This document shows, piece by piece, positions 1-64,000 of a stretch of DNA of 64,000 bases. Position numbers and translations under genes: made by a program. The notes beneath the pieces are model-generated. The model ran no database searches. It worked only from the letters and a program-made list of their open reading frames with translations, and was not told the DNA's origin. This DNA is from Aurantiacibacter poecillastricola. GTDB lineage: Bacteria > Pseudomonadota > Alphaproteobacteria > Sphingomonadales > Sphingomonadaceae. Where the stretch lies: NCBI RefSeq assembly GCF_030730945.1, contig NZ_JAVAMS010000004.1:124001-188000 (forward strand), read 5' to 3'. Each line of letters opens with the position of its first letter. Position 1 is the first letter of the stretch.

Positions 1-76
1 GCCCTATTGATCTGCCTCAAGGCGATGTATGCTGGTTCGGCTAGACCGGACCGACATCTTTAGGAGCCGCCCTCGC

Positions 77-427
77 ATGAAAACGCCCTGGACTCTCGCC
101 ATTCTCGCTGCCGTCCTGTCTGCCTGCCAGACGGTCGAACCCGAGCCGATTGCCGAGGCCGATCCCGAAGATCGCGCTCTGGCGCAGGCCGCGTGCGGAG
201 GGTGCCATTCTGTCGAGGCCTATGGGCTTTCCCCGAACTCCGACGCGCCCGAATTTCCCGCCATCGCCAATCGCCGGAACCTGACGCGCGAAACGCTCAC
301 CACATGGCTGGTGGACGCGCATAACTACCCAGAGGAAATGGATTTCTACCTCGAGGATGACGAGGTGCAGCAGCTGGTGGACTACATCCTCACCCTGCGC
401 CGCGTGGATTATCACCCGCCGTATTAA
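77..427 (+). CDS. small c-type cytochrome lipoprotein
   Basis: This is a 116-residue exported electron-transfer protein. The N-terminus is a lipoprotein signal with lipobox LSAC at about residues 14-17. One heme-binding motif, CGGCH, follows near residue 40, and a methionine in the C-terminal helix (PEEMDFY) could be the second heme ligand. I chose ATG 77 because AGGAG lies ten bases upstream and the signal peptide begins there; an in-frame ATG at 29 would add a charged leader. It is a short monoheme cytochrome of unknown partner. It converges with the heme-exporter genes ccmB/ccmA. The heme motif is seen directly; the electron partner is unknown. Confidence 0.8.
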   Translation: MKTPWTLAILAAVLSACQTVEPEPIAEADPEDRALAQAACGGCHSVEAYGLSPNSDAPEFPAIANRRNLTRETLTTWLVDAHNYPEEMDFYLEDDEVQQLVDYILTLRRVDYHPPY

Positions 428-436
428 GGGAAGGGC

Positions 437-1099
437 TTAGCCCTCTCGGGCCGCCCGTATAGCCGCTCCGCCCGCAAATGGGGCGATGGCCACCAGCACC
501 AGGCTGATTGCCGCGGTGAGCGCGATGCCACCTTCGCCCCCGGTCGAGAGCGAGCCCGCGCCGAAGATCAGCAGCGGCACCGCCAGCGGGATGACAAGCA
601 GGCCCGAAAGCGCCGCTCCCCCGCCACGCAGGCCCACGGTGACGGCGGCGATGATGATGCCGATGGCGGCAAGGCCCGGCGTGCCTGCCAGGAGGCCCAG
701 CTCCACCGTGGCGAGAGTCTCCCCGTCGATCCCCAGCAAGGCGCTGGCGGGCAGGGCGGCCAGCATCAGGAAGGGGCCGAAACTGAGCCAATGGGCGACA
801 AGGCGCACGGCCACCACCGCTTCCTCGGCAATGCCGCGCAGGGCCCACTGGTCGAAGAATCCGCTTTCGAGATCAGGCGCCAGCAGCCGGTCCAGCGGCA
901 GGATCGCGGCGAGCAGGGCAGCGACCCAGATCACCCCGCCCCCGGTCGCCGCCAGCAGGTTCGGGTTGGGTCCGATGGCGAAGGGATAGAGCATCGCGAC
1001 GGCGAGGAAGAACAGCAGCGGCAGCAGCGTATTGCCGCGCCGCGCTCCCGGAAGGAACTGCGCAAGGTCGCGCAGCAGCAGGGTGGCGATCACCTTCAT
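437..1099 (-). CDS. ccmB: heme exporter protein CcmB
   Basis: This is the membrane subunit of the CcmABCD complex used in System I cytochrome c maturation. The 220 residues are almost entirely hydrophobic and form about six membrane segments. The N-terminal part (LLRDL) and the DLESGFFDQW segment near residue 75 are typical of CcmB, and the length matches the family. The start overlaps the end of ccmA by four bases, so the two are translationally coupled. ccmC is not next to this pair; a small cytochrome c gene on the other strand follows instead. Confidence 0.9.
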   Translation of the reverse strand: MKVIATLLLRDLAQFLPGARRGNTLLPLLFFLAVAMLYPFAIGPNPNLLAATGGGVIWVAALLAAILPLDRLLAPDLESGFFDQWALRGIAEEAVVAVRLVAHWLSFGPFLMLAALPASALLGIDGETLATVELGLLAGTPGLAAIGIIIAAVTVGLRGGGAALSGLLVIPLAVPLLIFGAGSLSTGGEGGIALTAAISLVLVAIAPFAGGAAIRAAREG

Positions 1100-1689
1100 G
1101 CGGGCACACCCGGCGCGTAATCCGGCAGGTGGAGGACGCTCATGCCCGGCACCGCAATCGGCTGGTGGCTGGCGACAAGGGCGAGGCCGCCTTGCGCGAT
1201 ATGCTCCGCCACCAGCGTCTCCACCATGCCTACCGCGTCGCGGTCCAGGCCGTTCAGCGGCTCGTCGAGCAGCCAGATCCGTGCGTCCTGGCCCAGCAGG
1301 CGGGCCAGCGCCGCGCGTTTCCTCTGGCCGGTGGAGAGGTAACGCACCGGCACGTCGAGCAGGTCGGAAAGGCCAAGCTGCGCGAGGGCATCGCCGGATA
1401 TCGCGCCATCCAGTCCACGCCAGAACGCCAGCGCGCGGCCAAGCGGGAGGTGCTCGTCCAGCGCCATGGTCTGGTCGAGGAGGCCAATGCTGCCCTCCCG
1501 CTCGACCTTGCCCGCATAGGGGCGCAGCAGGCGCGCGAGGATGCGAATGAGACTGGACTTGCCCGAACCGTTCGGCCCCGTCACATGGCAGGCCTCGCCG
1601 CCCGCCAGGTCCAGCGAGAGCCCGCGAAACAGCAGACGCTCCCCCCGGCGGCAGGCAAGGTCACGGGCGGTGAGGCAGAGCGCTTCCAT
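1096..1689 (-). CDS. ccmA: heme ABC exporter ATP-binding protein CcmA
   Basis: This 197-residue ATPase powers the Ccm complex, releasing holo-CcmE for heme delivery to apocytochrome c. Walker A is GPNGSGKSS at residues 38-46, the ABC signature LSTGQ is mid-protein and Walker B is WLLDEP. I start at ATG 1689 because family members begin just before the first strand ([10 protein letters not shown]); the open frame continues upstream to 1731 through a Cys-rich stretch that looks non-coding. It is the first gene of the ccmA-ccmB pair and overlaps ccmB by four bases. Confidence 0.9.
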
Positions 1690-1742
1690 CGGCTCGTGCG
1701 TTAGGACACACATGCAGGCACACGCAAGCAAGGGAGACAGGC

Positions 1743-2030
1743 ATGGCCGTTGAGAAACTGGAACGCGAGAAAGCCGAAGAGGCCCTGAACAGTCTCGAGG
1801 GCTGGGAATTCGACCGTGATGGCGACGCCATCAGCAAGAGCTTCAAGTTCAGCAATTTCAGCGAGGCATGGGGTTTCATGGCCCGCGTGGCGCTGATCGC
1901 GGAATCGAGCGACCACCACCCCGAGTGGTTCAATGTCTACAATAAGGTGAATATCACCCTCACCACCCATGACGCGGGCGGGTTGTCGGAACGCGACGTG
2001 AAAATGGCGAAGGCGATCGAGGCGCTCTAG
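1743..2030 (+). CDS. phhB: 4a-hydroxytetrahydrobiopterin dehydratase
   Basis: This enzyme dehydrates 4a-hydroxytetrahydropterin and so recycles the pterin cofactor of phenylalanine hydroxylase. The 95 residues match the family length. The conserved block [15 protein letters not shown] is followed by [13 protein letters not shown], which carries the family's active-site histidines. A GGGAGACAGGC segment precedes the ATG. The stop codon shares the tetramer CTAG (2027-2030) with the stop of the convergent SDR gene. No phenylalanine hydroxylase gene is nearby, so a moonlighting or cofactor role cannot be decided here. Confidence 0.9.
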
Positions 2031-2854
2031 TCCTGCGCAGCCCGTCCCTCGCTGCGCTCATGCGCTTCGGCAAGGATGCGGGCGCGCTCGCGCAGCTTAC
2101 CGGGAAACCACTTGGCTACCCGTGCCAGCTTGCGTGCCGTCTTGCCAACGAGGCGGTGCACCTTGTCGCCATGCACGGCCTTCCACGCTTCCTCGGCAAC
2201 CGTCTCGACCGGCGTGAATTCGAGGCCCGCTTTCACCACCGCATCGCGGATCGGCGTGTTGCGGCTGCGATTGGGTGGCTGCTGCAGGAGCGGGGTGTCG
2301 ATGAAGCTGGGCATCAGCGAGCGGACCCTGATCCCCACCGTGCTCCATTCCGCATCGAGGCTCTCGGTGAGCGACTTCACCCCCGCCTTGGTCGCGCCGT
2401 AGACGCTCTGGTTCGCCATACCGTAGATGGCCGCCGCACTGGCGGTGTTGAGCAGGCAGCCCTCGGGCGAGGAGCGCTTGAGGTAAGGATAGCTCGCCTT
2501 CGCCCCGTAGAACACCGCGCGCAGATTCACGTCGAGCAGCTGGTCGAGCTCCTCATGCGTCACTTCTGTCAGCGGACCGCCCGAGGGGAGGCCCGCATTG
2601 TTGGCGACCACGGTGATCGCGCCGCCCGTTTCCTTCGCAAAGTCCGCCAGCGCTTCGTCCCAACCGCTGCGGTCGGTAACGTCGAACTGGTAGGTGAGGC
2701 ACCCGCCGTGAGGCAGCAGCGCCTTCGTTTCGGCAAGACCCTGCGCGTTGCGGTCTGCAATGCCAACTAGCCAGCCCTCGGCAGCGAATTTCTGCGCGAT
2801 GGCGCGACCGATGCCCGACCCGCCACCGGTGATGAAAATTGATTTCTGCGTCAT
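2027..2854 (-). CDS. SDR family oxidoreductase
   Basis: This is a 275-residue classical short-chain dehydrogenase/reductase of unknown substrate. The nucleotide-binding motif TGGGSGIG is at residues 10-17, NNAG near residue 87 stabilises the fold, and the catalytic set is the serine of NTASAAA plus YGATK. The C-terminal region is rich in Arg and Lys ([22 protein letters not shown]), typical of SDRs acting on lipids or long hydrophobic substrates, though this is only suggestive. The start is supported by GGGAGAGAG about eight bases upstream. It lies 15 bases after the S9 peptidase gene and probably shares its transcript. Confidence 0.85.
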
Positions 2855-2869
2855 GCCTGAGCTCTCTCC

Positions 2870-4837
2870 CTAGAGCCCTTTAACATGCTCCCGCCCGTTG
2901 CGAATATCCGCGGTGGAGGCATCCAGCGTCTTGCCCACAGGCTCGGCCCGCCCGCCGATGCATTCGGCGAGGAAATTCTCGGTGATCGCGTTGAAGGCGA
3001 TGTTGTTTTCCGGGCGGTGGAAGCCGTGGCCCTCGTCGGGGAAGAGGACGTAGGTGACAGGCACGCCGTCGCGCTCCATGGCCTCCACGATCTGGTCGCT
3101 CTCCGCCTGCTTCACGCGCGGATCGTTCGCGCCCTGGCCGATCAGCAGCGGCCGGGTGATCTCTTTCGCCTTGTAGAGTGGGCTGATCGACTGGAGGAAT
3201 TTCTTGCCCTCCTCGGTCGAGGGATCGCCCATCCGCTCGTGGAACTGCTTGATCAGCGGTTCCCAGTAGGGCGGGATCGTCTCCAGCAGCGTCTCGAGAT
3301 TGGATGGGCCGACGATATCCACACCGCAGGCGAACACGTCGGGCGTGAAGGTGAGGCCCACCAGCGTCGCATAGCCGCCATAGCTGCCGCCCATGATGGC
3401 GACCTTGTCCTTCTCGGCGATGCCCTGCTCCACGGCCCATTCCACGGCATCGAGCAAATCGTCATGCATCTTGCCCGACCACTCACGGTTGCCGGCATTG
3501 ATGAAGTCCTTGCCGAAGCCGGTGGAGCCGCGGAAGTTCACCGAGAGCACCGCATAGCCGCGATTGGCGAGCCACTGGTGCGTGCGGTTGTAGCCATAGC
3601 CATCGCGCGCCCACGGCCCGCCATGCACGTTCAGCACCAGCGGCACGGGCGCATCCGGCACGCCGTCGCCGTCAGGGTCGGACTGCGGGGGCAGGGTGAG
3701 GAAGCTGGGCAGCGTCAGCCCGTCGCGTGAGGTGATCTCGCGGGCATGCATCGGCTGCAGCGGTGCGCCTTCCAGCTCGGGATAGGTGGTGTAGAACTTC
3801 GTCAGCGTCATCGCGTCGCGGTCGAACAGATAGCTGGCGATGGGCGCAGTCAGCGGGTCGTTCGCGACCAGCCATCGGCGGTCGTCATCGGTGCGCGACT
3901 GCACGCCGAAATCGCCGTCCAGCCGCTCGCGCAGCCAGTCCAGCGCCTCCCCGATCTGGGGGTCGATGGCGTGATGCTCGGTGCGCAGATAGGTGACGGT
4001 ATAGGCCTGCACCACGCCTGTCTGCTTGTGCCGCATGGTGCCGCCGATATCGGCCTTGTCGTGCTCGGCGATGAGGGTGCGCTCGCCGGTCGCTGTATCC
4101 TCGGCGAAAAGGGCGGCGGTGTTGCGACCGCGGCTGTCGAGCCAGTAAAGCGTCTTGCCGTCGGTGGTGTAGCCCGCCATGCCGGTGGTGAGACTGTCGT
4201 CGAGCCCAGTGCGCTCGCGCGGGGCTTCCTCGACCGTGCCGTCCACGATCTCGTGCATATCGGTGCCGCCCTCGGCATTCTGCCGGATGGCCCAGCGCAG
4301 CTTCAGGTCGTCATCCGCTTCGAAGCCGGCCCACTCGTTGTTCTCGAACACCAGCTCCAGCGCGCCCGTGCCCAGATGCAGCGTGTAGACATCGTGAAAG
4401 CGCGCATCGCGGTTGTTGATGCCGACCAGCAGGCGGTCCTTGATGGTGTTGGAGACGCCGATGATGTCGACGCGGGTCTCCTCGAAGGGCGTGAGGCATT
4501 TCTCCTTCGCGCCTTCGCCGATGCCGACTTGGTAGAGCAGGTAGTTCTCGTCGCCTTCCTTGTCGCGGATGTAGAGCAGGCTCTGGCTGTCGGGCGCCCA
4601 GAAATAGGTGGGGATCGGGCGGTCCTTGGCGCTCGTCATGCGGCGCGGAGAGTCGGGATCGTCGGCAGGCGCCACGAACACGTTCATCACGCCTTCCCAT
4701 GGCGCCATCCAGCTGACCCACTTGCCATCGGGGCTGATCTTCCCCTGCGCACGGGTGGGGTTGCCGAACAGGTGATCGCGCGGGATCAGCGGCGTGTCGG
4801 CTACGCGGTTGGCGGCAGTGGTGGCTGTGGCGGTCAT
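2870..4837 (-). CDS. S9 family prolyl oligopeptidase-type serine peptidase
   Basis: This 655-residue peptidase has an N-terminal beta-propeller (about 20-370) and a C-terminal alpha/beta hydrolase (about 385-655). The nucleophile motif is GGSYGGYAT, the acid is the Asp of GANDPRV and the base is the His of DEGHGFH. No signal peptide is visible, so it is probably cytosolic and acts on short peptides, like acyl-aminoacyl or dipeptidyl peptidases. An insert reading SDPDGDGVPDA, just before the hydrolase core, looks like a DxDGDGxxD calcium loop. GGGAGAAATC precedes the ATG. It is followed by the SDR gene on the same strand. Confidence 0.9.
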   Translation of the reverse strand: MTATATTAANRVADTPLIPRDHLFGNPTRAQGKISPDGKWVSWMAPWEGVMNVFVAPADDPDSPRRMTSAKDRPIPTYFWAPDSQSLLYIRDKEGDENYLLYQVGIGEGAKEKCLTPFEETRVDIIGVSNTIKDRLLVGINNRDARFHDVYTLHLGTGALELVFENNEWAGFEADDDLKLRWAIRQNAEGGTDMHEIVDGTVEEAPRERTGLDDSLTTGMAGYTTDGKTLYWLDSRGRNTAALFAEDTATGERTLIAEHDKADIGGTMRHKQTGVVQAYTVTYLRTEHHAIDPQIGEALDWLRERLDGDFGVQSRTDDDRRWLVANDPLTAPIASYLFDRDAMTLTKFYTTYPELEGAPLQPMHAREITSRDGLTLPSFLTLPPQSDPDGDGVPDAPVPLVLNVHGGPWARDGYGYNRTHQWLANRGYAVLSVNFRGSTGFGKDFINAGNREWSGKMHDDLLDAVEWAVEQGIAEKDKVAIMGGSYGGYATLVGLTFTPDVFACGVDIVGPSNLETLLETIPPYWEPLIKQFHERMGDPSTEEGKKFLQSISPLYKAKEITRPLLIGQGANDPRVKQAESDQIVEAMERDGVPVTYVLFPDEGHGFHRPENNIAFNAITENFLAECIGGRAEPVGKTLDASTADIRNGREHVKGL

Positions 4838-4995
4838 GATTTCTCCCGTATCGTATCGCCGGAACAGGTAGGCATGCCGCGAGGGAAAACAAAGGGGCAG
4901 AGCGCTTGAGCGGAACCTGGCGAATACCGTGACGCAGGAACATTCGCTCTATCCGCAAATTGGTCCGGAATATGTCCACCTACTGGAGACCGAAC

Positions 4996-5415
4996 ATGAA
5001 GCGCGTGAATATCGTCATCGCCCCGCTCGCCGCATTGGCCATTACCGCCTGCGAATCCGAAGCCGAACAGCAGGCCGACATGACCGAGGACCGGATCGAA
5101 CAGCAGGCCGAGCAAAGTGCCGCCAACTCCGGCAACGAGATTGCCGCGCTCGGGCTTACCGAACGACAATTGCTCGACGCAGATCTGGTTTCTCAGGACG
5201 GTACCGAACTGGGCGACGTGGAGCAGGTCCGCCGCGACGCTTCCGGTGCTGTCACGGGCCTGCTTGTCGAAGTCGAGGACAGCGAACCCGACCGCTACGT
5301 GGAAGTTCCTCTGGAAGGACTCAGCGTGACTGAGGGCGGCGTGCTTAGCGAAGCCAACCTGCAAACGGAAATGACCACCGAGGAGGTTGCCGCGATGCCC
5401 GACGCGGCAATCTGA
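4996..5415 (+). CDS. lipoprotein with PRC-barrel-like domain
   Basis: This 139-residue envelope protein of unknown role has a lipoprotein signal ending in ITAC at about residues 12-15, then a Glu/Gln-rich coiled stretch. A small beta domain (from LLDADLVSQDG to VPLEGLS) resembles the PRC-barrel pattern of a strand, then a residue-specific loop, then a line ending in VPLxxL. ATG 4996 has GGAG nine bases upstream and starts the signal; upstream in-frame ATGs at 4960 and 4972 lack this. Function is not known. The PRC-barrel reading is by eye and tentative. Confidence 0.65.
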   Translation: MKRVNIVIAPLAALAITACESEAEQQADMTEDRIEQQAEQSAANSGNEIAALGLTERQLLDADLVSQDGTELGDVEQVRRDASGAVTGLLVEVEDSEPDRYVEVPLEGLSVTEGGVLSEANLQTEMTTEEVAAMPDAAI

Positions 5416-5446
5416 TCTGGTGAGAGATGATGCGTATGGGTGAACC

Positions 5447-6151
5447 TTGGACCTGAGGGCATTCGTCAGCCGCTGGCACGAGCGTTTCGAGATATGGACG
5501 CTGGCCGCGATGGTCGGCTTTGCCATGGCCGTCTGGGCCTTCATAGAAGTCGCGGACGAGGTGGTAGAGGGCGAAAGCCATGCGACGGATTCGCGCGTCC
5601 TGCTAGCGCTAAGGAATGCGGATGACCTCTCGGACCCCATCGGCCCGCTATGGGTGGAGGAGTTGGGACGCGACTTCACTGCGCTTGGCGGTGTTGGCGT
5701 CCTTACCCTGCTGACGATTTCCGTCGCTGGTTATCTGTGGCTGGTACGGAAGGTTCGCGCGATGCTGCTCGTCCTGGGCGCAATAGGCAGCGGCCTTCTG
5801 GCGAGCACGCTGCTCAAGCAGGCATTCGACCGCACGCGGCCGGACCTCGTCCCCCATGACTCGCTTGTCTACACTGCAAGTTTCCCGAGCGGTCATTCGA
5901 TGATGGCCGCGATCACGTACTTGACGCTGGCCGCGCTCCTTGCGCGGGTTCAGTCGGAACGATCGACCAAGGTCTATTTCCTCGTTCTCGCGGTGATAAT
6001 CACCGTGGCCGTGGGTGCGAGCCGGGTCTATCTCGGCGTTCACTGGCCGTCCGACGTGCTGGCGGGCTGGGCCGTGGGCGCATCGTGGGCGCTTCTGTTC
6101 TGGCTTCTCGCGCGATGGTTGCAGGAGCGCGGGCAGGTCGAGAAGGAATAG
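5447..6151 (+). CDS. PAP2 superfamily phosphatase
   Basis: This 234-residue membrane phosphatase is of the lipid phosphate / undecaprenyl-pyrophosphate phosphatase type. All three PAP2 motifs are intact: KxxxxxxRP (KQAFDRTRP), PSGH (SFPSGHS) and SRxxxxxHxxxD (SRVYLGVHWPSD). There are about six hydrophobic segments, and the active site faces the periplasm in known homologues. The start is TTG 5447, the only suitable start before the first helix; an upstream ATG at 5435 is out of frame. Substrate is inferred from family only: undecaprenyl pyrophosphate, phosphatidate or lipid A phosphate are all possible. Confidence 0.85.
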   Translation: MDLRAFVSRWHERFEIWTLAAMVGFAMAVWAFIEVADEVVEGESHATDSRVLLALRNADDLSDPIGPLWVEELGRDFTALGGVGVLTLLTISVAGYLWLVRKVRAMLLVLGAIGSGLLASTLLKQAFDRTRPDLVPHDSLVYTASFPSGHSMMAAITYLTLAALLARVQSERSTKVYFLVLAVIITVAVGASRVYLGVHWPSDVLAGWAVGASWALLFWLLARWLQERGQVEKE

Positions 6152-6191
6152 GGCCTGGAATAGCGGTTCCCGGACTCCGCGCAGTCAGGCG

Positions 6192-6809
6192 CTAGAGGGC
6201 GGGGTTGTTGTAACAATGCCACGTAAAGATCGCCGTTGCCCCCCGGTGGGGCCGCCACGGTTCGGCCAGTGCGCGGGTGGCTTTTTCGTCGGGGCGTTCC
6301 TCAAGCCCCAGGATCTTGCCGATGCCCGCCATAACGGCGAGGTCTCCGGCGGGCCAGATGTCGGGGCGGCCCTCGGCGAAGAGGAGGTAGATCTCCGCCG
6401 ACCAGCGACCGATGCCCTTGATCTTGGTGAGTTCGGCGATGGCGTCCTCGTCGTCCTCTGGCAAGTGCTCAAAATCCACTTCGCCCGCGCTCACCAGTTC
6501 GCATAGCGAGCGGGCATAGCCCTGTTTCTGGCGGGAGAGGCCGCAGGCGCGCAGGGTGTCGAAATCGCGCTCCAGCAGGCAGGCGGGGGTGAAATCCTCG
6601 CCCAGTTCCGCCTCCAGCTTGTTCCACATGGAGGATGCTGCGGCGACGCTCACTTGCTGGCCCACGATGGTGCGAAGCATGGTCTTGTAGCCTGTCTCGC
6701 GGATGCGCGGCTCCGGGTAGCCGGCAACCTCCAGCGCGCGGGCGATGGCGGGCTCGCGCGATGCGACCTCGTCCAGTCCGTCCCTGATCTGGCCTGCACT
6801 TAGGCCCAT
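6192..6809 (-). CDS. DNA-3-methyladenine glycosylase II-like
   Basis: This base-excision repair enzyme has 205 residues with the HhH-GPD fold. The helix-hairpin-helix reads [13 protein letters not shown] and the catalytic aspartate is in WPAGDLAV, 20 residues later, as in AlkA. It lacks the N-terminal AlkA beta domain, so it is the short type. It probably removes alkylated purines such as 3-methyladenine. It converges with the PAP2 gene. The frame starts with ATG 6809 and the family N-terminus is compatible. The gene symbol is left blank because short AlkA-like and MagIII-like types are not separable by eye. Confidence 0.85.
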
Positions 6810-6880
6810 ATGCCTGCTCCTTGCTATCCGCGCGGCGATTGCCTAGCAGCGCGGCGACCGATCACCAGAGGAAATCACGC

Positions 6881-7198
6881 ATGCCGACATTGCACGTCAC
6901 CACCCGCTCGGGCGAGGAATCCACTGTCGAGGTGGGCGATGGCCTGACCGTCATGGAAGCAATCCGCGACAACGGCTTCGACGAGCTGCTCGCGCTGTGC
7001 GGCGGTTGCTGTTCCTGCGCGACCTGCCACGTGCATGTCGATCCTGCATTCAAGGACAAGCTGCCTGCAATGAGCGAGGACGAGGACGATCTGCTCGATT
7101 CCAGCGAAGACCGCGACGAGAACTCGCGCCTGTCGTGCCAGATCCCCTTCACCGCCGATCTCGACGGCCTGAAAGTGCGGATCGCCGAGGAGGATTGA
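6881..7198 (+). CDS. [2Fe-2S] ferredoxin, adrenodoxin type
   Basis: This soluble electron carrier of 105 residues has the adrenodoxin-type ligand pattern C-x5-C-x2-C in [11 protein letters not shown], with the fourth cysteine in SRLSCQ near residue 84. The acidic run [13 protein letters not shown] between them is the usual partner-docking region. ATG 6881 is preceded by GAGGAAATC. Such ferredoxins serve P450s, Rieske oxygenases or Fe-S assembly; the partner is unknown. It lies 46 bases upstream of cysK on the same strand, so co-transcription is possible. Confidence 0.9.
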
Positions 7199-7244
7199 CG
7201 GGAATTGGTTGCGCCCCTTCGCGCGCGGTCCTAACTCACGGGGC

Positions 7245-8267
7245 ATGACCACCCCTCTCGTTTGCAAGTCCCCGCTCGACCTTATCGGTAACACTCCGCT
7301 CGTCCTGCTCGAAGGGCCGAGCGAAGCTGCGGGCGGCGAAATTTGGGGCAAGTGCGAATTCACCAATCCCGGCGCCTCGGTGAAGGACCGCGCCGCGCTG
7401 TGGATCACCCGCGACGCGGAAAAGCGGGGTGAGCTCAAACCCGGCGGCACGGTGGTGGAAGGCACGGCGGGCAATACCGGCATCGGCATCGCGCTGGTCG
7501 CCAATGCGCTCGGCTACAAGACCGTGATCGTCATGCCGGATAACCAGTCCAAGGAAAAGATGGACACGCTGCGGGCGCTGGGCGCGGAACTCGTCACCGT
7601 CCCGCCGACCAAGTTTGCCGACCCCAACCACTTCGTCCATACCAGCCGCCGCATTGCCGACGAGACGCCGGGCGCGATCTGGGCGAACCAGTTCGACAAC
7701 ATCGCCAATCGCCGCGCCCATATCGAAGGCACCGCGCCCGAGATCTGGGAGCAGATGGAAGGCCGCGTCCACGGCTTCACCTGCGCGGTGGGCACCGGGG
7801 GCACATTGGCGGGCGTGGGCCTGGGCTTGAAGGAAAAGTCCGAGAAGGTGCGCATTGCGCTGACCGATCCGCACGGCGCGGCGCTCTACAACTATTACGA
7901 GAATGGCGAGCTGTCGTCCGAGGGCTCGTCCGTCGCGGAGGGTATCGGGCAGGGCCGCATCACCGCCAATCTGGAAGGCGCGCCGGTCGATACCCAGTTC
8001 CGCATCTCCGACGAGGAGGGGCTCCACTGGGTTGCCCGCCTGCTGCGCGAGGAGGGTTTGTGCCTGGGCCTCTCCAGCGGCATCAACGTGGCGGGCGCGG
8101 TGGCGCTGGCGCGGCAGTTGAAGGCCGATGGCGTGGAGAAGCCGCGCGTCGCCACAATCCTGTGCGACACGGGCTTCCGCTATCTCTCCACCCTCTACAA
8201 TGCCGAGTGGTTGCGAGCGAAGGGTTTGCCGGTGTTCGACTGGCTAGGTTCAGAAACGGGCAGCTAG
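7245..8267 (+). CDS. cysK: cysteine synthase A
   Basis: This PLP enzyme joins O-acetylserine and sulfide to make cysteine. The 340 residues include NTPLVLL, the PLP lysine in ASVKDRAA and the phosphate-binding loop of the PLP site. The substrate loop reads EGTAGNTGIG where many CysK proteins have EPTSGNTGIG, a variant I associate with some alphaproteobacteria. I chose ATG 7245 (MTTPLVCKSP); the upstream ATG at 7209 adds a non-conserved leader. The sulfide probably comes from the sulfate-assimilation operon at 37.4-41.3 kb. Confidence 0.9.
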   Translation: MTTPLVCKSPLDLIGNTPLVLLEGPSEAAGGEIWGKCEFTNPGASVKDRAALWITRDAEKRGELKPGGTVVEGTAGNTGIGIALVANALGYKTVIVMPDNQSKEKMDTLRALGAELVTVPPTKFADPNHFVHTSRRIADETPGAIWANQFDNIANRRAHIEGTAPEIWEQMEGRVHGFTCAVGTGGTLAGVGLGLKEKSEKVRIALTDPHGAALYNYYENGELSSEGSSVAEGIGQGRITANLEGAPVDTQFRISDEEGLHWVARLLREEGLCLGLSSGINVAGAVALARQLKADGVEKPRVATILCDTGFRYLSTLYNAEWLRAKGLPVFDWLGSETGS

Positions 8268-8277
8268 GACGGCGGCC

Positions 8278-8721
8278 ATGCCCCTCGATCCTCGCGATCT
8301 CCTGCGCCCGCGTGGCCCGACCGAAGAGCCCGCACCCCTGGGCGGCACGCGGGAGGAGCGGTTCCAGCGCCTGCAGGTCGGTCTTATCGGCATCTGCTCG
8401 ATGGTGCTGCTGGTGGCGCTGGCAGACGTGGTGATCAGCCGCGCAGCGCAGACCGAGGCCGAAGCCGTGCCCGAAGCGGCGCCTACCGTCGAGCCGACGG
8501 AAACCCCCGCGCCGCGCGATCCGCTGGCCGATGCGGGCGTTGTGCCCGAACTTCCGCCGGAGCCTACCCCGACACCGAGCGCCACGGCCACGCGGCCGCC
8601 GCGCGACGTGCCTCCGCTCGAGCCTGTGCCTCCGGCTACCCCTTCGCCCACACCCTCGCCTTCGTCGTCACCGACTCCGACGCCCTCCGAGACCGCGCCG
8701 GTCGATGTTCCGCCTGAATAG
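8278..8721 (+). CDS. proline-rich single-pass membrane protein
   Basis: I do not recognise a family. The 147 residues comprise a basic/polar N-terminus (1-38), one membrane helix (about 40-60: VGLIGICSMVLLVALADVV) and a long low-complexity tail of Pro, Thr, Glu and Ala. The tail contains repeated PTP and PSP units and is likely extended in the periplasm. It begins 10 bases after cysK and overlaps the next gene by 17 bases. Position just before the next gene and mraZ hints at an envelope role, but nothing shows it. Confidence 0.6.
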   Translation: MPLDPRDLLRPRGPTEEPAPLGGTREERFQRLQVGLIGICSMVLLVALADVVISRAAQTEAEAVPEAAPTVEPTETPAPRDPLADAGVVPELPPEPTPTPSATATRPPRDVPPLEPVPPATPSPTPSPSSSPTPTPSETAPVDVPPE

Positions 8722-9556
8722 GTTCCTTGGCGCGCTCGCCCTGCTGCTCGCTCCGGTGGCAGCGCAGGCGGAGGATGCGCGTGCCGAACTGGCGCTGATG
8801 GGCACCGTGCCGATCTACTGGGGCGAGGCTGCCGGGCTGGACGACCTGCTTTCCGGCGCCGCGCCACCGCATTGGGCGCGCGGCGTGCTGGAGGAGGACT
8901 TCACTCTGGTCCCGCTCGACTACCTCTCGGCAGAGGCGCTGGCGGAGCATCGTTTCCTGCTGCTTGCCCAGCCGCGCGGCTTTTCGCCCGAGGAGAATGT
9001 CGCGCTCGACCGGTGGGTTAGGGAAGGAGGCACGCTGCTCCTTTTTGCCGATCCGATGATGACCGGGGAATCGCGCTTCCACCTTGGCGATCGACGCCGC
9101 CCGCAGGACGTGACGCTGCTCTCGCCGATTCTCGCGCATTGGGGACTGGAACTGGTCTTCGACGCGCAGCAGGCCGGGGGCCTGCGCATGGTCGACCATT
9201 TCGGAGATGCGCTGCCGGTGAACATGCGCGGCGAGCTGCGTCCCCTGGGCGAGGCGGGATCGTGCGGGATACCGGGGGAGGGGCTGCTTGCCCACTGCGT
9301 GATCGGCAAGGGGCAGGCGTTGATCGTCGCCGATGCCGCCATGCTCGACATAGAAGGCCCGCACGAAAACGCCGAAACCGCATTGCGGTGGCTGGTCGGC
9401 CATGTTTTCGGGGACCAGCTGGCAGAAAATGGGGACGGTGCGGGAAATGGCCTGCCGGAGTCGCCGCAAACACCGGAAATCAGGGTCGAACCCCCACTTG
9501 GACAGGGGATGGACAGGGCTCATCATGAGGAAAGGGTCGAAGGCTACAGTCCGTAA
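8705..9556 (+). CDS. exported DUF4350-like protein upstream of mraZ
   Basis: This is a 283-residue exported protein. A Sec signal peptide (ALALLLAPVAAQA) ends near residue 24. The body has an alternating strand/helix pattern with FLLLAQP and GGTLLLFADPMM, resembling the DUF4350/GldG-type glutamine-amidotransferase-like fold without obvious catalytic residues. The start is ATG 8705, which begins the signal; the open frame extends to 8531 only as a shadow of the proline-rich gene. The enzyme or binding role is unknown. It ends about 200 bases before mraZ. The family assignment is tentative. Confidence 0.6.
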   Translation: MFRLNRFLGALALLLAPVAAQAEDARAELALMGTVPIYWGEAAGLDDLLSGAAPPHWARGVLEEDFTLVPLDYLSAEALAEHRFLLLAQPRGFSPEENVALDRWVREGGTLLLFADPMMTGESRFHLGDRRRPQDVTLLSPILAHWGLELVFDAQQAGGLRMVDHFGDALPVNMRGELRPLGEAGSCGIPGEGLLAHCVIGKGQALIVADAAMLDIEGPHENAETALRWLVGHVFGDQLAENGDGAGNGLPESPQTPEIRVEPPLGQGMDRAHHEERVEGYSP

Positions 9557-9577
9557 AATCAGGCATTTACAGCGTTC

Positions 9578-9622
9578 TCCCACAATTTCCCGCAATTTCC
9601 CCTTCCATCCCGCGCTTGCCCG
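9578..9622 (-). promoter_or_regulatory. putative MraZ operator: 10-bp-periodic repeats
   Basis: Five pentamers repeat at exactly 10-base spacing: TCCCA (9578), TCCCG (9588), TCCCC (9598), TCCCG (9608) and a weaker GCCCG (9618). On the minus strand this reads NGGGA-N5-NGGGA, the pattern known for MraZ (direct TGGGN repeats separated by five bases). The two first spacers are identical (CAATT). The site lies about 140-180 bases before the mraZ start, where MraZ autorepression is known in other bacteria. A TTGACG at 9629-9634 could be a -35 element. Binding is inferred. Confidence 0.6.
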
Positions 9623-9757
9623 CGTTATTTGACGACTCCATCGGACACATAGCCCGTGCCGCGTTCCCCTGTGGGGCGACCGGGCCGTGCATGAGCGCGG
9701 CCTGCGGCGGAGGAGATGTGTCTGCGAGTGAGGCAGGTATTCGTGGGGAAGGCGCCC

Positions 9758-10264
9758 GTGGCGCAGCGGCAGGCAGGATACAGGGGGCAGGGCTTTTCGC
9801 TTCGCGGCGAAAAGGATCGCTTCGTGCTGCCTCCGCTCTTCCGCAAGGTCTTCGCCGAGCTGGGTGACGAAGGCGTGCTGTGCGTCGCCAAGCACCACAA
9901 ATATCCCTGCCTGAACGCCTTCGGCCCCTCGCGCACCGACAGTTTCGAGGACATCCTGGATCAGGAGCTGGAGAACGCCGTTCGCCGCGACCAGGATTTC
10001 GACCGCGACCTGCGCGCCACGCAGATGTGGACCTTCACCGAAGTCCCCTTCGACAAGAGCGGACGCTTCATCCTGCCCCAGCGCTTTTGCAAGGTGGGCG
10101 GGATCGGCGACAATATCTGCTTTCTCGGCGGCGGCCAGTTCATCACCATGTGGGATCTCGACCGGCTGGGCCAGGAAGACGGCTGGGAAGACCAGTACGA
10201 GCTTTGCCTTGCAGAGGCCGAGGAAGCGCGCGCCAAGTCCGCCGCCAAGGGGAAGGGCGCATGA
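9758..10264 (+). CDS. mraZ: transcriptional regulator MraZ
   Basis: MraZ is the first gene of the division and cell-wall cluster and represses its own operon in studied bacteria. The 168 residues contain two SpoVT-AbrB-like halves: [16 protein letters not shown] near residues 16-31 and [12 protein letters not shown] near residues 104-115, both with the family's R-F-x-L-P core. I prefer GTG 9758 because it places the protein start as in relatives (a short leader then GYRGQGF) and has GGGGAAGG a few bases upstream; an in-frame ATG at 9716 is possible. It overlaps rsmH by four bases. Confidence 0.85.
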
Positions 10265-11211
10265 CCGGCCCCGCTCCCCATGTTCCCGTGCTGCTGGACG
10301 AAGTGCTCGAAGCGCTTGCGCCCCAGCCCGGCGACGTCATCATCGACGCGACCTTCGGGGCGGGCGGCTACACCCGCGCGATCCTGGACGCAGGCGCGAC
10401 CGTGCATGCCTTCGACCGCGACCCCGACGCGATCGCCGCCGGCGAGACGTGGGAGGAAACCCGCGAGGATCCGCCGCGCCTCGTGCTGCACCAGCGTCGC
10501 TTTTCCGAGATGGTCGAAGCCATGGCGGAGGCCGGGATCGAACGCGTGGACGGGATCGCCATGGATATCGGCGTTTCCTCCATGCAGCTCGACCAGGCGG
10601 AGCGCGGCTTTGCCTTTTCCGCCAACGGCCCGCTCGACATGACGATGAGCCAGTCGGGCCCGAACGCTGCCGATTTCGTGAACGAGGCGGCCGAGAGCGA
10701 CATTGCCGACGTGCTCTACCACTATGGCGAGGAGCGCCAGTCGCGCCGCGTGGCCCGCGCTATCGTCGCTGCGCGTCCGCTCACCACCACAGGCGAACTT
10801 GCCGAAGTGGTGCGCAAGGCGCTGGGCCATCGTCCCGGCGACAAGAAGGACCCGGCCACCCGCAGCTTCCAGGCCATCCGCATCCATGTGAACGGCGAGC
10901 TGGACGAGTTGAAGCAGGGCCTTTCCGCTGCCGAGCACCTGCTGGGCGAAGGCGGGCGGCTGGCCGTGGTTAGCTTTCACAGCCTCGAAGACCGGATCGT
11001 GAAGACATTCCTTCGTGACGCGGCGAACACGGCCCCCCGTGGATCGCGCCACCTGCCCGAAGCGAGAGAGAACCCCCTGCCGCGCTTCGGGCACCTGACC
11101 AAGGCGATCAGGCCTTCCGCGACCGAGATCGACCGCAACCCCCGTGCGCGCTCCGCCACCTTGCGCGCCGCAACCCGCACCAGTGCTCCTGCACGAAAGG
11201 ACGTCGCATGA
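10261..11211 (+). CDS. rsmH: 16S rRNA (cytosine(1402)-N(4))-methyltransferase
   Basis: RsmH uses S-adenosylmethionine to methylate N4 of C1402 in 16S rRNA. The 316 residues begin with [13 protein letters not shown] and the SAM motif [14 protein letters not shown], and end with [11 protein letters not shown], all characteristic. [12 protein letters not shown] is the family's second motif. The ATG overlaps the mraZ stop (ATGA), and the end overlaps ftsL by four bases, so expression is coupled to the cluster. Confidence 0.95.
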
Positions 11212-11768
11212 CCCGCTCGAACAGCATTGGCCATCTCCGCATCCGCCGCATCGGCTGGCTCGCCGCGCTCGGCACCTGCATCGCGCTCTACACCTTGCTG
11301 CATGTGAAGGTGAACGCGGTGCATGCCGAAGTCATCCGCGCCGAGCGCGAGATCGTGCGGCTGGAAGAACAGAACATGCTGCTGGAGACCGAATTTCTCA
11401 CCCGGTCGAACCAGGTCCAGCTTTCCGCCTGGAACCGCGTCGATTTCGGTTTCGAGGCTCCGCGCGCCGAGCAGTTCATCGAGAACCCGGTGCAGCTTGC
11501 CAGCTTCGGCATGCCGCGCCGGGCCGATGCGCCCGCGCCCATCAGGCTGGCCAAGATGACCGCTGGCGAGGACGTGCCCGACTTTCCTCAGCTGACGTCG
11601 CCCCTGACGGGAGAGCCGGTGGACGAGCGCGTGCTGGCAGGTGACGAGCCTTCGGAGACTCGCCTCGCGGTGGCGCTTGCCACGGGTACGCTGCGCGTGC
11701 CCATCGTCAGCGCTTCGGACATTGCTGGCGGCACCGCCGTAGCCGTTGCGGAGGCTGCCGTCCGGTGA
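11208..11768 (+). CDS. ftsL: cell division protein FtsL
   Basis: This bitopic divisome protein forms the FtsQLB and FtsWI regulatory complex. A short basic cytoplasmic tail (1-15) is followed by one membrane helix (about 16-36) and a leucine-zipper-like coil ([22 protein letters not shown]). The protein is 186 residues, longer than the roughly 100-120 usual for FtsL. The extra C-terminus after about residue 110 is Ala/Pro/Glu-rich and looks unstructured. Identity rests on position between rsmH and ftsI plus topology. It overlaps both neighbours by four bases. Confidence 0.85.
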
Positions 11769-13528
11769 CTTCCTACGCCGCCCCGCATGCCATCGTGACA
11801 AGCCAGTCCGGGCGCGTCGATTACCGTCGGCGCGCCTTGCTGGTTGCGCAGGCGCGGATGCTGCTGGTGGCGCTGGCATTCGTGCTGGTGGCGGGCACCG
11901 CGCTGGTGCGCATTGCCTGGATCGGCACGGCGGGCCCTGCGCGCGCCGCGACCTCCATGGCCGAGGCGCTGCTGCCTCCGCGCGGCGAGATAACCGATCG
12001 CAACGGCGTGCCGCTCGCCCGCGCGTTCCCCGCCTACGCCCTGTGGTTCAATCCTCGCGCGATGGCCGAGGGCGGCGATGGCGGACCGCCGCTGGTGAAA
12101 TCGCCGGAAGAGGTCGCGCGCGAACTGAAGGCGATTTTCCCCGATCTCGATGTGTACGAAGTCACCGAGAAACTGCGTTCCGGGCGGGCAGGCTACCTGC
12201 GGCGGCGCGTGCTGCCCGAGGATGCAAACCGCGTGATCGGCATTGGCGAACTGGCGCTGGAACTGCCGCGCGAGACGGACCGGCACTATCCGCAAGGTTC
12301 TCTCGCGGCGCATGTGCTGGGTTATGTCGCGGCAGACGGGCATGGCCGGGTGGGCATGGAAGCGGTGCTCGACGAGCAACTGCTGGATCCCGTGCGCCGC
12401 GCCGAGCCGGTGGCGCTCAGCATCGACATGCGGGTGCAGGGCGCGCTCGAGGACGAACTGCGCTCCGGCATGCGGGCGGTGGACGCGGTGGGCGCGGCTG
12501 GAATCGTGCTCGATGTCGATACGGGCGAGGTGCTGGCGCTTGCGTCGATGCCGGAATTCGATCCCAACGACGTGCAGACGTCCGACGTGCGGGTGACGCA
12601 GGAGCAATACGACCGCGGCATCACCGCGCCTGCTTTCAACCGCGTGACCAACCAGGTCTATGAACTTGGCAGCACCTTCAAGCCGCTGACCGTGGCGGCG
12701 GCGATCGATTCCGGTTCGATCACCGACCTGTCACGCCGCTACGGGGCGACGCCCTATGTGGCGCAGGGGCGGACCATCCGCGATTCCCACCCGCTCGGCG
12801 ACACGTTGAACACGCCGCAGATGCTGATCCACTCCTCGAATATCGTCACCGGTCATATTGTCGACCAGATGGGCGCCGATACCCTGCGCAAATACATGGC
12901 GGACCTGGGCATGAACGAGCGGCCCTATATCGAGCTTCCGGCGCGCGGTTTCCCGATCTGGCAGTCGGGCGAATGGTCGCGCATCAGGGGCATTACCGTG
13001 GGCTACGGCCACGGCCTGTCGGTGACCCCGCTGCACCTTGCTTCCGCCTATGCGGCGATGGTGAACGGCGGCATCTGGCGTCCCGCCACGCTCCAGCGCG
13101 TCGAGCCGGGCCAGGCCCCGCGCGGACGCCGCGTGTTCAAGGCGAGCACCAGCGCGCGCATGAACCAGCTGCTGCGCATGATCGCGGTGTACGGCACCGG
13201 TCGCAACGCCAATGCGCCCGGCTTCCGGGTGGGCGGCAAGACAGGCTCTGCCGAGAAGCCTGGCAATGGCGGCTATCGCCGGTCTTCGCTGGTTTCCACC
13301 TTTGCCGCCGCCTTTCCGATGGACAATCCGCGCTACGTGGTGATCGCCATGCTGGACGAGCCCAAGGGCACCGTCGCCAGTTCCTACCAGCGCACCGCCG
13401 CGTGGAACGCTGCGCCGATCGTTGGCCGCCTCGTCCCGCGCATCGGCCCGCAACTGGGCGTGCTGCCCGATGCCAATCGCGATATCGACCTCACCGATCT
13501 TCGCCCGCTTGTTGGAGACCTCGACTGA
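11765..13528 (+). CDS. ftsI: peptidoglycan transpeptidase FtsI (PBP3)
   Basis: This is the septal transpeptidase that crosslinks new peptidoglycan in partnership with FtsW. Its 587 residues contain an N-terminal membrane anchor (about 30-50), the PBP dimerisation domain starting at LPPRGEITDRNG, and the transpeptidase domain with the three active-site motifs: STFK (nucleophile), SSN and KTG (GGKTGSAEKP). The start is GTG 11765, overlapping the ftsL stop as GTGA. The end overlaps murE by one base (TGATG). Confidence 0.95.
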   Translation: MTSYAAPHAIVTSQSGRVDYRRRALLVAQARMLLVALAFVLVAGTALVRIAWIGTAGPARAATSMAEALLPPRGEITDRNGVPLARAFPAYALWFNPRAMAEGGDGGPPLVKSPEEVARELKAIFPDLDVYEVTEKLRSGRAGYLRRRVLPEDANRVIGIGELALELPRETDRHYPQGSLAAHVLGYVAADGHGRVGMEAVLDEQLLDPVRRAEPVALSIDMRVQGALEDELRSGMRAVDAVGAAGIVLDVDTGEVLALASMPEFDPNDVQTSDVRVTQEQYDRGITAPAFNRVTNQVYELGSTFKPLTVAAAIDSGSITDLSRRYGATPYVAQGRTIRDSHPLGDTLNTPQMLIHSSNIVTGHIVDQMGADTLRKYMADLGMNERPYIELPARGFPIWQSGEWSRIRGITVGYGHGLSVTPLHLASAYAAMVNGGIWRPATLQRVEPGQAPRGRRVFKASTSARMNQLLRMIAVYGTGRNANAPGFRVGGKTGSAEKPGNGGYRRSSLVSTFAAAFPMDNPRYVVIAMLDEPKGTVASSYQRTAAWNAAPIVGRLVPRIGPQLGVLPDANRDIDLTDLRPLVGDLD

Positions 13529-15000
13529 TGCGCCTGTCGGATATTGCCGCGAGCCTCGGCACGGATGCCGCCGACATGGGCGAGACCCGGGTGACCGGCT
13601 TCGCCATCGATCACCGCAAGGTCGCCCCGGGCAACATCTTCGGCGCCTTCGAGGGTACCAAGGTTAACGGCGAGGACTACATCCCCGCCGCCATCGCCAG
13701 CGGAGCTGTCGCCGTGATCGCCCGGCCCGAAGCGAAGGTAGAAGGCGCACTCCACCTCGCCGATGCCGAGCCCCGCCGGGCCTTCGCAAGAGCTGCGGCA
13801 CAATACTTCCGCCCGACGCCGGAAACCGTGGTCGCGGTGACGGGCACCAACGGCAAGACGAGCTGCGTCGAGATGACCCGCCAGCTCTGGCGCATGTGCG
13901 GGGAGCGTGCGGCAAGTATCGGTACTTTGGGCGTCACCACCTCGGACGATAGCGTTTCTACAGGCCTTACCACGCCCGACATCGTCACTTTCCTGTCCAA
14001 TATGACCGGCTTGGCCCGCGAGGGCGTCACCCATGTCGCCTACGAGGCCTCGAGCCACGGCCTATCGCAATATCGCAACGAGGGCCTGCCGGTGCATGCC
14101 GGTGCCTTCACCAACCTGAGCCGCGACCACCTCGATTACCACGCCGACATGGAAGACTATTTCGCTGCCAAGATGCGCCTCTTCACCGAGGTCGTGGACG
14201 ATGGCGGAACGGCGGTAATCTGGGCGGACGACGAGTGGTCGGGACGGGCCATCGCCGTGGCGCAAGAGCGCGGCCTGAAGGTCTTCACGGTGGGCGAGAA
14301 GGGCAAGGGTATCGAGCTTATCGCCCGTACACCCAGCCCGCTGGGACAGGAGCTGAAATTCGTTCATGCCGGGCGCGCCCATGCCATTCGCCTGCCGCTG
14401 ATCGGCGCCTACCAGGTCGCCAATGCGCTTACCGCAGCCGGCCTCGTCCTCGCCACCGGCACCGACCCTGCACAGGTTTTCGACGCGCTTTCGCGCCTGC
14501 AACCCGTACGCGGAAGGCTGGAGCGCGCGGTCATTTCGCAGAGCGGGGCGCCGGTTTATGTGGATTACGCCCACACCCCCGATGCCCTTGCCGCCGCGAT
14601 TGCGGCATTGCGTCCGCACGTGAACGGCAGGCTCATCACCGTATTCGGCGCAGGCGGAGACCGCGACACCGGCAAGCGCGCACCGATGGGCGAGGCGGCG
14701 GCATCGGGCAGCGACTTGGTGATCGTCACCGATGACAATCCCCGCGGGGAGGATCCCGCAAGCATTCGCGAGGCGGTGATGCAGGGCGCCGGCCCTGCCG
14801 CGCGCAATATCGGCGGGCGGCGCGAGGCGATTGCCGCCGCGATTGCCGAGGCGAAAAGCTCCGACATCGTGCTGGTGGCGGGGAAGGGACACGAACAGGG
14901 ACAGATCGTGGGATCGGGAGAAGACATGCGGGTATTGCCCTTCGACGACGTGACGGTAGCGCGTGAATGTGCAGCGGAGCTGGCCGGGGGCTCGCGGTGA
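13528..15000 (+). CDS. murE: UDP-MurNAc-L-Ala-D-Glu:meso-diaminopimelate ligase
   Basis: MurE adds the third residue of the peptidoglycan stem peptide. The 490 residues include the Mur ligase ATP motif TGTNGKTS at about residue 108, the central-domain YEASSHGL motif and the C-terminal domain motif DNPRGEDP. In MurE proteins the DNPR motif marks meso-diaminopimelate rather than lysine as substrate, so the wall is of the DAP type. The ATG shares a base with the ftsI stop. The end overlaps murF by four bases. Confidence 0.95.
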   Translation: MRLSDIAASLGTDAADMGETRVTGFAIDHRKVAPGNIFGAFEGTKVNGEDYIPAAIASGAVAVIARPEAKVEGALHLADAEPRRAFARAAAQYFRPTPETVVAVTGTNGKTSCVEMTRQLWRMCGERAASIGTLGVTTSDDSVSTGLTTPDIVTFLSNMTGLAREGVTHVAYEASSHGLSQYRNEGLPVHAGAFTNLSRDHLDYHADMEDYFAAKMRLFTEVVDDGGTAVIWADDEWSGRAIAVAQERGLKVFTVGEKGKGIELIARTPSPLGQELKFVHAGRAHAIRLPLIGAYQVANALTAAGLVLATGTDPAQVFDALSRLQPVRGRLERAVISQSGAPVYVDYAHTPDALAAAIAALRPHVNGRLITVFGAGGDRDTGKRAPMGEAAASGSDLVIVTDDNPRGEDPASIREAVMQGAGPAARNIGGRREAIAAAIAEAKSSDIVLVAGKGHEQGQIVGSGEDMRVLPFDDVTVARECAAELAGGSR

Positions 15001-16454
15001 GCGCCGCCCTCGACCTGCTGCGCTGGCCCCGCGCCAGTGCCGATGCCGCGCGCCTCGCGCTGTGGACGTCTGCCGAGATCGCGGCCGCTACAGGCGGGAC
15101 CGCTTATGGTGAATTTCAGGTTAGCGGCGTCGAGATGGACAGCCGCGACGTGCGTGGCGGTGACCTGTTCGTGGCGCTCAAGGGCGAGGCGATGGACGGC
15201 CACCGCTTCCTGGACGCCGCCTTCGCCAACGGCGCTTCTGCGGCTCTGGTGGACCGGGAGGTGGACTATCCGCATGTCCGGGTCGAGGATACGACCGAGG
15301 CGCTGAAGGCGCTTGCCCGGGTTTCGCGTGAGAGGGCCTCGGCCAGGATCGTGGGTGTTACCGGCTCGGTCGGCAAGACGGGCGTCAAGGAAGCGATCTT
15401 CACGGCGCTCGAACGCACCAGCCGGGGCGCGGCGCATCGCTCAGTGCGCAGCTACAACAATCATGTGGGCGTGCCGCTCAGCCTCTCGCGTATGCCGCCG
15501 CGCAGCCGTTACGGCGTGTTCGAGATGGGGATGAACCATGCGAGTGAGATTTCCGGCCTCACCGTGCAGGTCCGCCCGCACGTCGCCGTGATCACCACCA
15601 TCGCGCCCGCGCATATCGAGAATCTGGGCAGCATGGAGGCCATCGCCGCCGCCAAGGCCGAAATTTTCGAGGGGCTGGAAAAGGGCGGCACCGCCGTTAT
15701 CCCCGCCGATAGCGAACACTTCGCGCAATTGCGCGATGCTGCGCTGGCGCAGGGCGCGAAGGTGATCGGCTTCGGGCGCGGCGAGAACGCCGATTTGCGG
15801 CTGCTCGACGCCCTGCCCGATGGCTCGGGTGGCTCGCTCGTCACCGCGGCATTCGGCGCCACGCGGCTGTGTTTCACGGTCGCCGAGCCGGGCGAGCACT
15901 GGATCGACAATGCGCTGTGCGTGATGGCCGCTGTGCATGCGGCGGGCGGAGACATGGGAGCAGCAGGCCTCGCGCTTGCCGAGATGGGCGGTCTCAAGGG
16001 CCGCGGCGCGCGCCTGCGGGCCAAGGTGCCGGGCGGCAATGCGCTGCTGATCGACGAGAGCTACAACGCCAATCCCGCCTCGATGCGCGCAACCCTCGCG
16101 CAATTGGGGCAGACTCCCGCCACGCGGCGTATCGCGGTCCTCGGCAGCATGAAGGAACTGGGCGATTTGGCTCCCGCTTTTCACGCGCAGCTGGCCGCTC
16201 CGCTTGCCGCCGCGCGGGTCGATTACGCGGTGCTGGTGGGCCAGGAGATGACCGCGCTCGCCCGTGAGATGGGGAAAGACACCCTCAACACGCTTGGCAA
16301 GCCCATCGCCTTTGCCCATTGCGAGAATGCGGGCGAGGCGATTGCCGCCTTGCAGGAATTCGGCCTGGCCGGTGGAGACGCCGTGCTGGTGAAGGGCTCC
16401 AACTCGGTAGGCCTCGCCCGTGTCGTCGATCACTTCACGGCCAGGGAAGGCTGA
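14997..16454 (+). CDS. murF: UDP-MurNAc-tripeptide:D-Ala-D-Ala ligase
   Basis: MurF completes the stem pentapeptide by adding D-Ala-D-Ala made by Ddl (also in this cluster). The 485 residues show the N-terminal domain ([16 protein letters not shown]), the P-loop TGSVGKTG near residue 119, the central [10 protein letters not shown] motif and the C-terminal [11 protein letters not shown] motif, all typical. The start is GTG 14997, overlapping the murE stop as GTGA. An 11-base gap separates it from mraY. Confidence 0.95.
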
Positions 16455-16465
16455 CGCGCGCATTC

Positions 16466-17539
16466 ATGTTCTACTATCTCGCAGAATTGCTGGAATTCGA
16501 GGGGATCTTCAACCTCGTGCGCTACCAGACCTTCCGGGCTGGTGCGGCGATGATGACGGCGCTGTTCATCGGCCTCATCATCGGCCCCAAGTTCATCAGC
16601 ATGCTGCGCGTGCGGCAGGGCAAGGGTCAGCCGATCCGTGCCGACGGGCCCGAATCGCACCAGAAGAAGGTCGGCACGCCCACGATGGGCGGCCTGATGA
16701 TCCTCACCGCACTGACGATCTCGATGCTTCTGTGGATGGACCTGTCCAACCCGTTCCTGTGGGCCTGCCTCGCCGTAACGCTGGGGTTCGGCGTGATCGG
16801 TTTCATGGACGATTACGACAAGGTGTCCAAGAGCAGCCATAAGGGCGTGCCGGGCAAGGTTCGCCTGCTGGGTGAATTCCTCGTCGCAGGCGTGGCCACC
16901 TGGATCATCGTGCAGGAAGTCGGCTCAACGGCGCTCTACCTGCCTTTCCTTTCCGAAACGGGGCTGGAGCTGGGCTGGTTCTTCTATCCGTTTGCCGCCA
17001 CGGTGATCGTGGGCGCGGGCAATGCAGTGAACCTGACAGACGGGCTGGACGGGCTCGCCACCATGCCGGTGGTGATCGCCGCAGGGGCCTTTGCCCTCAT
17101 CTGCTACCTTGTGGGCCGTGCAGACTTTTCCGACTACCTAGGTATCCCCCATGTGCTTTCCGCCGGTGAACTGGCGATCATGTGCACCGCCATCATGGGC
17201 GCGGGGCTCGCCTTCCTGTGGTACAACGCGCCGCCTGCCGCCGTGTTCATGGGCGATACCGGATCGCTGGCACTCGGCGGAGCGCTGGGCGCCATCGCCG
17301 TCGCCAGTCATCACGAGATCGTGCTCGCCATCATCGGCGGGCTGTTCGTGCTTGAGGCGGTGTCGGTCATCGTGCAGGTTTTCTGGTTCAAGCGCACCGG
17401 CCGGCGGATCTTCCGCATGGCTCCCATCCACCACCATTTCGAACAGCTCGGCTGGAGCGAGAGCAAGGTGGTGATCCGCTTCTGGATCATTGCCCTCGTG
17501 CTTGCCACCATCGGGCTCGCCACGTTGAAGCTCAGGTGA
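16466..17539 (+). CDS. mraY: phospho-MurNAc-pentapeptide transferase MraY
   Basis: This integral membrane enzyme transfers phospho-MurNAc-pentapeptide to undecaprenyl phosphate, forming lipid I. Its 357 residues have about ten membrane segments. Key motifs are [14 protein letters not shown] with the catalytic aspartates, [20 protein letters not shown] and the cytoplasmic histidine cluster APIHHHFE. The ATG at 16466 gives the usual start MFYYLAELL. The end overlaps murD by four bases. Confidence 0.97.
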
Positions 17540-18903
17540 TCACGGCAAAGGTCTTTTCCGACAAGAATTACTGTGTGCTCGGTCTTGCGCGTTCGGGCAT
17601 GGCCACCGTGGAAGCGCTGCTGGCCAGCGGCGCGCGCGTGACCGCATGGGATCGCCGGGAGGAACCGCGCGAGGAACTGGCAGACCGCTGCACCATTGCC
17701 GATCCGCTGGAGATCGATCTTGTCGGATTCGACGGGATCGTGGTGTCGCCCGGCGTGCCGCTCAACACCCATCCCATTGCGGAACGCGCGCGCCAGGCCG
17801 GCGTGCCGATCATCGGCGATATCGAGCTGTTCGCTCTCGCGCGGCCGGAACTGCCTGCACACCGCGTGATCGGCATCACCGGCACCAACGGCAAATCGAC
17901 CACCACCGCGCTCGTCCACCACCTGCTGGAACAGGCTGGCGTGCCCTCGCGCATGGGCGGCAATATCGGTCTGCCGGTGCTGGGGCAGGAGCCATTGCCC
18001 GAGGACGGGGTCTATGTGTTCGAGCTGTCGAGCTACCAGATCGACCTTACCCGCTCGCTCGCCTGCGAAGCGGCGGCGCTGATCAACATCACGCCCGACC
18101 ATCTTGACCGCTATGACGATTTCGCCGCCTATGCCTTCGCCAAGGGCCGCCTGTTCGCGATGCAGGGCGTGAGCCAGTATGCCGTGTTCGGCTGCGAGGA
18201 TGCGCCGACCAGCGCTGTACAGCAGGCAGAGGCCGCACGGCGCGGAGCCGGGCTCGCCGTATGCGTCGATTCCTGGGCGTGGGAGCCTTTCCAGGGCGAA
18301 TGGCCCAGCCTTCAAGGGCCGCATAACCTACAGAACGCCGCCATCGCGGCTGCCCTCGCGCAGGCGATGGGCCTTTCACGGGAGGCGGTGCTGGAAGGTC
18401 TCGCCAGTTTTGCAGGACTGCCGCACCGGATGGAGCGCCTGGGCGAGCTTGGCGGCGTGCTGTTCGTGAACGATTCCAAGGCCACCAACCCCGCTTCCAC
18501 CGCACCTGCGCTGGCGGCCTTCCCGGTCGAGGGCGATCATGCGCGCATCCACTGGATCTGCGGAGGCCTCGCCAAAGAAAAGACCCTGCAGGATTGCGCC
18601 CCGTTTCTCGGCAATGTCGCACGCGCCTATACGATAGGCGAGGCCGGCCCCCTTTTCGCCGACCTGCTCGAGCCGCATGTGCCGGTGGAGCGCTGCGAAT
18701 TGCTGGCAGAGGCGGTCAGCCGTGCCGTAGGGCTGGCCCGGGCGGGCGACGTCATCATGCTGAGCCCCGCCTGTGCCAGCTTCGACCAGTTCCGTGACTA
18801 CGAAGTGCGGGGCGACATCTTCCGCGACCTCGCCGTCAGTCTGGGTCTGGAGGCGGTTCCATCGCAAGGTGACCAGGGCCAGGCTTCGGGTGTGTCGTCA
18901 TGA
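17536..18903 (+). CDS. murD: UDP-MurNAc-L-alanine:D-glutamate ligase
   Basis: MurD adds D-glutamate, the second stem residue. The 455 residues start with a Rossmann-like UDP-binding domain ([20 protein letters not shown]), continue with the ATP motif [12 protein letters not shown] and carry [10 protein letters not shown] and the C-terminal [11 protein letters not shown] motif specific to MurD. The start is GTG 17536, overlapping the mraY stop. The end overlaps the ftsW ATG by four bases. Confidence 0.95.
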
Positions 18904-20123
18904 GCGGTACGCAGATATACATTCCGCGCAGCAAGCAGCGCCACACCCGCCCGCCGCAGGCAAAGCCCGACCGCAAGCGCGACCTGCGTATCTGGTGGCG
19001 GGAGATCGATCGCTGGCTGCTGCTGTTCGTCATCCTGCTGATGGCAGTGGGCACGCTGGCGGTGGCGGCGGCGTCTCCTGCCAGCGCGGGTCGCCTGTCC
19101 ACCTCCGACGAGACATTACCCGATCTCTATTTCTTCTGGGCGCATCTTCGCTGGCAGGCGCTTGGCCTGCTGGTTCTGGTAGGCACGTCGCTGGTCCCGC
19201 GAGAGATGCTGCGCCAAGGCACCATCGTATTGGCGGCCGTGATGCTTGCCCTGCTCGTGCTGGTGCCCTTCATCGGTTTCGAGGTGAACGGCGCGCGGCG
19301 CTGGATCCGCTTCGGCCTCGGCCTGCAGCCCAGCGAGTTCCTGAAGCCCGCCTTCGCGATCACGGTGGCCTGGATTCTTTCCTGGAAGCTGCGCGATCCG
19401 CAACTGCCGGTGATCGGCGCTTCCGGGGCGCTGGTCGGTCTCATCGCCATGCTGCTCATGGCCCAGCCCAACCTAGGGGATGCAGTGCTGTTCGTGGGAG
19501 CGTGGCTGGTCCTCGTCATGCTCGCCGGGCTGCCCTTGCAGCGCATCGGCATGCTGATGGGGGCAGGCCTTGCCCTCCTGCTGCTCGCCTATCTCACCTA
19601 CGACAACGCCCGTAACCGCATCGATGCCTTCTTCGGCGGACCGACCGCCTATGACCATGTCGATCTTGCCAATCGCACGCTGACTGGCGGCGGCTGGTTC
19701 GGCAGCGGCTTCTGGCTGGGGGACAACAAGATGCGCCTGCCCGAAGCACATACGGACTACATCTTCTCCGTCATCGGAGAAGAGCTGGGCCTGCTCGTCT
19801 GCGCCATAATCGTGGTGCTGTATCTGGCCATCATCCTGCGCGTGCTCATGCGGCTGGTGGACGAGGACCGACTGTACATCATCCTCGCCGCCAGCGGCCT
19901 TGTCGCCCTGTTCGGCGGACAGGCCTTCATCAACATTCTCGTCAATCTGCAGCTTTTCCCCAGCAAGGGCATGACCTTGCCCTTGGTGAGTTACGGCGGA
20001 TCGTCGACAATAGCGCAGTGTTTCACCATCGGGCTTCTGCTGGCGGTTACGCGGCGCAACCCCTACCTCGCGCGCGAGCCGCTGGACCGCAAGTTCGCGG
20101 CGCTTAAGGAGGACGAGCAATGA
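18900..20123 (+). CDS. ftsW: peptidoglycan glycosyltransferase FtsW
   Basis: FtsW is the SEDS-family glycosyltransferase of the divisome and works with FtsI. The 407 residues have a basic cytoplasmic N-terminus of about 37 residues, then ten membrane segments. FEVNGARRWIRFGLGLQPSEFLKPAF is the SEDS signature, and the C-terminal LPLVSYGGSS motif is intact. It overlaps murD and murG by four bases at each end. The sequential murD-ftsW-murG order is the standard cluster arrangement. Confidence 0.95.
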   Translation: MSGTQIYIPRSKQRHTRPPQAKPDRKRDLRIWWREIDRWLLLFVILLMAVGTLAVAAASPASAGRLSTSDETLPDLYFFWAHLRWQALGLLVLVGTSLVPREMLRQGTIVLAAVMLALLVLVPFIGFEVNGARRWIRFGLGLQPSEFLKPAFAITVAWILSWKLRDPQLPVIGASGALVGLIAMLLMAQPNLGDAVLFVGAWLVLVMLAGLPLQRIGMLMGAGLALLLLAYLTYDNARNRIDAFFGGPTAYDHVDLANRTLTGGGWFGSGFWLGDNKMRLPEAHTDYIFSVIGEELGLLVCAIIVVLYLAIILRVLMRLVDEDRLYIILAASGLVALFGGQAFINILVNLQLFPSKGMTLPLVSYGGSSTIAQCFTIGLLLAVTRRNPYLAREPLDRKFAALKEDEQ

Positions 20124-21328
20124 CGGCGGCATCATCGCGCCATTTCGTGCTGGCCGCAGGTGGCACCGGCGGCCACCTGACCCCGGCTTTCGCCCTGGCG
20201 CACGAGCTGGAGCGGCGCGGCCACCATATTGCGCTCATCACGGACGAGCGCGGCGCGGCGATCCCCGGCAAGCCCGATTTTCTCACCGCGCATGTCCTTC
20301 CGGCGGGCCGTTTCGGCAAGAACCCGCTGCGTTGGCCCGCGGCAATCAAGTCCGTGCTTGAAGGCCGCAGCATGGCTCAGCGCCTGTATGAGAGCTTCCA
20401 GCCAACTGCGGTGGTCGGCTTTGGCGGCTACCCTGCGCTGCCTGCATTGCTTGGCGCACAGGGAATGGATGTGCCCACGGTCATTCACGAGCAGAACGCG
20501 GTCTTGGGCCGGGTCAATCGCCTGCTGGCGGGCAGGGTGGATGCAATCGCCACTTCCTATCCGGATGTGGACCGCCTGAAGCGCAAGCACCGGGGCAAGG
20601 TGCATCTGGTCGGCAATCCCGTGCGCCCCGGCGTTCTCGCGCTGCGTGACGAGGAATTTCCTGCCTTTACCGAGGATGGCATCTTCCGCGTCCTCGTGAC
20701 TGGTGGCAGCCAGGGTGCGCGCGTCCTATCCGAAGTGGTGCCCGATGGCCTCTCGATGTTGCCGCCCGCCTTGCGCAATCGCCTCCAGGTGACGCAGCAA
20801 TGCCGCCCGGAGGATCTCGAAGCGGTTCGTGCGCGCTATGCCAATCACGAGATCCCGGCAGAACTCGCCAGCTATTTCGAGGATATGGCCGGGCGCCTTG
20901 CAGATACCCACCTCTTCATCGGGCGGGCGGGTGCTTCGACAATTGCCGAGCTGACCGCGGTGGGCCGTCCTGCTATCCTCGTGCCGCTGCCCATAGCCAC
21001 CGACGATCACCAGGCCGCCAACACGCGCGAAATGGTGAAGGCAGGCGGCGCACGGTCGATCCGGCAGGCAGGGTTCACCGCGAAGGAACTCGCCAAGCAG
21101 ATCGCCGCCATGGCGCAGCGCCCCGAAACGCTTGCCAACGCCGCCCATGCCGCGTGGAACTGCGGCAGGCCGGATGCCACCAGCGACCTTGCCGACCTCG
21201 TCGAGAGCTTCGGCGGCTCGGACATTCAGGACGTAATCCGCGTTGGCGCGAACAATGCGCGCGGCGCGACGCAAGGCCTGCAGGCAGGGCAAACGGCAAC
21301 GCGTGATAGCTCGCGGGAGCATCGCTGA
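20120..21328 (+). CDS. murG: UDP-GlcNAc:lipid I N-acetylglucosaminyltransferase
   Basis: MurG makes lipid II at the inner face of the membrane. The 402 residues (somewhat long for the family, with an extra C-terminus after about residue 370) include the GGTGGH loop at 14-19, [34 protein letters not shown] and [11 protein letters not shown]. These are the donor- and acceptor-binding motifs. The extra tail ([18 protein letters not shown]) is low in conserved features. It overlaps ftsW by four bases and ends one base before the murC ATG. Confidence 0.95.
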
Positions 21329-21329
21329 G

Positions 21330-22751
21330 ATGAAAGGCGTCGGCACCGATATCGGCACCATCCACTTCGTCGGCATCGGCGGCATCGGCATGTCCGGGAT
21401 TGCCGAGGTGATGGATAATCTCGGCTACACCGTGCAAGGCTCCGACCTGAAGGACAGCGCCCGCGTGCAGGCGCTGCGCGAGAGCGGGATCGAGATCTTC
21501 ATCGGGCACGACGCCGCCAATCTCGGTGATGCCGCCGTGGTCGTCACATCGACAGCCGTGAAGCGGACCAATCCCGAAGTTGCCGCTGCCCTTGAAGCGC
21601 GTATCCCGGTCGTCCGCCGGGCGGAGATGCTGGCCGAGCTGATGCGTCTGAAACGCACCGTTGCGGTTGCGGGCACGCACGGCAAGACCACCACTACCAG
21701 CATGGTCGCCGCGCTGCTCGATGCAGGCGGGATCGACCCCACTGTCATCAATGGGGGCATCATCGAAAGCTACGGCTCCAACGCACGGCTGGGCGGTAGC
21801 GAGTGGATGGTGGTGGAAGCCGACGAGAGCGATGGCTCCTTCCTGCGCCTCGACGGCACTATCGCGGTCGTCACCAATATCGATCCCGAGCATCTCGATC
21901 ATTACGGCAGCTTCGATGCTGTAAAGGATGCCTTCGTCCAGTTCATCGAGAGTGTGCCGTTCTACGGTGCCGCGGTGCTGTGCCTCGATCATGACGAGGT
22001 CCGCAACGTCATCGCCAAGGTGCGCGACCGCCGCGTGATCACCTACGGTTTCTCACCCCACGCCGATGTGCGGGCGGAGAATATCGCACCCGATGGCGGC
22101 GCCACGCGCTTCGATGCCGTACAGACAGACCGCGATGGCAAGGAAACGCGCATCGCCAATATCTCCCTGCCGATGCCGGGCCATCACAACGTGCAGAATG
22201 CCTGCGCCGCTATCGCCGTGGCGCTGGAAATGGGCTGCTCTGCCGAGGCCATCCGCGAAGGCTTCGCCCGTTTCGGCGGTGTGCGGAGGCGGTTCAGCCA
22301 TGTCGGCACGATTGCGCCCGATGTGCGGGTGATCGACGATTACGCGCACCATCCCGTTGAAATTCGCGCTGTCTTGTCGGCTGCGCGCGATGCGGCGAGT
22401 GGCCGTGTGGTAGCCGTAGTCCAGCCGCACCGCTATACCCGCCTGCGCGATTTGCTGGAGGATTTCCAGGGCGCGTTCGGCGATGCCGACCTGGTCTATG
22501 CAGCCCCCGTCTACTCCGCCGGGGAAGACCCGATAGAGGGCGTAGACGAACATGCGCTGGTTGCGGGACTGAAGGCACGGGGCCACCGCCATGCCATAGC
22601 CGTGGAAGGACCGGAGGATCTCGCTGCGCAACTATCGCGCGATCTCCAGCCTGGCGATATCGTCGTGTGCCTGGGCGCAGGCGACATCACCAGATGGGCG
22701 GCCGATCTCGCCGCCGACGTAACGAAATTCCGCGCCGTGGAGGGCGCATGA
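21330..22751 (+). CDS. murC: UDP-N-acetylmuramate:L-alanine ligase
   Basis: MurC starts the stem peptide by adding L-alanine. The 473 residues have [18 protein letters not shown] at the N-terminus, the ATP motif [12 protein letters not shown] near residue 114, EADESDGSF and the C-terminal DDYAHHPVE motif. ATG 21330 gives the family start; the longer open frame from 21243 runs inside murG. The end overlaps murB by four bases. Confidence 0.96.
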
Positions 22752-23713
22752 CGAGCATGATGCAACCGGGTGAACAATTCTGGAGCGAGGAAGCACCGGG
22801 AGCCGACGAGGCCCCCGGCGTGACCGGTTACGTGCCGCAGGATGTTCGCGGCGACCTCAAACGCGATGCGCCGCTCGCCAAGCTGGTATGGTTCAAGAGC
22901 GGCGGGACCGCCGACTGGCTGTTCGAGCCCGCCGATATCGACGATCTGCTCACTTTCATCAGCCGGCTGGAGCCTGCGACGCCGGTCATGGCGCTGGGGC
23001 TTGGCTCCAACCTCATCATCCGCGATGGCGGCGTGCCGGGCGTGGTCGTGCGCCTCGGCAAGCCCTTTTCCAGCGTGGAAGTGAAGCGCGATCATGTGCT
23101 GGAATGCGGCGGCGGCGCGCCGGGCATCCTCGTCGCTTCGAGCGCGCGCGATGCCGGCATTGCCGGGCTGGAATTCCTGCGCGGCATTCCCGGCACCGTC
23201 GGTGGTTTCGTGCGTATGAATGGCGGTGCCTATGGCCGCGAGGTGGCGGACATCCTGGTCGATTGCGACGTGGTGTTGCCGGGCGGCGATCTCGTCACCC
23301 TTCCGGTTGCGGATCTGGACTACTCGTATCGTCACTCTCGGCTACCCGACGGCGCTATCGTGGTCGCTGCGCGCTTCAAGGGCGTACGGGGAGACCCCGA
23401 GGAGATCGGCAGGGAGATGGACCGCATCGCGGAGGAGCGCGAGAACTCGCAGCCGCTGCGCACCAAGACGGGTGGTTCCACCTTCAAGAATCCCAAGGGT
23501 ACAAGCGCCTGGAAACTGGTGAACGAGGCAGGTTGCCGGGGCCTCCTTATGGGCGGCGCGATGGTGAGCGAGAAGCACACGAACTTCCTCATCAACACGG
23601 GAGAGGCCACCAGTTCCGATATCGAGGGGCTCGGAGAGGAAGTGCGCCGCCGCGTGGCGGAGAAAACCGGCGTCACGCTGGAATGGGAAATCAAGCGGGT
23701 GGGACGGCCCTGA
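22748..23713 (+). CDS. murB: UDP-N-acetylenolpyruvoylglucosamine reductase
   Basis: MurB reduces the enolpyruvyl group with NADPH and FAD to form UDP-MurNAc. The 321 residues contain [13 protein letters not shown], the FAD motif [31 protein letters not shown] and the catalytic-serine motif [10 protein letters not shown]. It is the short type II form common in alphaproteobacteria, lacking the type I insert. ATG 22748 overlaps the murC stop. A four-base gap separates it from ddl. Confidence 0.95.
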
Positions 23714-23717
23714 TACG

Positions 23718-24698
23718 ATGAGCTTGCCGAAAGACCTCCATATTCTCGTCCTGATGGGCGGCTGGGCGAACGAGCGCGAAGTCTCGCTGATGTCGGGCAA
23801 GGGCGTCGCCGATGCACTGGAAGGCGCGGGCCACCGCGTGACGCGGCTCGACATGGACCGCAACGTGGCGGCAAAGATCCGCGAAGCCTCGCCCGATGTC
23901 GTGTTCAACGCCCTCCACGGCGCTCCTGGCGAGGATGGAACGGTGCAGGGCATGCTCGACCTGATGGGAATTCCCTATACCCATGCGGGCCTTGCTACCT
24001 CCGTCATCGCCATTGACAAGGAACTGACGAAGCACGCCCTCGTCCCCCACGGCATCCCCATGCCCGGCGGACGCGTGGTGGCGTCCGAGGAGCTTTACGA
24101 GGGCGATCCGGTAGCGCGGCCCTATGTGCTGAAGCCGGTGAACGAGGGCAGCAGCGTAGGCGTCGCCATCGTGACGGATGAGAGCAATTGCGGCAATCCC
24201 ATCAGCCGCGATGCCAAGGGTCCGTGGCAGGATTTCAAGACCCTGCTGGCAGAGCCGTTCATCCGCGGGCGCGAACTCACCACCGCAGTAATCGATACGC
24301 CTGAAGGCCCCCAGGCGCTGGGCGTCACCGAACTGATCGTGGAAAGCGGCTTCTACGATTACGAGAACAAGTACACCGAGGGGCGGACGCAGCACATCTT
24401 CCCCGCCGAACTGCCGCAAGCGATCGAGCGCCTGTGCCTCGAATACGCGATGCAGGCGCACAGGCGCCTCGGCTGCGAGGGCGTCTCGCGCTCGGACTTC
24501 CGCTGGGATGACGAGCAGGGCGAGAAGGGCCTGTTCCTGCTGGAGACCAATACCCAGCCGGGCATGACGCCGCTCAGCCTCGTGCCTGAACAGGCGAGAT
24601 ATTGCGGCATCGCCTATCCGCAATTGTGCGAAATGATCGTGGAAGATGCGCTGCGCCGGGCTGGAAGACTGGGGACCGGAAGGCTGGGCGATGGCTAG
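23718..24698 (+). CDS. ddl: D-alanine:D-alanine ligase
   Basis: Ddl is an ATP-grasp enzyme that makes the D-Ala-D-Ala used by MurF. The 326 residues contain GGWANEREVSLMSG (first D-Ala site), NALHGAPGEDGTVQG, the ATP-binding KPVNEGSSVGV and the metal-binding LLETNTQPGMTPLS. A tyrosine in the conserved loop near FYDYENKY is consistent with D-Ala rather than D-lactate specificity. Its end overlaps ftsQ by eight bases. Confidence 0.95.
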   Translation: MSLPKDLHILVLMGGWANEREVSLMSGKGVADALEGAGHRVTRLDMDRNVAAKIREASPDVVFNALHGAPGEDGTVQGMLDLMGIPYTHAGLATSVIAIDKELTKHALVPHGIPMPGGRVVASEELYEGDPVARPYVLKPVNEGSSVGVAIVTDESNCGNPISRDAKGPWQDFKTLLAEPFIRGRELTTAVIDTPEGPQALGVTELIVESGFYDYENKYTEGRTQHIFPAELPQAIERLCLEYAMQAHRRLGCEGVSRSDFRWDDEQGEKGLFLLETNTQPGMTPLSLVPEQARYCGIAYPQLCEMIVEDALRRAGRLGTGRLGDG

Positions 24699-25611
24699 GA
24701 CGAACACCCGCAAGACGCAGGGCGTGCGTCGTCAGGCCCGCGCGCAGGGCACCAGCCGCAAGGTCCGCTCGGCGCGCAGCAAGGGCCAGTCGATCCTCGG
24801 CCGTGCGCTCGCCTTGCTGCCCTTCACCGAGGAGCAGTTGCAGAAGGCGTTCACCGTCCTGATCCTCGGCGGGGCGCTGGTCGCCGCAGGCTGGGTGGCG
24901 CAGGTTTCGGGTGCGACGGCGGTGGCCTCGGACAGGGTGGCGCATATCGCCGGCAATGCGGGCTTCAAGCTGCAACGCGTGGAAGTCCACGGGACAGAGC
25001 GGATGAACACCATGATGGTGCACGAGCGCGCCTTCGGACAGCGCGATCTCGCCATGACGCGGGTCGATACAAGGGCCTTGCGTGAGGACCTGCTGACCCT
25101 GCCGTGGGTGCAGGATGCGCGGGTTTCCCGACAGCTGCCCGACGTTCTCAAGGTGGATATCGTGGAGCGCGAGCCCCATGCCGTTCTTGCCCGGCCGGAC
25201 CGGCTGATGCTGATCGACGGGACCGGCACCGAACTGGAGCCGATCTCGGCCAGCGATGCGGAACCTTATATGCTGATCGAAGGGCCGGGTGCCCAGCAAC
25301 AGGTCGAGGCGCTCGACCTGTTGCTCGACGCAGCCCCGGCACTGAAAGGCAAGGTGACGGGCGCGGAATGGGTCGGTAACCGGCGCTGGAACCTGACTTT
25401 CGAAACGGACCAGCGTCTGGCCCTGCCGCAGGGAGAGGACCGGGCCGCCGCAGCGCTCGTCAGTTTCGCTCAGGCCGATGGTGTTCACCGGCTGATAGGC
25501 GGCGAGGTCGTCAGCTTCGACATGCGCAATCCGCCTCGCATGTACATGCGTGTACCCGGCCGGGCCGAGGAGCAGGAGCTGGCCATGCGCGCGGCCGAGG
25601 AGGACACCTGA
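24691..25611 (+). CDS. ftsQ: cell division protein FtsQ
   Basis: FtsQ is the bitopic divisome scaffold. The 306 residues have a strongly basic cytoplasmic tail (1-35, many Arg and Lys), one membrane helix (about 53-70), a POTRA domain beginning FKLQRVEVHGTERM and a FtsQ/DivIB beta domain ending near residue 290. ATG 24691 lies inside the end of ddl and starts the basic tail. It shares one base with the ftsA start (TGATG). Confidence 0.92.
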   Translation: MARTNTRKTQGVRRQARAQGTSRKVRSARSKGQSILGRALALLPFTEEQLQKAFTVLILGGALVAAGWVAQVSGATAVASDRVAHIAGNAGFKLQRVEVHGTERMNTMMVHERAFGQRDLAMTRVDTRALREDLLTLPWVQDARVSRQLPDVLKVDIVEREPHAVLARPDRLMLIDGTGTELEPISASDAEPYMLIEGPGAQQQVEALDLLLDAAPALKGKVTGAEWVGNRRWNLTFETDQRLALPQGEDRAAAALVSFAQADGVHRLIGGEVVSFDMRNPPRMYMRVPGRAEEQELAMRAAEEDT

Positions 25612-26894
25612 TGGCGGCAAATCATCGCATCGCGCGGGTCGTGGGCGCCGTGAACATCGGCTCTGTACGGGTGTCGGCGCTGATTGCCGTCATCACCGAA
25701 GAGGGCGAAGTGCAGGTGCTCGGCAGTGGCTACCGTGCCAGTCAGGGCGTCAATCGCGGCTACGTGGTCGATCACGAACAGGCCACCCATGCAGTGCGCG
25801 ACGCGCTGGAACGGGCCGAAAAGATGGCCGGGACCAGCGTCGATTCGGTGTGGATCGGGTGCTCTGGCGCAGGGCTTGCCAGCGAGATCCGGCCGGTGGA
25901 AATCGGTATCGGCGGGCGCCGCGTGGAAGAGGAAGACATCGAGGCGCTGCTGGTGGCAGCGCACGACAATCTTGAACCCGACGGTCGCACCGTCCTGCAT
26001 GCGCAGCCCGCCTGCTACTTCCTCGACGGGGCGCATGGGGTGGCGAATCCGCGGGGGCTCCACGCGGACCGGCTGGGTGTGGACGTCCATGTGATGCTCG
26101 CCGATGGCGCGCCTGTGCGCAACGTTCGCCAGGCCGTGCAGAGCGCGCATCTCGAGGTGGACGATGTCGTCGCCTCTCCACTCGCCACCGGCTATGCCTG
26201 CCTCACCGAGGAGGAGCGCGATCTTGGAGTTGCCTTGGTCGAACTGGGCGGCGAAGTGACGAATGTCTCGGTGTTCGCCGGCGGGATGCTGGTGGGTCTC
26301 ACCGCGATCGAGCGGGGCGGGGAGGACATCACCGACGCCATCGCCTCGGGTCTCTCCATTCGCCGCCAGCAGGCGGAAAGGCTGAAATGCGTGGCGGGTT
26401 CCGCCATCGCCAGCCCCACCGATCATCGCGAGATGATCGAGGTCGCCCCTCCTTCGCAGGAGAGCGCGACGCAGCGGGGCGCGGTGCAGCAGGTGCCGCG
26501 TGCCGAACTCATCGGCGTCATCACAGGCGAGCTCGACCTGCTCATGAGCGACGTGGCCAAGGCCCTTGACGCGATGGGCTTTTCCGGCGGATCGCCAGGT
26601 TCCAGCGCGCGGCAGGTGGTGGTAACCGGAGGCGGGGCGGAACTCGCGGGCATCGCGGACTATGCACAAGGCGTTCTCGGCGTGCCGGTGCGGATCGGCA
26701 AGCCCGTTGCGCTCAAGGGCCTGCCTGAAGCCCATAGCGCACCCGGTTTCTCGACGCTTGTGGGCCTCGCGCTTTATGCGGCGAACGACCCCATCGACAT
26801 TCGCGACGTCAGCGCCCGCTTTACTCGCACCATGAGCTACGGGCCGCTCGATGGCGTGATGCGAATTTGGACTGCAATGCGGGAGTATTTCTGA
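25611..26894 (+). CDS. ftsA: cell division protein FtsA
   Basis: FtsA is the actin-like protein that tethers FtsZ to the membrane. The 427 residues show the ATPase fold: phosphate loop GAVNIGSVRVSALI, the second phosphate loop VALVELGGEVTNVSVF and the adenosine motif VVTGGGAELAGI. The C-terminal segment GVMRIWTAMREYF is the amphipathic membrane-targeting helix. It is coupled to ftsQ and followed by a 106-base spacer before ftsZ. Confidence 0.95.
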   Translation: MAANHRIARVVGAVNIGSVRVSALIAVITEEGEVQVLGSGYRASQGVNRGYVVDHEQATHAVRDALERAEKMAGTSVDSVWIGCSGAGLASEIRPVEIGIGGRRVEEEDIEALLVAAHDNLEPDGRTVLHAQPACYFLDGAHGVANPRGLHADRLGVDVHVMLADGAPVRNVRQAVQSAHLEVDDVVASPLATGYACLTEEERDLGVALVELGGEVTNVSVFAGGMLVGLTAIERGGEDITDAIASGLSIRRQQAERLKCVAGSAIASPTDHREMIEVAPPSQESATQRGAVQQVPRAELIGVITGELDLLMSDVAKALDAMGFSGGSPGSSARQVVVTGGGAELAGIADYAQGVLGVPVRIGKPVALKGLPEAHSAPGFSTLVGLALYAANDPIDIRDVSARFTRTMSYGPLDGVMRIWTAMREYF

Positions 26895-26901
26895 CTAAGC
26901 T

Positions 26902-26915
26902 CTATCTGTGGATAG
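26902..26915. promoter_or_regulatory. DnaA-box-like sequence before ftsZ
   Basis: TGTGGATAG at 26907-26915 differs by one base from the reverse of the DnaA consensus TTATCCACA. It also forms an inverted repeat with CTATC at 26902-26906. It lies about 90 bases before the ftsZ start. DnaA is known to act on the ftsZ promoter in Caulobacter, so a similar link is possible here. A single near-match is weak evidence. Confidence 0.3.
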
Positions 26916-27000
26916 TGCGTAAGGCAGGATGCTTTCGAAACAGCCTTTATGGCAGGAACAGACACGGCAGGGTATTGAGGCCTGCCCAGGAGACGATGAC

Positions 27001-28716
27001 ATGAGTATCAATATCGGCCCGCCCTCTGTGGAAGAACTGCGTCCGCGGATCACCGTGATCGGCGTGGGCGGCGCGGGCGGCAACGCCATTGCCAACATGA
27101 TCGACGCCGAGATCGAGGGCGTGGACTTCATTGTCGCCAATACAGATGCACAGGCGCTCAACAGCTCGTCTGCGGAACATCGTATCCAGCTCGGTCCCGA
27201 TATCACTCAGGGTCTCGGCGCAGGCTCGCGTCCCGAAGTAGGGCGCGCCGCGGCAGAGGAGACGGTCGAGGAGATCGAGCGCACGCTGGAAGGCGTGAAC
27301 ATGGTCTTCATCGCCGCCGGCATGGGCGGCGGCACCGGCACGGGTGCCGCGCCCGTCATCGCGCAAACCGCGCGGGACAAGGGCATCCTGACGGTAGGTG
27401 TCGTCACCAAGCCGTTCCTGTTCGAAGGCACGCGCCGCATGCGTGCCGCCGAAAGCGGGATCGAGGAGCTGCAGAAGCACGTCGATACGCTGATCGTCAT
27501 TCCCAACCAGAACCTGTTCCTGGTGGCCAAGGCCGAGACCACTTTCAAGGAAGCGTTCCAGCTCGCCGACGAGGTGCTACAGCAGGGCGTGCGCTCGATC
27601 ACCGATCTGATGGTGATGCCGGGCCTCATCAATCTCGACTTCGCCGACGTGCGCTCGGTGATGGGCGAGATGGGCAAGGCGATGATGGGTACGGGCGAGG
27701 GCGAAGGCGAGAACCGCGCGCTGGCCGCGGCAGAGCACGCCATCGCCAACCCGCTGCTCGACGGTGTCTCGATGCAAGGCGCGAAGGGCGTCATCATCTC
27801 GATCATCGGCGGCGAGGACATGAAGCTGATGGAAGTGGACGAGGCTGCGAACCATATTCGCGAACTCGTCGACCCCGAGGCGAACATCATCTGGGGCTCC
27901 GCCTTCAATCCCGACCTCGATGGCAAGATCCGCGTATCGGTGGTTGCCACGGGTATAGAGCAAAGTGCGCAGGCACCGCAGGATACGAGCCGCCCTCTCA
28001 ACCTCTCGGCGGCCCGCGGTCCTCGCAGGCCCGGCCTCGCCATTCCCTCGACGAGCGAGTCCGAAACGGCTTCGAACACGACCTCCGGCAACGACCAGCA
28101 GGACGATGACGATACGCTCGATCTCGGCATGGCGTCAGAAGCTGGCGGGGATTCCCGCGAAAGTTCGTCGATGTCGGGTGGATTTTCTGCCGACCGGGAT
28201 GACGAAGAAGAGTCTTCGGGTCTCGGTTTCCATGCCGACGATCACGGTTTCGGCAAGGCCGGAAGCGGGGGCTTCACCTCCGAGGATGACAGCGACGACG
28301 GCGATTTCTCCGACGACAGCGCCCAGGAAAACGAGGAGGACGATACGTTCGACCTCACCCAGGAAGCGGATACGTCAGCCGAAGATGACGAAAGCGGCCA
28401 GGACGAGCTTCTTCTCGGTGCCGATCGATTTGCCGAGGCAGACGAACAGGTAGGCGGGAAGGGCGGTCGCCGGGCGCGTATGCTGGGCGGATCGACTGGC
28501 GACGAAACGTCGGGTGCAGATGCCGATTCCGGCGCGTCTCCCGCCGAAGCAGGACAGCCGGCTCCTTCGGCTCCTTCGAGCGGAAGCACGCTGTTCGAAC
28601 GCATGGCCAACCTTTCCCGGCAAACGCCGGAGGAAGCGGACGACGAGGACGAGGAGGACGATGATCGCAGTTCCATGCGCATCCCCCGTTTCCTCGGTCG
28701 TCAGAACAACCAGTAA
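27001..28716 (+). CDS. ftsZ: cell division GTPase FtsZ with long acidic linker
   Basis: FtsZ polymerises into the division ring. The GTPase core (about 1-320) has GVGGAGGNA, the tubulin signature [10 protein letters not shown] and the T7 loop region ([12 protein letters not shown]). A linker of about 230 residues follows, rich in Asp, Glu, Ser and Gly. The last residues ([13 protein letters not shown]) are the conserved C-terminal peptide that binds FtsA and other partners. ATG 27001 has AGGAGACG upstream; an earlier in-frame ATG at 26929 lacks conservation. Total length is 571 residues, long compared with about 380 in E. coli, owing to the linker. Confidence 0.96.
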
Positions 28717-28781
28717 CCGGGTCGGGAGGTCGGCAAGCGCGTTCTCGCGTTGTTCAGCGAGGTCTGTATAAAGCCCGCCGC

Positions 28782-30350
28782 ATGATGCGTTTACCTGTTC
28801 GTTCCTCTTCCCTGTTCGTGCTTGCCTTCGCCAGCGCTGCATGGTCCGGCTTACCGCTGAACCATGCAGCGGCGCAGGAGGTGGTGCAGCCGCTACCCGA
28901 TCCTGCTGCCGCAACGCTGAACGATGCCCTGCGGCGCCTGTCGCGCAACCCCGACAGCGTGCCGGCGCTGGTCGCAGCCGGGCGGGCGTCGCTGGAACTG
29001 GACGACACCGAAGCGGCATTCGGCTTCTTTACCCGCGCACAGGCGGAGGCGCCCGGCGATAGCCGGGTCATGTCCGGTCTCGCGCTTGTCGCCGTGCGCC
29101 GCGGGGACGCTGTCACTGCGCTGCAGCTTTTCCGCAATGCCGAGGCTGCGGGCGCGCCACTATCGGAATATGCGGCGGAGCGTGGCCTTGCCTACGATCT
29201 TGTCGGCCGCAACGACAGGGCGCAGCGCCTTTACCGTCTGGCACTTTCGCAGGACGAGAATCCCGAAGTGCTCCGGCGCCTGGCCCTGAGTTACGCCATC
29301 GCCGGTGATTTCGATGCCTCCGAGGCGACATTGCTTCCGCTGCTGCAGCGGCAGGACCGTGCCGCCTACCGCACCCGCGCATTCGTCCTCGCCATTCGTG
29401 GCCGCGACGAAGAGGCAATTGCCATCGCGGAAACCATGCTGCCAGCGCGCCTGTCGCTGCGCCTAGCGCCCTACCTTCGCTACATGCCTCGCCTTACACG
29501 CGCCCAGCAGGCCGCGGCGGCCAATCTGGGCAACTTTCCAGCAGCGAATGAAGTGGGACGCGATTCGCCTGAAATCGCCGCTCTTGCCGAGGAGGGCGAA
29601 GCTGCAGCCCCTCGGCCTTTTGCGCAGAGAGGCGCGGAGCGACTTACCCCCAGTGGCGAGCCGTTGGGGCCGTCTGCTCCCACGGCGCAGGCGAGCGGAG
29701 AATTGCCGCCGGTTGCACAGGAAACACAAATTGCGCAGGCGGATCCGCCCCCGCCGCCATCGCGCCCACCATCGCCCGTCGTCGCCGCGACTCTGGGTAA
29801 CGAGACGGCAGGGACGGAGCCGGAAGATATACCTTCCACTGTCGCGCCTGTGGCGCAGTCATCGATCCAGACGGTCGATCCAGCGCCATCTGGAGTTGCA
29901 TCCGCCTCTCCCGCCGAGCGTGAGGTCGCCGCAGAGGCGCCCATCATCGACCTGAGAGAGGCTTTTGCCGATATAGCCGCAGCCCCCCGCGAAACTCCCG
30001 CCAACGCCGATGCGGTCGACATCACATCCATCCAGCCGCGGCGTGAGACGCCCAGGCCTGTGGAACCACCTCGCCCCGTACATCCATCGCGCCACTGGGT
30101 GCAGGTAGCCACCGGCCGGGACACCTCCGCCTTCCGCTTTGACTGGCGCCGGATCGAACGCCAGGCCGGGACCGTGCTCGAGGGTGCCGAGGCCTATACC
30201 GCGCACTGGGGGGAGACGAACCGCCTGCTGACCGGGCCGTTCGATACGACGGCGCAGGCGCAGGAAATGGTGAGCATGCTAGCCGGCGAGGGCGTGGACG
30301 CTTTCCGGTTCACCAGCGCGGAAGGCGAGGAAATTCAGTCTCTTGATTGA
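28782..30350 (+). CDS. exported TPR and SPOR domain protein
   Basis: This 522-residue envelope protein has a Sec signal ending near residue 31 (NHAAAQ), tetratricopeptide-like helical repeats (about 40-240), a proline/alanine-rich spacer (about 250-435) and a C-terminal SPOR domain (about 440-515) starting HWVQVATGRD. SPOR domains bind denuded septal peptidoglycan, so it probably localises to the division site. Directly following ftsZ supports this. The spacer has several PPP and PPPS runs. Two ATGs are adjacent (28782 and 28785). No enzymatic motif is seen. Confidence 0.75.
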   Translation: MMRLPVRSSSLFVLAFASAAWSGLPLNHAAAQEVVQPLPDPAAATLNDALRRLSRNPDSVPALVAAGRASLELDDTEAAFGFFTRAQAEAPGDSRVMSGLALVAVRRGDAVTALQLFRNAEAAGAPLSEYAAERGLAYDLVGRNDRAQRLYRLALSQDENPEVLRRLALSYAIAGDFDASEATLLPLLQRQDRAAYRTRAFVLAIRGRDEEAIAIAETMLPARLSLRLAPYLRYMPRLTRAQQAAAANLGNFPAANEVGRDSPEIAALAEEGEAAAPRPFAQRGAERLTPSGEPLGPSAPTAQASGELPPVAQETQIAQADPPPPPSRPPSPVVAATLGNETAGTEPEDIPSTVAPVAQSSIQTVDPAPSGVASASPAEREVAAEAPIIDLREAFADIAAAPRETPANADAVDITSIQPRRETPRPVEPPRPVHPSRHWVQVATGRDTSAFRFDWRRIERQAGTVLEGAEAYTAHWGETNRLLTGPFDTTAQAQEMVSMLAGEGVDAFRFTSAEGEEIQSLD

Positions 30351-30525
30351 ATTCCACCCCGAGTTGTGCGCAGGTTTTCCAGCGGCTTGTGCACATCTTG
30401 CCAACAAGCGATCGCGGTTTTGCCCGGAGAACTGAGACGGTGCGATTGCGCCGGGCATGCTTGCCATCGCATTAAGCATGCATGACGAATTTGCAGGCCT
30501 TCTCGCGATGAACACCGGACAGGAC

Positions 30526-31014
30526 ATGATCGAGGAAACACATGACGCCGCCCCGGTCGAAATGCTCGCCGCCATGTTCGAGGCGCATGGCTGGGCCACG
30601 GAGCAGGTCGGCGATGACGAGGTTTCGGGCGAGATTCCCGGTAGCTGGACAACCTACCAGGTCCGCGGCATCTGGCGGATCGAGGACAAGGTGCTCCAGA
30701 TCCTGTGCCTTCCCGACGTCCGCGTTGCCGAGGACAAGCGGCGCGAGGCCTATGAGCTGATCGCCAGGATCAACGAACAGCTGTGGCTCGGACATTTCGA
30801 TATCTGGTCGCAGGGTGGCATGATCCTCTACCGCCACGGCCTGATGCTGGGCGAGGACGGTATGCTGAGCCTCGACATGGCACAAATGGCGATAGAATCG
30901 GCCATTTCCGAATGCGACCGCTTCTATCCGGCCTTCCAGTTCGTGCTGTGGGGTGACAAGTCTCCCGGTGCCGCATTAGACGCGGCTTTGGTGGATGCCG
31001 CCGGCGAAGCTTGA
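30526..31014 (+). CDS. YbjN domain-containing protein
   Basis: This is a 162-residue cytosolic protein of the YbjN (type III secretion chaperone-like) family, common in alphaproteobacteria and without a defined activity. LAAMFEAHGW, GSWTTYQVRGIWRIEDKVLQILC and INEQLWLGHFDIWSQGGMILYRHGLML match the family pattern. The start is uncertain: ATG 30526 places the protein as in relatives and has GGACAGG nearby, but ATGs at 30457, 30481 and 30508 are in frame. It lies 31 bases before proC and may share its transcript. Confidence 0.75.
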   Translation: MIEETHDAAPVEMLAAMFEAHGWATEQVGDDEVSGEIPGSWTTYQVRGIWRIEDKVLQILCLPDVRVAEDKRREAYELIARINEQLWLGHFDIWSQGGMILYRHGLMLGEDGMLSLDMAQMAIESAISECDRFYPAFQFVLWGDKSPGAALDAALVDAAGEA

Positions 31015-31045
31015 TTTCGTGGCGATCCATGCCAAGTGCGTGGGC

Positions 31046-31846
31046 ATGACATATAACTCGATACTGATGGTCGGCTGCGGCAACATGGCCGGGGCCATGC
31101 TCGAAGGATGGCTCAAGGGCGGCGTATCGCCCGGGACGTTCACCGTTATGGATCCCAAGCGCGACAGCTTGCCGGGCGACATTCCCGTGCTGCGCGACTT
31201 GCCCGAGGAGGGGACTTTCGACGCGATCCTTCTGGGTGTGAAGCCGCAGATGCTGGCAGACGTCGCTCCGCAATTGCAGAAGTTGACGGGCCCGAACACC
31301 ACGATCCTCTCGATCCTTGCAGGCGTGCAACTGGATACACTGGCCGCCAATTTTCCGGAGGCGAAAGCCAATGTCCGGGTGATGCCCAACCTCGCCGTGT
31401 CGCTGGGCAAGGCGCCGGTAGCGCTGGCGGAAGCGGGTCTGGACGAAGGTGGTCGCAATGACCTTTACGAGTTCATGGCGCATCTGGGCACGCCCAGCTG
31501 GGTGGGCGAGGACCAGTTCGATCTCGTTACCGCGCTCGCGGGCAGCGGACCAGGCTTTGTCTATCGCTTCATCGATGCGCTGAAGGTCGCCGCCACCGAA
31601 CTTGGCCTGGAAGAAGACCAGGCGCGCGAACTCGCCATCGCGATGACCGAAGGGGCCTCGGCGCTGGCTTCGCAATCGGAGCATGATCCGGGCAAGCTGG
31701 CCGACATGGTTGCTTCTCCCGGCGGCGTGACGCGCAAGGGTCTCGACGTGCTCGACAAGGACGATGCGATGGTCCGGCTGATGACCGATTGCCTTCGCGC
31801 AGCCCGAGATCGAAGCATGGAAATGGCCCGCGAAGCGCGTGGTTGA
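31046..31846 (+). CDS. proC: pyrroline-5-carboxylate reductase
   Basis: ProC catalyses the last step of proline synthesis, NAD(P)H reduction of pyrroline-5-carboxylate. The 266 residues have the Rossmann motif LMVGCGNMAGAML near the N-terminus, VRVMPNLAVSLG mid-protein and the C-terminal motif SPGGVTRKGLDVLD. ATG 31046 directly precedes the first strand; the frame is open upstream to 30995 but overlaps the YbjN gene. proB lies 3.5 kb downstream in the same orientation, while proA is not in the window. Confidence 0.93.
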   Translation: MTYNSILMVGCGNMAGAMLEGWLKGGVSPGTFTVMDPKRDSLPGDIPVLRDLPEEGTFDAILLGVKPQMLADVAPQLQKLTGPNTTILSILAGVQLDTLAANFPEAKANVRVMPNLAVSLGKAPVALAEAGLDEGGRNDLYEFMAHLGTPSWVGEDQFDLVTALAGSGPGFVYRFIDALKVAATELGLEEDQARELAIAMTEGASALASQSEHDPGKLADMVASPGGVTRKGLDVLDKDDAMVRLMTDCLRAARDRSMEMAREARG

Positions 31847-31895
31847 GCGCCTTTCTTGGTTAACCGATTGCCGTGGTGACACGTACCGGTTTTCC

Positions 31896-31924
31896 TTGAA
31901 AATCGCCCGCATTATGCCGATATT
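31896..31924 (+). promoter_or_regulatory. putative sigma-70-type promoter
   Basis: TTGAAA at 31896-31901 (five of six matches to TTGACA) is separated by 17 bases from GATATT at 31919-31924 (four of six matches to TATAAT). It sits about 52 bases before the Bax-inhibitor-1 gene in a 130-base spacer. It was found by eye, with no transcript evidence. Confidence 0.4.
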
Positions 31925-31976
31925 GCGATCAATCCGGTCCGCTATGTGAGGCCGGGCCAAAGGAGTTTTGGAACAC

Positions 31977-32753
31977 ATGGCAAATTGGAACGACAACCGA
32001 TCGAGCCAGACCGGCTTCGGGGTGTCGCCGAGCCAGACGGGTGATGTCGCTGGCCGTACGACCTTCGACGCAGGCCTGCGCAAGCACATGCTTTCGATCT
32101 ACAACTACATGGCCTCGGGCGTCCTGCTCACCGGCATCGTGGCGCTGCTTACCGCGCGCTCCGGCCTTGCCGTACAGTTCGCTCAGGGGCCGCTGATGTG
32201 GCTGGTGGCCCTCTCGCCGCTCGCCATCGTCTTTGCGATGAGCTTTGGCCGCAACAAGTTCTCCACCGGTACGCTGCAGGCGATGTTCTGGGGCTTCGCG
32301 GTGCTGATGGGCCTGTCCCTGTCGACGATCTTCCTCGTCTACACGGGCGCCTCGATCGCGGTGACCTTCTTCGCGACGGCCGCGGCTTTCGCGGGTCTGA
32401 GCCTCTTCGGCTACACCACGCAGAAGGATCTGAGCGGCTGGGGCAGCTTCCTGATCATGGGCGTCGTCGGCCTGATCGTGGCGAGCATCATCAACTGGTT
32501 CGTGCAGAGCCCGGCGCTGATGTATGCCATCAGCTTCATCGGCGTCCTGATCTTCGCCGGCCTGACCGCGTATGATACGCAGCGCCTGAAGCAGGAATAT
32601 CTCTACGTCCAGCAGATGAAAATGAGCAATCCTTCGGCTGCCGCTGCCTTCCCGATGGGCAAGATGGTAGTGATGGGAGCGCTGTCTCTCTATCTCGACT
32701 TCATCAACATGTTCCTCTTCCTGCTGCGCTTCATGGGCGCGGCGCGCGAATAG
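31977..32753 (+). CDS. Bax inhibitor-1 / YccA family membrane protein
   Basis: This 258-residue inner-membrane protein of the TMBIM family has seven membrane segments between about residues 40 and 255. The family signature is visible in the last third: FAGLTAYDTQRLK, followed by LSLYLDFINMFLFLLRFMG. Bacterial homologues include the calcium-leak channel BsYetJ and the FtsH-associated YccA; the role here is unknown. ATG 31977 has AGGAG eleven bases upstream (31961-31965), better than the alternative TTG 31968. A strong terminator follows. Confidence 0.9.
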   Translation: MANWNDNRSSQTGFGVSPSQTGDVAGRTTFDAGLRKHMLSIYNYMASGVLLTGIVALLTARSGLAVQFAQGPLMWLVALSPLAIVFAMSFGRNKFSTGTLQAMFWGFAVLMGLSLSTIFLVYTGASIAVTFFATAAAFAGLSLFGYTTQKDLSGWGSFLIMGVVGLIVASIINWFVQSPALMYAISFIGVLIFAGLTAYDTQRLKQEYLYVQQMKMSNPSAAAAFPMGKMVVMGALSLYLDFINMFLFLLRFMGAARE

Positions 32754-32799
32754 GACGACAGGCCGGTCACGCTTCGTTCACGAGGCGATACGGACAATG

Positions 32800-32839
32800 A
32801 ATGCCCGGAGTGCAAAATCGCGCTCCGGGCATTTTCTTT
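32800..32839 (+). terminator. rho-independent terminator
   Basis: An 11-bp perfect stem pairs AATGCCCGGAG (32800-32810) with CTCCGGGCATT (32823-32833), with a 12-base loop, and is followed by TTCTTT. It lies 46 bases after the Bax-inhibitor-1 stop and before the next gene, so it ends that transcript. Confidence 0.8.
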
Positions 32840-32924
32840 GTCGAAAATCGGGTCTAGAATCCTGATAGATAAACGATTGCCACTGCGGAACAAATGTGGC
32901 GCGAGAGGTATTTACCGCAAGACC

Positions 32925-33848
32925 ATGACAAAACCGCCTTTGACGATCCGCGTAGTCGCGGCCGCCGCCAGCGTCGCCCTGCTTGCCGCTTGTGCGACCC
33001 CGCCGCCTCCTCCCCCGCCGCCACCGCCTCCTCCGCCACCGGCGCCGGTCGTGGAAGCGACGCCCTATCGCCCGGTGCCCCCGCCACAGGCTGCCTACCG
33101 GATGGACATTCCGCCAAAGGATGCTGCCGGCATTCGCCAGACGATCAATACCGGTCTCGCGCAGGATGAGGCGATCTGGCACTTCCGCTCCGGCTGGAAC
33201 GTGGCCGCTCTGAACTGCATGCGCGACAGCCACGCGCCGATCCTCGATGCCTATGGTCAGATGCTCCGGGCCGAAGATGCGACGCTCGACAGCGCTAATG
33301 CCGCACTAGAGAGCCAATTCCAGGATATCGCACGTGACAACCTGGCCAATGAAGGCCTGCCTACCACCCGCAGCGACGTTCGCCGCGCCGCGATCCGCTT
33401 GCGTGAGACCCACTCCACAAGCCTGTACAACTATTTCGCCTCGCCCCCGGCGCGCTCCTATTTCTGTGAGACGGCGCTCGCGGTGGCGAATGACTATCTC
33501 GCCGGACCCGCAATGGATTTCGAGACATTCGCGATCAGCGGCCTGCAACGCTACGAGATGGCGTTCGAGCAGTTCTACACCCGCTACGAGCAGTACCAGC
33601 TCGCCTCCAACGAATGGGACGCGCGCTTCGGTGATCTCTACGGCGCTTCGCAGCCGGGCTGGGTGGCGCTCTATGGCACACCTGCGCAGCAGCGCGCCGC
33701 GGGAGTAGCGGTACAAGGTTATGTACCCGAGGATCCCGTGGGCGTACCGGATACGGAAACAGGTGCGCTGATCCCGGTGATCAACGTAGACGATACCGCG
33801 ACGAGTACTCCGGTGGTCCAGCCGGTGCGCAATAATGCCGACGAGTGA
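32925..33848 (+). CDS. lipoprotein with polyproline run
   Basis: I do not recognise a family with certainty. The 307 residues start with a lipoprotein signal and lipobox LAAC near residue 26. A run of 14 consecutive prolines follows almost directly, so the anchor is joined to the body by a stiff rod. The body (about 75-270) is helical with conserved-looking aromatic patches (LYNYFASPPARSYFC, YEMAFEQFYTRYEQY) and two cysteines. The last 50 residues are Thr/Val/Asp-rich. ATG 32925 begins the signal; the frame is open upstream to 32838. Confidence 0.6.
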   Translation: MTKPPLTIRVVAAAASVALLAACATPPPPPPPPPPPPPPAPVVEATPYRPVPPPQAAYRMDIPPKDAAGIRQTINTGLAQDEAIWHFRSGWNVAALNCMRDSHAPILDAYGQMLRAEDATLDSANAALESQFQDIARDNLANEGLPTTRSDVRRAAIRLRETHSTSLYNYFASPPARSYFCETALAVANDYLAGPAMDFETFAISGLQRYEMAFEQFYTRYEQYQLASNEWDARFGDLYGASQPGWVALYGTPAQQRAAGVAVQGYVPEDPVGVPDTETGALIPVINVDDTATSTPVVQPVRNNADE

Positions 33849-33950
33849 CAGGAAAAGGCGCGAAGGGGAGAGCAAATTCCCCCTTCCATGCCCGGCAAAG
33901 TCCCGCTAGAGGGCCATCCTTCCCGCCCGGCGGGATGGCATGACTGGAAC

Positions 33951-34026
<76 letters not shown>

Positions 34027-34150
34027 GTCTGCTGCTTTTCTGAAGCGCTCCTGTACTTCCGTCTTCGCGAAACCTGTAGGCAAGCTGGGTTTGCTGCGAG
34101 CCGGCATTCGCCCTTGCGGCCCGCTTGTCGCAAGCCGCTCTTCGGCGTAG

Positions 34151-35302
<1,152 letters not shown>

Positions 35303-35340
35303 CCTAGCATCGCGGCGATCCAGTGGCTATCTGGCGCTTC

Positions 35341-36474
35341 ATGCCTATCGAAACTATCGACGACTTTCGCGATCCCGAGAAATGCCAGCGGCTGGTCATC
35401 AAGATCGGCAGCGCCCTGCTGGTCGATGCCGCCGGTCAGGTGAGGGTGGAATGGTTGCGGACCATCGTGAGCGAGATTGTCACCGCCATGGAGCGGGGAC
35501 AGGAAGTGGTGGTGGTCAGCTCCGGTTCCATTGCTATCGGTGCGAAGCAGCTGAACTTCACGCATGGCGGCAGGCGCACCCTGGCCGAGGCGCAGGCGTC
35601 TGCCTCCGTCGGGCAGATCTCGCTCGCCTCCACCTGGTCCAGCCTGCTGACGGAGCGGCGGCTGGTGGCCGCGCAGTTGCTGCTGACGCTGGACGATTTC
35701 GAGCATCGCCGCCGCTACCTCAATATCTCGGCTACCCTGCGCCGCTTGCTCAAGTCGGGCGTCGTGCCGGTGGTGAACGAGAACGACACGATCTCCACCG
35801 GCGAGATCCGCTTCGGCGACAATGACAGGCTCGCCGCCCGCGTGGCGCAGGCCTGCGATGCTGATGGCGTCATGCTTCTTACCGACGTGGATGGGCTCTA
35901 CAATCGCCATCCCGACGAACCGGGTGCGAAGCGCCTCGAGGAAGTGCGCGGCGTGACCGACGAAATCCACGCCATGGCCGATGGCGGCTCCGGCTCGGGC
36001 CTCGGTTCGGGCGGTATGACGGCAAAGCTCCTCGCTGCGGAAATTGCCGAGCGGGCCGGCATTGCCCTCGCCATTATCGACGGGCGCTACGAGATGCCGA
36101 TGGCCCGCGCCCTTGCCGGGCAGACTGGCACGCTGTTCCTGCCCAAGCGCGAGGATTCGGGCCGCCGCGCTTGGATCGGCGGTCGCATGCGCTTCAACGG
36201 TGCCTTGACCGTGGACGATGGCTGCGTGGAAGCCCTGCAGAGGGGCAAGAGCGTTCTCGCCAGCGGGATCATCAAGGTGGAAGGCGAGTTCGAGCGGGGG
36301 GACATCCTGCCCGTCTACGACGAAAGCCGCCGCATGATCGCCAAGGGCGTGGTCGAATATGACTGGTCCGATGTGGTCGCGATCAAGGGCCATTCCAGCG
36401 AAGAGCACGAGGATATCCTGGGCCACACGCCGCGTTCGGCCGTGATCCACCGGGATCACCTGGTCCTGCTGTGA
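35341..36474 (+). CDS. proB: glutamate 5-kinase
   Basis: ProB phosphorylates glutamate in the first step of proline synthesis and is usually inhibited by proline. The 377 residues include the amino-acid kinase domain (VIKIGSALLV, VVVVSSGSIAIG, NENDTI, TDVDGLYNRHP) and a C-terminal PUA domain (about 280-370). ATG 35341 gives the usual short leader; GTG 35323 is an alternative. It follows obgE by 38 bases and overlaps the next gene by four. proA is absent here. Confidence 0.92.
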   Translation: MPIETIDDFRDPEKCQRLVIKIGSALLVDAAGQVRVEWLRTIVSEIVTAMERGQEVVVVSSGSIAIGAKQLNFTHGGRRTLAEAQASASVGQISLASTWSSLLTERRLVAAQLLLTLDDFEHRRRYLNISATLRRLLKSGVVPVVNENDTISTGEIRFGDNDRLAARVAQACDADGVMLLTDVDGLYNRHPDEPGAKRLEEVRGVTDEIHAMADGGSGSGLGSGGMTAKLLAAEIAERAGIALAIIDGRYEMPMARALAGQTGTLFLPKREDSGRRAWIGGRMRFNGALTVDDGCVEALQRGKSVLASGIIKVEGEFERGDILPVYDESRRMIAKGVVEYDWSDVVAIKGHSSEEHEDILGHTPRSAVIHRDHLVLL

Positions 36475-37379
36475 CGCTTGCCATCACCGGCTCCACGGGT
36501 TTCGTCGGCCAGGCGGTACTCGAAGATGCCGGGATGAAGGAGATCCGCGTAAAAGCGCTGGCCCGGCGACCGCAGTCGGCCAGGCCGGGCATCGATTGGG
36601 TGCGCGGCGATCTTGCCGATCGCCAGGCGCTGGCCGAACTGGTTCGCGGTTGCTCTGCGGTGATACACATTGCAGGCGTAGTGAATGCGCCCGATGCCAT
36701 CGGTTTCATTGCCGGCAACGTGGCCGGGACGGAGGCGGTGCTGGAAGCCGCGGGCGAGGCCGGGGTAAAACGCTTCATCCACGTCTCCTCTCTCGCCGCC
36801 AAGGAGCCCGACCTATCCTTGTACGGCCATTCCAAGCGGCTTGCCGAGAATGCGGTCGAGGAAAGCGATCTCGACTGGACGATTGTACGCCCGCCTGCTG
36901 TCTATGGTCCGCGTGACACGGAACTGCTCGAACTGTTCAAGGCTGCACGGTGGCGCGTGGTCCCGATGCCGCCTCCGGGCCGCGCATCGATCATTCACGT
37001 GGCCGACCTTGCCAGCCTGCTGGTGACGTTGGCGCAGGAGAACAGCGATACTATCCGCCATATCTACGAGCCCGATGACGGGCGCGGCGAAGGCTGGAGC
37101 CACAGGGAACTGGCCAAGGCGATCGGCCGGGCCGTGGGGCGATCCGTCTGGGCGCCTCACATGCCCCGCCGGGCGCTGATGGCAGCTGCGCAGGCCGATC
37201 GTTTTATGCGGGGCGAGGGGGCCAAGCTGACGCCCGACCGGGCCAGCTACATGGCGCATCCCGACTGGACGAGCGACCCTGCACGCGCCTGCCCGCGCGA
37301 TCTCTGGCATGCCACAATTCCCACGCGTGAGGGCCTGGAGGATACGGCCCGCTGGTATCGCGAGAACGGCTTCCTGTAA
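36471..37379 (+). CDS. NAD(P)-dependent epimerase/dehydratase family protein
   Basis: This is an extended/atypical SDR of 302 residues. The dinucleotide motif ITGSTGFVGQAV is at residues 5-16, VIHIAGVV is the second strand motif and YGHSK carries the catalytic Tyr and Lys after HVSSLAA. The rest resembles the NDUFA9/complex I-assembly type and nucleoside-sugar epimerases. The substrate is unknown. The start is GTG 36471, overlapping the proB stop as GTGA, so it belongs to the obgE-proB transcript. It converges with cysH. Confidence 0.8.
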   Translation: MTLAITGSTGFVGQAVLEDAGMKEIRVKALARRPQSARPGIDWVRGDLADRQALAELVRGCSAVIHIAGVVNAPDAIGFIAGNVAGTEAVLEAAGEAGVKRFIHVSSLAAKEPDLSLYGHSKRLAENAVEESDLDWTIVRPPAVYGPRDTELLELFKAARWRVVPMPPPGRASIIHVADLASLLVTLAQENSDTIRHIYEPDDGRGEGWSHRELAKAIGRAVGRSVWAPHMPRRALMAAAQADRFMRGEGAKLTPDRASYMAHPDWTSDPARACPRDLWHATIPTREGLEDTARWYRENGFL

Positions 37380-37412
37380 CCCTGCTCGAGAGCTGGCGGG
37401 AGCCGGATGAGC

Positions 37413-38198
37413 TTACAGGAAGGGTTCGTATCCCGGCGGCAGGTCGCGGTCTGTGCTGGCCGGATTGTTCGGCGAGTGGATGCCGCATTCGGTCTTGTCC
37501 CATCCGCGCCAGCGCCCGGCACGCGGGTCCTCGCCCGGCGCCACGGTGCTGGTGCAGGGCGAGCAGCCGACGGAGAGATAGCCCTGCGCCTCCAGCGGGT
37601 GGCGTGGCAGGTCGTGCTTCTCGAAATAGGCCTCGAGATCGTCCTTGGTCCAGTCGCCCAAGGGGTTCACCTTCATCCGGCCTTCCTCCACCTCGAAACG
37701 GGGCAGGTTCTGGCGGGTCTGCGACTGGAAGGCCTTGCGGCCCGAGATCCAGCTGTCGAGACTGGCCTTTGCGCGGCGCATGGGCTCCACCTTGCGGATC
37801 TCGCAGCAGCCGTCGGGGTCGTAGGACCAGCGCATGCCGGTCTCGTCCTTTGCCTTGAGCACGTTCGGATCGGGCCGCACGACGCTCGCATTGGTAAAGC
37901 CCAGAAGGTCGATCACCTCCTCGCGATAGGCCAGGGTCTCGTCGAACATCTTGAGGGTATCGACGAAGATCACCGGCACATCCTTGTTGGCCTGCGCGAT
38001 CAGATGCAGCAGCACGATGGCTTCCGTGCCGAAGCTGGAGACGACGCCCACCCGGCCGAGCTCGTCGCCCGTCAGGATCTCGCGCAGCATCGCGTCCGCG
38101 GGTACGCCCTCGAACCGGGCATTGAGCGCGTCGGCATCGGCCTGCGTGAAGGCCGGCGCGGTATCGATACGGTCGATCCTGCGCGCTGCCTCAGCCAT
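37413..38198 (-). CDS. cysH: adenylyl-sulfate reductase (thioredoxin-dependent), iron-sulfur type
   Basis: This enzyme reduces activated sulfate to sulfite. The 261 residues contain the paired cysteine motifs CCEIRKVEP and GCSPCT, which together hold a [4Fe-4S] cluster, and the C-terminal redox motif ECGIH. Proteins with the CC/CxxC set reduce APS (sometimes also PAPS), while E. coli-type CysH lacks the cluster; hence APS is the likely substrate. ATG 38198 starts the protein inside the end of the DUF934 gene (eight-base overlap). It is the last gene of the sulfate-assimilation operon. Confidence 0.92.
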   Translation of the reverse strand: MAEAARRIDRIDTAPAFTQADADALNARFEGVPADAMLREILTGDELGRVGVVSSFGTEAIVLLHLIAQANKDVPVIFVDTLKMFDETLAYREEVIDLLGFTNASVVRPDPNVLKAKDETGMRWSYDPDGCCEIRKVEPMRRAKASLDSWISGRKAFQSQTRQNLPRFEVEEGRMKVNPLGDWTKDDLEAYFEKHDLPRHPLEAQGYLSVGCSPCTSTVAPGEDPRAGRWRGWDKTECGIHSPNNPASTDRDLPPGYEPFL

Positions 38199-38646
38199 GG
38201 CGCAGGTTCCAGATCGGCACTGCCTCGTCCGCGGCGGCCTGGTAGACATGGTCGTAGCGTTCGAGCGCTGCCGCGGCATCGGCCTCGTCCAGCGGACGTT
38301 CGGGCGCGAAGGCATCGAAGCCGCAGCGGCGCATGTAACGCAGCTGGTCAACCAGCACGTCGCCCACGGCGCGCAATTCGCCGGTATAGCCATGCTCGCG
38401 CAGCAGGCGAGCAGCGGAATAGCCGCGACCGTCGGTGTAGCTGGGAAAATTCACTTCCACGAGACGAAGGCGCGCAAGGTGCGGCAGGAGGTCGCGAGCG
38501 TCGTCGCCCGGTTCGATGCGAACGGCTTCGGCATCGGTCTGGTCGAGGAAGGAGTCCACAGTGACGGCGGCGATGCTCGCCTGCTCGTCCTCGCGGAAAC
38601 GCAGCTGCACGTCGTCGCGGCCCGTGCCGAGGTCGAAATCAGCCAT
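38191..38646 (-). CDS. DUF934 protein of sulfate assimilation
   Basis: This is a 151-residue DUF934 protein, a small family found almost always between the sulfite reductase and cysH genes in proteobacteria. It has no known activity. LRLVEVNFPSYTDGRGYSAARLLRE and GYTGELRAVGDVLVDQLRYMRRCGFDAF are the characteristic blocks. It overlaps cysI by eight bases and cysH by eight bases, so the three are translated together. A structural or electron-transfer role with sulfite reductase is inferred from this constant linkage. Confidence 0.88.
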   Translation of the reverse strand: MADFDLGTGRDDVQLRFREDEQASIAAVTVDSFLDQTDAEAVRIEPGDDARDLLPHLARLRLVEVNFPSYTDGRGYSAARLLREHGYTGELRAVGDVLVDQLRYMRRCGFDAFAPERPLDEADAAAALERYDHVYQAAADEAVPIWNLRHG

Positions 38647-40273
38647 AAAGCGCCTCCTTGAAAGGATCCATGCCGAGGCGGCGATAGGTGTCGAGGAAGC
38701 GTTCGCCATCCTCGCGCCGCTCCAGGTAAAGGTCGGCCACGGTCTCGATGGCATCGACGATGCCGTCTTCATTGAAGCCCGGCCCGGTGATCTTGGCGAG
38801 CGAGACGTCCTCCGCCTCGCTGCCGCCCAGCAGGAGCTGATAGTTTTCCGTGCCTTTCCGGTCCACGCCGAGAATGCCGATATGGCCGGCATGGTGGTGT
38901 CCGCAGGCGTTGATGCAGCCGGAAATCTTCAGCTTCAGCTCGCCCAGCAACTCACCCTTGCCATTGCTGGCGAAGCGCTCGGAAATCTTCTGCGAGACCG
39001 GGATGGAGCGCGCATTGGCGAGGCTGCAATAGTCGAGGCCGGGGCAGGCGATGATGTCGCCGATATTGTCGAGATTGGCCGTGCCGAGGCCCGCCTCGTC
39101 CAGCTTCGTCCACAGTTCGTGCAGGCGGCCGATCTCGACATGCGGCAGGATGATGTTCTGCGCATGAGTGACGCGGCATTCGTCGAAGCTGTATCCCTTC
39201 GCCAGCTCTGCCATCAGATGCATCTGCGCAGCCGTGGCATCGCCCGGAATGCCGCCGACAGGCTTCAGGCTGATCGCTGCCGAGACATAGCCCGGCGCCT
39301 TGTGAGGCGAGCAGTTGCGGTCGATCCACAGGGCGAAATCGGGGTCCGAACGGTCCGCCTTCTCGGTGAGGCCGGTGCCGAATTCGGGAGGCTGGAAGAA
39401 GCTGCGGATACGTTCGAGCTCGGCAAAGGGCGGTTCGACGCCCTGATCGAGCAGGTGGGCGAATTCCTCTTCCACCTGGCGGGCATATTCCTCCGCGCCC
39501 ATTTCGTGGACGAGGATCTTGATGCGCGCCTTGTACTTGTTGTCGCGCCGACCGTGGCGGTTGTAGACGCGCAGGCACGCCTCGGCATAGGTCACCATCT
39601 GGTTCAGCGGCACGAAGTCGCGGATCAGCGGGGCGATCATCGGGGTGCGGCCCATGCCGCCGCCGACATAGAACGAAGCGCCCAGCTCGCCCGCATCGTT
39701 CTTCACGATGTTGATGCCGATATCGTGCAGCCGCATCGCCGCGCGGTCCTTTTCGGAGGCGATGACGGCGATCTTGAACTTGCGCGGCAGGTAGGCGAAT
39801 TCCGGGTGGAAGGTGGACCATTGGCGCAGCAGCTCTGCATAGGGGCGCGGGTCCACGACCTCGTCCGCAGCGGCGCCGGCATACTGGTCGGAACTGATGT
39901 TGCGGATGCAGTTGCCGCTCGTCTGGATGGCATGCATCTCCACCTTCGCGAGATCGGCGAGGATATCGGCGGCGTCTTCCAGCTTGATCCAGTTGTACTG
40001 GATGTTCTGCCGCGTGGTGAAGTGGCCGTAGCCGCGATCGTACTTGTCGGCGATGTCGGCTAGGGCGTGCATCTGCATGCTCGAGAGCGTGCCATAGGGA
40101 ATGGCGACGCGCAGCATGTAGGCGTGGAGTTGCAGGTAGAGGCCGTTCTGCAAGCGCAGCGGCTTGAACTGGTCCTCGGTCAGCTTGCCTTCGAGGCGAC
40201 GGCGCGCCTGGTCGCGGAATTCCTCGACGCGGGCATCGACCATCGCCTGGTCGTAGTGGTCATACTTGTACAT
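38639..40273 (-). CDS. cysI: assimilatory sulfite reductase, hemoprotein subunit
   Basis: This siroheme [4Fe-4S] enzyme reduces sulfite to sulfide with six electrons. The 544 residues show the duplicated nitrite/sulfite reductase fold, including HFTTRQNIQYNW and TSGNCIRNISSD in the first half. The cluster cysteines lie in CPGLDYC and SGCINACGHH. No flavoprotein CysJ lies nearby, so the electron donor is probably a ferredoxin or an unlinked protein. It overlaps DUF934 downstream and follows DUF2849 by one base. Confidence 0.9.
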   Translation of the reverse strand: MYKYDHYDQAMVDARVEEFRDQARRRLEGKLTEDQFKPLRLQNGLYLQLHAYMLRVAIPYGTLSSMQMHALADIADKYDRGYGHFTTRQNIQYNWIKLEDAADILADLAKVEMHAIQTSGNCIRNISSDQYAGAAADEVVDPRPYAELLRQWSTFHPEFAYLPRKFKIAVIASEKDRAAMRLHDIGINIVKNDAGELGASFYVGGGMGRTPMIAPLIRDFVPLNQMVTYAEACLRVYNRHGRRDNKYKARIKILVHEMGAEEYARQVEEEFAHLLDQGVEPPFAELERIRSFFQPPEFGTGLTEKADRSDPDFALWIDRNCSPHKAPGYVSAAISLKPVGGIPGDATAAQMHLMAELAKGYSFDECRVTHAQNIILPHVEIGRLHELWTKLDEAGLGTANLDNIGDIIACPGLDYCSLANARSIPVSQKISERFASNGKGELLGELKLKISGCINACGHHHAGHIGILGVDRKGTENYQLLLGGSEAEDVSLAKITGPGFNEDGIVDAIETVADLYLERREDGERFLDTYRRLGMDPFKEALYG

Positions 40274-40274
40274 G

Positions 40275-40571
40275 TCAGATCACCCAGTCCCAGCCCACTT
40301 TCTTGACTGCGGGAACAGCCAGATCGGGGCGAACGGTAGGGCCGAGTGCGCGCACCCGGTCCTTGATATGCGCCGGGCGCGGACCGTTCTCGGTCTGCTC
40401 GGCATCGATGGCATAGGCGGAGTTCACGCGGCGCGCGGCTTCCTCCGTGGCGAGGATGGCTTCCGCCTCCTCGCCCGCATCGGCGGCCTCCGTGATATGG
40501 ATCGACCAGCCGCTGCCGTCCCACCAGACGACGGCGCCTGTCTTGAGGTCGTTTCCGGTAAGGATCTTCAC
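40275..40571 (-). CDS. DUF2849 protein of sulfate assimilation
   Basis: This is a 98-residue protein of the alphaproteobacterial DUF2849 family, found next to sulfite reductase genes. It contains KILTGNDLKTGAVVWWDG at the start and a C-terminal GWDWVI. The function is not known. The start is GTG 40571, overlapping the sumT stop as GTGA. The open frame upstream is a shadow of sumT. Its stop is one base before the cysI start, so translation is coupled through the operon. Confidence 0.85.
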   Translation of the reverse strand: MKILTGNDLKTGAVVWWDGSGWSIHITEAADAGEEAEAILATEEAARRVNSAYAIDAEQTENGPRPAHIKDRVRALGPTVRPDLAVPAVKKVGWDWVI

Positions 40572-41323
40572 TGTGCGGTTTCCTTGGCAAGTTGGGCGAG
40601 CGCTGTATCGGTGCGCGCGGTGACGTGGCCGATCACGATGAGGGCGGGACTTTGCACACCCTCGCGCTCGACAAGCTCGGGCAGGCCCGCCAGCGGGCCG
40701 CGCAGCACGCGCATGTCGGCACGGCAGGCCTTCTCGATCACGGCGACGGGCATGTCGGGCGCTAGGCCGTCGCCCATCAGCTTCTCGGCGATCTGGGGAG
40801 CGGTCTTCACGCCCATGTAGATCACCAGTGTGCGGCCCTTTCCGGCAAGGCCCGCCCAGTCCTGATCGGACAAACCCTTGCACTGGCCGGCGACGAAGCT
40901 GACGATGCTCGCGTCCTCGCGGTGCGTGAGGGCGATGCCGGTGGCTGCCGCCGCGCCGTTTGCGGCGGTGATGCCGGGCACCACCTTGCAAGCCACACCG
41001 GCGGCCTGCGCCGCTTCCATCTCCTCGCCGCCGCGCCCGAAGATGAAGGGATCGCCGCCTTTCAGGCGTACCACGTCGCGCCCGGCACGCGCCTCGCGCA
41101 CCAGCAGGGCGTTGATGTCCTCCTGCGGCAGCGTGTGTTTCGAGCGCTGCTTGGCCACCGAAACCAGCCGCGCACCGGGCCGCGCAAGAGCAAGAATGGC
41201 CGGATCGACCAGTCCGTCATGAACGATGAGCGATGCGCTCTCGATCAGCCGCGCGGCGCGCAGTGTCAGCAAGTCGGGATCGCCGGGGCCTGCGCCCACC
41301 AGATGGATCGTGCCTGTTTTCAT
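40568..41323 (-). CDS. cobA: uroporphyrinogen-III C-methyltransferase
   Basis: This SAM-dependent enzyme methylates uroporphyrinogen III twice to make precorrin-2, the precursor of the siroheme needed by CysI. The 251 residues include LVGAGPGDPDLLT, the DGLV segment, RLKGGDPFIFGRGGEE and VPGITA, all diagnostic. It is a stand-alone methyltransferase without the CysG oxidase/ferrochelatase half, so those steps must be encoded elsewhere. It is the first gene of the operon and couples to DUF2849 by a four-base overlap. The name sumT is also used. Confidence 0.93.
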   Translation of the reverse strand: MKTGTIHLVGAGPGDPDLLTLRAARLIESASLIVHDGLVDPAILALARPGARLVSVAKQRSKHTLPQEDINALLVREARAGRDVVRLKGGDPFIFGRGGEEMEAAQAAGVACKVVPGITAANGAAAATGIALTHREDASIVSFVAGQCKGLSDQDWAGLAGKGRTLVIYMGVKTAPQIAEKLMGDGLAPDMPVAVIEKACRADMRVLRGPLAGLPELVEREGVQSPALIVIGHVTARTDTALAQLAKETAQ

Positions 41324-41392
41324 GGGGCACGAGATGCGCGTTCGCGTCCAGCCTCGCCAGCGAGAATGGTTTGGCCCCGGCCTAGACCAGCT

Positions 41393-42124
41393 TTAGGCGG
41401 TATAGAGTTGCAGCATGTTGAGCAGCGTCAGCACCGGCCAGAACCACACGATGTTGCGGACCTTGACGATGGCCGAGACCAGTCCCGCCACCAGTGCCAC
41501 GTGGGCAACAAGGATGCCCAGCCATTCCGGCGAGAACCCGTCCGACAGGAGGCTGGGTATCTGCGTTGCGGCAATGGCGATCGCAGCGATGGCGATCGCG
41601 GCCTTTCCGGACCATCCGTCGATCACCAGAGCAAGGAACGCGGCAAGGACGAGAAGCCGTAGCATGCTGCGCCAGGTGAGGAGCAGCGCATCGCCGACAA
41701 CTTCAGGCGCTCCCGGAATGGCCATGTCTGTTCTTCCCGCGCGCACCGAGAAGTAGGCCGCGATCCCGCACAGGGCGAATGCCACACCCACCAGAAGCGA
41801 GCGCCCGATCCCGCTTTGCGGTAGCAGGATTGCCGCGCGGCTGCGCTGCAGTGCGAGGTAGGCGATCACCGGCAGGAGGATGACGAGAAGGTTGATCGCC
41901 GATGCGAGCGCGCCGTCGCCGGGCAGGAGGTGTCCCCGTGCTGTGAAACTCGCCAGAGCGTAGGCCAGCGCAAAGGCCACGAGCAGGAGGGCGGCATTGC
42001 GCCAGCGGTGGTCCAGGGTTCTGATAGGCGCAGCAGGCAGCCAGCGGGGATACAGCAGGGCCGTCAGCCATGCGAGGATCGCCACCGTGCCGTAGGCCGA
42101 AATTATACCGAGATAGTGCGTCAT
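41393..42124 (-). CDS. multi-pass inner-membrane protein
   Basis: I do not recognise a family. The 243 residues form about eight hydrophobic segments spread over the whole length, with short polar loops and no catalytic motif I can identify. A central AAIAIAAIAIAATQ repeat is notable. It sits between the mscS gene and the sulfur operon on the same strand, with gaps of 69 bases on each side, so it may be transcribed alone. Confidence 0.65.
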   Translation of the reverse strand: MTHYLGIISAYGTVAILAWLTALLYPRWLPAAPIRTLDHRWRNAALLLVAFALAYALASFTARGHLLPGDGALASAINLLVILLPVIAYLALQRSRAAILLPQSGIGRSLLVGVAFALCGIAAYFSVRAGRTDMAIPGAPEVVGDALLLTWRSMLRLLVLAAFLALVIDGWSGKAAIAIAAIAIAATQIPSLLSDGFSPEWLGILVAHVALVAGLVSAIVKVRNIVWFWPVLTLLNMLQLYTA

Positions 42125-42193
42125 TACCCCTTCCCGTCCGGCATCCCCGTATCATGGTGTCTTAGGGGAATGAAACGGCCTGGTCGGGCGAAG

Positions 42194-43339
42194 TCAGCTT
42201 TTCGTGGAATTGTTGCCCAGCCGCTGGCCGATTGCCGCGACAAGTTGATCGAATTGCTCGTTCCCGCGCAGGTTGATGTCGCGCTGGGGGAACGGGATCT
42301 CCACATTGTGCTCCTGGAACAGGTCCCATAGCGTGTTCAGCACATCGCTGCGGACATTGCCTACGCCCATTTCCGGATCGGTGATCCAGCAATGGATGAT
42401 GAAGTTGACGCTGGAATCCCCGTATTCCGCCATCCATACGCTGGGCGGCGGGTTGTCCAGCACGCGCTTGCAGGAATTGGCGGCCTTCAGCATCAGTTCC
42501 TGCGCCTGCTTCATATCTGCTCCGTAGGACACGCCCACGGGCACCTGCATGCGCACCTTGCGTGAGGAATAGGACCAGTTCTCCACCTGGTTCACCATCA
42601 GGTTCTCGTTCGGGATGAGGTATTCGCGCTCGTCCCTGGTGGTGATGGAGACGGCGCGGATGCCGATCTTGCGGATCTGGCCGAAAGTCTCGTTCCCCGC
42701 CTGGTCTGCAATGTTGATGACGTCGCCCGGCTTGATCGAGCGATCCATCAGCAGGATGATTCCGGCGATGAGGTTGCCGAAGGTCTTCTGCAGGCCGAAA
42801 CCGATGGCGAGGCCAAATGCGCCGGAGAACACGGTTAGCGCGGTCAGATCGACGCCGAGAATGTCGATCCCGATAAGGATCGCCAGGGCCCACACGGCCA
42901 CCGTCACCAGCTTGTCCATCAGCAAGCGCTGCGCGAGGGAGAGCTTGGTCAGCCGCTTGACGCCGGATCCTGCCAGCTTGGTGCCAAGGCGGGCGAAAAC
43001 GAATACGCCGACCACCACCATCACCACGACCAGTACCGTCCACAGCGAAAAGCGCGTGTCGGCAACGGTAAAGCCGAATGCATCGAGCTGTTCGATCACG
43101 GAAGCGACGGTGGGCGTGGTGTCGGCGACCGCATCGCGGATAACGTCGGCGCCGACCACGGGATCGGCCGGTGTATCGGGCACGGGGGTAGGCGTGGGTT
43201 CGGGCGTCGCTTCAGGCGCTTCGATATCGAAGGCCCCGCCTGACGCGGCGGTCGCGTCATTGATGCCGTCGACCAGGGCGTTCCCGGTATCGGCTGCCCC
43301 TTCGGCAGTATTCGGCAAATCCTGCCCTGTCGTACTCAT
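42194..43339 (-). CDS. MscS-type mechanosensitive ion channel
   Basis: This is a 381-residue small-conductance mechanosensitive channel homologue. An N-terminal Pro/Thr/Asp-rich stretch (PEPTPTPVPDTP) of about 85 residues precedes the usual three membrane helices. The pore helix reads LTVFSGAFGLAIGFGLQ, followed by the MscS beta domain (KPGDVINIADQAGNETFGQIRKIGIRAV) and the alpha/beta C-terminal part. It protects against hypo-osmotic shock in known relatives. It overlaps metC by four bases and is the last gene of sseA-metC-mscS. Confidence 0.9.
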   Translation of the reverse strand: MSTTGQDLPNTAEGAADTGNALVDGINDATAASGGAFDIEAPEATPEPTPTPVPDTPADPVVGADVIRDAVADTTPTVASVIEQLDAFGFTVADTRFSLWTVLVVVMVVVGVFVFARLGTKLAGSGVKRLTKLSLAQRLLMDKLVTVAVWALAILIGIDILGVDLTALTVFSGAFGLAIGFGLQKTFGNLIAGIILLMDRSIKPGDVINIADQAGNETFGQIRKIGIRAVSITTRDEREYLIPNENLMVNQVENWSYSSRKVRMQVPVGVSYGADMKQAQELMLKAANSCKRVLDNPPPSVWMAEYGDSSVNFIIHCWITDPEMGVGNVRSDVLNTLWDLFQEHNVEIPFPQRDINLRGNEQFDQLVAAIGQRLGNNSTKS

Positions 43340-44562
43340 GTCGCTCCCATCGCTGCGAACCCGCGGTCGAGATCGCCGATCAGGTCATCTGCATCTTCTA
43401 GACCGATGGAGAGCCGCACGCCAAGTCCGCTGCCCTCGTCGATACCCGGAGGCCATGGGCGCAGCGTGTGGACGGGGGCCGGGTCGAAGGGGATGGCGAG
43501 GCTTTCGAAGCCGCCCCAGCTGAAGCCGATGCCGAACAGTTCCAGCGCGTCGATCAGGCGCGCGCGCGCAGCTATGTCGGCGTCTTTCAGCACGAAGCTG
43601 AAGAGGCCGCAGCCGCCCGCGAAATCGCGCTGCCACAATTCGTGTCCGGGTGCGCCGGGCAGCATCGGACACAGCACGGCGGCGACCTCCGTACGGCTGG
43701 AAAGCCACTGCGCCACCGCCAGTGCGGTGCTGGCCGTGCGCTCCAGCCGCAGCGACATCGTGCGCAAACCGCGCAAGGCAAGTGCGGCATCGTCGGGCGA
43801 GACGACCTGCCCCATGAACTGTGCCTGCCTTCTGACGCGATTGATGACGGGCTTCGCCGCGCTGGCGCTTCCCATCATCAGGTCCGAATGGCCGCCGACA
43901 TGCTTGGTGAGGCTCATCACCGTAATGTCGCAGCCATGCTGCAAGGCGGGAAAGCCGAGGGGCGTTGCCCAGGTGTTATCGATGATGGAGAGCACGCCCC
44001 GGTCGCGGGCGATGGCCGTCAGGGCTGGAATGTCGCACACTTCCAGCGTCAGGCTGCCGGGGTTCTCCAGCATGACAGCCTTGGTTTTCTCGCCGATCAT
44101 TGCTGCAAAGGCGTCGGGGTCGAGCGGATCGAATGGCCGGGCCGTGATGCCGAATTGCCTGAGCATGGACAGCGCGATGTTGCGCGTCGGTTCGTAGACA
44201 TTGTCGGTCACCAGCAGCTCGTCGCCGGGTCGCAGCACCGCCATCAGGGTGCAGGCGAGCGCCGCCACGCCGCTCGGGAACAGTTCGGTGCCGTCGGCGC
44301 CCGGCTCCAGCTCGGTCAGCGCATCGGCCAGCGCCCACTGCGTCGGTCCGCCGCGACGTCCGTAATAGAAGTGCCCGTCCTCATTGGGGCGCCCGCCGAC
44401 AAGATCCTCGCTGTTCTCGTAAAGATGCGTGCTGGCGCGCCAGACAGGCGGGTTGACCACAGCCCCCTTCGTGCCGGGCGTGCTCACCCATTCGCGCTTG
44501 CGCCCGGCTTCGACGAGGCGCGTGGCTTTACCAAGCTCGGGACCGTCCTCGCGATCGGTCAA
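43336..44562 (-). CDS. metC: cystathionine beta-lyase / trans-sulfuration PLP enzyme
   Basis: This 408-residue PLP enzyme of the Cys/Met metabolism family cleaves cystathionine to homocysteine. The PLP lysine is in MSLTKHVGGHSD, and LFPSGVAALACTL and IDNTWATPLGFP are family blocks. SLTKHVGGHSD with TKY replaced by TKH fits alphaproteobacterial MetC rather than MetB, though the two are close. It overlaps sseA upstream and mscS downstream by four bases each. Confidence 0.85.
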   Translation of the reverse strand: MTDREDGPELGKATRLVEAGRKREWVSTPGTKGAVVNPPVWRASTHLYENSEDLVGGRPNEDGHFYYGRRGGPTQWALADALTELEPGADGTELFPSGVAALACTLMAVLRPGDELLVTDNVYEPTRNIALSMLRQFGITARPFDPLDPDAFAAMIGEKTKAVMLENPGSLTLEVCDIPALTAIARDRGVLSIIDNTWATPLGFPALQHGCDITVMSLTKHVGGHSDLMMGSASAAKPVINRVRRQAQFMGQVVSPDDAALALRGLRTMSLRLERTASTALAVAQWLSSRTEVAAVLCPMLPGAPGHELWQRDFAGGCGLFSFVLKDADIAARARLIDALELFGIGFSWGGFESLAIPFDPAPVHTLRPWPPGIDEGSGLGVRLSIGLEDADDLIGDLDRGFAAMGAT

Positions 44563-45419
44563 GCCGCTGCTCCGGCTGCGCCCGGTCCGGTTTCCTTCGG
44601 AGTATCGGGATCCGTGCCCCAGTCGCTCCAGCTACCGTCGTACAGCGCGACGTCCGTCTTGCCGAGGCGGTCCAGCGCGAAGAGCAGGACCGATGCCGTC
44701 ACTCCGCTGCCGCAACTGGCGATGATCGGGCGATCGAGATCGACGCCTGCATCGGTGAAAGCGGCGCGAAGACCCGCCTCGTCCTTGAAGGTGCCATCCG
44801 CGTTCAGGACGTGATCGAAGGGGACGTTGAAGGAGCCGGGAATATGGCCCGACGCAACTTCGGGACGGAAATCGGGCTCCTCGCCAGTGAAGCGCGGATT
44901 ATCGCGGGCATCCACTAGCTGTGCGCTCTTCGACTTGAGATTGGCGAGCACGCCGCTCTTGTCGCGCACCTGTCCTTCCCCGCTGTTCGCCGAAAAGGGG
45001 GCGGGGGCCATGTTGGGGACGCCGCTCTGCGTCACCCGGTCTTCGGCCTGCCATTTCTGGAAACCACCATCCAGCAGTGCGAGGCGGTGCATGCCGTAGA
45101 AGCGGCAGATGAACCACGCGCGCGCCGCGGTGCGCATCGCGCTGTTGTCGTAGAGCACCACCTGGTCCGTATCGCGCACGCCCAGCTTCGCCATGTGTTG
45201 CGCGAACTGGCCGCGCGTGGGCAGGGCGGACATGATGTCGCTATCCGGATCGACGAGGTTCTTCAGGTCGAGGAAGCGGGCACCGGGAATGTGGCTTTCG
45301 GCGAACTCTGCGGCAGCGTCGCGCCCTGCCATCGGCAAATGCGCCGAGGCATCGAGAACAACGAGGCCGGGCGATCCCAGCTCGGCTGCAAGCCACTGCG
45401 TAGTCACGAGCGATGTCAT
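44559..45419 (-). CDS. sseA: 3-mercaptopyruvate/thiosulfate sulfurtransferase
   Basis: This two-domain rhodanese of 286 residues transfers sulfur from 3-mercaptopyruvate or thiosulfate to acceptors. The N-terminal rhodanese domain (about 1-135) is inactive-like, and the C-terminal one has the catalytic loop CGSGVTA, typical of mercaptopyruvate sulfurtransferase. ATG 45419 gives the usual start (TTQWLAAEL); the open frame to 45539 is non-conserved. It is the first gene of the sseA-metC-mscS operon and is divergent from queF, 84 bases away. Confidence 0.9.
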
Positions 45420-45503
45420 GGCGGGAGGACTAGCGGGTGCGCTGCCAGAGGTAAATGCCGCGCACGCTTGCACCTTCGGCAAAGCCGCGCCATCTGGCGA
45501 GCC

Positions 45504-45971
45504 ATGAGCGATACCGATAAATCCGCCCAGCCGCTGCATCTCGGCCAGACCAGCGCCTTGCCCGCCTCGCCCGAGGAGGCAATGCTGGACTACGTCCCCA
45601 ATCCGCGCGGGGACACGCTATACTGCGTGCGCTTTGCTGCGCCCGAGTTTACCTCGCTCTGCCCGGTTACCGGCCAGCCGGATTTCGCGCATCTGGTCAT
45701 CGACTACGCGCCTGCCGAAACCATCGTGGAGAGCAAGAGCCTCAAGCTGTTCCTCGGCGCGTTCCGCAACCATTGCGGTTTCCACGAGGACGTGACAGTG
45801 GGCATTGGACAGCGCCTGTTCGAGGAAATGAAACCTCGCTGGCTGCGTATCGGTGGGTACTGGTATCCGCGCGGGGGCATTCCGATCGACGTGTTCTGGC
45901 AGAGCGGTGCACCGCCCGAGGGCCTTTGGCTGCCGGACCAGGGCGTCGCTTCCTATCGCGGGCGCGGCTAG
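45504..45971 (+). CDS. queF: NADPH-dependent 7-cyano-7-deazaguanine reductase
   Basis: QueF reduces preQ0 to preQ1 in queuosine tRNA modification. The 155 residues are the short unimodular type. The active cysteine is in [11 protein letters not shown], the NADPH motif is ESKSLKLFL and [10 protein letters not shown] completes the pattern. ATG 45504 is the first suitable start. I looked for a preQ1 riboswitch upstream and saw no convincing one. It converges with the SnoaL-like gene pair, nine bases apart. Confidence 0.93.
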
Positions 45972-45980
45972 GGCCAAGGA

Positions 45981-46538
45981 CTATTCGCCCGAGCGCAGGG
46001 CCTGCATCTGTGCGCGCCATTCGGCCGGTGTCGGCATTACAGGATAGTCCACGCGGCGCAGGAACTTCCATCGCCCGTCCTCGCGGATAAGCTCGTCCTC
46101 GTAGCGTCCCGCCAGCGCAGGTGTCGGCTCGCCATTGGGGCCGCGCATGATCAACAGGTGCCGCGAATGCGCGTTCGCCCGGTCGCCGTCCACGTCGACT
46201 TCGATGTTGCTCGTGATGTGAAGGCTTTCCCTGTTGACGAAGCCGGGCTCGGGCTCGCCATAGACGCTTACGAGCATGTCCAGGATCGCGTCCGGCCCGC
46301 GATAGACGAGGTCGCCGTTCACCCATTCGCCCTGCTCGGCGAACAATGCCGCGAATGCGGAGAAATCGCGTGCGTCCTGCGCCCGTGAATAGTCTACGAG
46401 CAGGCGCCTGATCGCGAGGTCATCCTCTGCGCGCTGCACGCGTTCTTCCAGCGACAGTTCCCTCTCGCCGTCCTGCGCCACGGCGGGAACGGCGGCGAGG
46501 AACAGCAGGGCCGGAATGGCCGGCAGAAGGCGCATCAT
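45981..46538 (-). CDS. exported NTF2/SnoaL-like protein
   Basis: This is a 185-residue periplasmic protein with the NTF2/SnoaL fold. A Sec signal ends AVA-Q near residue 22, a short coil (SLEERVQRAEDDLAIRRLL) follows and then the conical SnoaL domain with FAALFAEQGEW and LIREDGRWKFLRR. A histidine in NRESLHITSN sits mid-sheet where its two closest relatives (46535 and 52237) also have one. Activity is unknown; the fold includes cofactor-free lyases, isomerases and cyclases. The ATG overlaps the stop of its partner gene as ATGATG. Confidence 0.8.
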   Translation of the reverse strand: MMRLLPAIPALLFLAAVPAVAQDGERELSLEERVQRAEDDLAIRRLLVDYSRAQDARDFSAFAALFAEQGEWVNGDLVYRGPDAILDMLVSVYGEPEPGFVNRESLHITSNIEVDVDGDRANAHSRHLLIMRGPNGEPTPALAGRYEDELIREDGRWKFLRRVDYPVMPTPAEWRAQMQALRSGE

Positions 46539-47080
46539 CGTTCCCCCTCCTGCGCCGAGATCGCCGCTCTCCATTCCGCCGCCGTGGGCATGATGTCTTC
46601 AGCGATGCGGCGAGCGATCTTCCATTGGCCGTCGCGGCGCACGAAGTCGTCGTGATAGATGCCGGTCAGTGCGGGAGTGGGCTCTCCCCGGGGGCCCCGC
46701 ATGACGAAGATGTAGCGCGAGGTCGCCGTCGCCCGGTCGCCATCGAGTTCGATGCGCGGATTGCTGACGAGGTGGTAGTTCTCGGCATTCGGACTGTTTG
46801 CCGGGCCCATGACTCCTTCCAGCATGGCGCGGATATTGGCGCGGCCCCTTTGCCCGCCGCCTTCGGGCTTGGTCCATTCGCCATCGGGCGTGAAGAGGTT
46901 GCTGTAGGCTTCGTAGTCCCGCCGGTCGAGGAAAGCGGCGTAGTCGGCGATGACGCGCCTTATCGCCAGCTCATCCTCCACGCGCTGGACCCGCTGCTCC
47001 AGCGATGCCCTCGCTTCCTGCGCGCTCGCCACAGCCGGCGCGGACGCGAGCAGGGCAGCGATCACGAACGACCTCATCAT
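46535..47080 (-). CDS. exported NTF2/SnoaL-like protein
   Basis: This 181-residue paralogue of the next gene has a Sec signal ending ASA-Q near residue 24, coil SLEQRVQRVEDELAIRRVI, then a SnoaL domain with YSNLFTPDGEW and FVRRDGQWKIARR. The mid-domain His is in ENYHLVSNP. Two adjacent ATGs start it at 47080 with CAGGAGAGTG upstream; the open frame to 47269 is not conserved. It is the first gene of the minus-strand pair, divergent from the TonB receptor across a 373-base spacer. Confidence 0.8.
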   Translation of the reverse strand: MMRSFVIAALLASAPAVASAQEARASLEQRVQRVEDELAIRRVIADYAAFLDRRDYEAYSNLFTPDGEWTKPEGGGQRGRANIRAMLEGVMGPANSPNAENYHLVSNPRIELDGDRATATSRYIFVMRGPRGEPTPALTGIYHDDFVRRDGQWKIARRIAEDIMPTAAEWRAAISAQEGER

Positions 47081-47453
47081 CTCGTCACTCTCCTGTTTCA
47101 GACCATACTTGCCCAGTCTGGATGGGCGAATTGATCGCCTCGGAAACGATGGGCATCGTGCCGGGAAACGGCACATTTGTGGCCTTCTTCTCACCCATCC
47201 GGGCGCCTTGAGCCAGCGGTGAAGAGCAGATTTTCCAGTTCTGGCAACTCGGCCGGCCAATAGGGGCAAGGCGCAAGAACAGGACCAACTGTAATAAGAT
47301 TACACCCTCAAGGCGTCTGCGTTGCCGATAGTTCCGGTGCAGGATTGTTCGAGAGGACGGCCAGAGGCGACCCTCACCGGCAACTGCCAGTACGATCGCC
47401 GCTTCTTGCCGCATAAAAAACAAGCCGGGATATTCCGGCTGGGGAGAGGAAAT
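47081..47453. promoter_or_regulatory. divergent regulatory spacer with palindrome and hairpin
   Basis: This 373-base gene-free spacer separates the SnoaL-like pair (minus) and the TonB receptor (plus). It holds a perfect 15-base palindrome, TGTAAT-AAG-ATTACA at 47290-47304, in otherwise GC-rich DNA. A 6-bp hairpin AGCCGG/CCGGCT (47423-47440, loop GATATT) lies just before the ribosome site GGAGAGGA of the receptor and is preceded by a run of six A. No clear -35/-10 pair stands out. The palindrome looks like an operator, possibly for the cluster regulator. Confidence 0.5.
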
Positions 47454-49988
47454 ATGAGAGACCATTCATGGATTGCGCCGCGGCGCTATCTCCGCACGAG
47501 CCTGCTTGGCGCTACCGCGCTGGGAATGGCCGGCCTCGTACACGCTCCTGCTCTCGCGCAGGACGCCAACGTCAACAACAATGATTCCGCGGTCACGCCG
47601 GAGGACGATCAGGGGCCGGGCAATGTCATCATCGTGACTGCCCAGCTGCGCGAACAGAATGTGCAGGACATCCCCCTGTCCATCACGGCGATCAGCGGCG
47701 ACCTGCTCGAAGCGCGCAGCCAGACCAACCTCACCGAAGTCTCGCAGCAGACCCCGAACCTGCTGCTCCAGCAGAACCCGTCGGGCTCCGGCAACTCGAT
47801 GCGCGCCTTCATTCGCGGCGTCGGCCAGTCGGACTTCAGTCCCTCGGTGGAGCCGGGCGTCGGCATCTATATCGACGATATCTACTTCGGCACGGTCACG
47901 GCCTCGGCCTTCGATCTCGTCGATCTCGACCGTATCGAAGTGCTGCGCGGGCCGCAGGGGACGCTGGCCGGCATGAATTCCCAGGGCGGTGCCATCAAGC
48001 TCTACTCGCGCCTTCCAGAGGGCGAGGGCGGCTACGTCGAGGCGACCATCGGCAACCTTGGCCGCCGCGATTTCAAGGGCAGCGCGGATTTCACCGTGGT
48101 GGACGATGCTGTCTTCGCCCGCCTCACCGGCGTCTATCGCAACCGCGACGGACATGTGACGCGGTACGACTATGCCTGCGTGAACCCGGACGATCCCGAT
48201 GTCGTTGCCGGACGGCTTCCGCGTCTCGCCACTGACGGCGACTGCGTGCTGGGCGAGCTCGGCAACCAGGACGTCTATGCCATGCGCGGAGCCTTGCGCA
48301 TCGCTCCTGGCGGAGGGCCGCTGGAGATCAACCTGATCGGCGACTACACGAACGATCGCTCGAACGTGCAGGCCTCCACCCTCATCGCCAGCGCCGAATA
48401 CACCGGCAGGCAGGGATTGCCGCTGCCCTATCAGGGCGTGGAATACGATCACCGCTTCGTGACCTTCGGCCAGTACCGGCGCAGCGATGCCAAGCTGAAC
48501 GATCCCTATGCCACCTATGCCAACTTCTACGATCCGGGCGTGATGTACGAGGCTGCCGGCGCGCCGGTCGGCCCGCCGTCAACAGCGCCGGCTGGCGATC
48601 CGCTGGGCCCGTTCATTGTCGATCCGCAACAGAAGCTGGAAGCGTGGGGTTTTTCGGGCACCGTCGATTACGACATCAACGATAATCTCGCGATCAAGTC
48701 GATCACCGGCTACCGCAAATACGATAGCGAAAGCGGCAACGACAACGACAATTCGCCCGTCGTCTACATCCAGAGCCAGGGCCTGTTCGAACACGAGCAG
48801 TTCAGCCAGGAAGTACGCCTGAGCGGGGTGTTTCTGGATGACCGGCTGAACTTCACGGTCGGCGGGATCTATTACGATGGCACCAGCCGCTATCTCGACC
48901 GGATCCACACCCCCTTCTCCGGCTTCTGCGCCGCGGCAACGCCGTGCTTCTCCTTCCTGAACGACGATACTGCCGATCTCACGGTCTGGGCGGCTTTCGG
49001 CAACGTCGCGTTCGAACTGGCCGAAGGGCTGACGCTGGAAGGGGGCATCCGCGTAACGGACGAGACGAAGGACTACACGTTCGGGCGGTTCAACCCCGAT
49101 GGCGAGGGCGAATACCTGCCACTCAGCAATCCCAACAACCCGCTCAGCGGACTGACCGACACCTATGCGAAGACGATCGCCGACTATCGCGCGGTAATCA
49201 CCTACGAATGGTCGCCCGAGATCATGACCTACGCGCAGTTCGCCACGGGTCACAAGGGCGGCGGTATCGCGCCGCGACCCTACGACTTCCGGCAGGTGCG
49301 CCCGTTCGGCCCAGAGAAGCTGCGCAACTATGAGGTCGGCTTCAAATCCGACCTGTTCATGAACCGCCTGCGCCTGAACGGTGCCGCGTTCTACATGGAC
49401 TATGTCGACTATCAGGGCATCCCGCAGACCTGCGTGGGCGAGGACGGGCAGCAGCTTCCTCCCGATGGCGGCGGCATCCCGGGCCTGTGCGGCCAGTACC
49501 TCAACGTGGGTGACGCCGAGGTGAAGGGCTTCGAACTGGAGGCCTATTTCGAGCCGGTCGACAATTTCAACATCGATGCGGCTCTCAGCCTCACCGATTT
49601 CGAATTCACCTCGGTGAACTTCCCCACCACGTCCATCCAGGTCGGCTCAAGCCGCCCGGGTATCGGGGAGTGGAAGTGGAGCCTTGGCGCGCAATACGAG
49701 ATCGATCTCGGGGGCGCGGGCACACTCACGCCGCGTGCGGACCTGAACTACACGCCGGGCTATTGCGGCGACTTTGCCTGCACGGCGGAGGCGATCGTGG
49801 ACAGCCGCACGCTGCTGAATGCCCGCCTGACCTATCGCACGCTCGACGAAGACTGGAGCGTGGCTCTCGAGATGACCAATCTCACCGACGAGTTCTACTA
49901 TATCAACAAGTTCTTCAACGCCTTCTACGTCACCGGCCAGCCGGGCCGGCCGCGCGAATACGCGCTGACAGTCAGGCGCAATTTCTGA
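47454..49988 (+). CDS. TonB-dependent outer-membrane receptor
   Basis: This 844-residue outer-membrane barrel imports a ligand using TonB energy. A signal peptide (about 1-32, ending ALA-Q) precedes a TonB-box-like stretch NVIIVTAQLREQ, the plug domain (about 60-190, including IRGVGQS and VEVLRGPQGTL-like LRGPQGTLAGMNSQGG) and a 22-strand barrel ending in the terminal Phe of VRRNF. ATG 47454 follows GGAGAGGA. Ligand is unknown; the surroundings suggest an organic catabolic substrate rather than iron. A bidirectional terminator follows. Confidence 0.92.
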   Translation: MRDHSWIAPRRYLRTSLLGATALGMAGLVHAPALAQDANVNNNDSAVTPEDDQGPGNVIIVTAQLREQNVQDIPLSITAISGDLLEARSQTNLTEVSQQTPNLLLQQNPSGSGNSMRAFIRGVGQSDFSPSVEPGVGIYIDDIYFGTVTASAFDLVDLDRIEVLRGPQGTLAGMNSQGGAIKLYSRLPEGEGGYVEATIGNLGRRDFKGSADFTVVDDAVFARLTGVYRNRDGHVTRYDYACVNPDDPDVVAGRLPRLATDGDCVLGELGNQDVYAMRGALRIAPGGGPLEINLIGDYTNDRSNVQASTLIASAEYTGRQGLPLPYQGVEYDHRFVTFGQYRRSDAKLNDPYATYANFYDPGVMYEAAGAPVGPPSTAPAGDPLGPFIVDPQQKLEAWGFSGTVDYDINDNLAIKSITGYRKYDSESGNDNDNSPVVYIQSQGLFEHEQFSQEVRLSGVFLDDRLNFTVGGIYYDGTSRYLDRIHTPFSGFCAAATPCFSFLNDDTADLTVWAAFGNVAFELAEGLTLEGGIRVTDETKDYTFGRFNPDGEGEYLPLSNPNNPLSGLTDTYAKTIADYRAVITYEWSPEIMTYAQFATGHKGGGIAPRPYDFRQVRPFGPEKLRNYEVGFKSDLFMNRLRLNGAAFYMDYVDYQGIPQTCVGEDGQQLPPDGGGIPGLCGQYLNVGDAEVKGFELEAYFEPVDNFNIDAALSLTDFEFTSVNFPTTSIQVGSSRPGIGEWKWSLGAQYEIDLGGAGTLTPRADLNYTPGYCGDFACTAEAIVDSRTLLNARLTYRTLDEDWSVALEMTNLTDEFYYINKFFNAFYVTGQPGRPREYALTVRRNF

Positions 49989-50042
49989 GCCGGCGCGGGC
50001 GGGGAAACGGCCACGGCCGTTCTTCCCCACCCGTCGGGTCGC

Positions 50043-50089
50043 AAAAAAGAACCCGCAGACCTTTCACGGGTCTGCGGGTTCTCCCTTTC
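50043..50089. terminator. bidirectional rho-independent terminator
   Basis: A perfect 13-bp stem pairs GAACCCGCAGACC (50049-50061) with GGTCTGCGGGTTC (50069-50081) around a 7-base loop. Six A residues (50043-50048) on its left become a U6 tract for transcription on the minus strand, and TCCCTTTCC on its right gives a weaker tract on the plus strand. It sits between the converging TonB receptor and the 50160 gene and ends both transcripts. Confidence 0.85.
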
Positions 50090-50159
50090 CGACCCCTGCA
50101 TTAGTGGGAGGAGGGCGGAAATAGAGGCGAGTGCAGCGACTGGAAGCCGCCCGCCGCGA

Positions 50160-51083
50160 TCACGGCCACGGCGTCGGCATGTAATAGGGCAGGAACGTCG
50201 CGACGCCTTCGGACCGGACCACTTGGTCCCCCTCGATCTTCACCAGCTCCGCCACGAGGCGGCTCATGGGAAAGGGACGTTCGAGTGTTGCCGTGTGCCC
50301 ACCGGCGGTCCGGAACGTGGTCTGGGAGGCAGGAATGTCCTGCACGCTGATTGCCAGCACCAGGCCGCGCTCGGTATCGACCACGGGGAAGCGGCGATCG
50401 CGGATCCGGTCGACCGGTGCGAACAGACCGGCCTCGAAGACAGACGCGCAATCCTCCTCGTCCGGTTCCACGTCGAGATCGGCCGAGGTGATCTGCACCC
50501 CGTTCTCGATCATGGCGCAGTCCGGTGCAAATTCTGCCAGCAGCGCGCCGTTGTTGCGCTGCTTGGTCGCGAGGTAGGCATTGGCAAGGTCCACCAGCCG
50601 CTCGCGCGGGCGGCGCTGGGCGGCGGGGACCGGCTCCGTCATGGCGGGCGAGAACGCGAACTCGGCCGGCTCGCCGAACACCATCGGCCACGGCGTGCGC
50701 GCGGCGATAACCTCGATCTCCTCGATCCGGCCTTGCGGAGCCTTCAGGCGGACTGCCCCGAACGAGGGCTCGTCGTGATCCCAGATGGTGCCGAACCAGA
50801 CGACCTCTCCAGTCGAAGGATCGGCGAGGGCGAGGGCCTTCTGCCCATCCTCCCCGGTATTCTCGCCCGCCGATCCCCACCACGAATCGCCGATCATCAG
50901 CGAGACGTTGTTCTCGGTGAATAGCACCGGGTCCGCCCACGGCAGGCGGCGATAGTCCTGGTCGCCGATGGCCGCGAGGGTCTCGTCCGCGAGGTCGAGC
51001 AGGCATTGCTTGTCGCAGGACTGCGCATTGGCCGGGGTGGCAGCCAGCATGGCCGCGATGGCGAGCGTGGAAGCAAGGCGCAT
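50160..51083 (-). CDS. exported four-cysteine family protein, type A
   Basis: This is a 307-residue exported protein of a family I cannot name with certainty (it recalls the DUF8021-type proteins of fungi and bacteria). A Sec signal ends ANA-Q near residue 21. Four cysteines sit in CDKQC, DCAMIENG and EEDC, likely as two disulfides. FTENNVSLMIG and the RIRDRRFPVVDTERGLVL segment recur in its relatives. It matches the C-terminal half of the 52825 protein. The ATG shares a base with the stop of the type B gene (TGATG). Function is unknown. Confidence 0.7.
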   Translation of the reverse strand: MRLASTLAIAAMLAATPANAQSCDKQCLLDLADETLAAIGDQDYRRLPWADPVLFTENNVSLMIGDSWWGSAGENTGEDGQKALALADPSTGEVVWFGTIWDHDEPSFGAVRLKAPQGRIEEIEVIAARTPWPMVFGEPAEFAFSPAMTEPVPAAQRRPRERLVDLANAYLATKQRNNGALLAEFAPDCAMIENGVQITSADLDVEPDEEDCASVFEAGLFAPVDRIRDRRFPVVDTERGLVLAISVQDIPASQTTFRTAGGHTATLERPFPMSRLVAELVKIEGDQVVRSEGVATFLPYYMPTPWP

Positions 51084-52051
51084 CACTGGTCTCCCTCCGC
51101 CCAGGGCGAATGCATCCCGTAGGGCACGTAATCGAACACGGCTTCGATGGTATGGATCTTGCCGTCCACGATCTTGAAAGCCTCCATGATCGTCAGCGAG
51201 TTGGGCCACTTCAGCAGCGTTTCCATGGTTCGCCCGTCGGTGAGTTCGTATTCGTCAAAGTAGTTCGCATGGTCGAAGAAGTTCATGCCCACGATGATGC
51301 CGCGCTCCTCATCGATCAGCGGGTAGCGGCGTTCGCGCAGCTGCTTGTTGATGCGATAGATGCCGAGGCGGAATTGCTCCTCGCAGCCCTCTGCGACAGA
51401 GGCGGAACTGTTCGAACCCTCTACCGCGCTGGTGGTGCTGATGCCGTTCTCAAGGCGCGAGCACTCCTCGTGGAAGGGCGCGAAGACGGTACCGTCATTG
51501 TATTCGACCGTGTTGAAGTACGAGTCCGCAAGGGCCCGCAGGCGTGAGCGGGGCGGTCTCTCTTCCTCGGGCATGATTTCCTGCCAGACGGGGCTGTGCG
51601 GTTCGTCGCCGTCTCCGAAGATCAGCGGCATCCCGACGCGCCGCGTCACCACCGTTTCCACCTCGTCGATCTCGCGGTCCCGGTTCACATGCAGGCGGAT
51701 GGCGAGGAAGACGAGGTTGCCATGTTCGTAGGCCTGGCCGAACCAGGCGACATTGCCCGTCATCGGATCGGCTGGCATCATGCCCACCGCGGGATCGGCA
51801 GCGCTCACCGTCGCCCACAGGCCATGGCCGATGGGCATTTCCACGCTGTTCTCGGTGAATTTCACATCATCTGCGAACTGAGCCTGTGAAGGATCCTTCG
51901 CGCCGAGCGCCGCGACATAGGATGTGGCGAAGGATTCCAGGCACGCCCGGTCGCAATCGTCGCGCGGAAGGGCAGTTTCCTCGCCATAGGATTGCGCCGC
52001 AACGGGTGCGGCAAGGGCCAGCCCAAGGGCGGCAGTTGCGCCACGCAGCAT
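51083..52051 (-). CDS. exported four-cysteine family protein, type B
   Basis: This 322-residue exported relative of the 50160 product has a Sec signal ending VAA-Q near residue 21. The cysteines are in CDRAC, EECSRLENG and EGCEEQF. FTENSVEMPIGHGLW, RRYPLIDEERGIIV and FFDHANYFDEYELTDG are its conserved blocks; the FFDHAN block marks type B, and the N-terminal half of the 52825 protein has it too. ATG 52051 has GGGAGAGAAC upstream and starts the signal; the longer open frame is not conserved. It is the first gene of the B-A pair. Confidence 0.72.
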   Translation of the reverse strand: MLRGATAALGLALAAPVAAQSYGEETALPRDDCDRACLESFATSYVAALGAKDPSQAQFADDVKFTENSVEMPIGHGLWATVSAADPAVGMMPADPMTGNVAWFGQAYEHGNLVFLAIRLHVNRDREIDEVETVVTRRVGMPLIFGDGDEPHSPVWQEIMPEEERPPRSRLRALADSYFNTVEYNDGTVFAPFHEECSRLENGISTTSAVEGSNSSASVAEGCEEQFRLGIYRINKQLRERRYPLIDEERGIIVGMNFFDHANYFDEYELTDGRTMETLLKWPNSLTIMEAFKIVDGKIHTIEAVFDYVPYGMHSPWAEGDQ

Positions 52052-52236
52052 CAGTTCTCTCCCATTATGTATCGCCAAGCTGACAGTGCATGGCTGCCAA
52101 GTCATTGCCCTAAAGGTAGCGGTTACTGTGCCCAGTTGGAAACGGGCTGGCGGCGCCGTGCGGACTGGCGCAGTCTCACGCCAACCGCGCCCGCCAAGCA
52201 GACCGTGAGCGTGGGCGAACACATTGGAGAGATGCC

Positions 52237-52821
52237 ATGCGCCACGTCCTGTCCCTTGCCGCCATCGGTCTTGCGCTTTCTGGCTGCGCCGCAAATACCG
52301 TCTCCGACGAATTGGCCCGGCAGGTGCAGGAACTACAGGACGAGAAGGAAATCCGCGAAGTGCTGGTGGAATATGGCGAATTTCTCGATGCCCGAGACTA
52401 CGCCTCCTATGCCTCGCTGTTTGCCAGCAACGGCGTGTGGATCGGCGGCTTCGGGACCTATACCGGACCCGATGCGATCGAAGCGATGCTGGAAGAGAAC
52501 ATGGGTTCCTATCCCGACGACTACGTCAACAAGGAGAACTTCCACCTCAACACCACGATGGTTGTCGACGTGAACGGGGATGAGGCTACCGCACGTTCGC
52601 GCTACCTGTTCTTCACCGCCTCGGACGAGAACCGTCCCGTGGTCGCGCTGGCGGGTCGCTATGTGGACGAACTCGTGCGGGAGGACGGGGAGTGGAAGAT
52701 CCTCACCCGCAAGTCGCACGGCGTCATCCCCTATCGCGACGGCAACGCGCCGCCGCCCGAACGGGCCCCTGCCGGTGTGCCGCAATCGCGTGGTGGCGAG
52801 GACGCAGAGACCCGGGACTGA
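52237..52821 (+). CDS. NTF2/SnoaL-like lipoprotein
   Basis: This 194-residue envelope protein has lipobox LSGC near residues 14-17, a short coil (VQELQDEKEIREVLVEYGEF) and a SnoaL domain with YASLFASNGVW, the mid-domain His of ENFHLNTTM and LVREDGEWKILTR. It resembles the 45981 and 46535 products but is membrane-anchored and on the opposite strand. GGAGAG lies seven bases before the ATG. It is flanked by the divergent type B gene and the convergent fused gene. The role is unknown. Confidence 0.78.
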   Translation: MRHVLSLAAIGLALSGCAANTVSDELARQVQELQDEKEIREVLVEYGEFLDARDYASYASLFASNGVWIGGFGTYTGPDAIEAMLEENMGSYPDDYVNKENFHLNTTMVVDVNGDEATARSRYLFFTASDENRPVVALAGRYVDELVREDGEWKILTRKSHGVIPYRDGNAPPPERAPAGVPQSRGGEDAETRD

Positions 52822-52824
52822 GCG

Positions 52825-54627
52825 CTAGCGCGGCTCCATGCCGTAGGGCAGTTCCGAGGTAATCGCCTCCACCCGCTCGATCTCGCCATTCCTGAAGCGG
52901 AACAATTCCACCACCTGCAGGGTGCGGGGATATGTCTGTGCATCGGCAAAGGTCTCGCCAGAAGCATCGGTGAATTGCTGCCGCGTTGCCGGGAAATCCT
53001 CGTAGGTCGACATGGCGACGAGGCCGCGCTCCTCGTCCACGGCAATTACCTCGCGGTCGCGGACGCGTTCCAGCGGTTGCAACCGCCTTGCAGCGAATGG
53101 CGCCGCGCAAGGCCCGACCGGCTGGCCGTTCAACACCCATTCGCAGCTTTCGGCAAGAGCGCGGGGCGGGCTGCCATCCTGTGCGTTCATGGCAGTGTAG
53201 AACCGGTCGACCGCCTGCAACATCGCGGCCCGCTCCGTTTGCTCGGCCGCAGGAAGCGCGTCGAAGCTGGGCGCGGTTTCGGGCGCGACGTAGGGTGCGC
53301 CGTATTCCTCGCGCCGGATCACCGCCTCGATATGTCCGATGCGATCACCATCGGCCGATACGGTGATACCCGCCCAAGCGGGCTGTCCGTGCTCCTCGAT
53401 CCGCCCGAACCAGAGCGCGCGGCCAAGCTGCTCGTCGGAGATCACCAGCGGATCATCGTCGATGCCGGTGGTCGAGCCCCAGATGCCCTCGTTCACCTGC
53501 ATCCCGACGCTGTTCTCCTCGTAGCCGACCTTCTCGGCCCAGGGCAGGTTCCGCCATTCGCCGCGCGTCGCGTAGGCATTCAGGACCTGGCCCGTCAGTC
53601 CGTTCAGGCATGCCGTGTCGCATTCTTCGGGAGACGATTTAGGCACGGGAGGCGTTGCCGCAGGCCCGGCAAAGGGATTGTGCATGAAATAGGGGACGTA
53701 GGTGAAGACGGCCTCGATACGGCTGATCTTCGCGTCCTTGATGCGGAACGCCTCCAGCAGGGTGATCGAGTTCGGCCATTTCAGCGCGGTGCGCATTTCG
53801 CTTCCGTCGGTGAGCAGGTAGCGATCGAATTCGTTCGCGTGATCGAAAAAGGCGGTGGAGACCACGACGCCGCGCTCCACGTCGATGATGGGATAGCGGC
53901 GTTCGCGAATGCGCTTGTTGATGCGGAATATGCCAAGCTCGAACTGGGCCTCGCACCCGTCTACGCGGGTAAATTCCGAGCCGTCGTCCTGGGCGCTCGT
54001 CGTGGTGCTGATGCCGTTCTCGAGCCGTCCGCAATCCTCGTCGAACGGGGCGAAGACCTGCCCGTCATTGAGCTCGACCGTGTCGAAATAGCTGTCCGCG
54101 ATGGCGCGAAGACGCGGGCGGGGGCGGCGCTGTTCGGGCGGCAGGATCTCGTTGAAATCGGGATCGTGCCGCATGTTCATGGTTTCACCGAAAGGCGCAG
54201 GCAGGTTCGGTTCGCGCAGCACGACCGTCTCGATCTCGTCGATCATGCCATCCTCGACGTGGATGCGCACCGCGAAAATGCCCGGGGCGCCGTTCTCGGT
54301 CATCCCGCCGAACCAGGCGGCGTTCTGGGTCTGCGTGTCTGCAACTTCGAGGCCGGCCGCGTCCAGCCGGTCCACCGTGCCCCACAGGCCTTCGCCGACC
54401 TCGATGGGAACATTGTTCTCGGTGAAGAGGTAGTCGTTCGCGAGTGGCACCAGTGAAGGCGTTCGCACGCGCAGTGCATCGACATATTCGTTGAGTTTGC
54501 CGATCAGGCAGTCGCGGTCGCATTCCAGCTCGTAAACGGCGCTATCTTCGCCCGGGGCCTGGGCTGCGGCGGTGCTGCTGATGCCGATGGTCGCCGCTCC
54601 GGCGAGCAGGAATGGCAGGATGCGCAT
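52825..54627 (-). CDS. exported fused type B + type A four-cysteine protein
   Basis: This 600-residue exported protein is two four-cysteine domains in tandem. A Sec signal (ending AAA-Q near residue 25) precedes a type B half (about 30-320: CDRDC, GEGLWGT, DCGRLENG, FFDHAN). A short Pro/Ser linker (PPVPKSSPEE) follows, then a type A half (about 345-600: CDTAC, NEGIWGS, ESCEWVLNG, VDEERGLVAM). The order equals that of the separate genes 51083 (B) and 50160 (A). ATG 54627 has GGAG upstream; TTG 54633 is also in frame. It lies two bases after the PQQ dehydrogenase gene. Confidence 0.78.
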   Translation of the reverse strand: MRILPFLLAGAATIGISSTAAAQAPGEDSAVYELECDRDCLIGKLNEYVDALRVRTPSLVPLANDYLFTENNVPIEVGEGLWGTVDRLDAAGLEVADTQTQNAAWFGGMTENGAPGIFAVRIHVEDGMIDEIETVVLREPNLPAPFGETMNMRHDPDFNEILPPEQRRPRPRLRAIADSYFDTVELNDGQVFAPFDEDCGRLENGISTTTSAQDDGSEFTRVDGCEAQFELGIFRINKRIRERRYPIIDVERGVVVSTAFFDHANEFDRYLLTDGSEMRTALKWPNSITLLEAFRIKDAKISRIEAVFTYVPYFMHNPFAGPAATPPVPKSSPEECDTACLNGLTGQVLNAYATRGEWRNLPWAEKVGYEENSVGMQVNEGIWGSTTGIDDDPLVISDEQLGRALWFGRIEEHGQPAWAGITVSADGDRIGHIEAVIRREEYGAPYVAPETAPSFDALPAAEQTERAAMLQAVDRFYTAMNAQDGSPPRALAESCEWVLNGQPVGPCAAPFAARRLQPLERVRDREVIAVDEERGLVAMSTYEDFPATRQQFTDASGETFADAQTYPRTLQVVELFRFRNGEIERVEAITSELPYGMEPR

Positions 54628-54629
54628 GG

Positions 54630-56828
54630 TCAATTCTCCGATCCGCTCTGTGCGGCCATGTCGGCCCAGTCTTCGTTCGCCCGGGCAATCAGGTACTGGT
54701 GGATCGCTTCCGCCTCCTGCTGCGTCAGGATGTCCGCAAAGGAGGCCATTCCCTTGTCCGTCCGCGTGCCGCGCAGGACGATATCGAAGAACGCGTCATG
54801 CGTGTCGGACGTCATCCAGCGCAGGTCTTTCAGTCCGCCGCGCGCGTCGTCGCCGTGGCAACTGGAGCAGGTGTCGGCGAAAAGCTGTGCCCCTTGCCGC
54901 ACCACGTCTTCACCCGCTGTCAGGCGGGGAGGGCGGGGGAGGTCCGAAGGCGGCGGCATGGGCGGCAATTCGGCCTGCCCGTCCAGCCGGAACACCATCA
55001 GCCGCGCGGTCGCCATGTTGCTGCTCCAGCCGGGAATGGAGGCGAGCGTCGAGGAAGGCTGTCCTCCCCATCCCACATTCACCGCCACGTATTGCACCCC
55101 GTCTACCATGTAGGTGACGGGCCCTGCGATCGGTACGTTCTGCGTGGCCATCGACCACAGCTTCGCCCCGTCGGTAGCGCGGTAGGCGGCGAACTCCTTT
55201 TCCGGCGTGCCCTGAAACAGCAGGTTACCCGCGGTAGCCAGCACCCCGCCCGAACCCGGCGCGATGTGCTCCACCCGCCATGCCTCCTGCTGGCGTACAG
55301 GGTCCCAGGCGAGCAGGAAGCCGGCTTCGCGCGTATCCGCTATCGCCTGCAATTCACGCCGCCGCTCCGGGTTGCTGACGTAGTCGAAGCCCGAATTGTT
55401 GCGCCAGTTGACGTATTCGAAGTCCTCTTCCTGGATCTTCGCCATCACCATCCAGTGCTCGTGCGCCGGAAAATACACGAGGCCAGTGTTCGGATTATAG
55501 GCCATCGGGTGCCACGAGTGCGAACCCAGCGCATTGGGGTTCATCAGCTGCGGCTCATAGGTTAGGCGGGCGCGATCGGTTTCCACCGGGCGTCCGGTTT
55601 CGGGGTCGATGTGCGAGGCCCAGGTGTTGGGAACGTAGCTTTCGGCGGAGATGAACTCGCCCGTGCGCCGGTCCAGCACGTAGAAGAAGCCGTTCTTCGG
55701 GGCCTGCATGATCACCTGCCGCTCGCGCCCCTCGATCTCCAGATCGGCCAGCATCATGGGCTGCGTGCAGGTGAAATCCCAGCTTTCTGCAGGCACCATC
55801 TGGTAGTGCCAGCGATATTCGCCGCTATCGGCATCGACCGCGACGATGGAGCACAGGAACAGATTGTCGCCCCCGCCCGGAGAACGGATCGTATCGACGT
55901 GCGGAGAGCCGTTGCCCGTGCCGATGTAGACGAGATTGAGCTCGGGATCGTAGACGATCGAGTCCCAGGCGGTGCCGCCTCCGCCGTATTTCCACCATTC
56001 CCCGTTCCATGTGGGCAGGGCGATCTCCATAGCCTCGTCCGATGCTTCGCCATCGGGGCCATCTGCCGGGTTGCCGGGCACGATGTAGAACTTCCATAGC
56101 TGCTCGCCGGTATCGGCATCGTAAGCGGAGACGAAGCCACGCACTCCGTAATCGGCGCCGCCCTGTCCGATCACCACCTTCCCGTCGAACACGCGCGTGG
56201 GCCCGGTGATCGAATAGGGTTCGGTGTTCTCGAAGGTCTTGGTGGTCCAAATCTCCTCACCCGTTTTTGCATCAATGGCGATCAGCCGCCCGTCCAGCGC
56301 ACCAATGAAAATCTTGCCTTCCCAAGCGGAGATGCCGCGCGTGCTGGGGCCGCAGCAGGCAAGGCGCGCCCATTGCGGATCGACCTCGGGATCGTAGGTC
56401 CACAGCTTCTCCCCCGTGGCCGCGTCATAGGCGGTGACGACGTTGAAGACCGAAGCGTTGTAGAGCACGCCGTCGACCACCAGCGGTGTCGCCTGCACGC
56501 CGCGCAGCGTGTCGAGATCGTCATACCAGGCGAGACCCAGGCGTGCGACGTTGCTCTCGTCGATCTGGACCAGCGGGCTGAAGCGCTGTTCCGCCCAGCC
56601 GCGCCCATACGACATCCAGTCGCCCGCATTGCCCGGCGCATCGAGGTTGCGCATCGTCTCTGCCGTAACGCCGGTCGCCTGCACCGCGCTTCCCTCGCCG
56701 GACATGGAGGAAGCCGCGCATCCCGAGAACAATGCAGCGGCCGTCAAGGCGAGGACCGGCCTGCGCTTCCTCGCTATGGATGAGGCGCGAAAAGGGTGCG
56801 GTTTGCGGGCTGGTTCGGCGGCGGCCAT
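54630..56828 (-). CDS. PQQ-dependent quinohemoprotein alcohol dehydrogenase
   Basis: This periplasmic enzyme oxidises alcohols to aldehydes or acids with PQQ, passing electrons through its own heme. The 732 residues have a lipoprotein-like signal (FSGC near residue 35), the PQQ propeller with the adjacent-cysteine disulfide in LACCGPSTRG, GTGNGSPH for metal binding and the catalytic Asp of SWDFTCTQ, and a C-terminal cytochrome c domain with CSSCH. Two residues after the catalytic Asp is Thr, not the Asp of lanthanide enzymes, so calcium is likely. ATG 56828 has GGAGGAG upstream. It starts the operon with the fused gene. Confidence 0.9.
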   Translation of the reverse strand: MAAAEPARKPHPFRASSIARKRRPVLALTAAALFSGCAASSMSGEGSAVQATGVTAETMRNLDAPGNAGDWMSYGRGWAEQRFSPLVQIDESNVARLGLAWYDDLDTLRGVQATPLVVDGVLYNASVFNVVTAYDAATGEKLWTYDPEVDPQWARLACCGPSTRGISAWEGKIFIGALDGRLIAIDAKTGEEIWTTKTFENTEPYSITGPTRVFDGKVVIGQGGADYGVRGFVSAYDADTGEQLWKFYIVPGNPADGPDGEASDEAMEIALPTWNGEWWKYGGGGTAWDSIVYDPELNLVYIGTGNGSPHVDTIRSPGGGDNLFLCSIVAVDADSGEYRWHYQMVPAESWDFTCTQPMMLADLEIEGRERQVIMQAPKNGFFYVLDRRTGEFISAESYVPNTWASHIDPETGRPVETDRARLTYEPQLMNPNALGSHSWHPMAYNPNTGLVYFPAHEHWMVMAKIQEEDFEYVNWRNNSGFDYVSNPERRRELQAIADTREAGFLLAWDPVRQQEAWRVEHIAPGSGGVLATAGNLLFQGTPEKEFAAYRATDGAKLWSMATQNVPIAGPVTYMVDGVQYVAVNVGWGGQPSSTLASIPGWSSNMATARLMVFRLDGQAELPPMPPPSDLPRPPRLTAGEDVVRQGAQLFADTCSSCHGDDARGGLKDLRWMTSDTHDAFFDIVLRGTRTDKGMASFADILTQQEAEAIHQYLIARANEDWADMAAQSGSEN

Positions 56829-56941
56829 CAGTCTCTCTCTCCTCCCAAGCCGACGCCCGAGGGGCGCAAGCTTGCCAAGCTTAGGACAATTACATATCCT
56901 TGAAATCATAAAGTCGGCGTTGACCGACTTGGAGGAGAGGA
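56829..56941. promoter_or_regulatory. divergent operator region with two palindromes
   Basis: This 113-base spacer lies between the PQQ dehydrogenase (minus) and AraC regulator (plus) genes. It contains AAGCTTG-C-CAAGCTT at 56868-56882 (7-bp arms) and AAGTCGG-CGTTGA-CCGACTT at 56911-56930 (7-bp arms). Between them lies an AT-rich stretch (56885-56910) where the promoters probably are. The second palindrome abuts the ribosome site GGAGG of the regulator, so it could serve autoregulation or form an mRNA hairpin. Confidence 0.5.
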
Positions 56942-57901
56942 TTGTCGGAATTGGAACAAGGCGTAACGAGTCCGTTCCTGCCACTTGTCGACCTCGACCA
57001 GGTCGAATGCGAAAACCGCGCCAACAAATGGAAGAGCGCGGTACGCGATTCCTTTCCGAGCCTCTCTGTAAGACTTCCCGGCGGCAGTCCGGCAACGGGT
57101 TCGATTAGCCGGGTGAGCATGGGGTCGGGCGATTTCTTCGAGATCGATTCTGCACCGGCCGATGTCGTCCATACCGCATCGAGCGCGAAGCCCGCCAACT
57201 CGCACATTTCATTGATGGTCCAATCCAAAGGCGCAATCCTCGTGCGGCAGGCGGGGCGATCCGCGCTGCTGGGCAAGGGCGATGCCTGCGTGATCGACGA
57301 GGCGCGCAGTTTCCGCCTTATCGGGGAGGGATGCAGCAAGATCCACTTCCTGCGCATCCCGCGCGCCGCTGCGCTGAGCCGCTATCCGCCGCTGGAAAAG
57401 CTGTTCGTCACGACGTTCTCCTGCGACGATCCGGGCACCAAGATGCTCGCCGAGACGATGCTGCGTTTCAGCGCGGTAGCAGGGACATTGACCGACACGC
57501 AGCGCAACGCGATGACGAACGCCATCATCCAGATGCTCGGCATGGCGGAGCCGTTCATCAGCCAGGAGGCAGCGCCCGACTGGCGTGTGCGCCGCGCGCT
57601 GGATTTCATCGAGCTGAACCTTTCCGTCGCGGGCCTGACAGCAGAGGCCGTCGCCCAGGACCAGCGCATCAGTCGGCGTCGTCTCGATCAGCTCATGCTC
57701 CAGTCGTTCGGCCATTCCATCGCCAGCCACCTGTGGTCCAGGCGACTGGAGCAGGCGGCGGTGGACCTGCGCGATCCATCGCGGGCCGGGCAGTCGATCG
57801 CTCAGATCGCCTTTGCCAACGGGTTCGAGGACGCGGCCCACTTCACGCGCGCATTCAAGCGCCGCTTCTCGCAGACGCCGCGGCAATGGCGGGCTGACTG
57901 A
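56942..57901 (+). CDS. AraC family transcriptional regulator
   Basis: This 319-residue regulator has an N-terminal AraC-type ligand-sensing domain (about 20-190) and a C-terminal double helix-turn-helix (about 215-319). The DNA-binding domain has ISRRRLDQLM in the first helix-turn-helix and IAQIAFANGFEDAAHFTRAFKRRF in the second, the usual AraC/XylS signature. It starts with TTG 56942, six bases after GGAGG. Its position between the two PQQ gene groups makes it the likely regulator of the cluster. The effector is unknown. Confidence 0.88.
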   Translation: MSELEQGVTSPFLPLVDLDQVECENRANKWKSAVRDSFPSLSVRLPGGSPATGSISRVSMGSGDFFEIDSAPADVVHTASSAKPANSHISLMVQSKGAILVRQAGRSALLGKGDACVIDEARSFRLIGEGCSKIHFLRIPRAAALSRYPPLEKLFVTTFSCDDPGTKMLAETMLRFSAVAGTLTDTQRNAMTNAIIQMLGMAEPFISQEAAPDWRVRRALDFIELNLSVAGLTAEAVAQDQRISRRRLDQLMLQSFGHSIASHLWSRRLEQAAVDLRDPSRAGQSIAQIAFANGFEDAAHFTRAFKRRFSQTPRQWRAD

Positions 57902-58045
57902 AAGCCTCCTGCCGTGCGCTCGCAGCGCACCGATTGGGTCAATTCGCGATTCCAGATCGGACCAGCCTTTGTGTTTGCTCGGCAGGACAGGTGCCCTATC
58001 CTGCCGGAAAGTCGCGACAGTCGGCTGCAAATGGAGAGGAGTGCC

Positions 58046-59032
58046 TTGCGCAAGTCCGCAACTGGAATCCCTGCCGGCGCGAGCCGGTGTGCCCTGGCTT
58101 TCATGGCCGCGCTGGCAGGTGCCTGCGCACCCTTGCCCGGCGCCAGCAACGCCGGCGAACCGCGCGATATCCGTATCGCCGGCAGCGGCGTCTATCCCGA
58201 AAGCGTGACCTCCGATTCTGCCGGCAACATCTATGTCGGTAGCATGAGCGGCACCATCTATCGTGCCAGCCCGGGAAGCGAAGTGGCCGTGCCGTGGGTG
58301 CAGCCCAACGAGGCCAATGGGCTGATCTCGCTGTTCGGTGTTCTCGTCGACGAGGAGCACGACCGGTTGTGGACGTGCTCGAACCCCAATTCCTTCGCGC
58401 CGGGCGGCCCGACGGGCGGCTCCAGCCTGGTGGCCTTCGAGCTTTCGACCGGGGAACTGGAGGCGCGCTATCCCTTCCCCGCAGGCCCGGCGGCCTGCAA
58501 CGACATTGCCGTCGCACCGGGCGGAACGGTGTTCGCAACGGAAACCGCGGGCGGGCGAATCTTCAGCCTTGCGCCGGGCGCGCGCGAGTTGGACCTCTTC
58601 GTCAGCGGGGAGGATCTGGTGGGTGTCGACGGCATCGCTTTCGCCGGTGATGGGGCAATGTACATCAACAATGTCCGCTCCAACCGGGTCCAGCGCGTGA
58701 AACGCAGCGCTGATGGGAGCTACGACGGCCTCACCGATCTTGCCCTTTCACAGCCGGTCAGCGGTCCTGACGGCTTGCGGCCCATTGGCGGCAACCGGTT
58801 CCTCCAGGCGGAAGGGTCGGGCGGGCGCGTCGCACTCATTACGGTAGAGGGCGACCGGGCCACGGTTACGCCTATTGCAACCGGCCTCGATTCCTCGCCC
58901 GGCGTCACCCGCGTGGGATCCATCGGCTACGCTACCGAAGGCAAGATCGGATACCTTATCGATCCCGCGCTCCAAGGTCAGGACCCGGGCGATTTCTACA
59001 TCCGCGCCTTCACCCTACCGGAGGGACTATGA
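58046..59032 (+). CDS. SMP-30/gluconolactonase-like exported protein
   Basis: This 328-residue protein has a six-bladed beta-propeller of the SMP-30/gluconolactonase/NHL type. An N-terminal signal with Cys (AGACAPLPG) near residue 29 suggests export and perhaps lipidation. YPESVTSDSAGNIYVG, PAACNDIAVAPGG, GVDGIAFAGDGAMYINN and SGPDGLRPIGGNRFLQ carry the acidic and Asn positions used for metal binding in lactonases. The start is probably TTG 58046, after GAGAGGAG; ATG 58031 is an alternative. It begins the plus-strand operon and overlaps the next gene by four bases. The lactonase role is inferred. Confidence 0.72.
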   Translation: MRKSATGIPAGASRCALAFMAALAGACAPLPGASNAGEPRDIRIAGSGVYPESVTSDSAGNIYVGSMSGTIYRASPGSEVAVPWVQPNEANGLISLFGVLVDEEHDRLWTCSNPNSFAPGGPTGGSSLVAFELSTGELEARYPFPAGPAACNDIAVAPGGTVFATETAGGRIFSLAPGARELDLFVSGEDLVGVDGIAFAGDGAMYINNVRSNRVQRVKRSADGSYDGLTDLALSQPVSGPDGLRPIGGNRFLQAEGSGGRVALITVEGDRATVTPIATGLDSSPGVTRVGSIGYATEGKIGYLIDPALQGQDPGDFYIRAFTLPEGL

Positions 59033-59730
59033 AACACTTCCTGCTGCTCGCCCCGCTGCTCGCGCTAACGCCGCAGCCCGCTTTCGCGCAGAGCGCGCTC
59101 GACCGCGAGATTACCGAGCTTACCCAACGTGTCGAACGGCTGGAGGGCGGACGCGCGGTGAAGAAGCTGCAGCGCGCCTTCGGTTTCTACATCGACCGGG
59201 GCTTATGGGGAGAGGCGGCCGACCTGTTTGCCGATAACGGCACTATCGAGATCGGTCTCGACGGGGTCTATGTGGGACCGGAAAGGATCGAGGAATACCT
59301 GCGCCGCCTGCATGGGGGACAGGAAGGCCTCGTCTACGGACAGCTGAACGAGTGGATCACCCTGCAGCCGGCCATTTCGGTCGCAGAGGATGCGCAAAGC
59401 GCGACCGCTCGCTGGCGAGACCAGGGCATGCTGGGGCAGCACCGGGAGCACGCGGAGTGGCGCGACGGCGTGTACGAGAACACCTATGTGAAGGAAGATG
59501 GGGTGTGGAAGATCCAGTCCCTGCACCTGTTCGTCAATTTCGTCGCCCCGTTCGAGAAAGGCTGGGCGCGGCTGGATCCGGGCGAGGGCTTGACCCGCAG
59601 CCAGACGTCGATCGACTATCCGCCTGATAGCGGGCCGACGGTCGAGTACCAGCCGTTTCCGGCAGTACAGATCCCCGCCTTCCAGGCGCCCAACCCGGTG
59701 ACGGGCCGCGCAGTAGAGGGGGATCTGTGA
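59029..59730 (+). CDS. exported NTF2/SnoaL-like protein, long type
   Basis: This 233-residue periplasmic protein has a Sec signal ending AFA-Q near residue 20, a coil (ITELTQRVERLEGGRAVKKLQRAF) and a SnoaL domain with FYIDRGLWGEAADLFADNGTIEIG and YVKEDGVWKIQSLH. The C-terminal 55 residues extend beyond the fold and end in NPVTGR, as in its three downstream relatives. In the position where those have NHM it has NEW. ATG 59029 overlaps the preceding stop. The activity is not known. Confidence 0.8.
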   Translation: MKHFLLLAPLLALTPQPAFAQSALDREITELTQRVERLEGGRAVKKLQRAFGFYIDRGLWGEAADLFADNGTIEIGLDGVYVGPERIEEYLRRLHGGQEGLVYGQLNEWITLQPAISVAEDAQSATARWRDQGMLGQHREHAEWRDGVYENTYVKEDGVWKIQSLHLFVNFVAPFEKGWARLDPGEGLTRSQTSIDYPPDSGPTVEYQPFPAVQIPAFQAPNPVTGRAVEGDL

Positions 59731-60485
59731 TGCGCAAACACGCTCTTGTTTTCGTCGCGGCACTCTCTCCGCTCATGATCGCGCTGCCCGCATCGGCACA
59801 GTCGCTTGAGGACCGTGTCGCGCAGTACCGCGAACGCGTCGAACGGCTGGAGGACCAGGCGGAGATCGAGAACCTCACCGCTACCTTCGGCTACTATTTC
59901 GACAAGGGGCTGTGGGATGAAGCGGCTTCCCTCTTCGCCGACGAGGGGGCATTCGAATACGAGCAGAGCGGCGTCTATATCGGGCAGGACCGGATCGAGC
60001 GGGCGATGCACATGCTGGGGCCGCAGGGTCTCGCTCCGGGCTACCTCAACAACCACATGATGCTTCAGAACGTCATCTATGTGGCGGAGGATGGTCGCAC
60101 GGCGACGGGCCGCTGGCAGGGTCCGATCATGCTGGCCGAGCCCAACGCCAACGGCCAGTGGGCGGTAGGTATCTACGAGAACGACTACGTCAAGGAAGAC
60201 GGAGTCTGGAAGTTCGACAAGCTGCATTTCTACCTGACCGCAAAGACGGACTACGACAGGCCCTGGCCACAGGGCTCCATCCCGATGCGAGGCATGAGCG
60301 CGGTATTCCCGCCGGACGAGCCGCCAACGGAAGTCTACCGCTCCTTCCCCGGTGCCTACATCCCGCCCTTCAGCTTCGATCACCCGGTGACCGGCGAACC
60401 GCTCACCGATCTGCCGATGGCGGGCGACGATGTGACCGGCCGCGAGGAAATCCCCTTCACCGGCCATATCGAGGGGGGTGAGTGA
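59730..60485 (+). CDS. exported NTF2/SnoaL-like protein, long type
   Basis: This 251-residue second copy in the array has a Sec signal ending ASA-Q near residue 23, coil VAQYRERVERLEDQAEIENL, then YYFDKGLWDEAASLFADEGAFEY, NNHMMLQN and YVKEDGVWKFDKLHF. The C-terminal extension has PPDEPPTEVYRSFPGAYIPPF and HPVTGEPL. It starts with ATG 59730, sharing a base with the previous stop; GTG 59727 is also in frame. It is coupled to both neighbours. Confidence 0.8.
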   Translation: MRKHALVFVAALSPLMIALPASAQSLEDRVAQYRERVERLEDQAEIENLTATFGYYFDKGLWDEAASLFADEGAFEYEQSGVYIGQDRIERAMHMLGPQGLAPGYLNNHMMLQNVIYVAEDGRTATGRWQGPIMLAEPNANGQWAVGIYENDYVKEDGVWKFDKLHFYLTAKTDYDRPWPQGSIPMRGMSAVFPPDEPPTEVYRSFPGAYIPPFSFDHPVTGEPLTDLPMAGDDVTGREEIPFTGHIEGGE

Positions 60486-61270
60486 TGCGCAGCGCTCGCC
60501 TTGGTATCGCCGCGGCGATGCTGATCTCCAGCTCGGCGCCTGCTGCAGCCCAGTCCGCCGCCGAAAGGCTCGACGCGCTGGACGAGCGGATCACCCGGCT
60601 CGAGGACATGAACGCGATCGAGCGGGTGCAGCGCACTTACGGCTATTTCGTGGACAAGAGCCAGTGGACGCCGCTCGCGGAACTCTTCACCGAGGATGCA
60701 ACGCTGGAGATCGGCGGCAAGGGTATCTTCCTTGGCCGTGACCGGGTCCTCGAATACATGCAGACCGCGTTCGGGCCCGATGGCGCGAAGGCAGGGCTTC
60801 TGGCCAACCACATGCAGTTCCAGCCCATTCCCGACATCTCGGAGGACGGACAGACCGGCTGGATGCGCGCCCGTGCCTATGTGATGAGCGTGGGCTGGGG
60901 CCTGCCGCTTTATGAAAACGAATATGAAAAGGGCGAGGACGGCCAGTGGCGCATCAGCCGCCTGACCGGGCCTTTCACCATGTATACCAGCTGGGAGGGC
61001 TGGGGCGAATACGGCATGAACAACACGTGGCCGGACAAGTTCGATCCGCCGCCCGATCTGCCGCCCTCGGTCGTTTATCTGACCTATCCCGCCTATTACA
61101 TCATACCCTATCACTACCCCAATCCGGTAACGGGAGAGCCCTTCATTCCCGATACCGGCGAGGTGGGGGCCTATCATCGCCCGCCGGGGACCGCGGAACA
61201 GGCGGAATCCCTGCGTGTGGGCCGGATGGCGAACGGCACGCAGCCCATCGCCGAGCCGCCGAGGGACTGA
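60485..61270 (+). CDS. exported NTF2/SnoaL-like protein, long type (duplicate pair)
   Basis: This 261-residue third copy has a Sec signal ending AAA-Q near residue 24, coil RLDALDERITRLEDMNAIERVQ, YGYFVDKSQWTPLAELFTEDATLEIGG, NHMQFQP and a C-terminal extension with DLPPSVVYLTYPAYYIIPYHYPNP. It is very similar to the next gene through most of its length, more than to the two upstream copies, so the pair is a recent duplication. ATG 60485 shares a base with the previous stop. The role is unknown. Confidence 0.8.
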   Translation: MRSARLGIAAAMLISSSAPAAAQSAAERLDALDERITRLEDMNAIERVQRTYGYFVDKSQWTPLAELFTEDATLEIGGKGIFLGRDRVLEYMQTAFGPDGAKAGLLANHMQFQPIPDISEDGQTGWMRARAYVMSVGWGLPLYENEYEKGEDGQWRISRLTGPFTMYTSWEGWGEYGMNNTWPDKFDPPPDLPPSVVYLTYPAYYIIPYHYPNPVTGEPFIPDTGEVGAYHRPPGTAEQAESLRVGRMANGTQPIAEPPRD

Positions 61271-61274
61271 TCCC

Positions 61275-62069
61275 GTGCGCGTGTCGACAATCCTGCTGCG
61301 CGCCGGGCTGGGCCTTACAGCTATTTTCGCAGCGCCCGCCGCCCTGGCGCAGAGCGTGAGCGAGCGGCTCGACGCGCTGGGCGAGCGGATCGATCGGCTG
61401 GAGAGCATGAACGACATAGAGCGGCTGCAGAACAGCTACGGCTATTTCGTCGACAAGGCGCAATGGACGCCGCTTTCCGAACTATTTGCCGAGGATGCGA
61501 CACTGGAGATCGGCGGCAAGGGCATTTATGTCGGGCAGGACCGCGTGCTCGATTACATGCAACTGTCCTTCCGGCAGGACGGCATCGTGCCCGGTGTGCT
61601 CATCAATCACATGCAGTTCCAGCCCATTATCGACATTTCGGAGGACGGCACACGCGGATGGGCCCGCAGCCGCGCCTATGTAATGGCGAACGAGAGCTGG
61701 GGCCTGCCGCTCTACGAGAACGAATTCGTCAGGGAAGACGGAGTGTGGAAGATCGCGCGCCTGACAGGGCCTTTCACCATGTACACCAACTGGGAGGGGT
61801 GGGGCGAGTTTGCGCTCAACAACACCTGGCCCGACAAGTTCGGCCCTCCGCCGGACCTGCCGCCTTCGGTCGTCTACCTGACCTATCCCGCCTATTACAT
61901 CATCCCCTATCACTACCTGCATCCCGTGACCGGCGAGGTTTTCCGCCCCGATATGGGCGAGGTCGGCGCATATCATCGGCCACCCGGCACGCCGGAGCAG
62001 GAGGCCGCACTGCGAACCGGTCGTACCGTTCACGGCGACCAGCCGATTTCCCAGCCCACGGAGGACTGA
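61275..62069 (+). CDS. exported NTF2/SnoaL-like protein, long type (duplicate pair)
   Basis: This 264-residue fourth copy has a Sec signal ending ALA-Q near residue 28, coil RLDALGERIDRLESMNDIERLQ, YGYFVDKAQWTPLSELFAEDATLEIGG, NHMQFQPIIDI and the same PAYYIIPYHY extension as its neighbour. The start is GTG 61275, nine bases after GAGGG; GTG 61281 is an alternative and the open frame to 61215 lies inside the previous gene. Four bases separate it from each neighbour gene. The role is unknown. Confidence 0.8.
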   Translation: MRVSTILLRAGLGLTAIFAAPAALAQSVSERLDALGERIDRLESMNDIERLQNSYGYFVDKAQWTPLSELFAEDATLEIGGKGIYVGQDRVLDYMQLSFRQDGIVPGVLINHMQFQPIIDISEDGTRGWARSRAYVMANESWGLPLYENEFVREDGVWKIARLTGPFTMYTNWEGWGEFALNNTWPDKFGPPPDLPPSVVYLTYPAYYIIPYHYLHPVTGEVFRPDMGEVGAYHRPPGTPEQEAALRTGRTVHGDQPISQPTED

Positions 62070-62073
62070 CCGC

Positions 62074-64000
62074 TTGTTTCGTAAATTCAAAATGATGCCG
62101 CCGGCGCGAATGGTCGCAGCGCTGTTTGGCATACTGGCACTCGCCGCCTGCGCTACCGCCATGGTCGAAAGCGACGGCGACTGGCTTTCCGCGCACAGCG
62201 ACGAAGCCGATGTTTGGCTGAGCGACGGGCGCACCTATGCAGCTCAGCGTTACAGTCCGCTGACGCAGATCGATGCTGGCAATGTCGATCAGCTCGGCAT
62301 CGCCTGGTACGACGATTACGACACCTATCGCGGTATCGAGGCGACCCCGCTTTATGCCGACGGGGTGCTCTACAATATCCTCGCCTGGAACATCACCGTC
62401 GCCTATGACGCGCGGACGGGCGAAAGGCTGTGGACCTTCGATCCGGAAGTTCCCCGCGAGATGGGCCGATATGCCTGCTGCGAGCCAGTCTCGCGCGGGC
62501 TGGCGCTGTGGGAAGACAAGGTCATCATCGCCACGCTGGACGGGCGGGTAATGGCTCTGGACCGCGCCACCGGCGACACCGTCTGGTCGACGCAAACCTT
62601 CGACCACGAGATGCCCTATACGATCACGGGCGCGCCGCGCGTGTTCGACGGGAAGGTGGTGGTCAGCCAGTCCGGCGGCGATCTCGGCGTGCGCGGGTTT
62701 GCCATCGCGCTCGACGTGGATACGGGCGCAAAGCTGTGGAAGTTCTATCTTACGCCCAATCCGACGGGCGAACCGGATAGCGCCGCTTCCGACCCGATCA
62801 TGCCGATGATACGCGAAACCTGGTCGGACGAGGGAATGTGGAAGGACCTTGGCGGCGGTGCCAATGCCTGGGATTCCATTGCCTACGATCCGGAGCTTGA
62901 TCTCGTCTATGTCGGCACCGGCAACGGTTCGCCACTGGCCTGGCAGCATCGCAGCAATGGCGAGGGGGACAATCTCTTCGTCTGCTCGATCGTCGCGCTC
63001 AACGGATCGGACGGCAGCTATGCCTGGCACTACCAGATGGTGCCGGAGGAAGACTGGGACTACACCTGCACCAGCTCCATCGTAAGCGCCGATCTCGAGA
63101 TCGATGGCGAGATGCGCCAGGTCATCATGCAGGCGCCGAAAAACGGCTTCTTCTACGTGCTGGACCGCGCGACCGGCGAATTGATCAGCGCCGAAACCTA
63201 TGTGAAAGTGAACTGGGCCAGCGGGATTGATACCGAAACGGGCCGCCCCGTCATCAATCCTGAAGCACATTACGGCACCGATCCGGTGCTGGTCTATCCG
63301 GGGCCGGGCGGGGCGCATAACTGGTTTCCGATGGGCTACAGCCCGCGCACGAAGCTGGCCTATTTCCCCGCATACCAGTCGGGCATGGTCTACGCTCTCG
63401 ATCCCGATTTCGAGCCGACTCCCTTTCGCTCCAACGCCGGTTGGGGCGGCTATAGCGGCGACGCGCTGGAAGAGCGCCAGCGGCTGATGGAACAGGCCAA
63501 CGCCGACGAAAAGGCCTGGCTGGTTGCCTACGATCCTGTCCGGCAGCGTATCGCCTGGCGCCACGAACTGCCGCGCCACGGCAATGGCGGGGTGATGATC
63601 ACGGCCTCCGATCTCGTGTTCGAGGGGACAACCCACCAGACCTTCGCCGCCTTCGATGCGCGGACCGGGCAGGAGCTATGGTCCTTCCCCATCCAGAGCT
63701 CGCCCGTTGCGGGGCACATTACCTACGAGCTGGACGGCGTGCAGTATATCGCGGTGAACGCAGGCTGGGGCGGCGGAGCGGCGGGCGTCGAGCGTTCGAT
63801 GGGTATCGATAGGCCGCGTGCCCCGGCGCGCTTGGTCGTGTTCAGGCTGGGAGGCGATGTACAACTCCCACCCCTTGCCGCGCAGGAGCCGGTTCCCTCG
63901 CCGCCGCGCCTCACCGCGACCGAGGCGGAGGTCAGCCGCGGGGCGCAGCTTTATGCGCAGACCTGCGCCACCTGCCACGGCCGGAACGCGGTTGGCGGCG
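62074..64000 (+). CDS. PQQ-dependent quinohemoprotein dehydrogenase, cut by window end
   Basis: This is a second PQQ enzyme, 642 residues visible and still open at the window edge. A lipoprotein signal with LAAC near residues 23-26 is followed by the propeller: ACCEPVSRG (adjacent-cysteine disulfide), GTGNGSPL (metal site), the catalytic Asp in DWDYTCTSS and APKNGFFYVLDR. The heme motif CATCH begins the C-terminal cytochrome c domain just before the end. Thr lies two residues after the catalytic Asp, again not the lanthanide type. The start is TTG 62074, nine bases after GGAGG; ATG 62092 is too far from it. It is the last seen gene of the plus-strand operon. Confidence 0.88.
   Translation, partial: MFRKFKMMPPARMVAALFGILALAACATAMVESDGDWLSAHSDEADVWLSDGRTYAAQRYSPLTQIDAGNVDQLGIAWYDDYDTYRGIEATPLYADGVLYNILAWNITVAYDARTGERLWTFDPEVPREMGRYACCEPVSRGLALWEDKVIIATLDGRVMALDRATGDTVWSTQTFDHEMPYTITGAPRVFDGKVVVSQSGGDLGVRGFAIALDVDTGAKLWKFYLTPNPTGEPDSAASDPIMPMIRETWSDEGMWKDLGGGANAWDSIAYDPELDLVYVGTGNGSPLAWQHRSNGEGDNLFVCSIVALNGSDGSYAWHYQMVPEEDWDYTCTSSIVSADLEIDGEMRQVIMQAPKNGFFYVLDRATGELISAETYVKVNWASGIDTETGRPVINPEAHYGTDPVLVYPGPGGAHNWFPMGYSPRTKLAYFPAYQSGMVYALDPDFEPTPFRSNAGWGGYSGDALEERQRLMEQANADEKAWLVAYDPVRQRIAWRHELPRHGNGGVMITASDLVFEGTTHQTFAAFDARTGQELWSFPIQSSPVAGHITYELDGVQYIAVNAGWGGGAAGVERSMGIDRPRAPARLVVFRLGGDVQLPPLAAQEPVPSPPRLTATEAEVSRGAQLYAQTCATCHGRNAVGG

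Follow-up and report, generated by a model that had tools for sequence, protein, structure and literature searches.

The fifteen genes at positions 45981 to 64000 of the window (i.e. the whole 64,000-nt stretch of Aurantiacibacter poecillastricola contig NZ_JAVAMS010000004.1 that was analysed) may encode the outer stage, located in the periplasm, of a pathway degrading phenylpropanoid aromatic dimers or oligomers of the lignin or lignan type. This is a tentative reading, to which we give a little less than an even chance. Directly established are the gene content, the export signals, the conservation, the predicted folds of G05 and G10, the conservation of a His-Asp pair, the co-occurrence with dioxygenases and the presence of DUF8021 and PQQ genes in pin-type loci; the substrate, the reaction types, the order of the steps and the regulation are what we infer.

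An earlier note on this DNA had described thirteen exported products, and that composition was borne out: seven SnoaL_4/NTF2 proteins, three 'four-cysteine' proteins, two quinohemoprotein alcohol dehydrogenases and one propeller. Beside them are one TonB-dependent receptor (G03, 47454..49988, + strand; Pfam plug and barrel) and one AraC-family regulator (G09, 56951..57901, + strand; HTH_18 E = 1.5e-17, AraC_binding_2 E = 6.9e-14). All seven NTF2 proteins match Pfam SnoaL_4, with E from 5e-21 to 6e-33. G01 (45981..46538, − strand; E = 4.5e-28, signal AVA|Q) overlaps G02 (46535..47080, − strand; E = 5.6e-33, signal ASA|Q), and G06 (52237..52821, + strand; E = 3.6e-30) is a lipoprotein with the lipobox LSGC. 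A further NTF2 gene of the set (G16, SnoaL_4, 64267-64779) lies past the window's edge. G03, G07, G08, G10 to G13 and G15 are core genes.

The thirteen exported products were reproduced by inspection of the N-termini. Nine (G01, G02, G04, G05, G07 and G11 to G14) have Sec signals reading A-x-A or V-x-A before Gln, while G06, G08, G10 and G15 have lipobox-like cysteines; the receptor G03 also carries a signal. A strict signal heuristic, which flagged 119 of 1252 unrelated genes in the fetched loci, detects nine of the thirteen, missing the lipoproteins G08, G10 and G15 and also G11, whose hydrophobic stretch contains Gln. A looser first heuristic was dropped, having flagged more than a third of the background genes. 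By the strict heuristic the NTF2 proteins look exported rather than cytoplasmic in orthologues too (G11-type 30/50, G12-type 34/53, G13-type 36/51), as against none of 19 LdpA-like relatives elsewhere. Most lipoproteins escape it (positive: G08-type 3/26, G15-type 16/42), and the positive counts for further types were 16/34 (G10-type), 14/23 (G07-type) and 6/15 (G03-type); there are false negatives among the orthologues because their starts were script-called.

In other sphingomonads the genes recur together as a unit. Two outcomes that the earlier note had named as refuting its reading, a lack of such conservation and cytoplasmic NTF2 proteins, were thus not observed. Five markers identify the same eight of the 296 genomes of the order, always as the top score band of each, the bands having been chosen after the gaps in the lists were seen. 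G03 orthologues score at least 1223 bits in these eight, the next best being 617, and G15 orthologues at least 936 bits. The eight genomes belong to three genera and, judged by score, include one pair of near copies (G171 and G273); the genome counts are therefore not independent. All the core genes lie together in five loci (L154, L156, L166, L169 and L171), and DUF8021-propeller gene fusions occur in seven, of which one (L173) is called in pieces. This argues, with the identical eight-genome distribution, against there being no single pathway, i.e. against three modules (TonB-AraC, DUF8021-PQQ and propeller-NTF2-PQQ) that serve different compounds and are adjacent by chance. We consider such a chance assembly very improbable, although in genomes G019, G100 and G030 the modules are on different contigs, yet with the same distribution, and no shared operator was found. 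For the latter, the best 18-mer across five intergenic regions scored 49, compared with 46 to 49 in twelve shuffles; this lies within the shuffle range and thus indicates no operator beyond chance, and a shared AraC operator was rejected because the best 18-mer only equals the shuffled maximum.

LdpA and PcfL are the NTF2-fold γ-formaldehyde lyases of the sphingomonad β-1 and β-5 lignin-dimer pathways. Four cluster products resemble them in combining a SnoaL_4 domain with a C-terminal extension like theirs and in occurring in the same organisms: G11 (59029..59730, SnoaL_4 E = 8e-26), G12 (59730..60485, 39% identical to LdpA of Sphingobium sp. SYK-6), G13 (60485..61270) and its paralogue G14 (61275..62069, 71% identical to G13 and in the same clade), all on the + strand. 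They align with LdpA over the full length, at 35-39% identity to the SYK-6 protein, and among solved structures G13 scores best against those of LdpA (PDB 8abv, E = 7e-20, identified as LdpA by its match to the SYK-6 ldpA product). Unlike LdpA and PcfL they are exported and are present as three to four tandem paralogues in separate clades. In a tree with LdpA but not PcfL, G11, G12 and G13/G14 form three clades apart from LdpA, and they are therefore not filed as LdpA members or orthologues. A group without signals is closest to the G13 clade (support 93/84), which implies more than one gain or loss of export.

The catalytic-looking His and Asp of LdpA are both kept in G12 to G14. His97, at which PDB 8abt and 8abu differ, is present in 41/41 G12-type and 46/46 G13/G14-type rows, and the His-Asp pair is invariant in both sets and in 21/21 rows of the small NTF2 proteins. 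By contrast, the His is replaced in 40/40 G11-type rows. The presumed roles of these residues are those in LinA-like enzymes. The loss of the His in G11 would suit a different function, in which the NTF2 and DUF8021 proteins are non-catalytic binders or scavengers that shield the periplasm from reactive quinone methides or aldehydes which the PQQ enzymes generate, as would the presence of many paralogues for few steps and the mild effect of deletions upstream of pinX in another strain (see below). The invariance of the pair in the other NTF2 types argues against this, and we regard a purely protective role as improbable.

The 'four-cysteine family' of the earlier note has the three exported members claimed for it; it appears to correspond to DUF8021 (PF26061), with a tandem NTF2 fold in the model. 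The members are G04 (50160..51083, − strand; four Cys, 33% identical to G05), G05 (51083..52051, − strand) and G07 (52825..54627, − strand; 600 aa). G07 is a double DUF8021 protein, with stretches matching G05 at residues ~12-319 (54%) and ~334-597 (26%). PF26061 is carried by P0001, which is 96% identical to G05, and appears in the precomputed annotation of the best 120 of 556 G05 homologues; the local Pfam copy gave no DUF8021 match for G05, and no family match at all for G04. The AF2 model of G05 (pLDDT 88) matches NTF2-like folds by Foldseek and VIA, VIA-align having barely tested the second half, and is modelled as two cone-shaped α+β NTF2-like domains in tandem. No paper in the open-access literature searched names DUF8021; the tandem-NTF2 model and the linkage of the family to PQQ dehydrogenases are reported here.

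The best Foldseek matches of the G05 model are the tandem-NTF2 polyether epoxide hydrolases Lsd19 and MonB, over ~325 columns, although these are biosynthetic, only 8-10% identical and have a whole-chain TM-score of ~0.3. Ketosteroid isomerase, epoxide hydrolases and polyketide cyclases, all NTF2 proteins outside lignin chemistry, are among its best fold matches, and the cluster itself has no aromatic-specific enzyme. Aromatic-ring enzymes, dioxygenases and inner-membrane transporters are all absent from it, which counts against the lignin reading. The same exported chemistry (PQQ oxidation, then rearrangement or dehydration by NTF2 proteins) might therefore act on a plant or algal terpenoid, sterol, flavonoid or polyketide. 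We think this rather unlikely given the LdpA structures matched by G13 and the association with lignostilbene dioxygenases and pin-type loci described below.

G08 (54630..56828, − strand; 2 bp from G07) and G15 (62074..64000 within the window, the gene running past its edge to 64236, + strand) are lipoprotein quinohemoprotein alcohol dehydrogenases, scoring 578 and 549 bits against the TIGR03075 cut-off of 480. Both match PDB 1kv9 (E = 4e-203 and 3e-178); in G08 the sequence WDFTATQ aligns with WDFTCTQ, and CC and CxxCH are kept. With the PQQ-site residues and a C-terminal haem c present, they classify as type II quinohemoprotein alcohol dehydrogenases. They share the PQQ propeller, vicinal Cys pair, WDF/WDY motif and haem c CxxCH with 1kv9, 1yiq and 1kb0, but differ from these in having lipoprotein anchors and in being two paralogues in one NTF2-rich cluster. 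We take the Asp of the WDF/WDY motif to be catalytic.

The remaining exported product, G10 (58031..59032, + strand), had been called an SMP-30-like propeller. The predicted fold fits this (AF2 pLDDT 88, with fold matches that are six-bladed propellers of the SMP-30/NHL type), but the sequence resemblance to SMP-30 is weak. E57, N157, D200 and D247 are invariant across 19 aligned sequences; Glu, Asn and Asp are presumably the metal ligands of SMP-30.

Four lines of evidence, one of them the resemblance of the large NTF2 proteins to LdpA described above, point to lignin- or lignan-type aromatics as the substrate. A lignostilbene dioxygenase scoring at least 550 bits, a cut chosen after the gaps in the list were seen, is present in 8/8 cluster genomes and in 16/288 others (Fisher p = 5.5e-10, uncorrected for kinship; within genus g1 alone p = 0.14). 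Relatives of this enzyme are encoded inside at least 4 of the 56 cluster loci, in L184 just 18 bp downstream of G15; such relatives are common in sphingomonads (112/296 genomes at E = 1e-40), so that this number is modest. In three of the four loci they have no signal, that in L168 having a predicted one; the proposal that the substrate is processed entirely in the periplasm thus goes beyond the evidence.

A second connection is to the pin locus, which serves pinoresinol catabolism in Novosphingobium rhizosphaerae LY, and to homologous loci. The pin-type loci fetched carry a DUF8021 and PQQ dehydrogenase pair, and some also hold a G03-type receptor and an LdpA-type NTF2 protein. Twelve DUF8021+PQQ loci outside the cluster contain PinW-like (11/12), PinX-like (9/12), NOV2-like dioxygenase (8/12) and G03-type TonB (5/12) genes, and none of 21 fetched loci lacking DUF8021 has a PinW-like gene. 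The queries were PinX, PinW, PinV and an aldehyde dehydrogenase from L059 and NOV2 and PinZ from L084, both of which match themselves; the PinV threshold of 40 bits is weak. Twenty of the 32 fetched DUF8021 loci outside the cluster (a chosen sample, in which L061 and L142 overlap and the G171/G273 pairs are near copies) lack a PQQ gene, and in 13 of those 20 no marker was detected among those looked for; DUF8021 alone is therefore not diagnostic.

The window cluster differs from the pin loci in having no PinX-, PinW-, PinV-, PinZ- or PinU-type gene, the markers PinX (DUF3237), PinW flavoprotein and PinV cytochrome all being absent from it. In a separate locus of the host (L014) one gene is PinW-like at 508 bits and another weakly PinV-like at 42 bits. 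Unlike the exported proteins of the cluster, the pin-type DUF8021 and NTF2 proteins have no signal; the DUF8021 proteins of L059 and L084 are 41-42% identical to G05. The localisation label for DUF8021 proteins is a rough rule, and the five labelled non-exported despite an N-terminal Cys pair include G05 itself. When a pair of genes upstream of pinX was deleted in strain LY, the effects were mild and growth on pinoresinol was not abolished. From the gene order of L059 these two genes (R9J51_00390 and _00395) are perhaps the PQQ and DUF8021 genes.

SYK-6, the model lignin-dimer degrader, is one of the eight cluster genomes. Its G03 orthologue is ~11 kb from a DUF3237 pair (phcF/phcG by gene order), and its main module lies ~23 kb before the block running from ligC to lsdA and ldpA. 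These names come from comparing the gene order with the table in a 2026 review on lignin-dimer pathways in bacteria; Pfam was used to check two dioxygenases and the DUF3237 pair. No function for the cluster in SYK-6 is reported in the open-access literature searched, within which it also holds that no described pathway has this composition; the word stem "periplasm" is absent from sections 4, 6, 7 and 8 of the review. The lead to lignin chemistry by way of a diarylpropane lyase is the part of the earlier note most strengthened by the evidence.

In the proposed pathway for phenylpropanoid dimers or oligomers G03 would carry the compound across the outer membrane, and G08 and G15 would oxidise side-chain alcohols, with their own haem relaying the electrons to the respiratory chain. 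The exported enzymes G12 to G14, G01, G02, G06 and G16 would then work without cofactors, eliminating water, formaldehyde or CO2 or isomerising the compound, those of the SnoaL_4 type other than G11 acting through the His-Asp pair; G11 and the tandem-NTF2 proteins G04, G05 and G07 perhaps take part too. The product would be conjugated, i.e. stilbene- or butadiene-like. G10 may open a lactone or ester; the product would then cross the inner membrane, where a lignostilbene dioxygenase whose gene lies elsewhere would cleave it. Regulation probably falls to G09.

A larger claim would be that sphingomonads including SYK-6 devote a periplasmic route to lignin or lignan oligomers whose size or polarity keeps them from crossing the inner membrane, with TonB import, quinoprotein oxidation, exported cofactor-free NTF2 and DUF8021 lyases that form stilbene-type bonds before the cytoplasm is reached, an exported dioxygenase as the next step in some lineages (as in L168), and PQQ obtained from neighbours. 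We find this possible but doubtful. Absence of PQQ biosynthesis from the cluster genomes is suggested: PqqC had matches in 0/8 (six weak matches in 147 genomes drawn from the order, none above the cut-off), and PqqE gave only sub-cut-off matches in 8/8, with no control genome above the cut-off either. A conserved exported module in SYK-6 would bridge extracellular lignin attack and cytoplasmic dimer catabolism, and would provide a first function for exported DUF8021 proteins and for some of the NTF2 homologues of SYK-6, of which the review counts 62. SYK-6 being a tractable laboratory strain, the hypothesis can be tested there directly.

Neighbouring families were tallied where present in at least four cluster loci. 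Tannase/feruloyl-esterase and molybdenum-oxidase genes flank four loci, which speaks for the lignin- or lignan-type reading, and tannase/feruloyl-esterase relatives were seen in L149, L152, L162, L165 and L168 (Pfam-checked in L168). UxaC glucuronate isomerase and a mannitol-dehydrogenase-type reductase are beside the module in L157, L179, L187, L196 and L135, and with part of the set in L172; in the host, sulfatases adjoin the cluster. Esterase, UxaC, reductase and sulfatase neighbours would be expected if the substrate were a sugar-linked phenolic (a lignin-carbohydrate, a glucuronate conjugate or a feruloyl or sulfate ester), with the cluster handling the aglycone freed in the periplasm by esterases, glycosidases or sulfatases. 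We judge this quite unlikely, as each neighbour type is lineage-limited and sulfatases reach 100 bits in 0/56 loci (a single 78-bit match in L183), with none in the G257 stretch either. Accordingly G17 and the neighbouring sulfatase block were dropped as pathway members, on account of that absence and because the gap between G16 and G17 has two CAACGTTG palindromes, found by eye; with these LacI-like palindromes upstream, G17 looks like a separate unit.

The region 45981-64000 of the window is filled by fifteen genes. By inspection, thirteen of the products carry export signals, comprising seven SnoaL_4 (NTF2-fold) proteins, three of the four-cysteine (i.e. DUF8021) family, two PQQ/haem dehydrogenases and one propeller. 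The remaining two genes encode a TonB receptor (G03), in which a signal is also present, and an AraC regulator. This is the composition that the earlier note had claimed, and it is borne out by gene calls, signal inspection and family searches. The genes from the propeller G10 through the four NTF2 genes G11, G12, G13 and G14 to the dehydrogenase G15 are tightly packed, successive genes being -4 to +4 bp apart. The DUF8021 gene G07 and the dehydrogenase gene G08 are separated by 2 bp, and there are overlaps in the pairs G04-G05 (DUF8021) and G01-G02 (small NTF2). The observation of an exported cluster was sound and the set is even larger, since G15 ends at 64236, past the window edge, and is followed 30 bp further on by another SnoaL_4 gene, G16. 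We note that the left part of the window (18900-28716) holds a gene cluster for the cell wall and division (FtsW-, MurG-, MurC-, MurB-, Ddl-, FtsQ-, FtsA- and FtsZ-like by eye), so that housekeeping genes are present in the same window.

The earlier note had suggested seeking the same gene set in other sphingomonads. Five markers (DUF8021, G13, G10, G03 and G15) were each searched in one set of 296 genomes from the order, and the top score band of all five is an identical set of eight genomes, which represent three genera only and include two near copies by score (G171 and G273). The bands were E < 1e-100 for DUF8021 (query G05), at least 431 bits for G13, at least 277 for G10, at least 1223 for G03 (next 617) and at least 936 for G15 (next 750). 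All modules are present in G019, G100 and G030 too, although in these three genomes they lie on separate contigs. Weaker relatives are more widespread at each search's own cut-off (DUF8021 20/296, G13 36/296, G10 49/296, G03 22/296 and G15 152/296). We regard the cluster as a genuine conserved unit that extends beyond what was first noticed.

A scan of named genomes with the G13 alignment gave 56 loci, 18 of them less than 18 kb long. Relatives of G11 were present in 45, G12 in 46, G15 in 34, G10 in 27, DUF8021 in 26, G08 in 18, the AraC gene G09 in 13 and G03 in 10. Every core gene occurs together in five loci (L154, L156, L166, L169 and L171), and seven contain a fusion of the DUF8021 and propeller genes, that of L173 being called in pieces. 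Going by record titles, the loci come from Erythrobacteraceae, Sphingobium, a Caulobacteraceae MAG and gammaproteobacterial MAGs.

G11-G14 resemble the lignin-dimer lyase LdpA of Sphingobium sp. SYK-6 along their length, including a C-terminal extension, with identities of 39% (G12) and 35% (G11, G13 and G14). In the available text of a review, LdpA and PcfL are classed as deformylases of the NTF2 type and 62 NTF2 homologues are counted in SYK-6; the word stem "periplasm" is absent from that text (PMC12997858). PDB 8abv is identical to SYK-6 LdpA in the segments compared, and a His97-to-Gln change distinguishes 8abt and 8abu. The equivalent of His97 is kept in all aligned sequences of the G12 (41/41), G13/G14 (46/46), LdpA (3/3) and small NTF2 (21/21) types and replaced in all 40 of the G11 type; the paired Asp is kept in every group. 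In a tree of 64 sequences, built with a long-branch warning, G11, G12 and G13/G14 form three clades outside LdpA, so G11-G14 are relatives of the LdpA group rather than members. The group nearest G13 is signal-less. Elsewhere in the host an LdpA-clade protein (L011 13859-14587; G000:C1:925000-944900) lies a few kb from a PQQ dehydrogenase that shares 51% identity with G15.

G08 and G15 are like type II quinohemoprotein dehydrogenases, retaining the vicinal Cys pair, the WDF/WDY motif and CxxCH. G10 is modelled with confidence (pLDDT 88) as a propeller of six blades, which matches SMP-30, NHL and designed propellers alike. Each of the eight cluster genomes carries several PQQ enzymes, and in these genomes PqqC gave no match and PqqE none above cut-off; no control genome scored above cut-off either. 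This suggests that they depend on PQQ from outside. Five further quinoprotein-like genes occur within about 20 kb in the host (L012/L013; G000:C23:55000-94000).

A lignostilbene dioxygenase scoring at least 550 bits is present in 24/296 genomes, including 8/8 with the cluster (Fisher p 5.5e-10, uncorrected for kinship); within one genus (g1) the figures are 4/4 against 1/4 (p 0.14). Relatives lie inside at least four of the 56 loci. That of L153 exceeds the NCBIfam LigStilDioxAlpha cut-off and that of L191 the NOV2 cut-off; those of L184 and L168 are below both, yet are clear RPE65-family members. The L168 protein has a twin-arginine-like N-terminus, and no signal was seen by eye in the other three. 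The evidence best supports a role for the cluster in the catabolism of lignin- or lignan-type compounds, a tentative reading that we place a little below an even chance; the substrate, the reactions and the extent to which they occur in the periplasm are putative.

The SYK-6 locus (L175, at the same coordinates in cluster genome G171) lies at 1327.6-1338.7 kb. Named by gene order, anchored on the locus-tag table in the available part of PMC12997858, ligC, lsdA and ldpA are found at 1361, 1370 and 1378 kb, respectively. The G03 orthologue (983.0-985.6 kb) has two DUF3237 genes, which gene order makes phcF/phcG, at a distance of about 11 kb. TonB-receptor genes of SYK-6 were covered by a published microarray with 11 lignin-derived compounds, according to the accessible text of PMC6874591. 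An open-access search with locus tags estimated from gene order found no paper treating the module, and six tag stems had no match in the accessible text of PMC7376174. Upstream of the module, at about 9-13 kb, an MFS-like transporter gene is flanked by genes for two further long NTF2-type proteins with signal-like N-termini (681 and 666 aa; L051 2004-4049 and 5609-7609).

DUF8021 was also compared in 32 fetched non-cluster loci, together with 21 fetched loci lacking it. Twelve of the 32 contain a PQQ dehydrogenase, accompanied by relatives of PinW (11) and PinX (9) from the pinoresinol locus, PinV (11, at a weak threshold), PinZ (7), aldehyde dehydrogenase (9), NOV2-like dioxygenase (8), G03-type TonB receptor (5) and LdpA (4). 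The 20 without PQQ gave NOV2-like 6, LdpA-like 4, aldehyde dehydrogenase 4, PinX-like 4, and PinW-like, PinV-like and TonB 1 each, and 13 had none of the markers sought. In the 21 loci without DUF8021 there were PinX-like 3, NOV2-like 3, PQQ 5, TonB 7, LdpA-like 6 and PinW-like 0. The order in L059 is DUF8021, PQQ, PinX-like, PinW-like, PinV-like. A transposon screen of N. rhizosphaerae LY found fitness effects specific to pinoresinol for R9J51_00390 and R9J51_00395, the two genes upstream of pinX. Growth survived their deletion, and the authors propose polar effects; loss of R9J51_00390 lowered growth and left metabolites unchanged (PMC12607616, available portion). From synteny we infer that these may be the PQQ and DUF8021 genes. 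The host has a pin-like locus (L014; G000:C1:107000-126900) with a PQQ dehydrogenase, PinZ-like, PinW-like and weak PinV-like genes, DUF8021, a NOV2-like dioxygenase and an aldehyde dehydrogenase. In L057 a signal-less DUF8021 gene adjoins a zinc-type alcohol dehydrogenase/quinone-reductase-like gene near a ClpA-like gene (neighbours checked by Pfam in this locus only); the size pattern is the same in L063, L077 and L078 and similar in L076 and L083.

Beyond the window, a block adjoining the cluster (G000:C29, about 191.3-204.8 kb; L009 5341-18761) contains five sulfatases, a formylglycine-generating-enzyme-like gene, GH3, a LacI regulator and an MFS transporter. The gap between G16 and the TonB gene G17 holds two CAACGTTG palindromes, so that G17 is probably part of this block.
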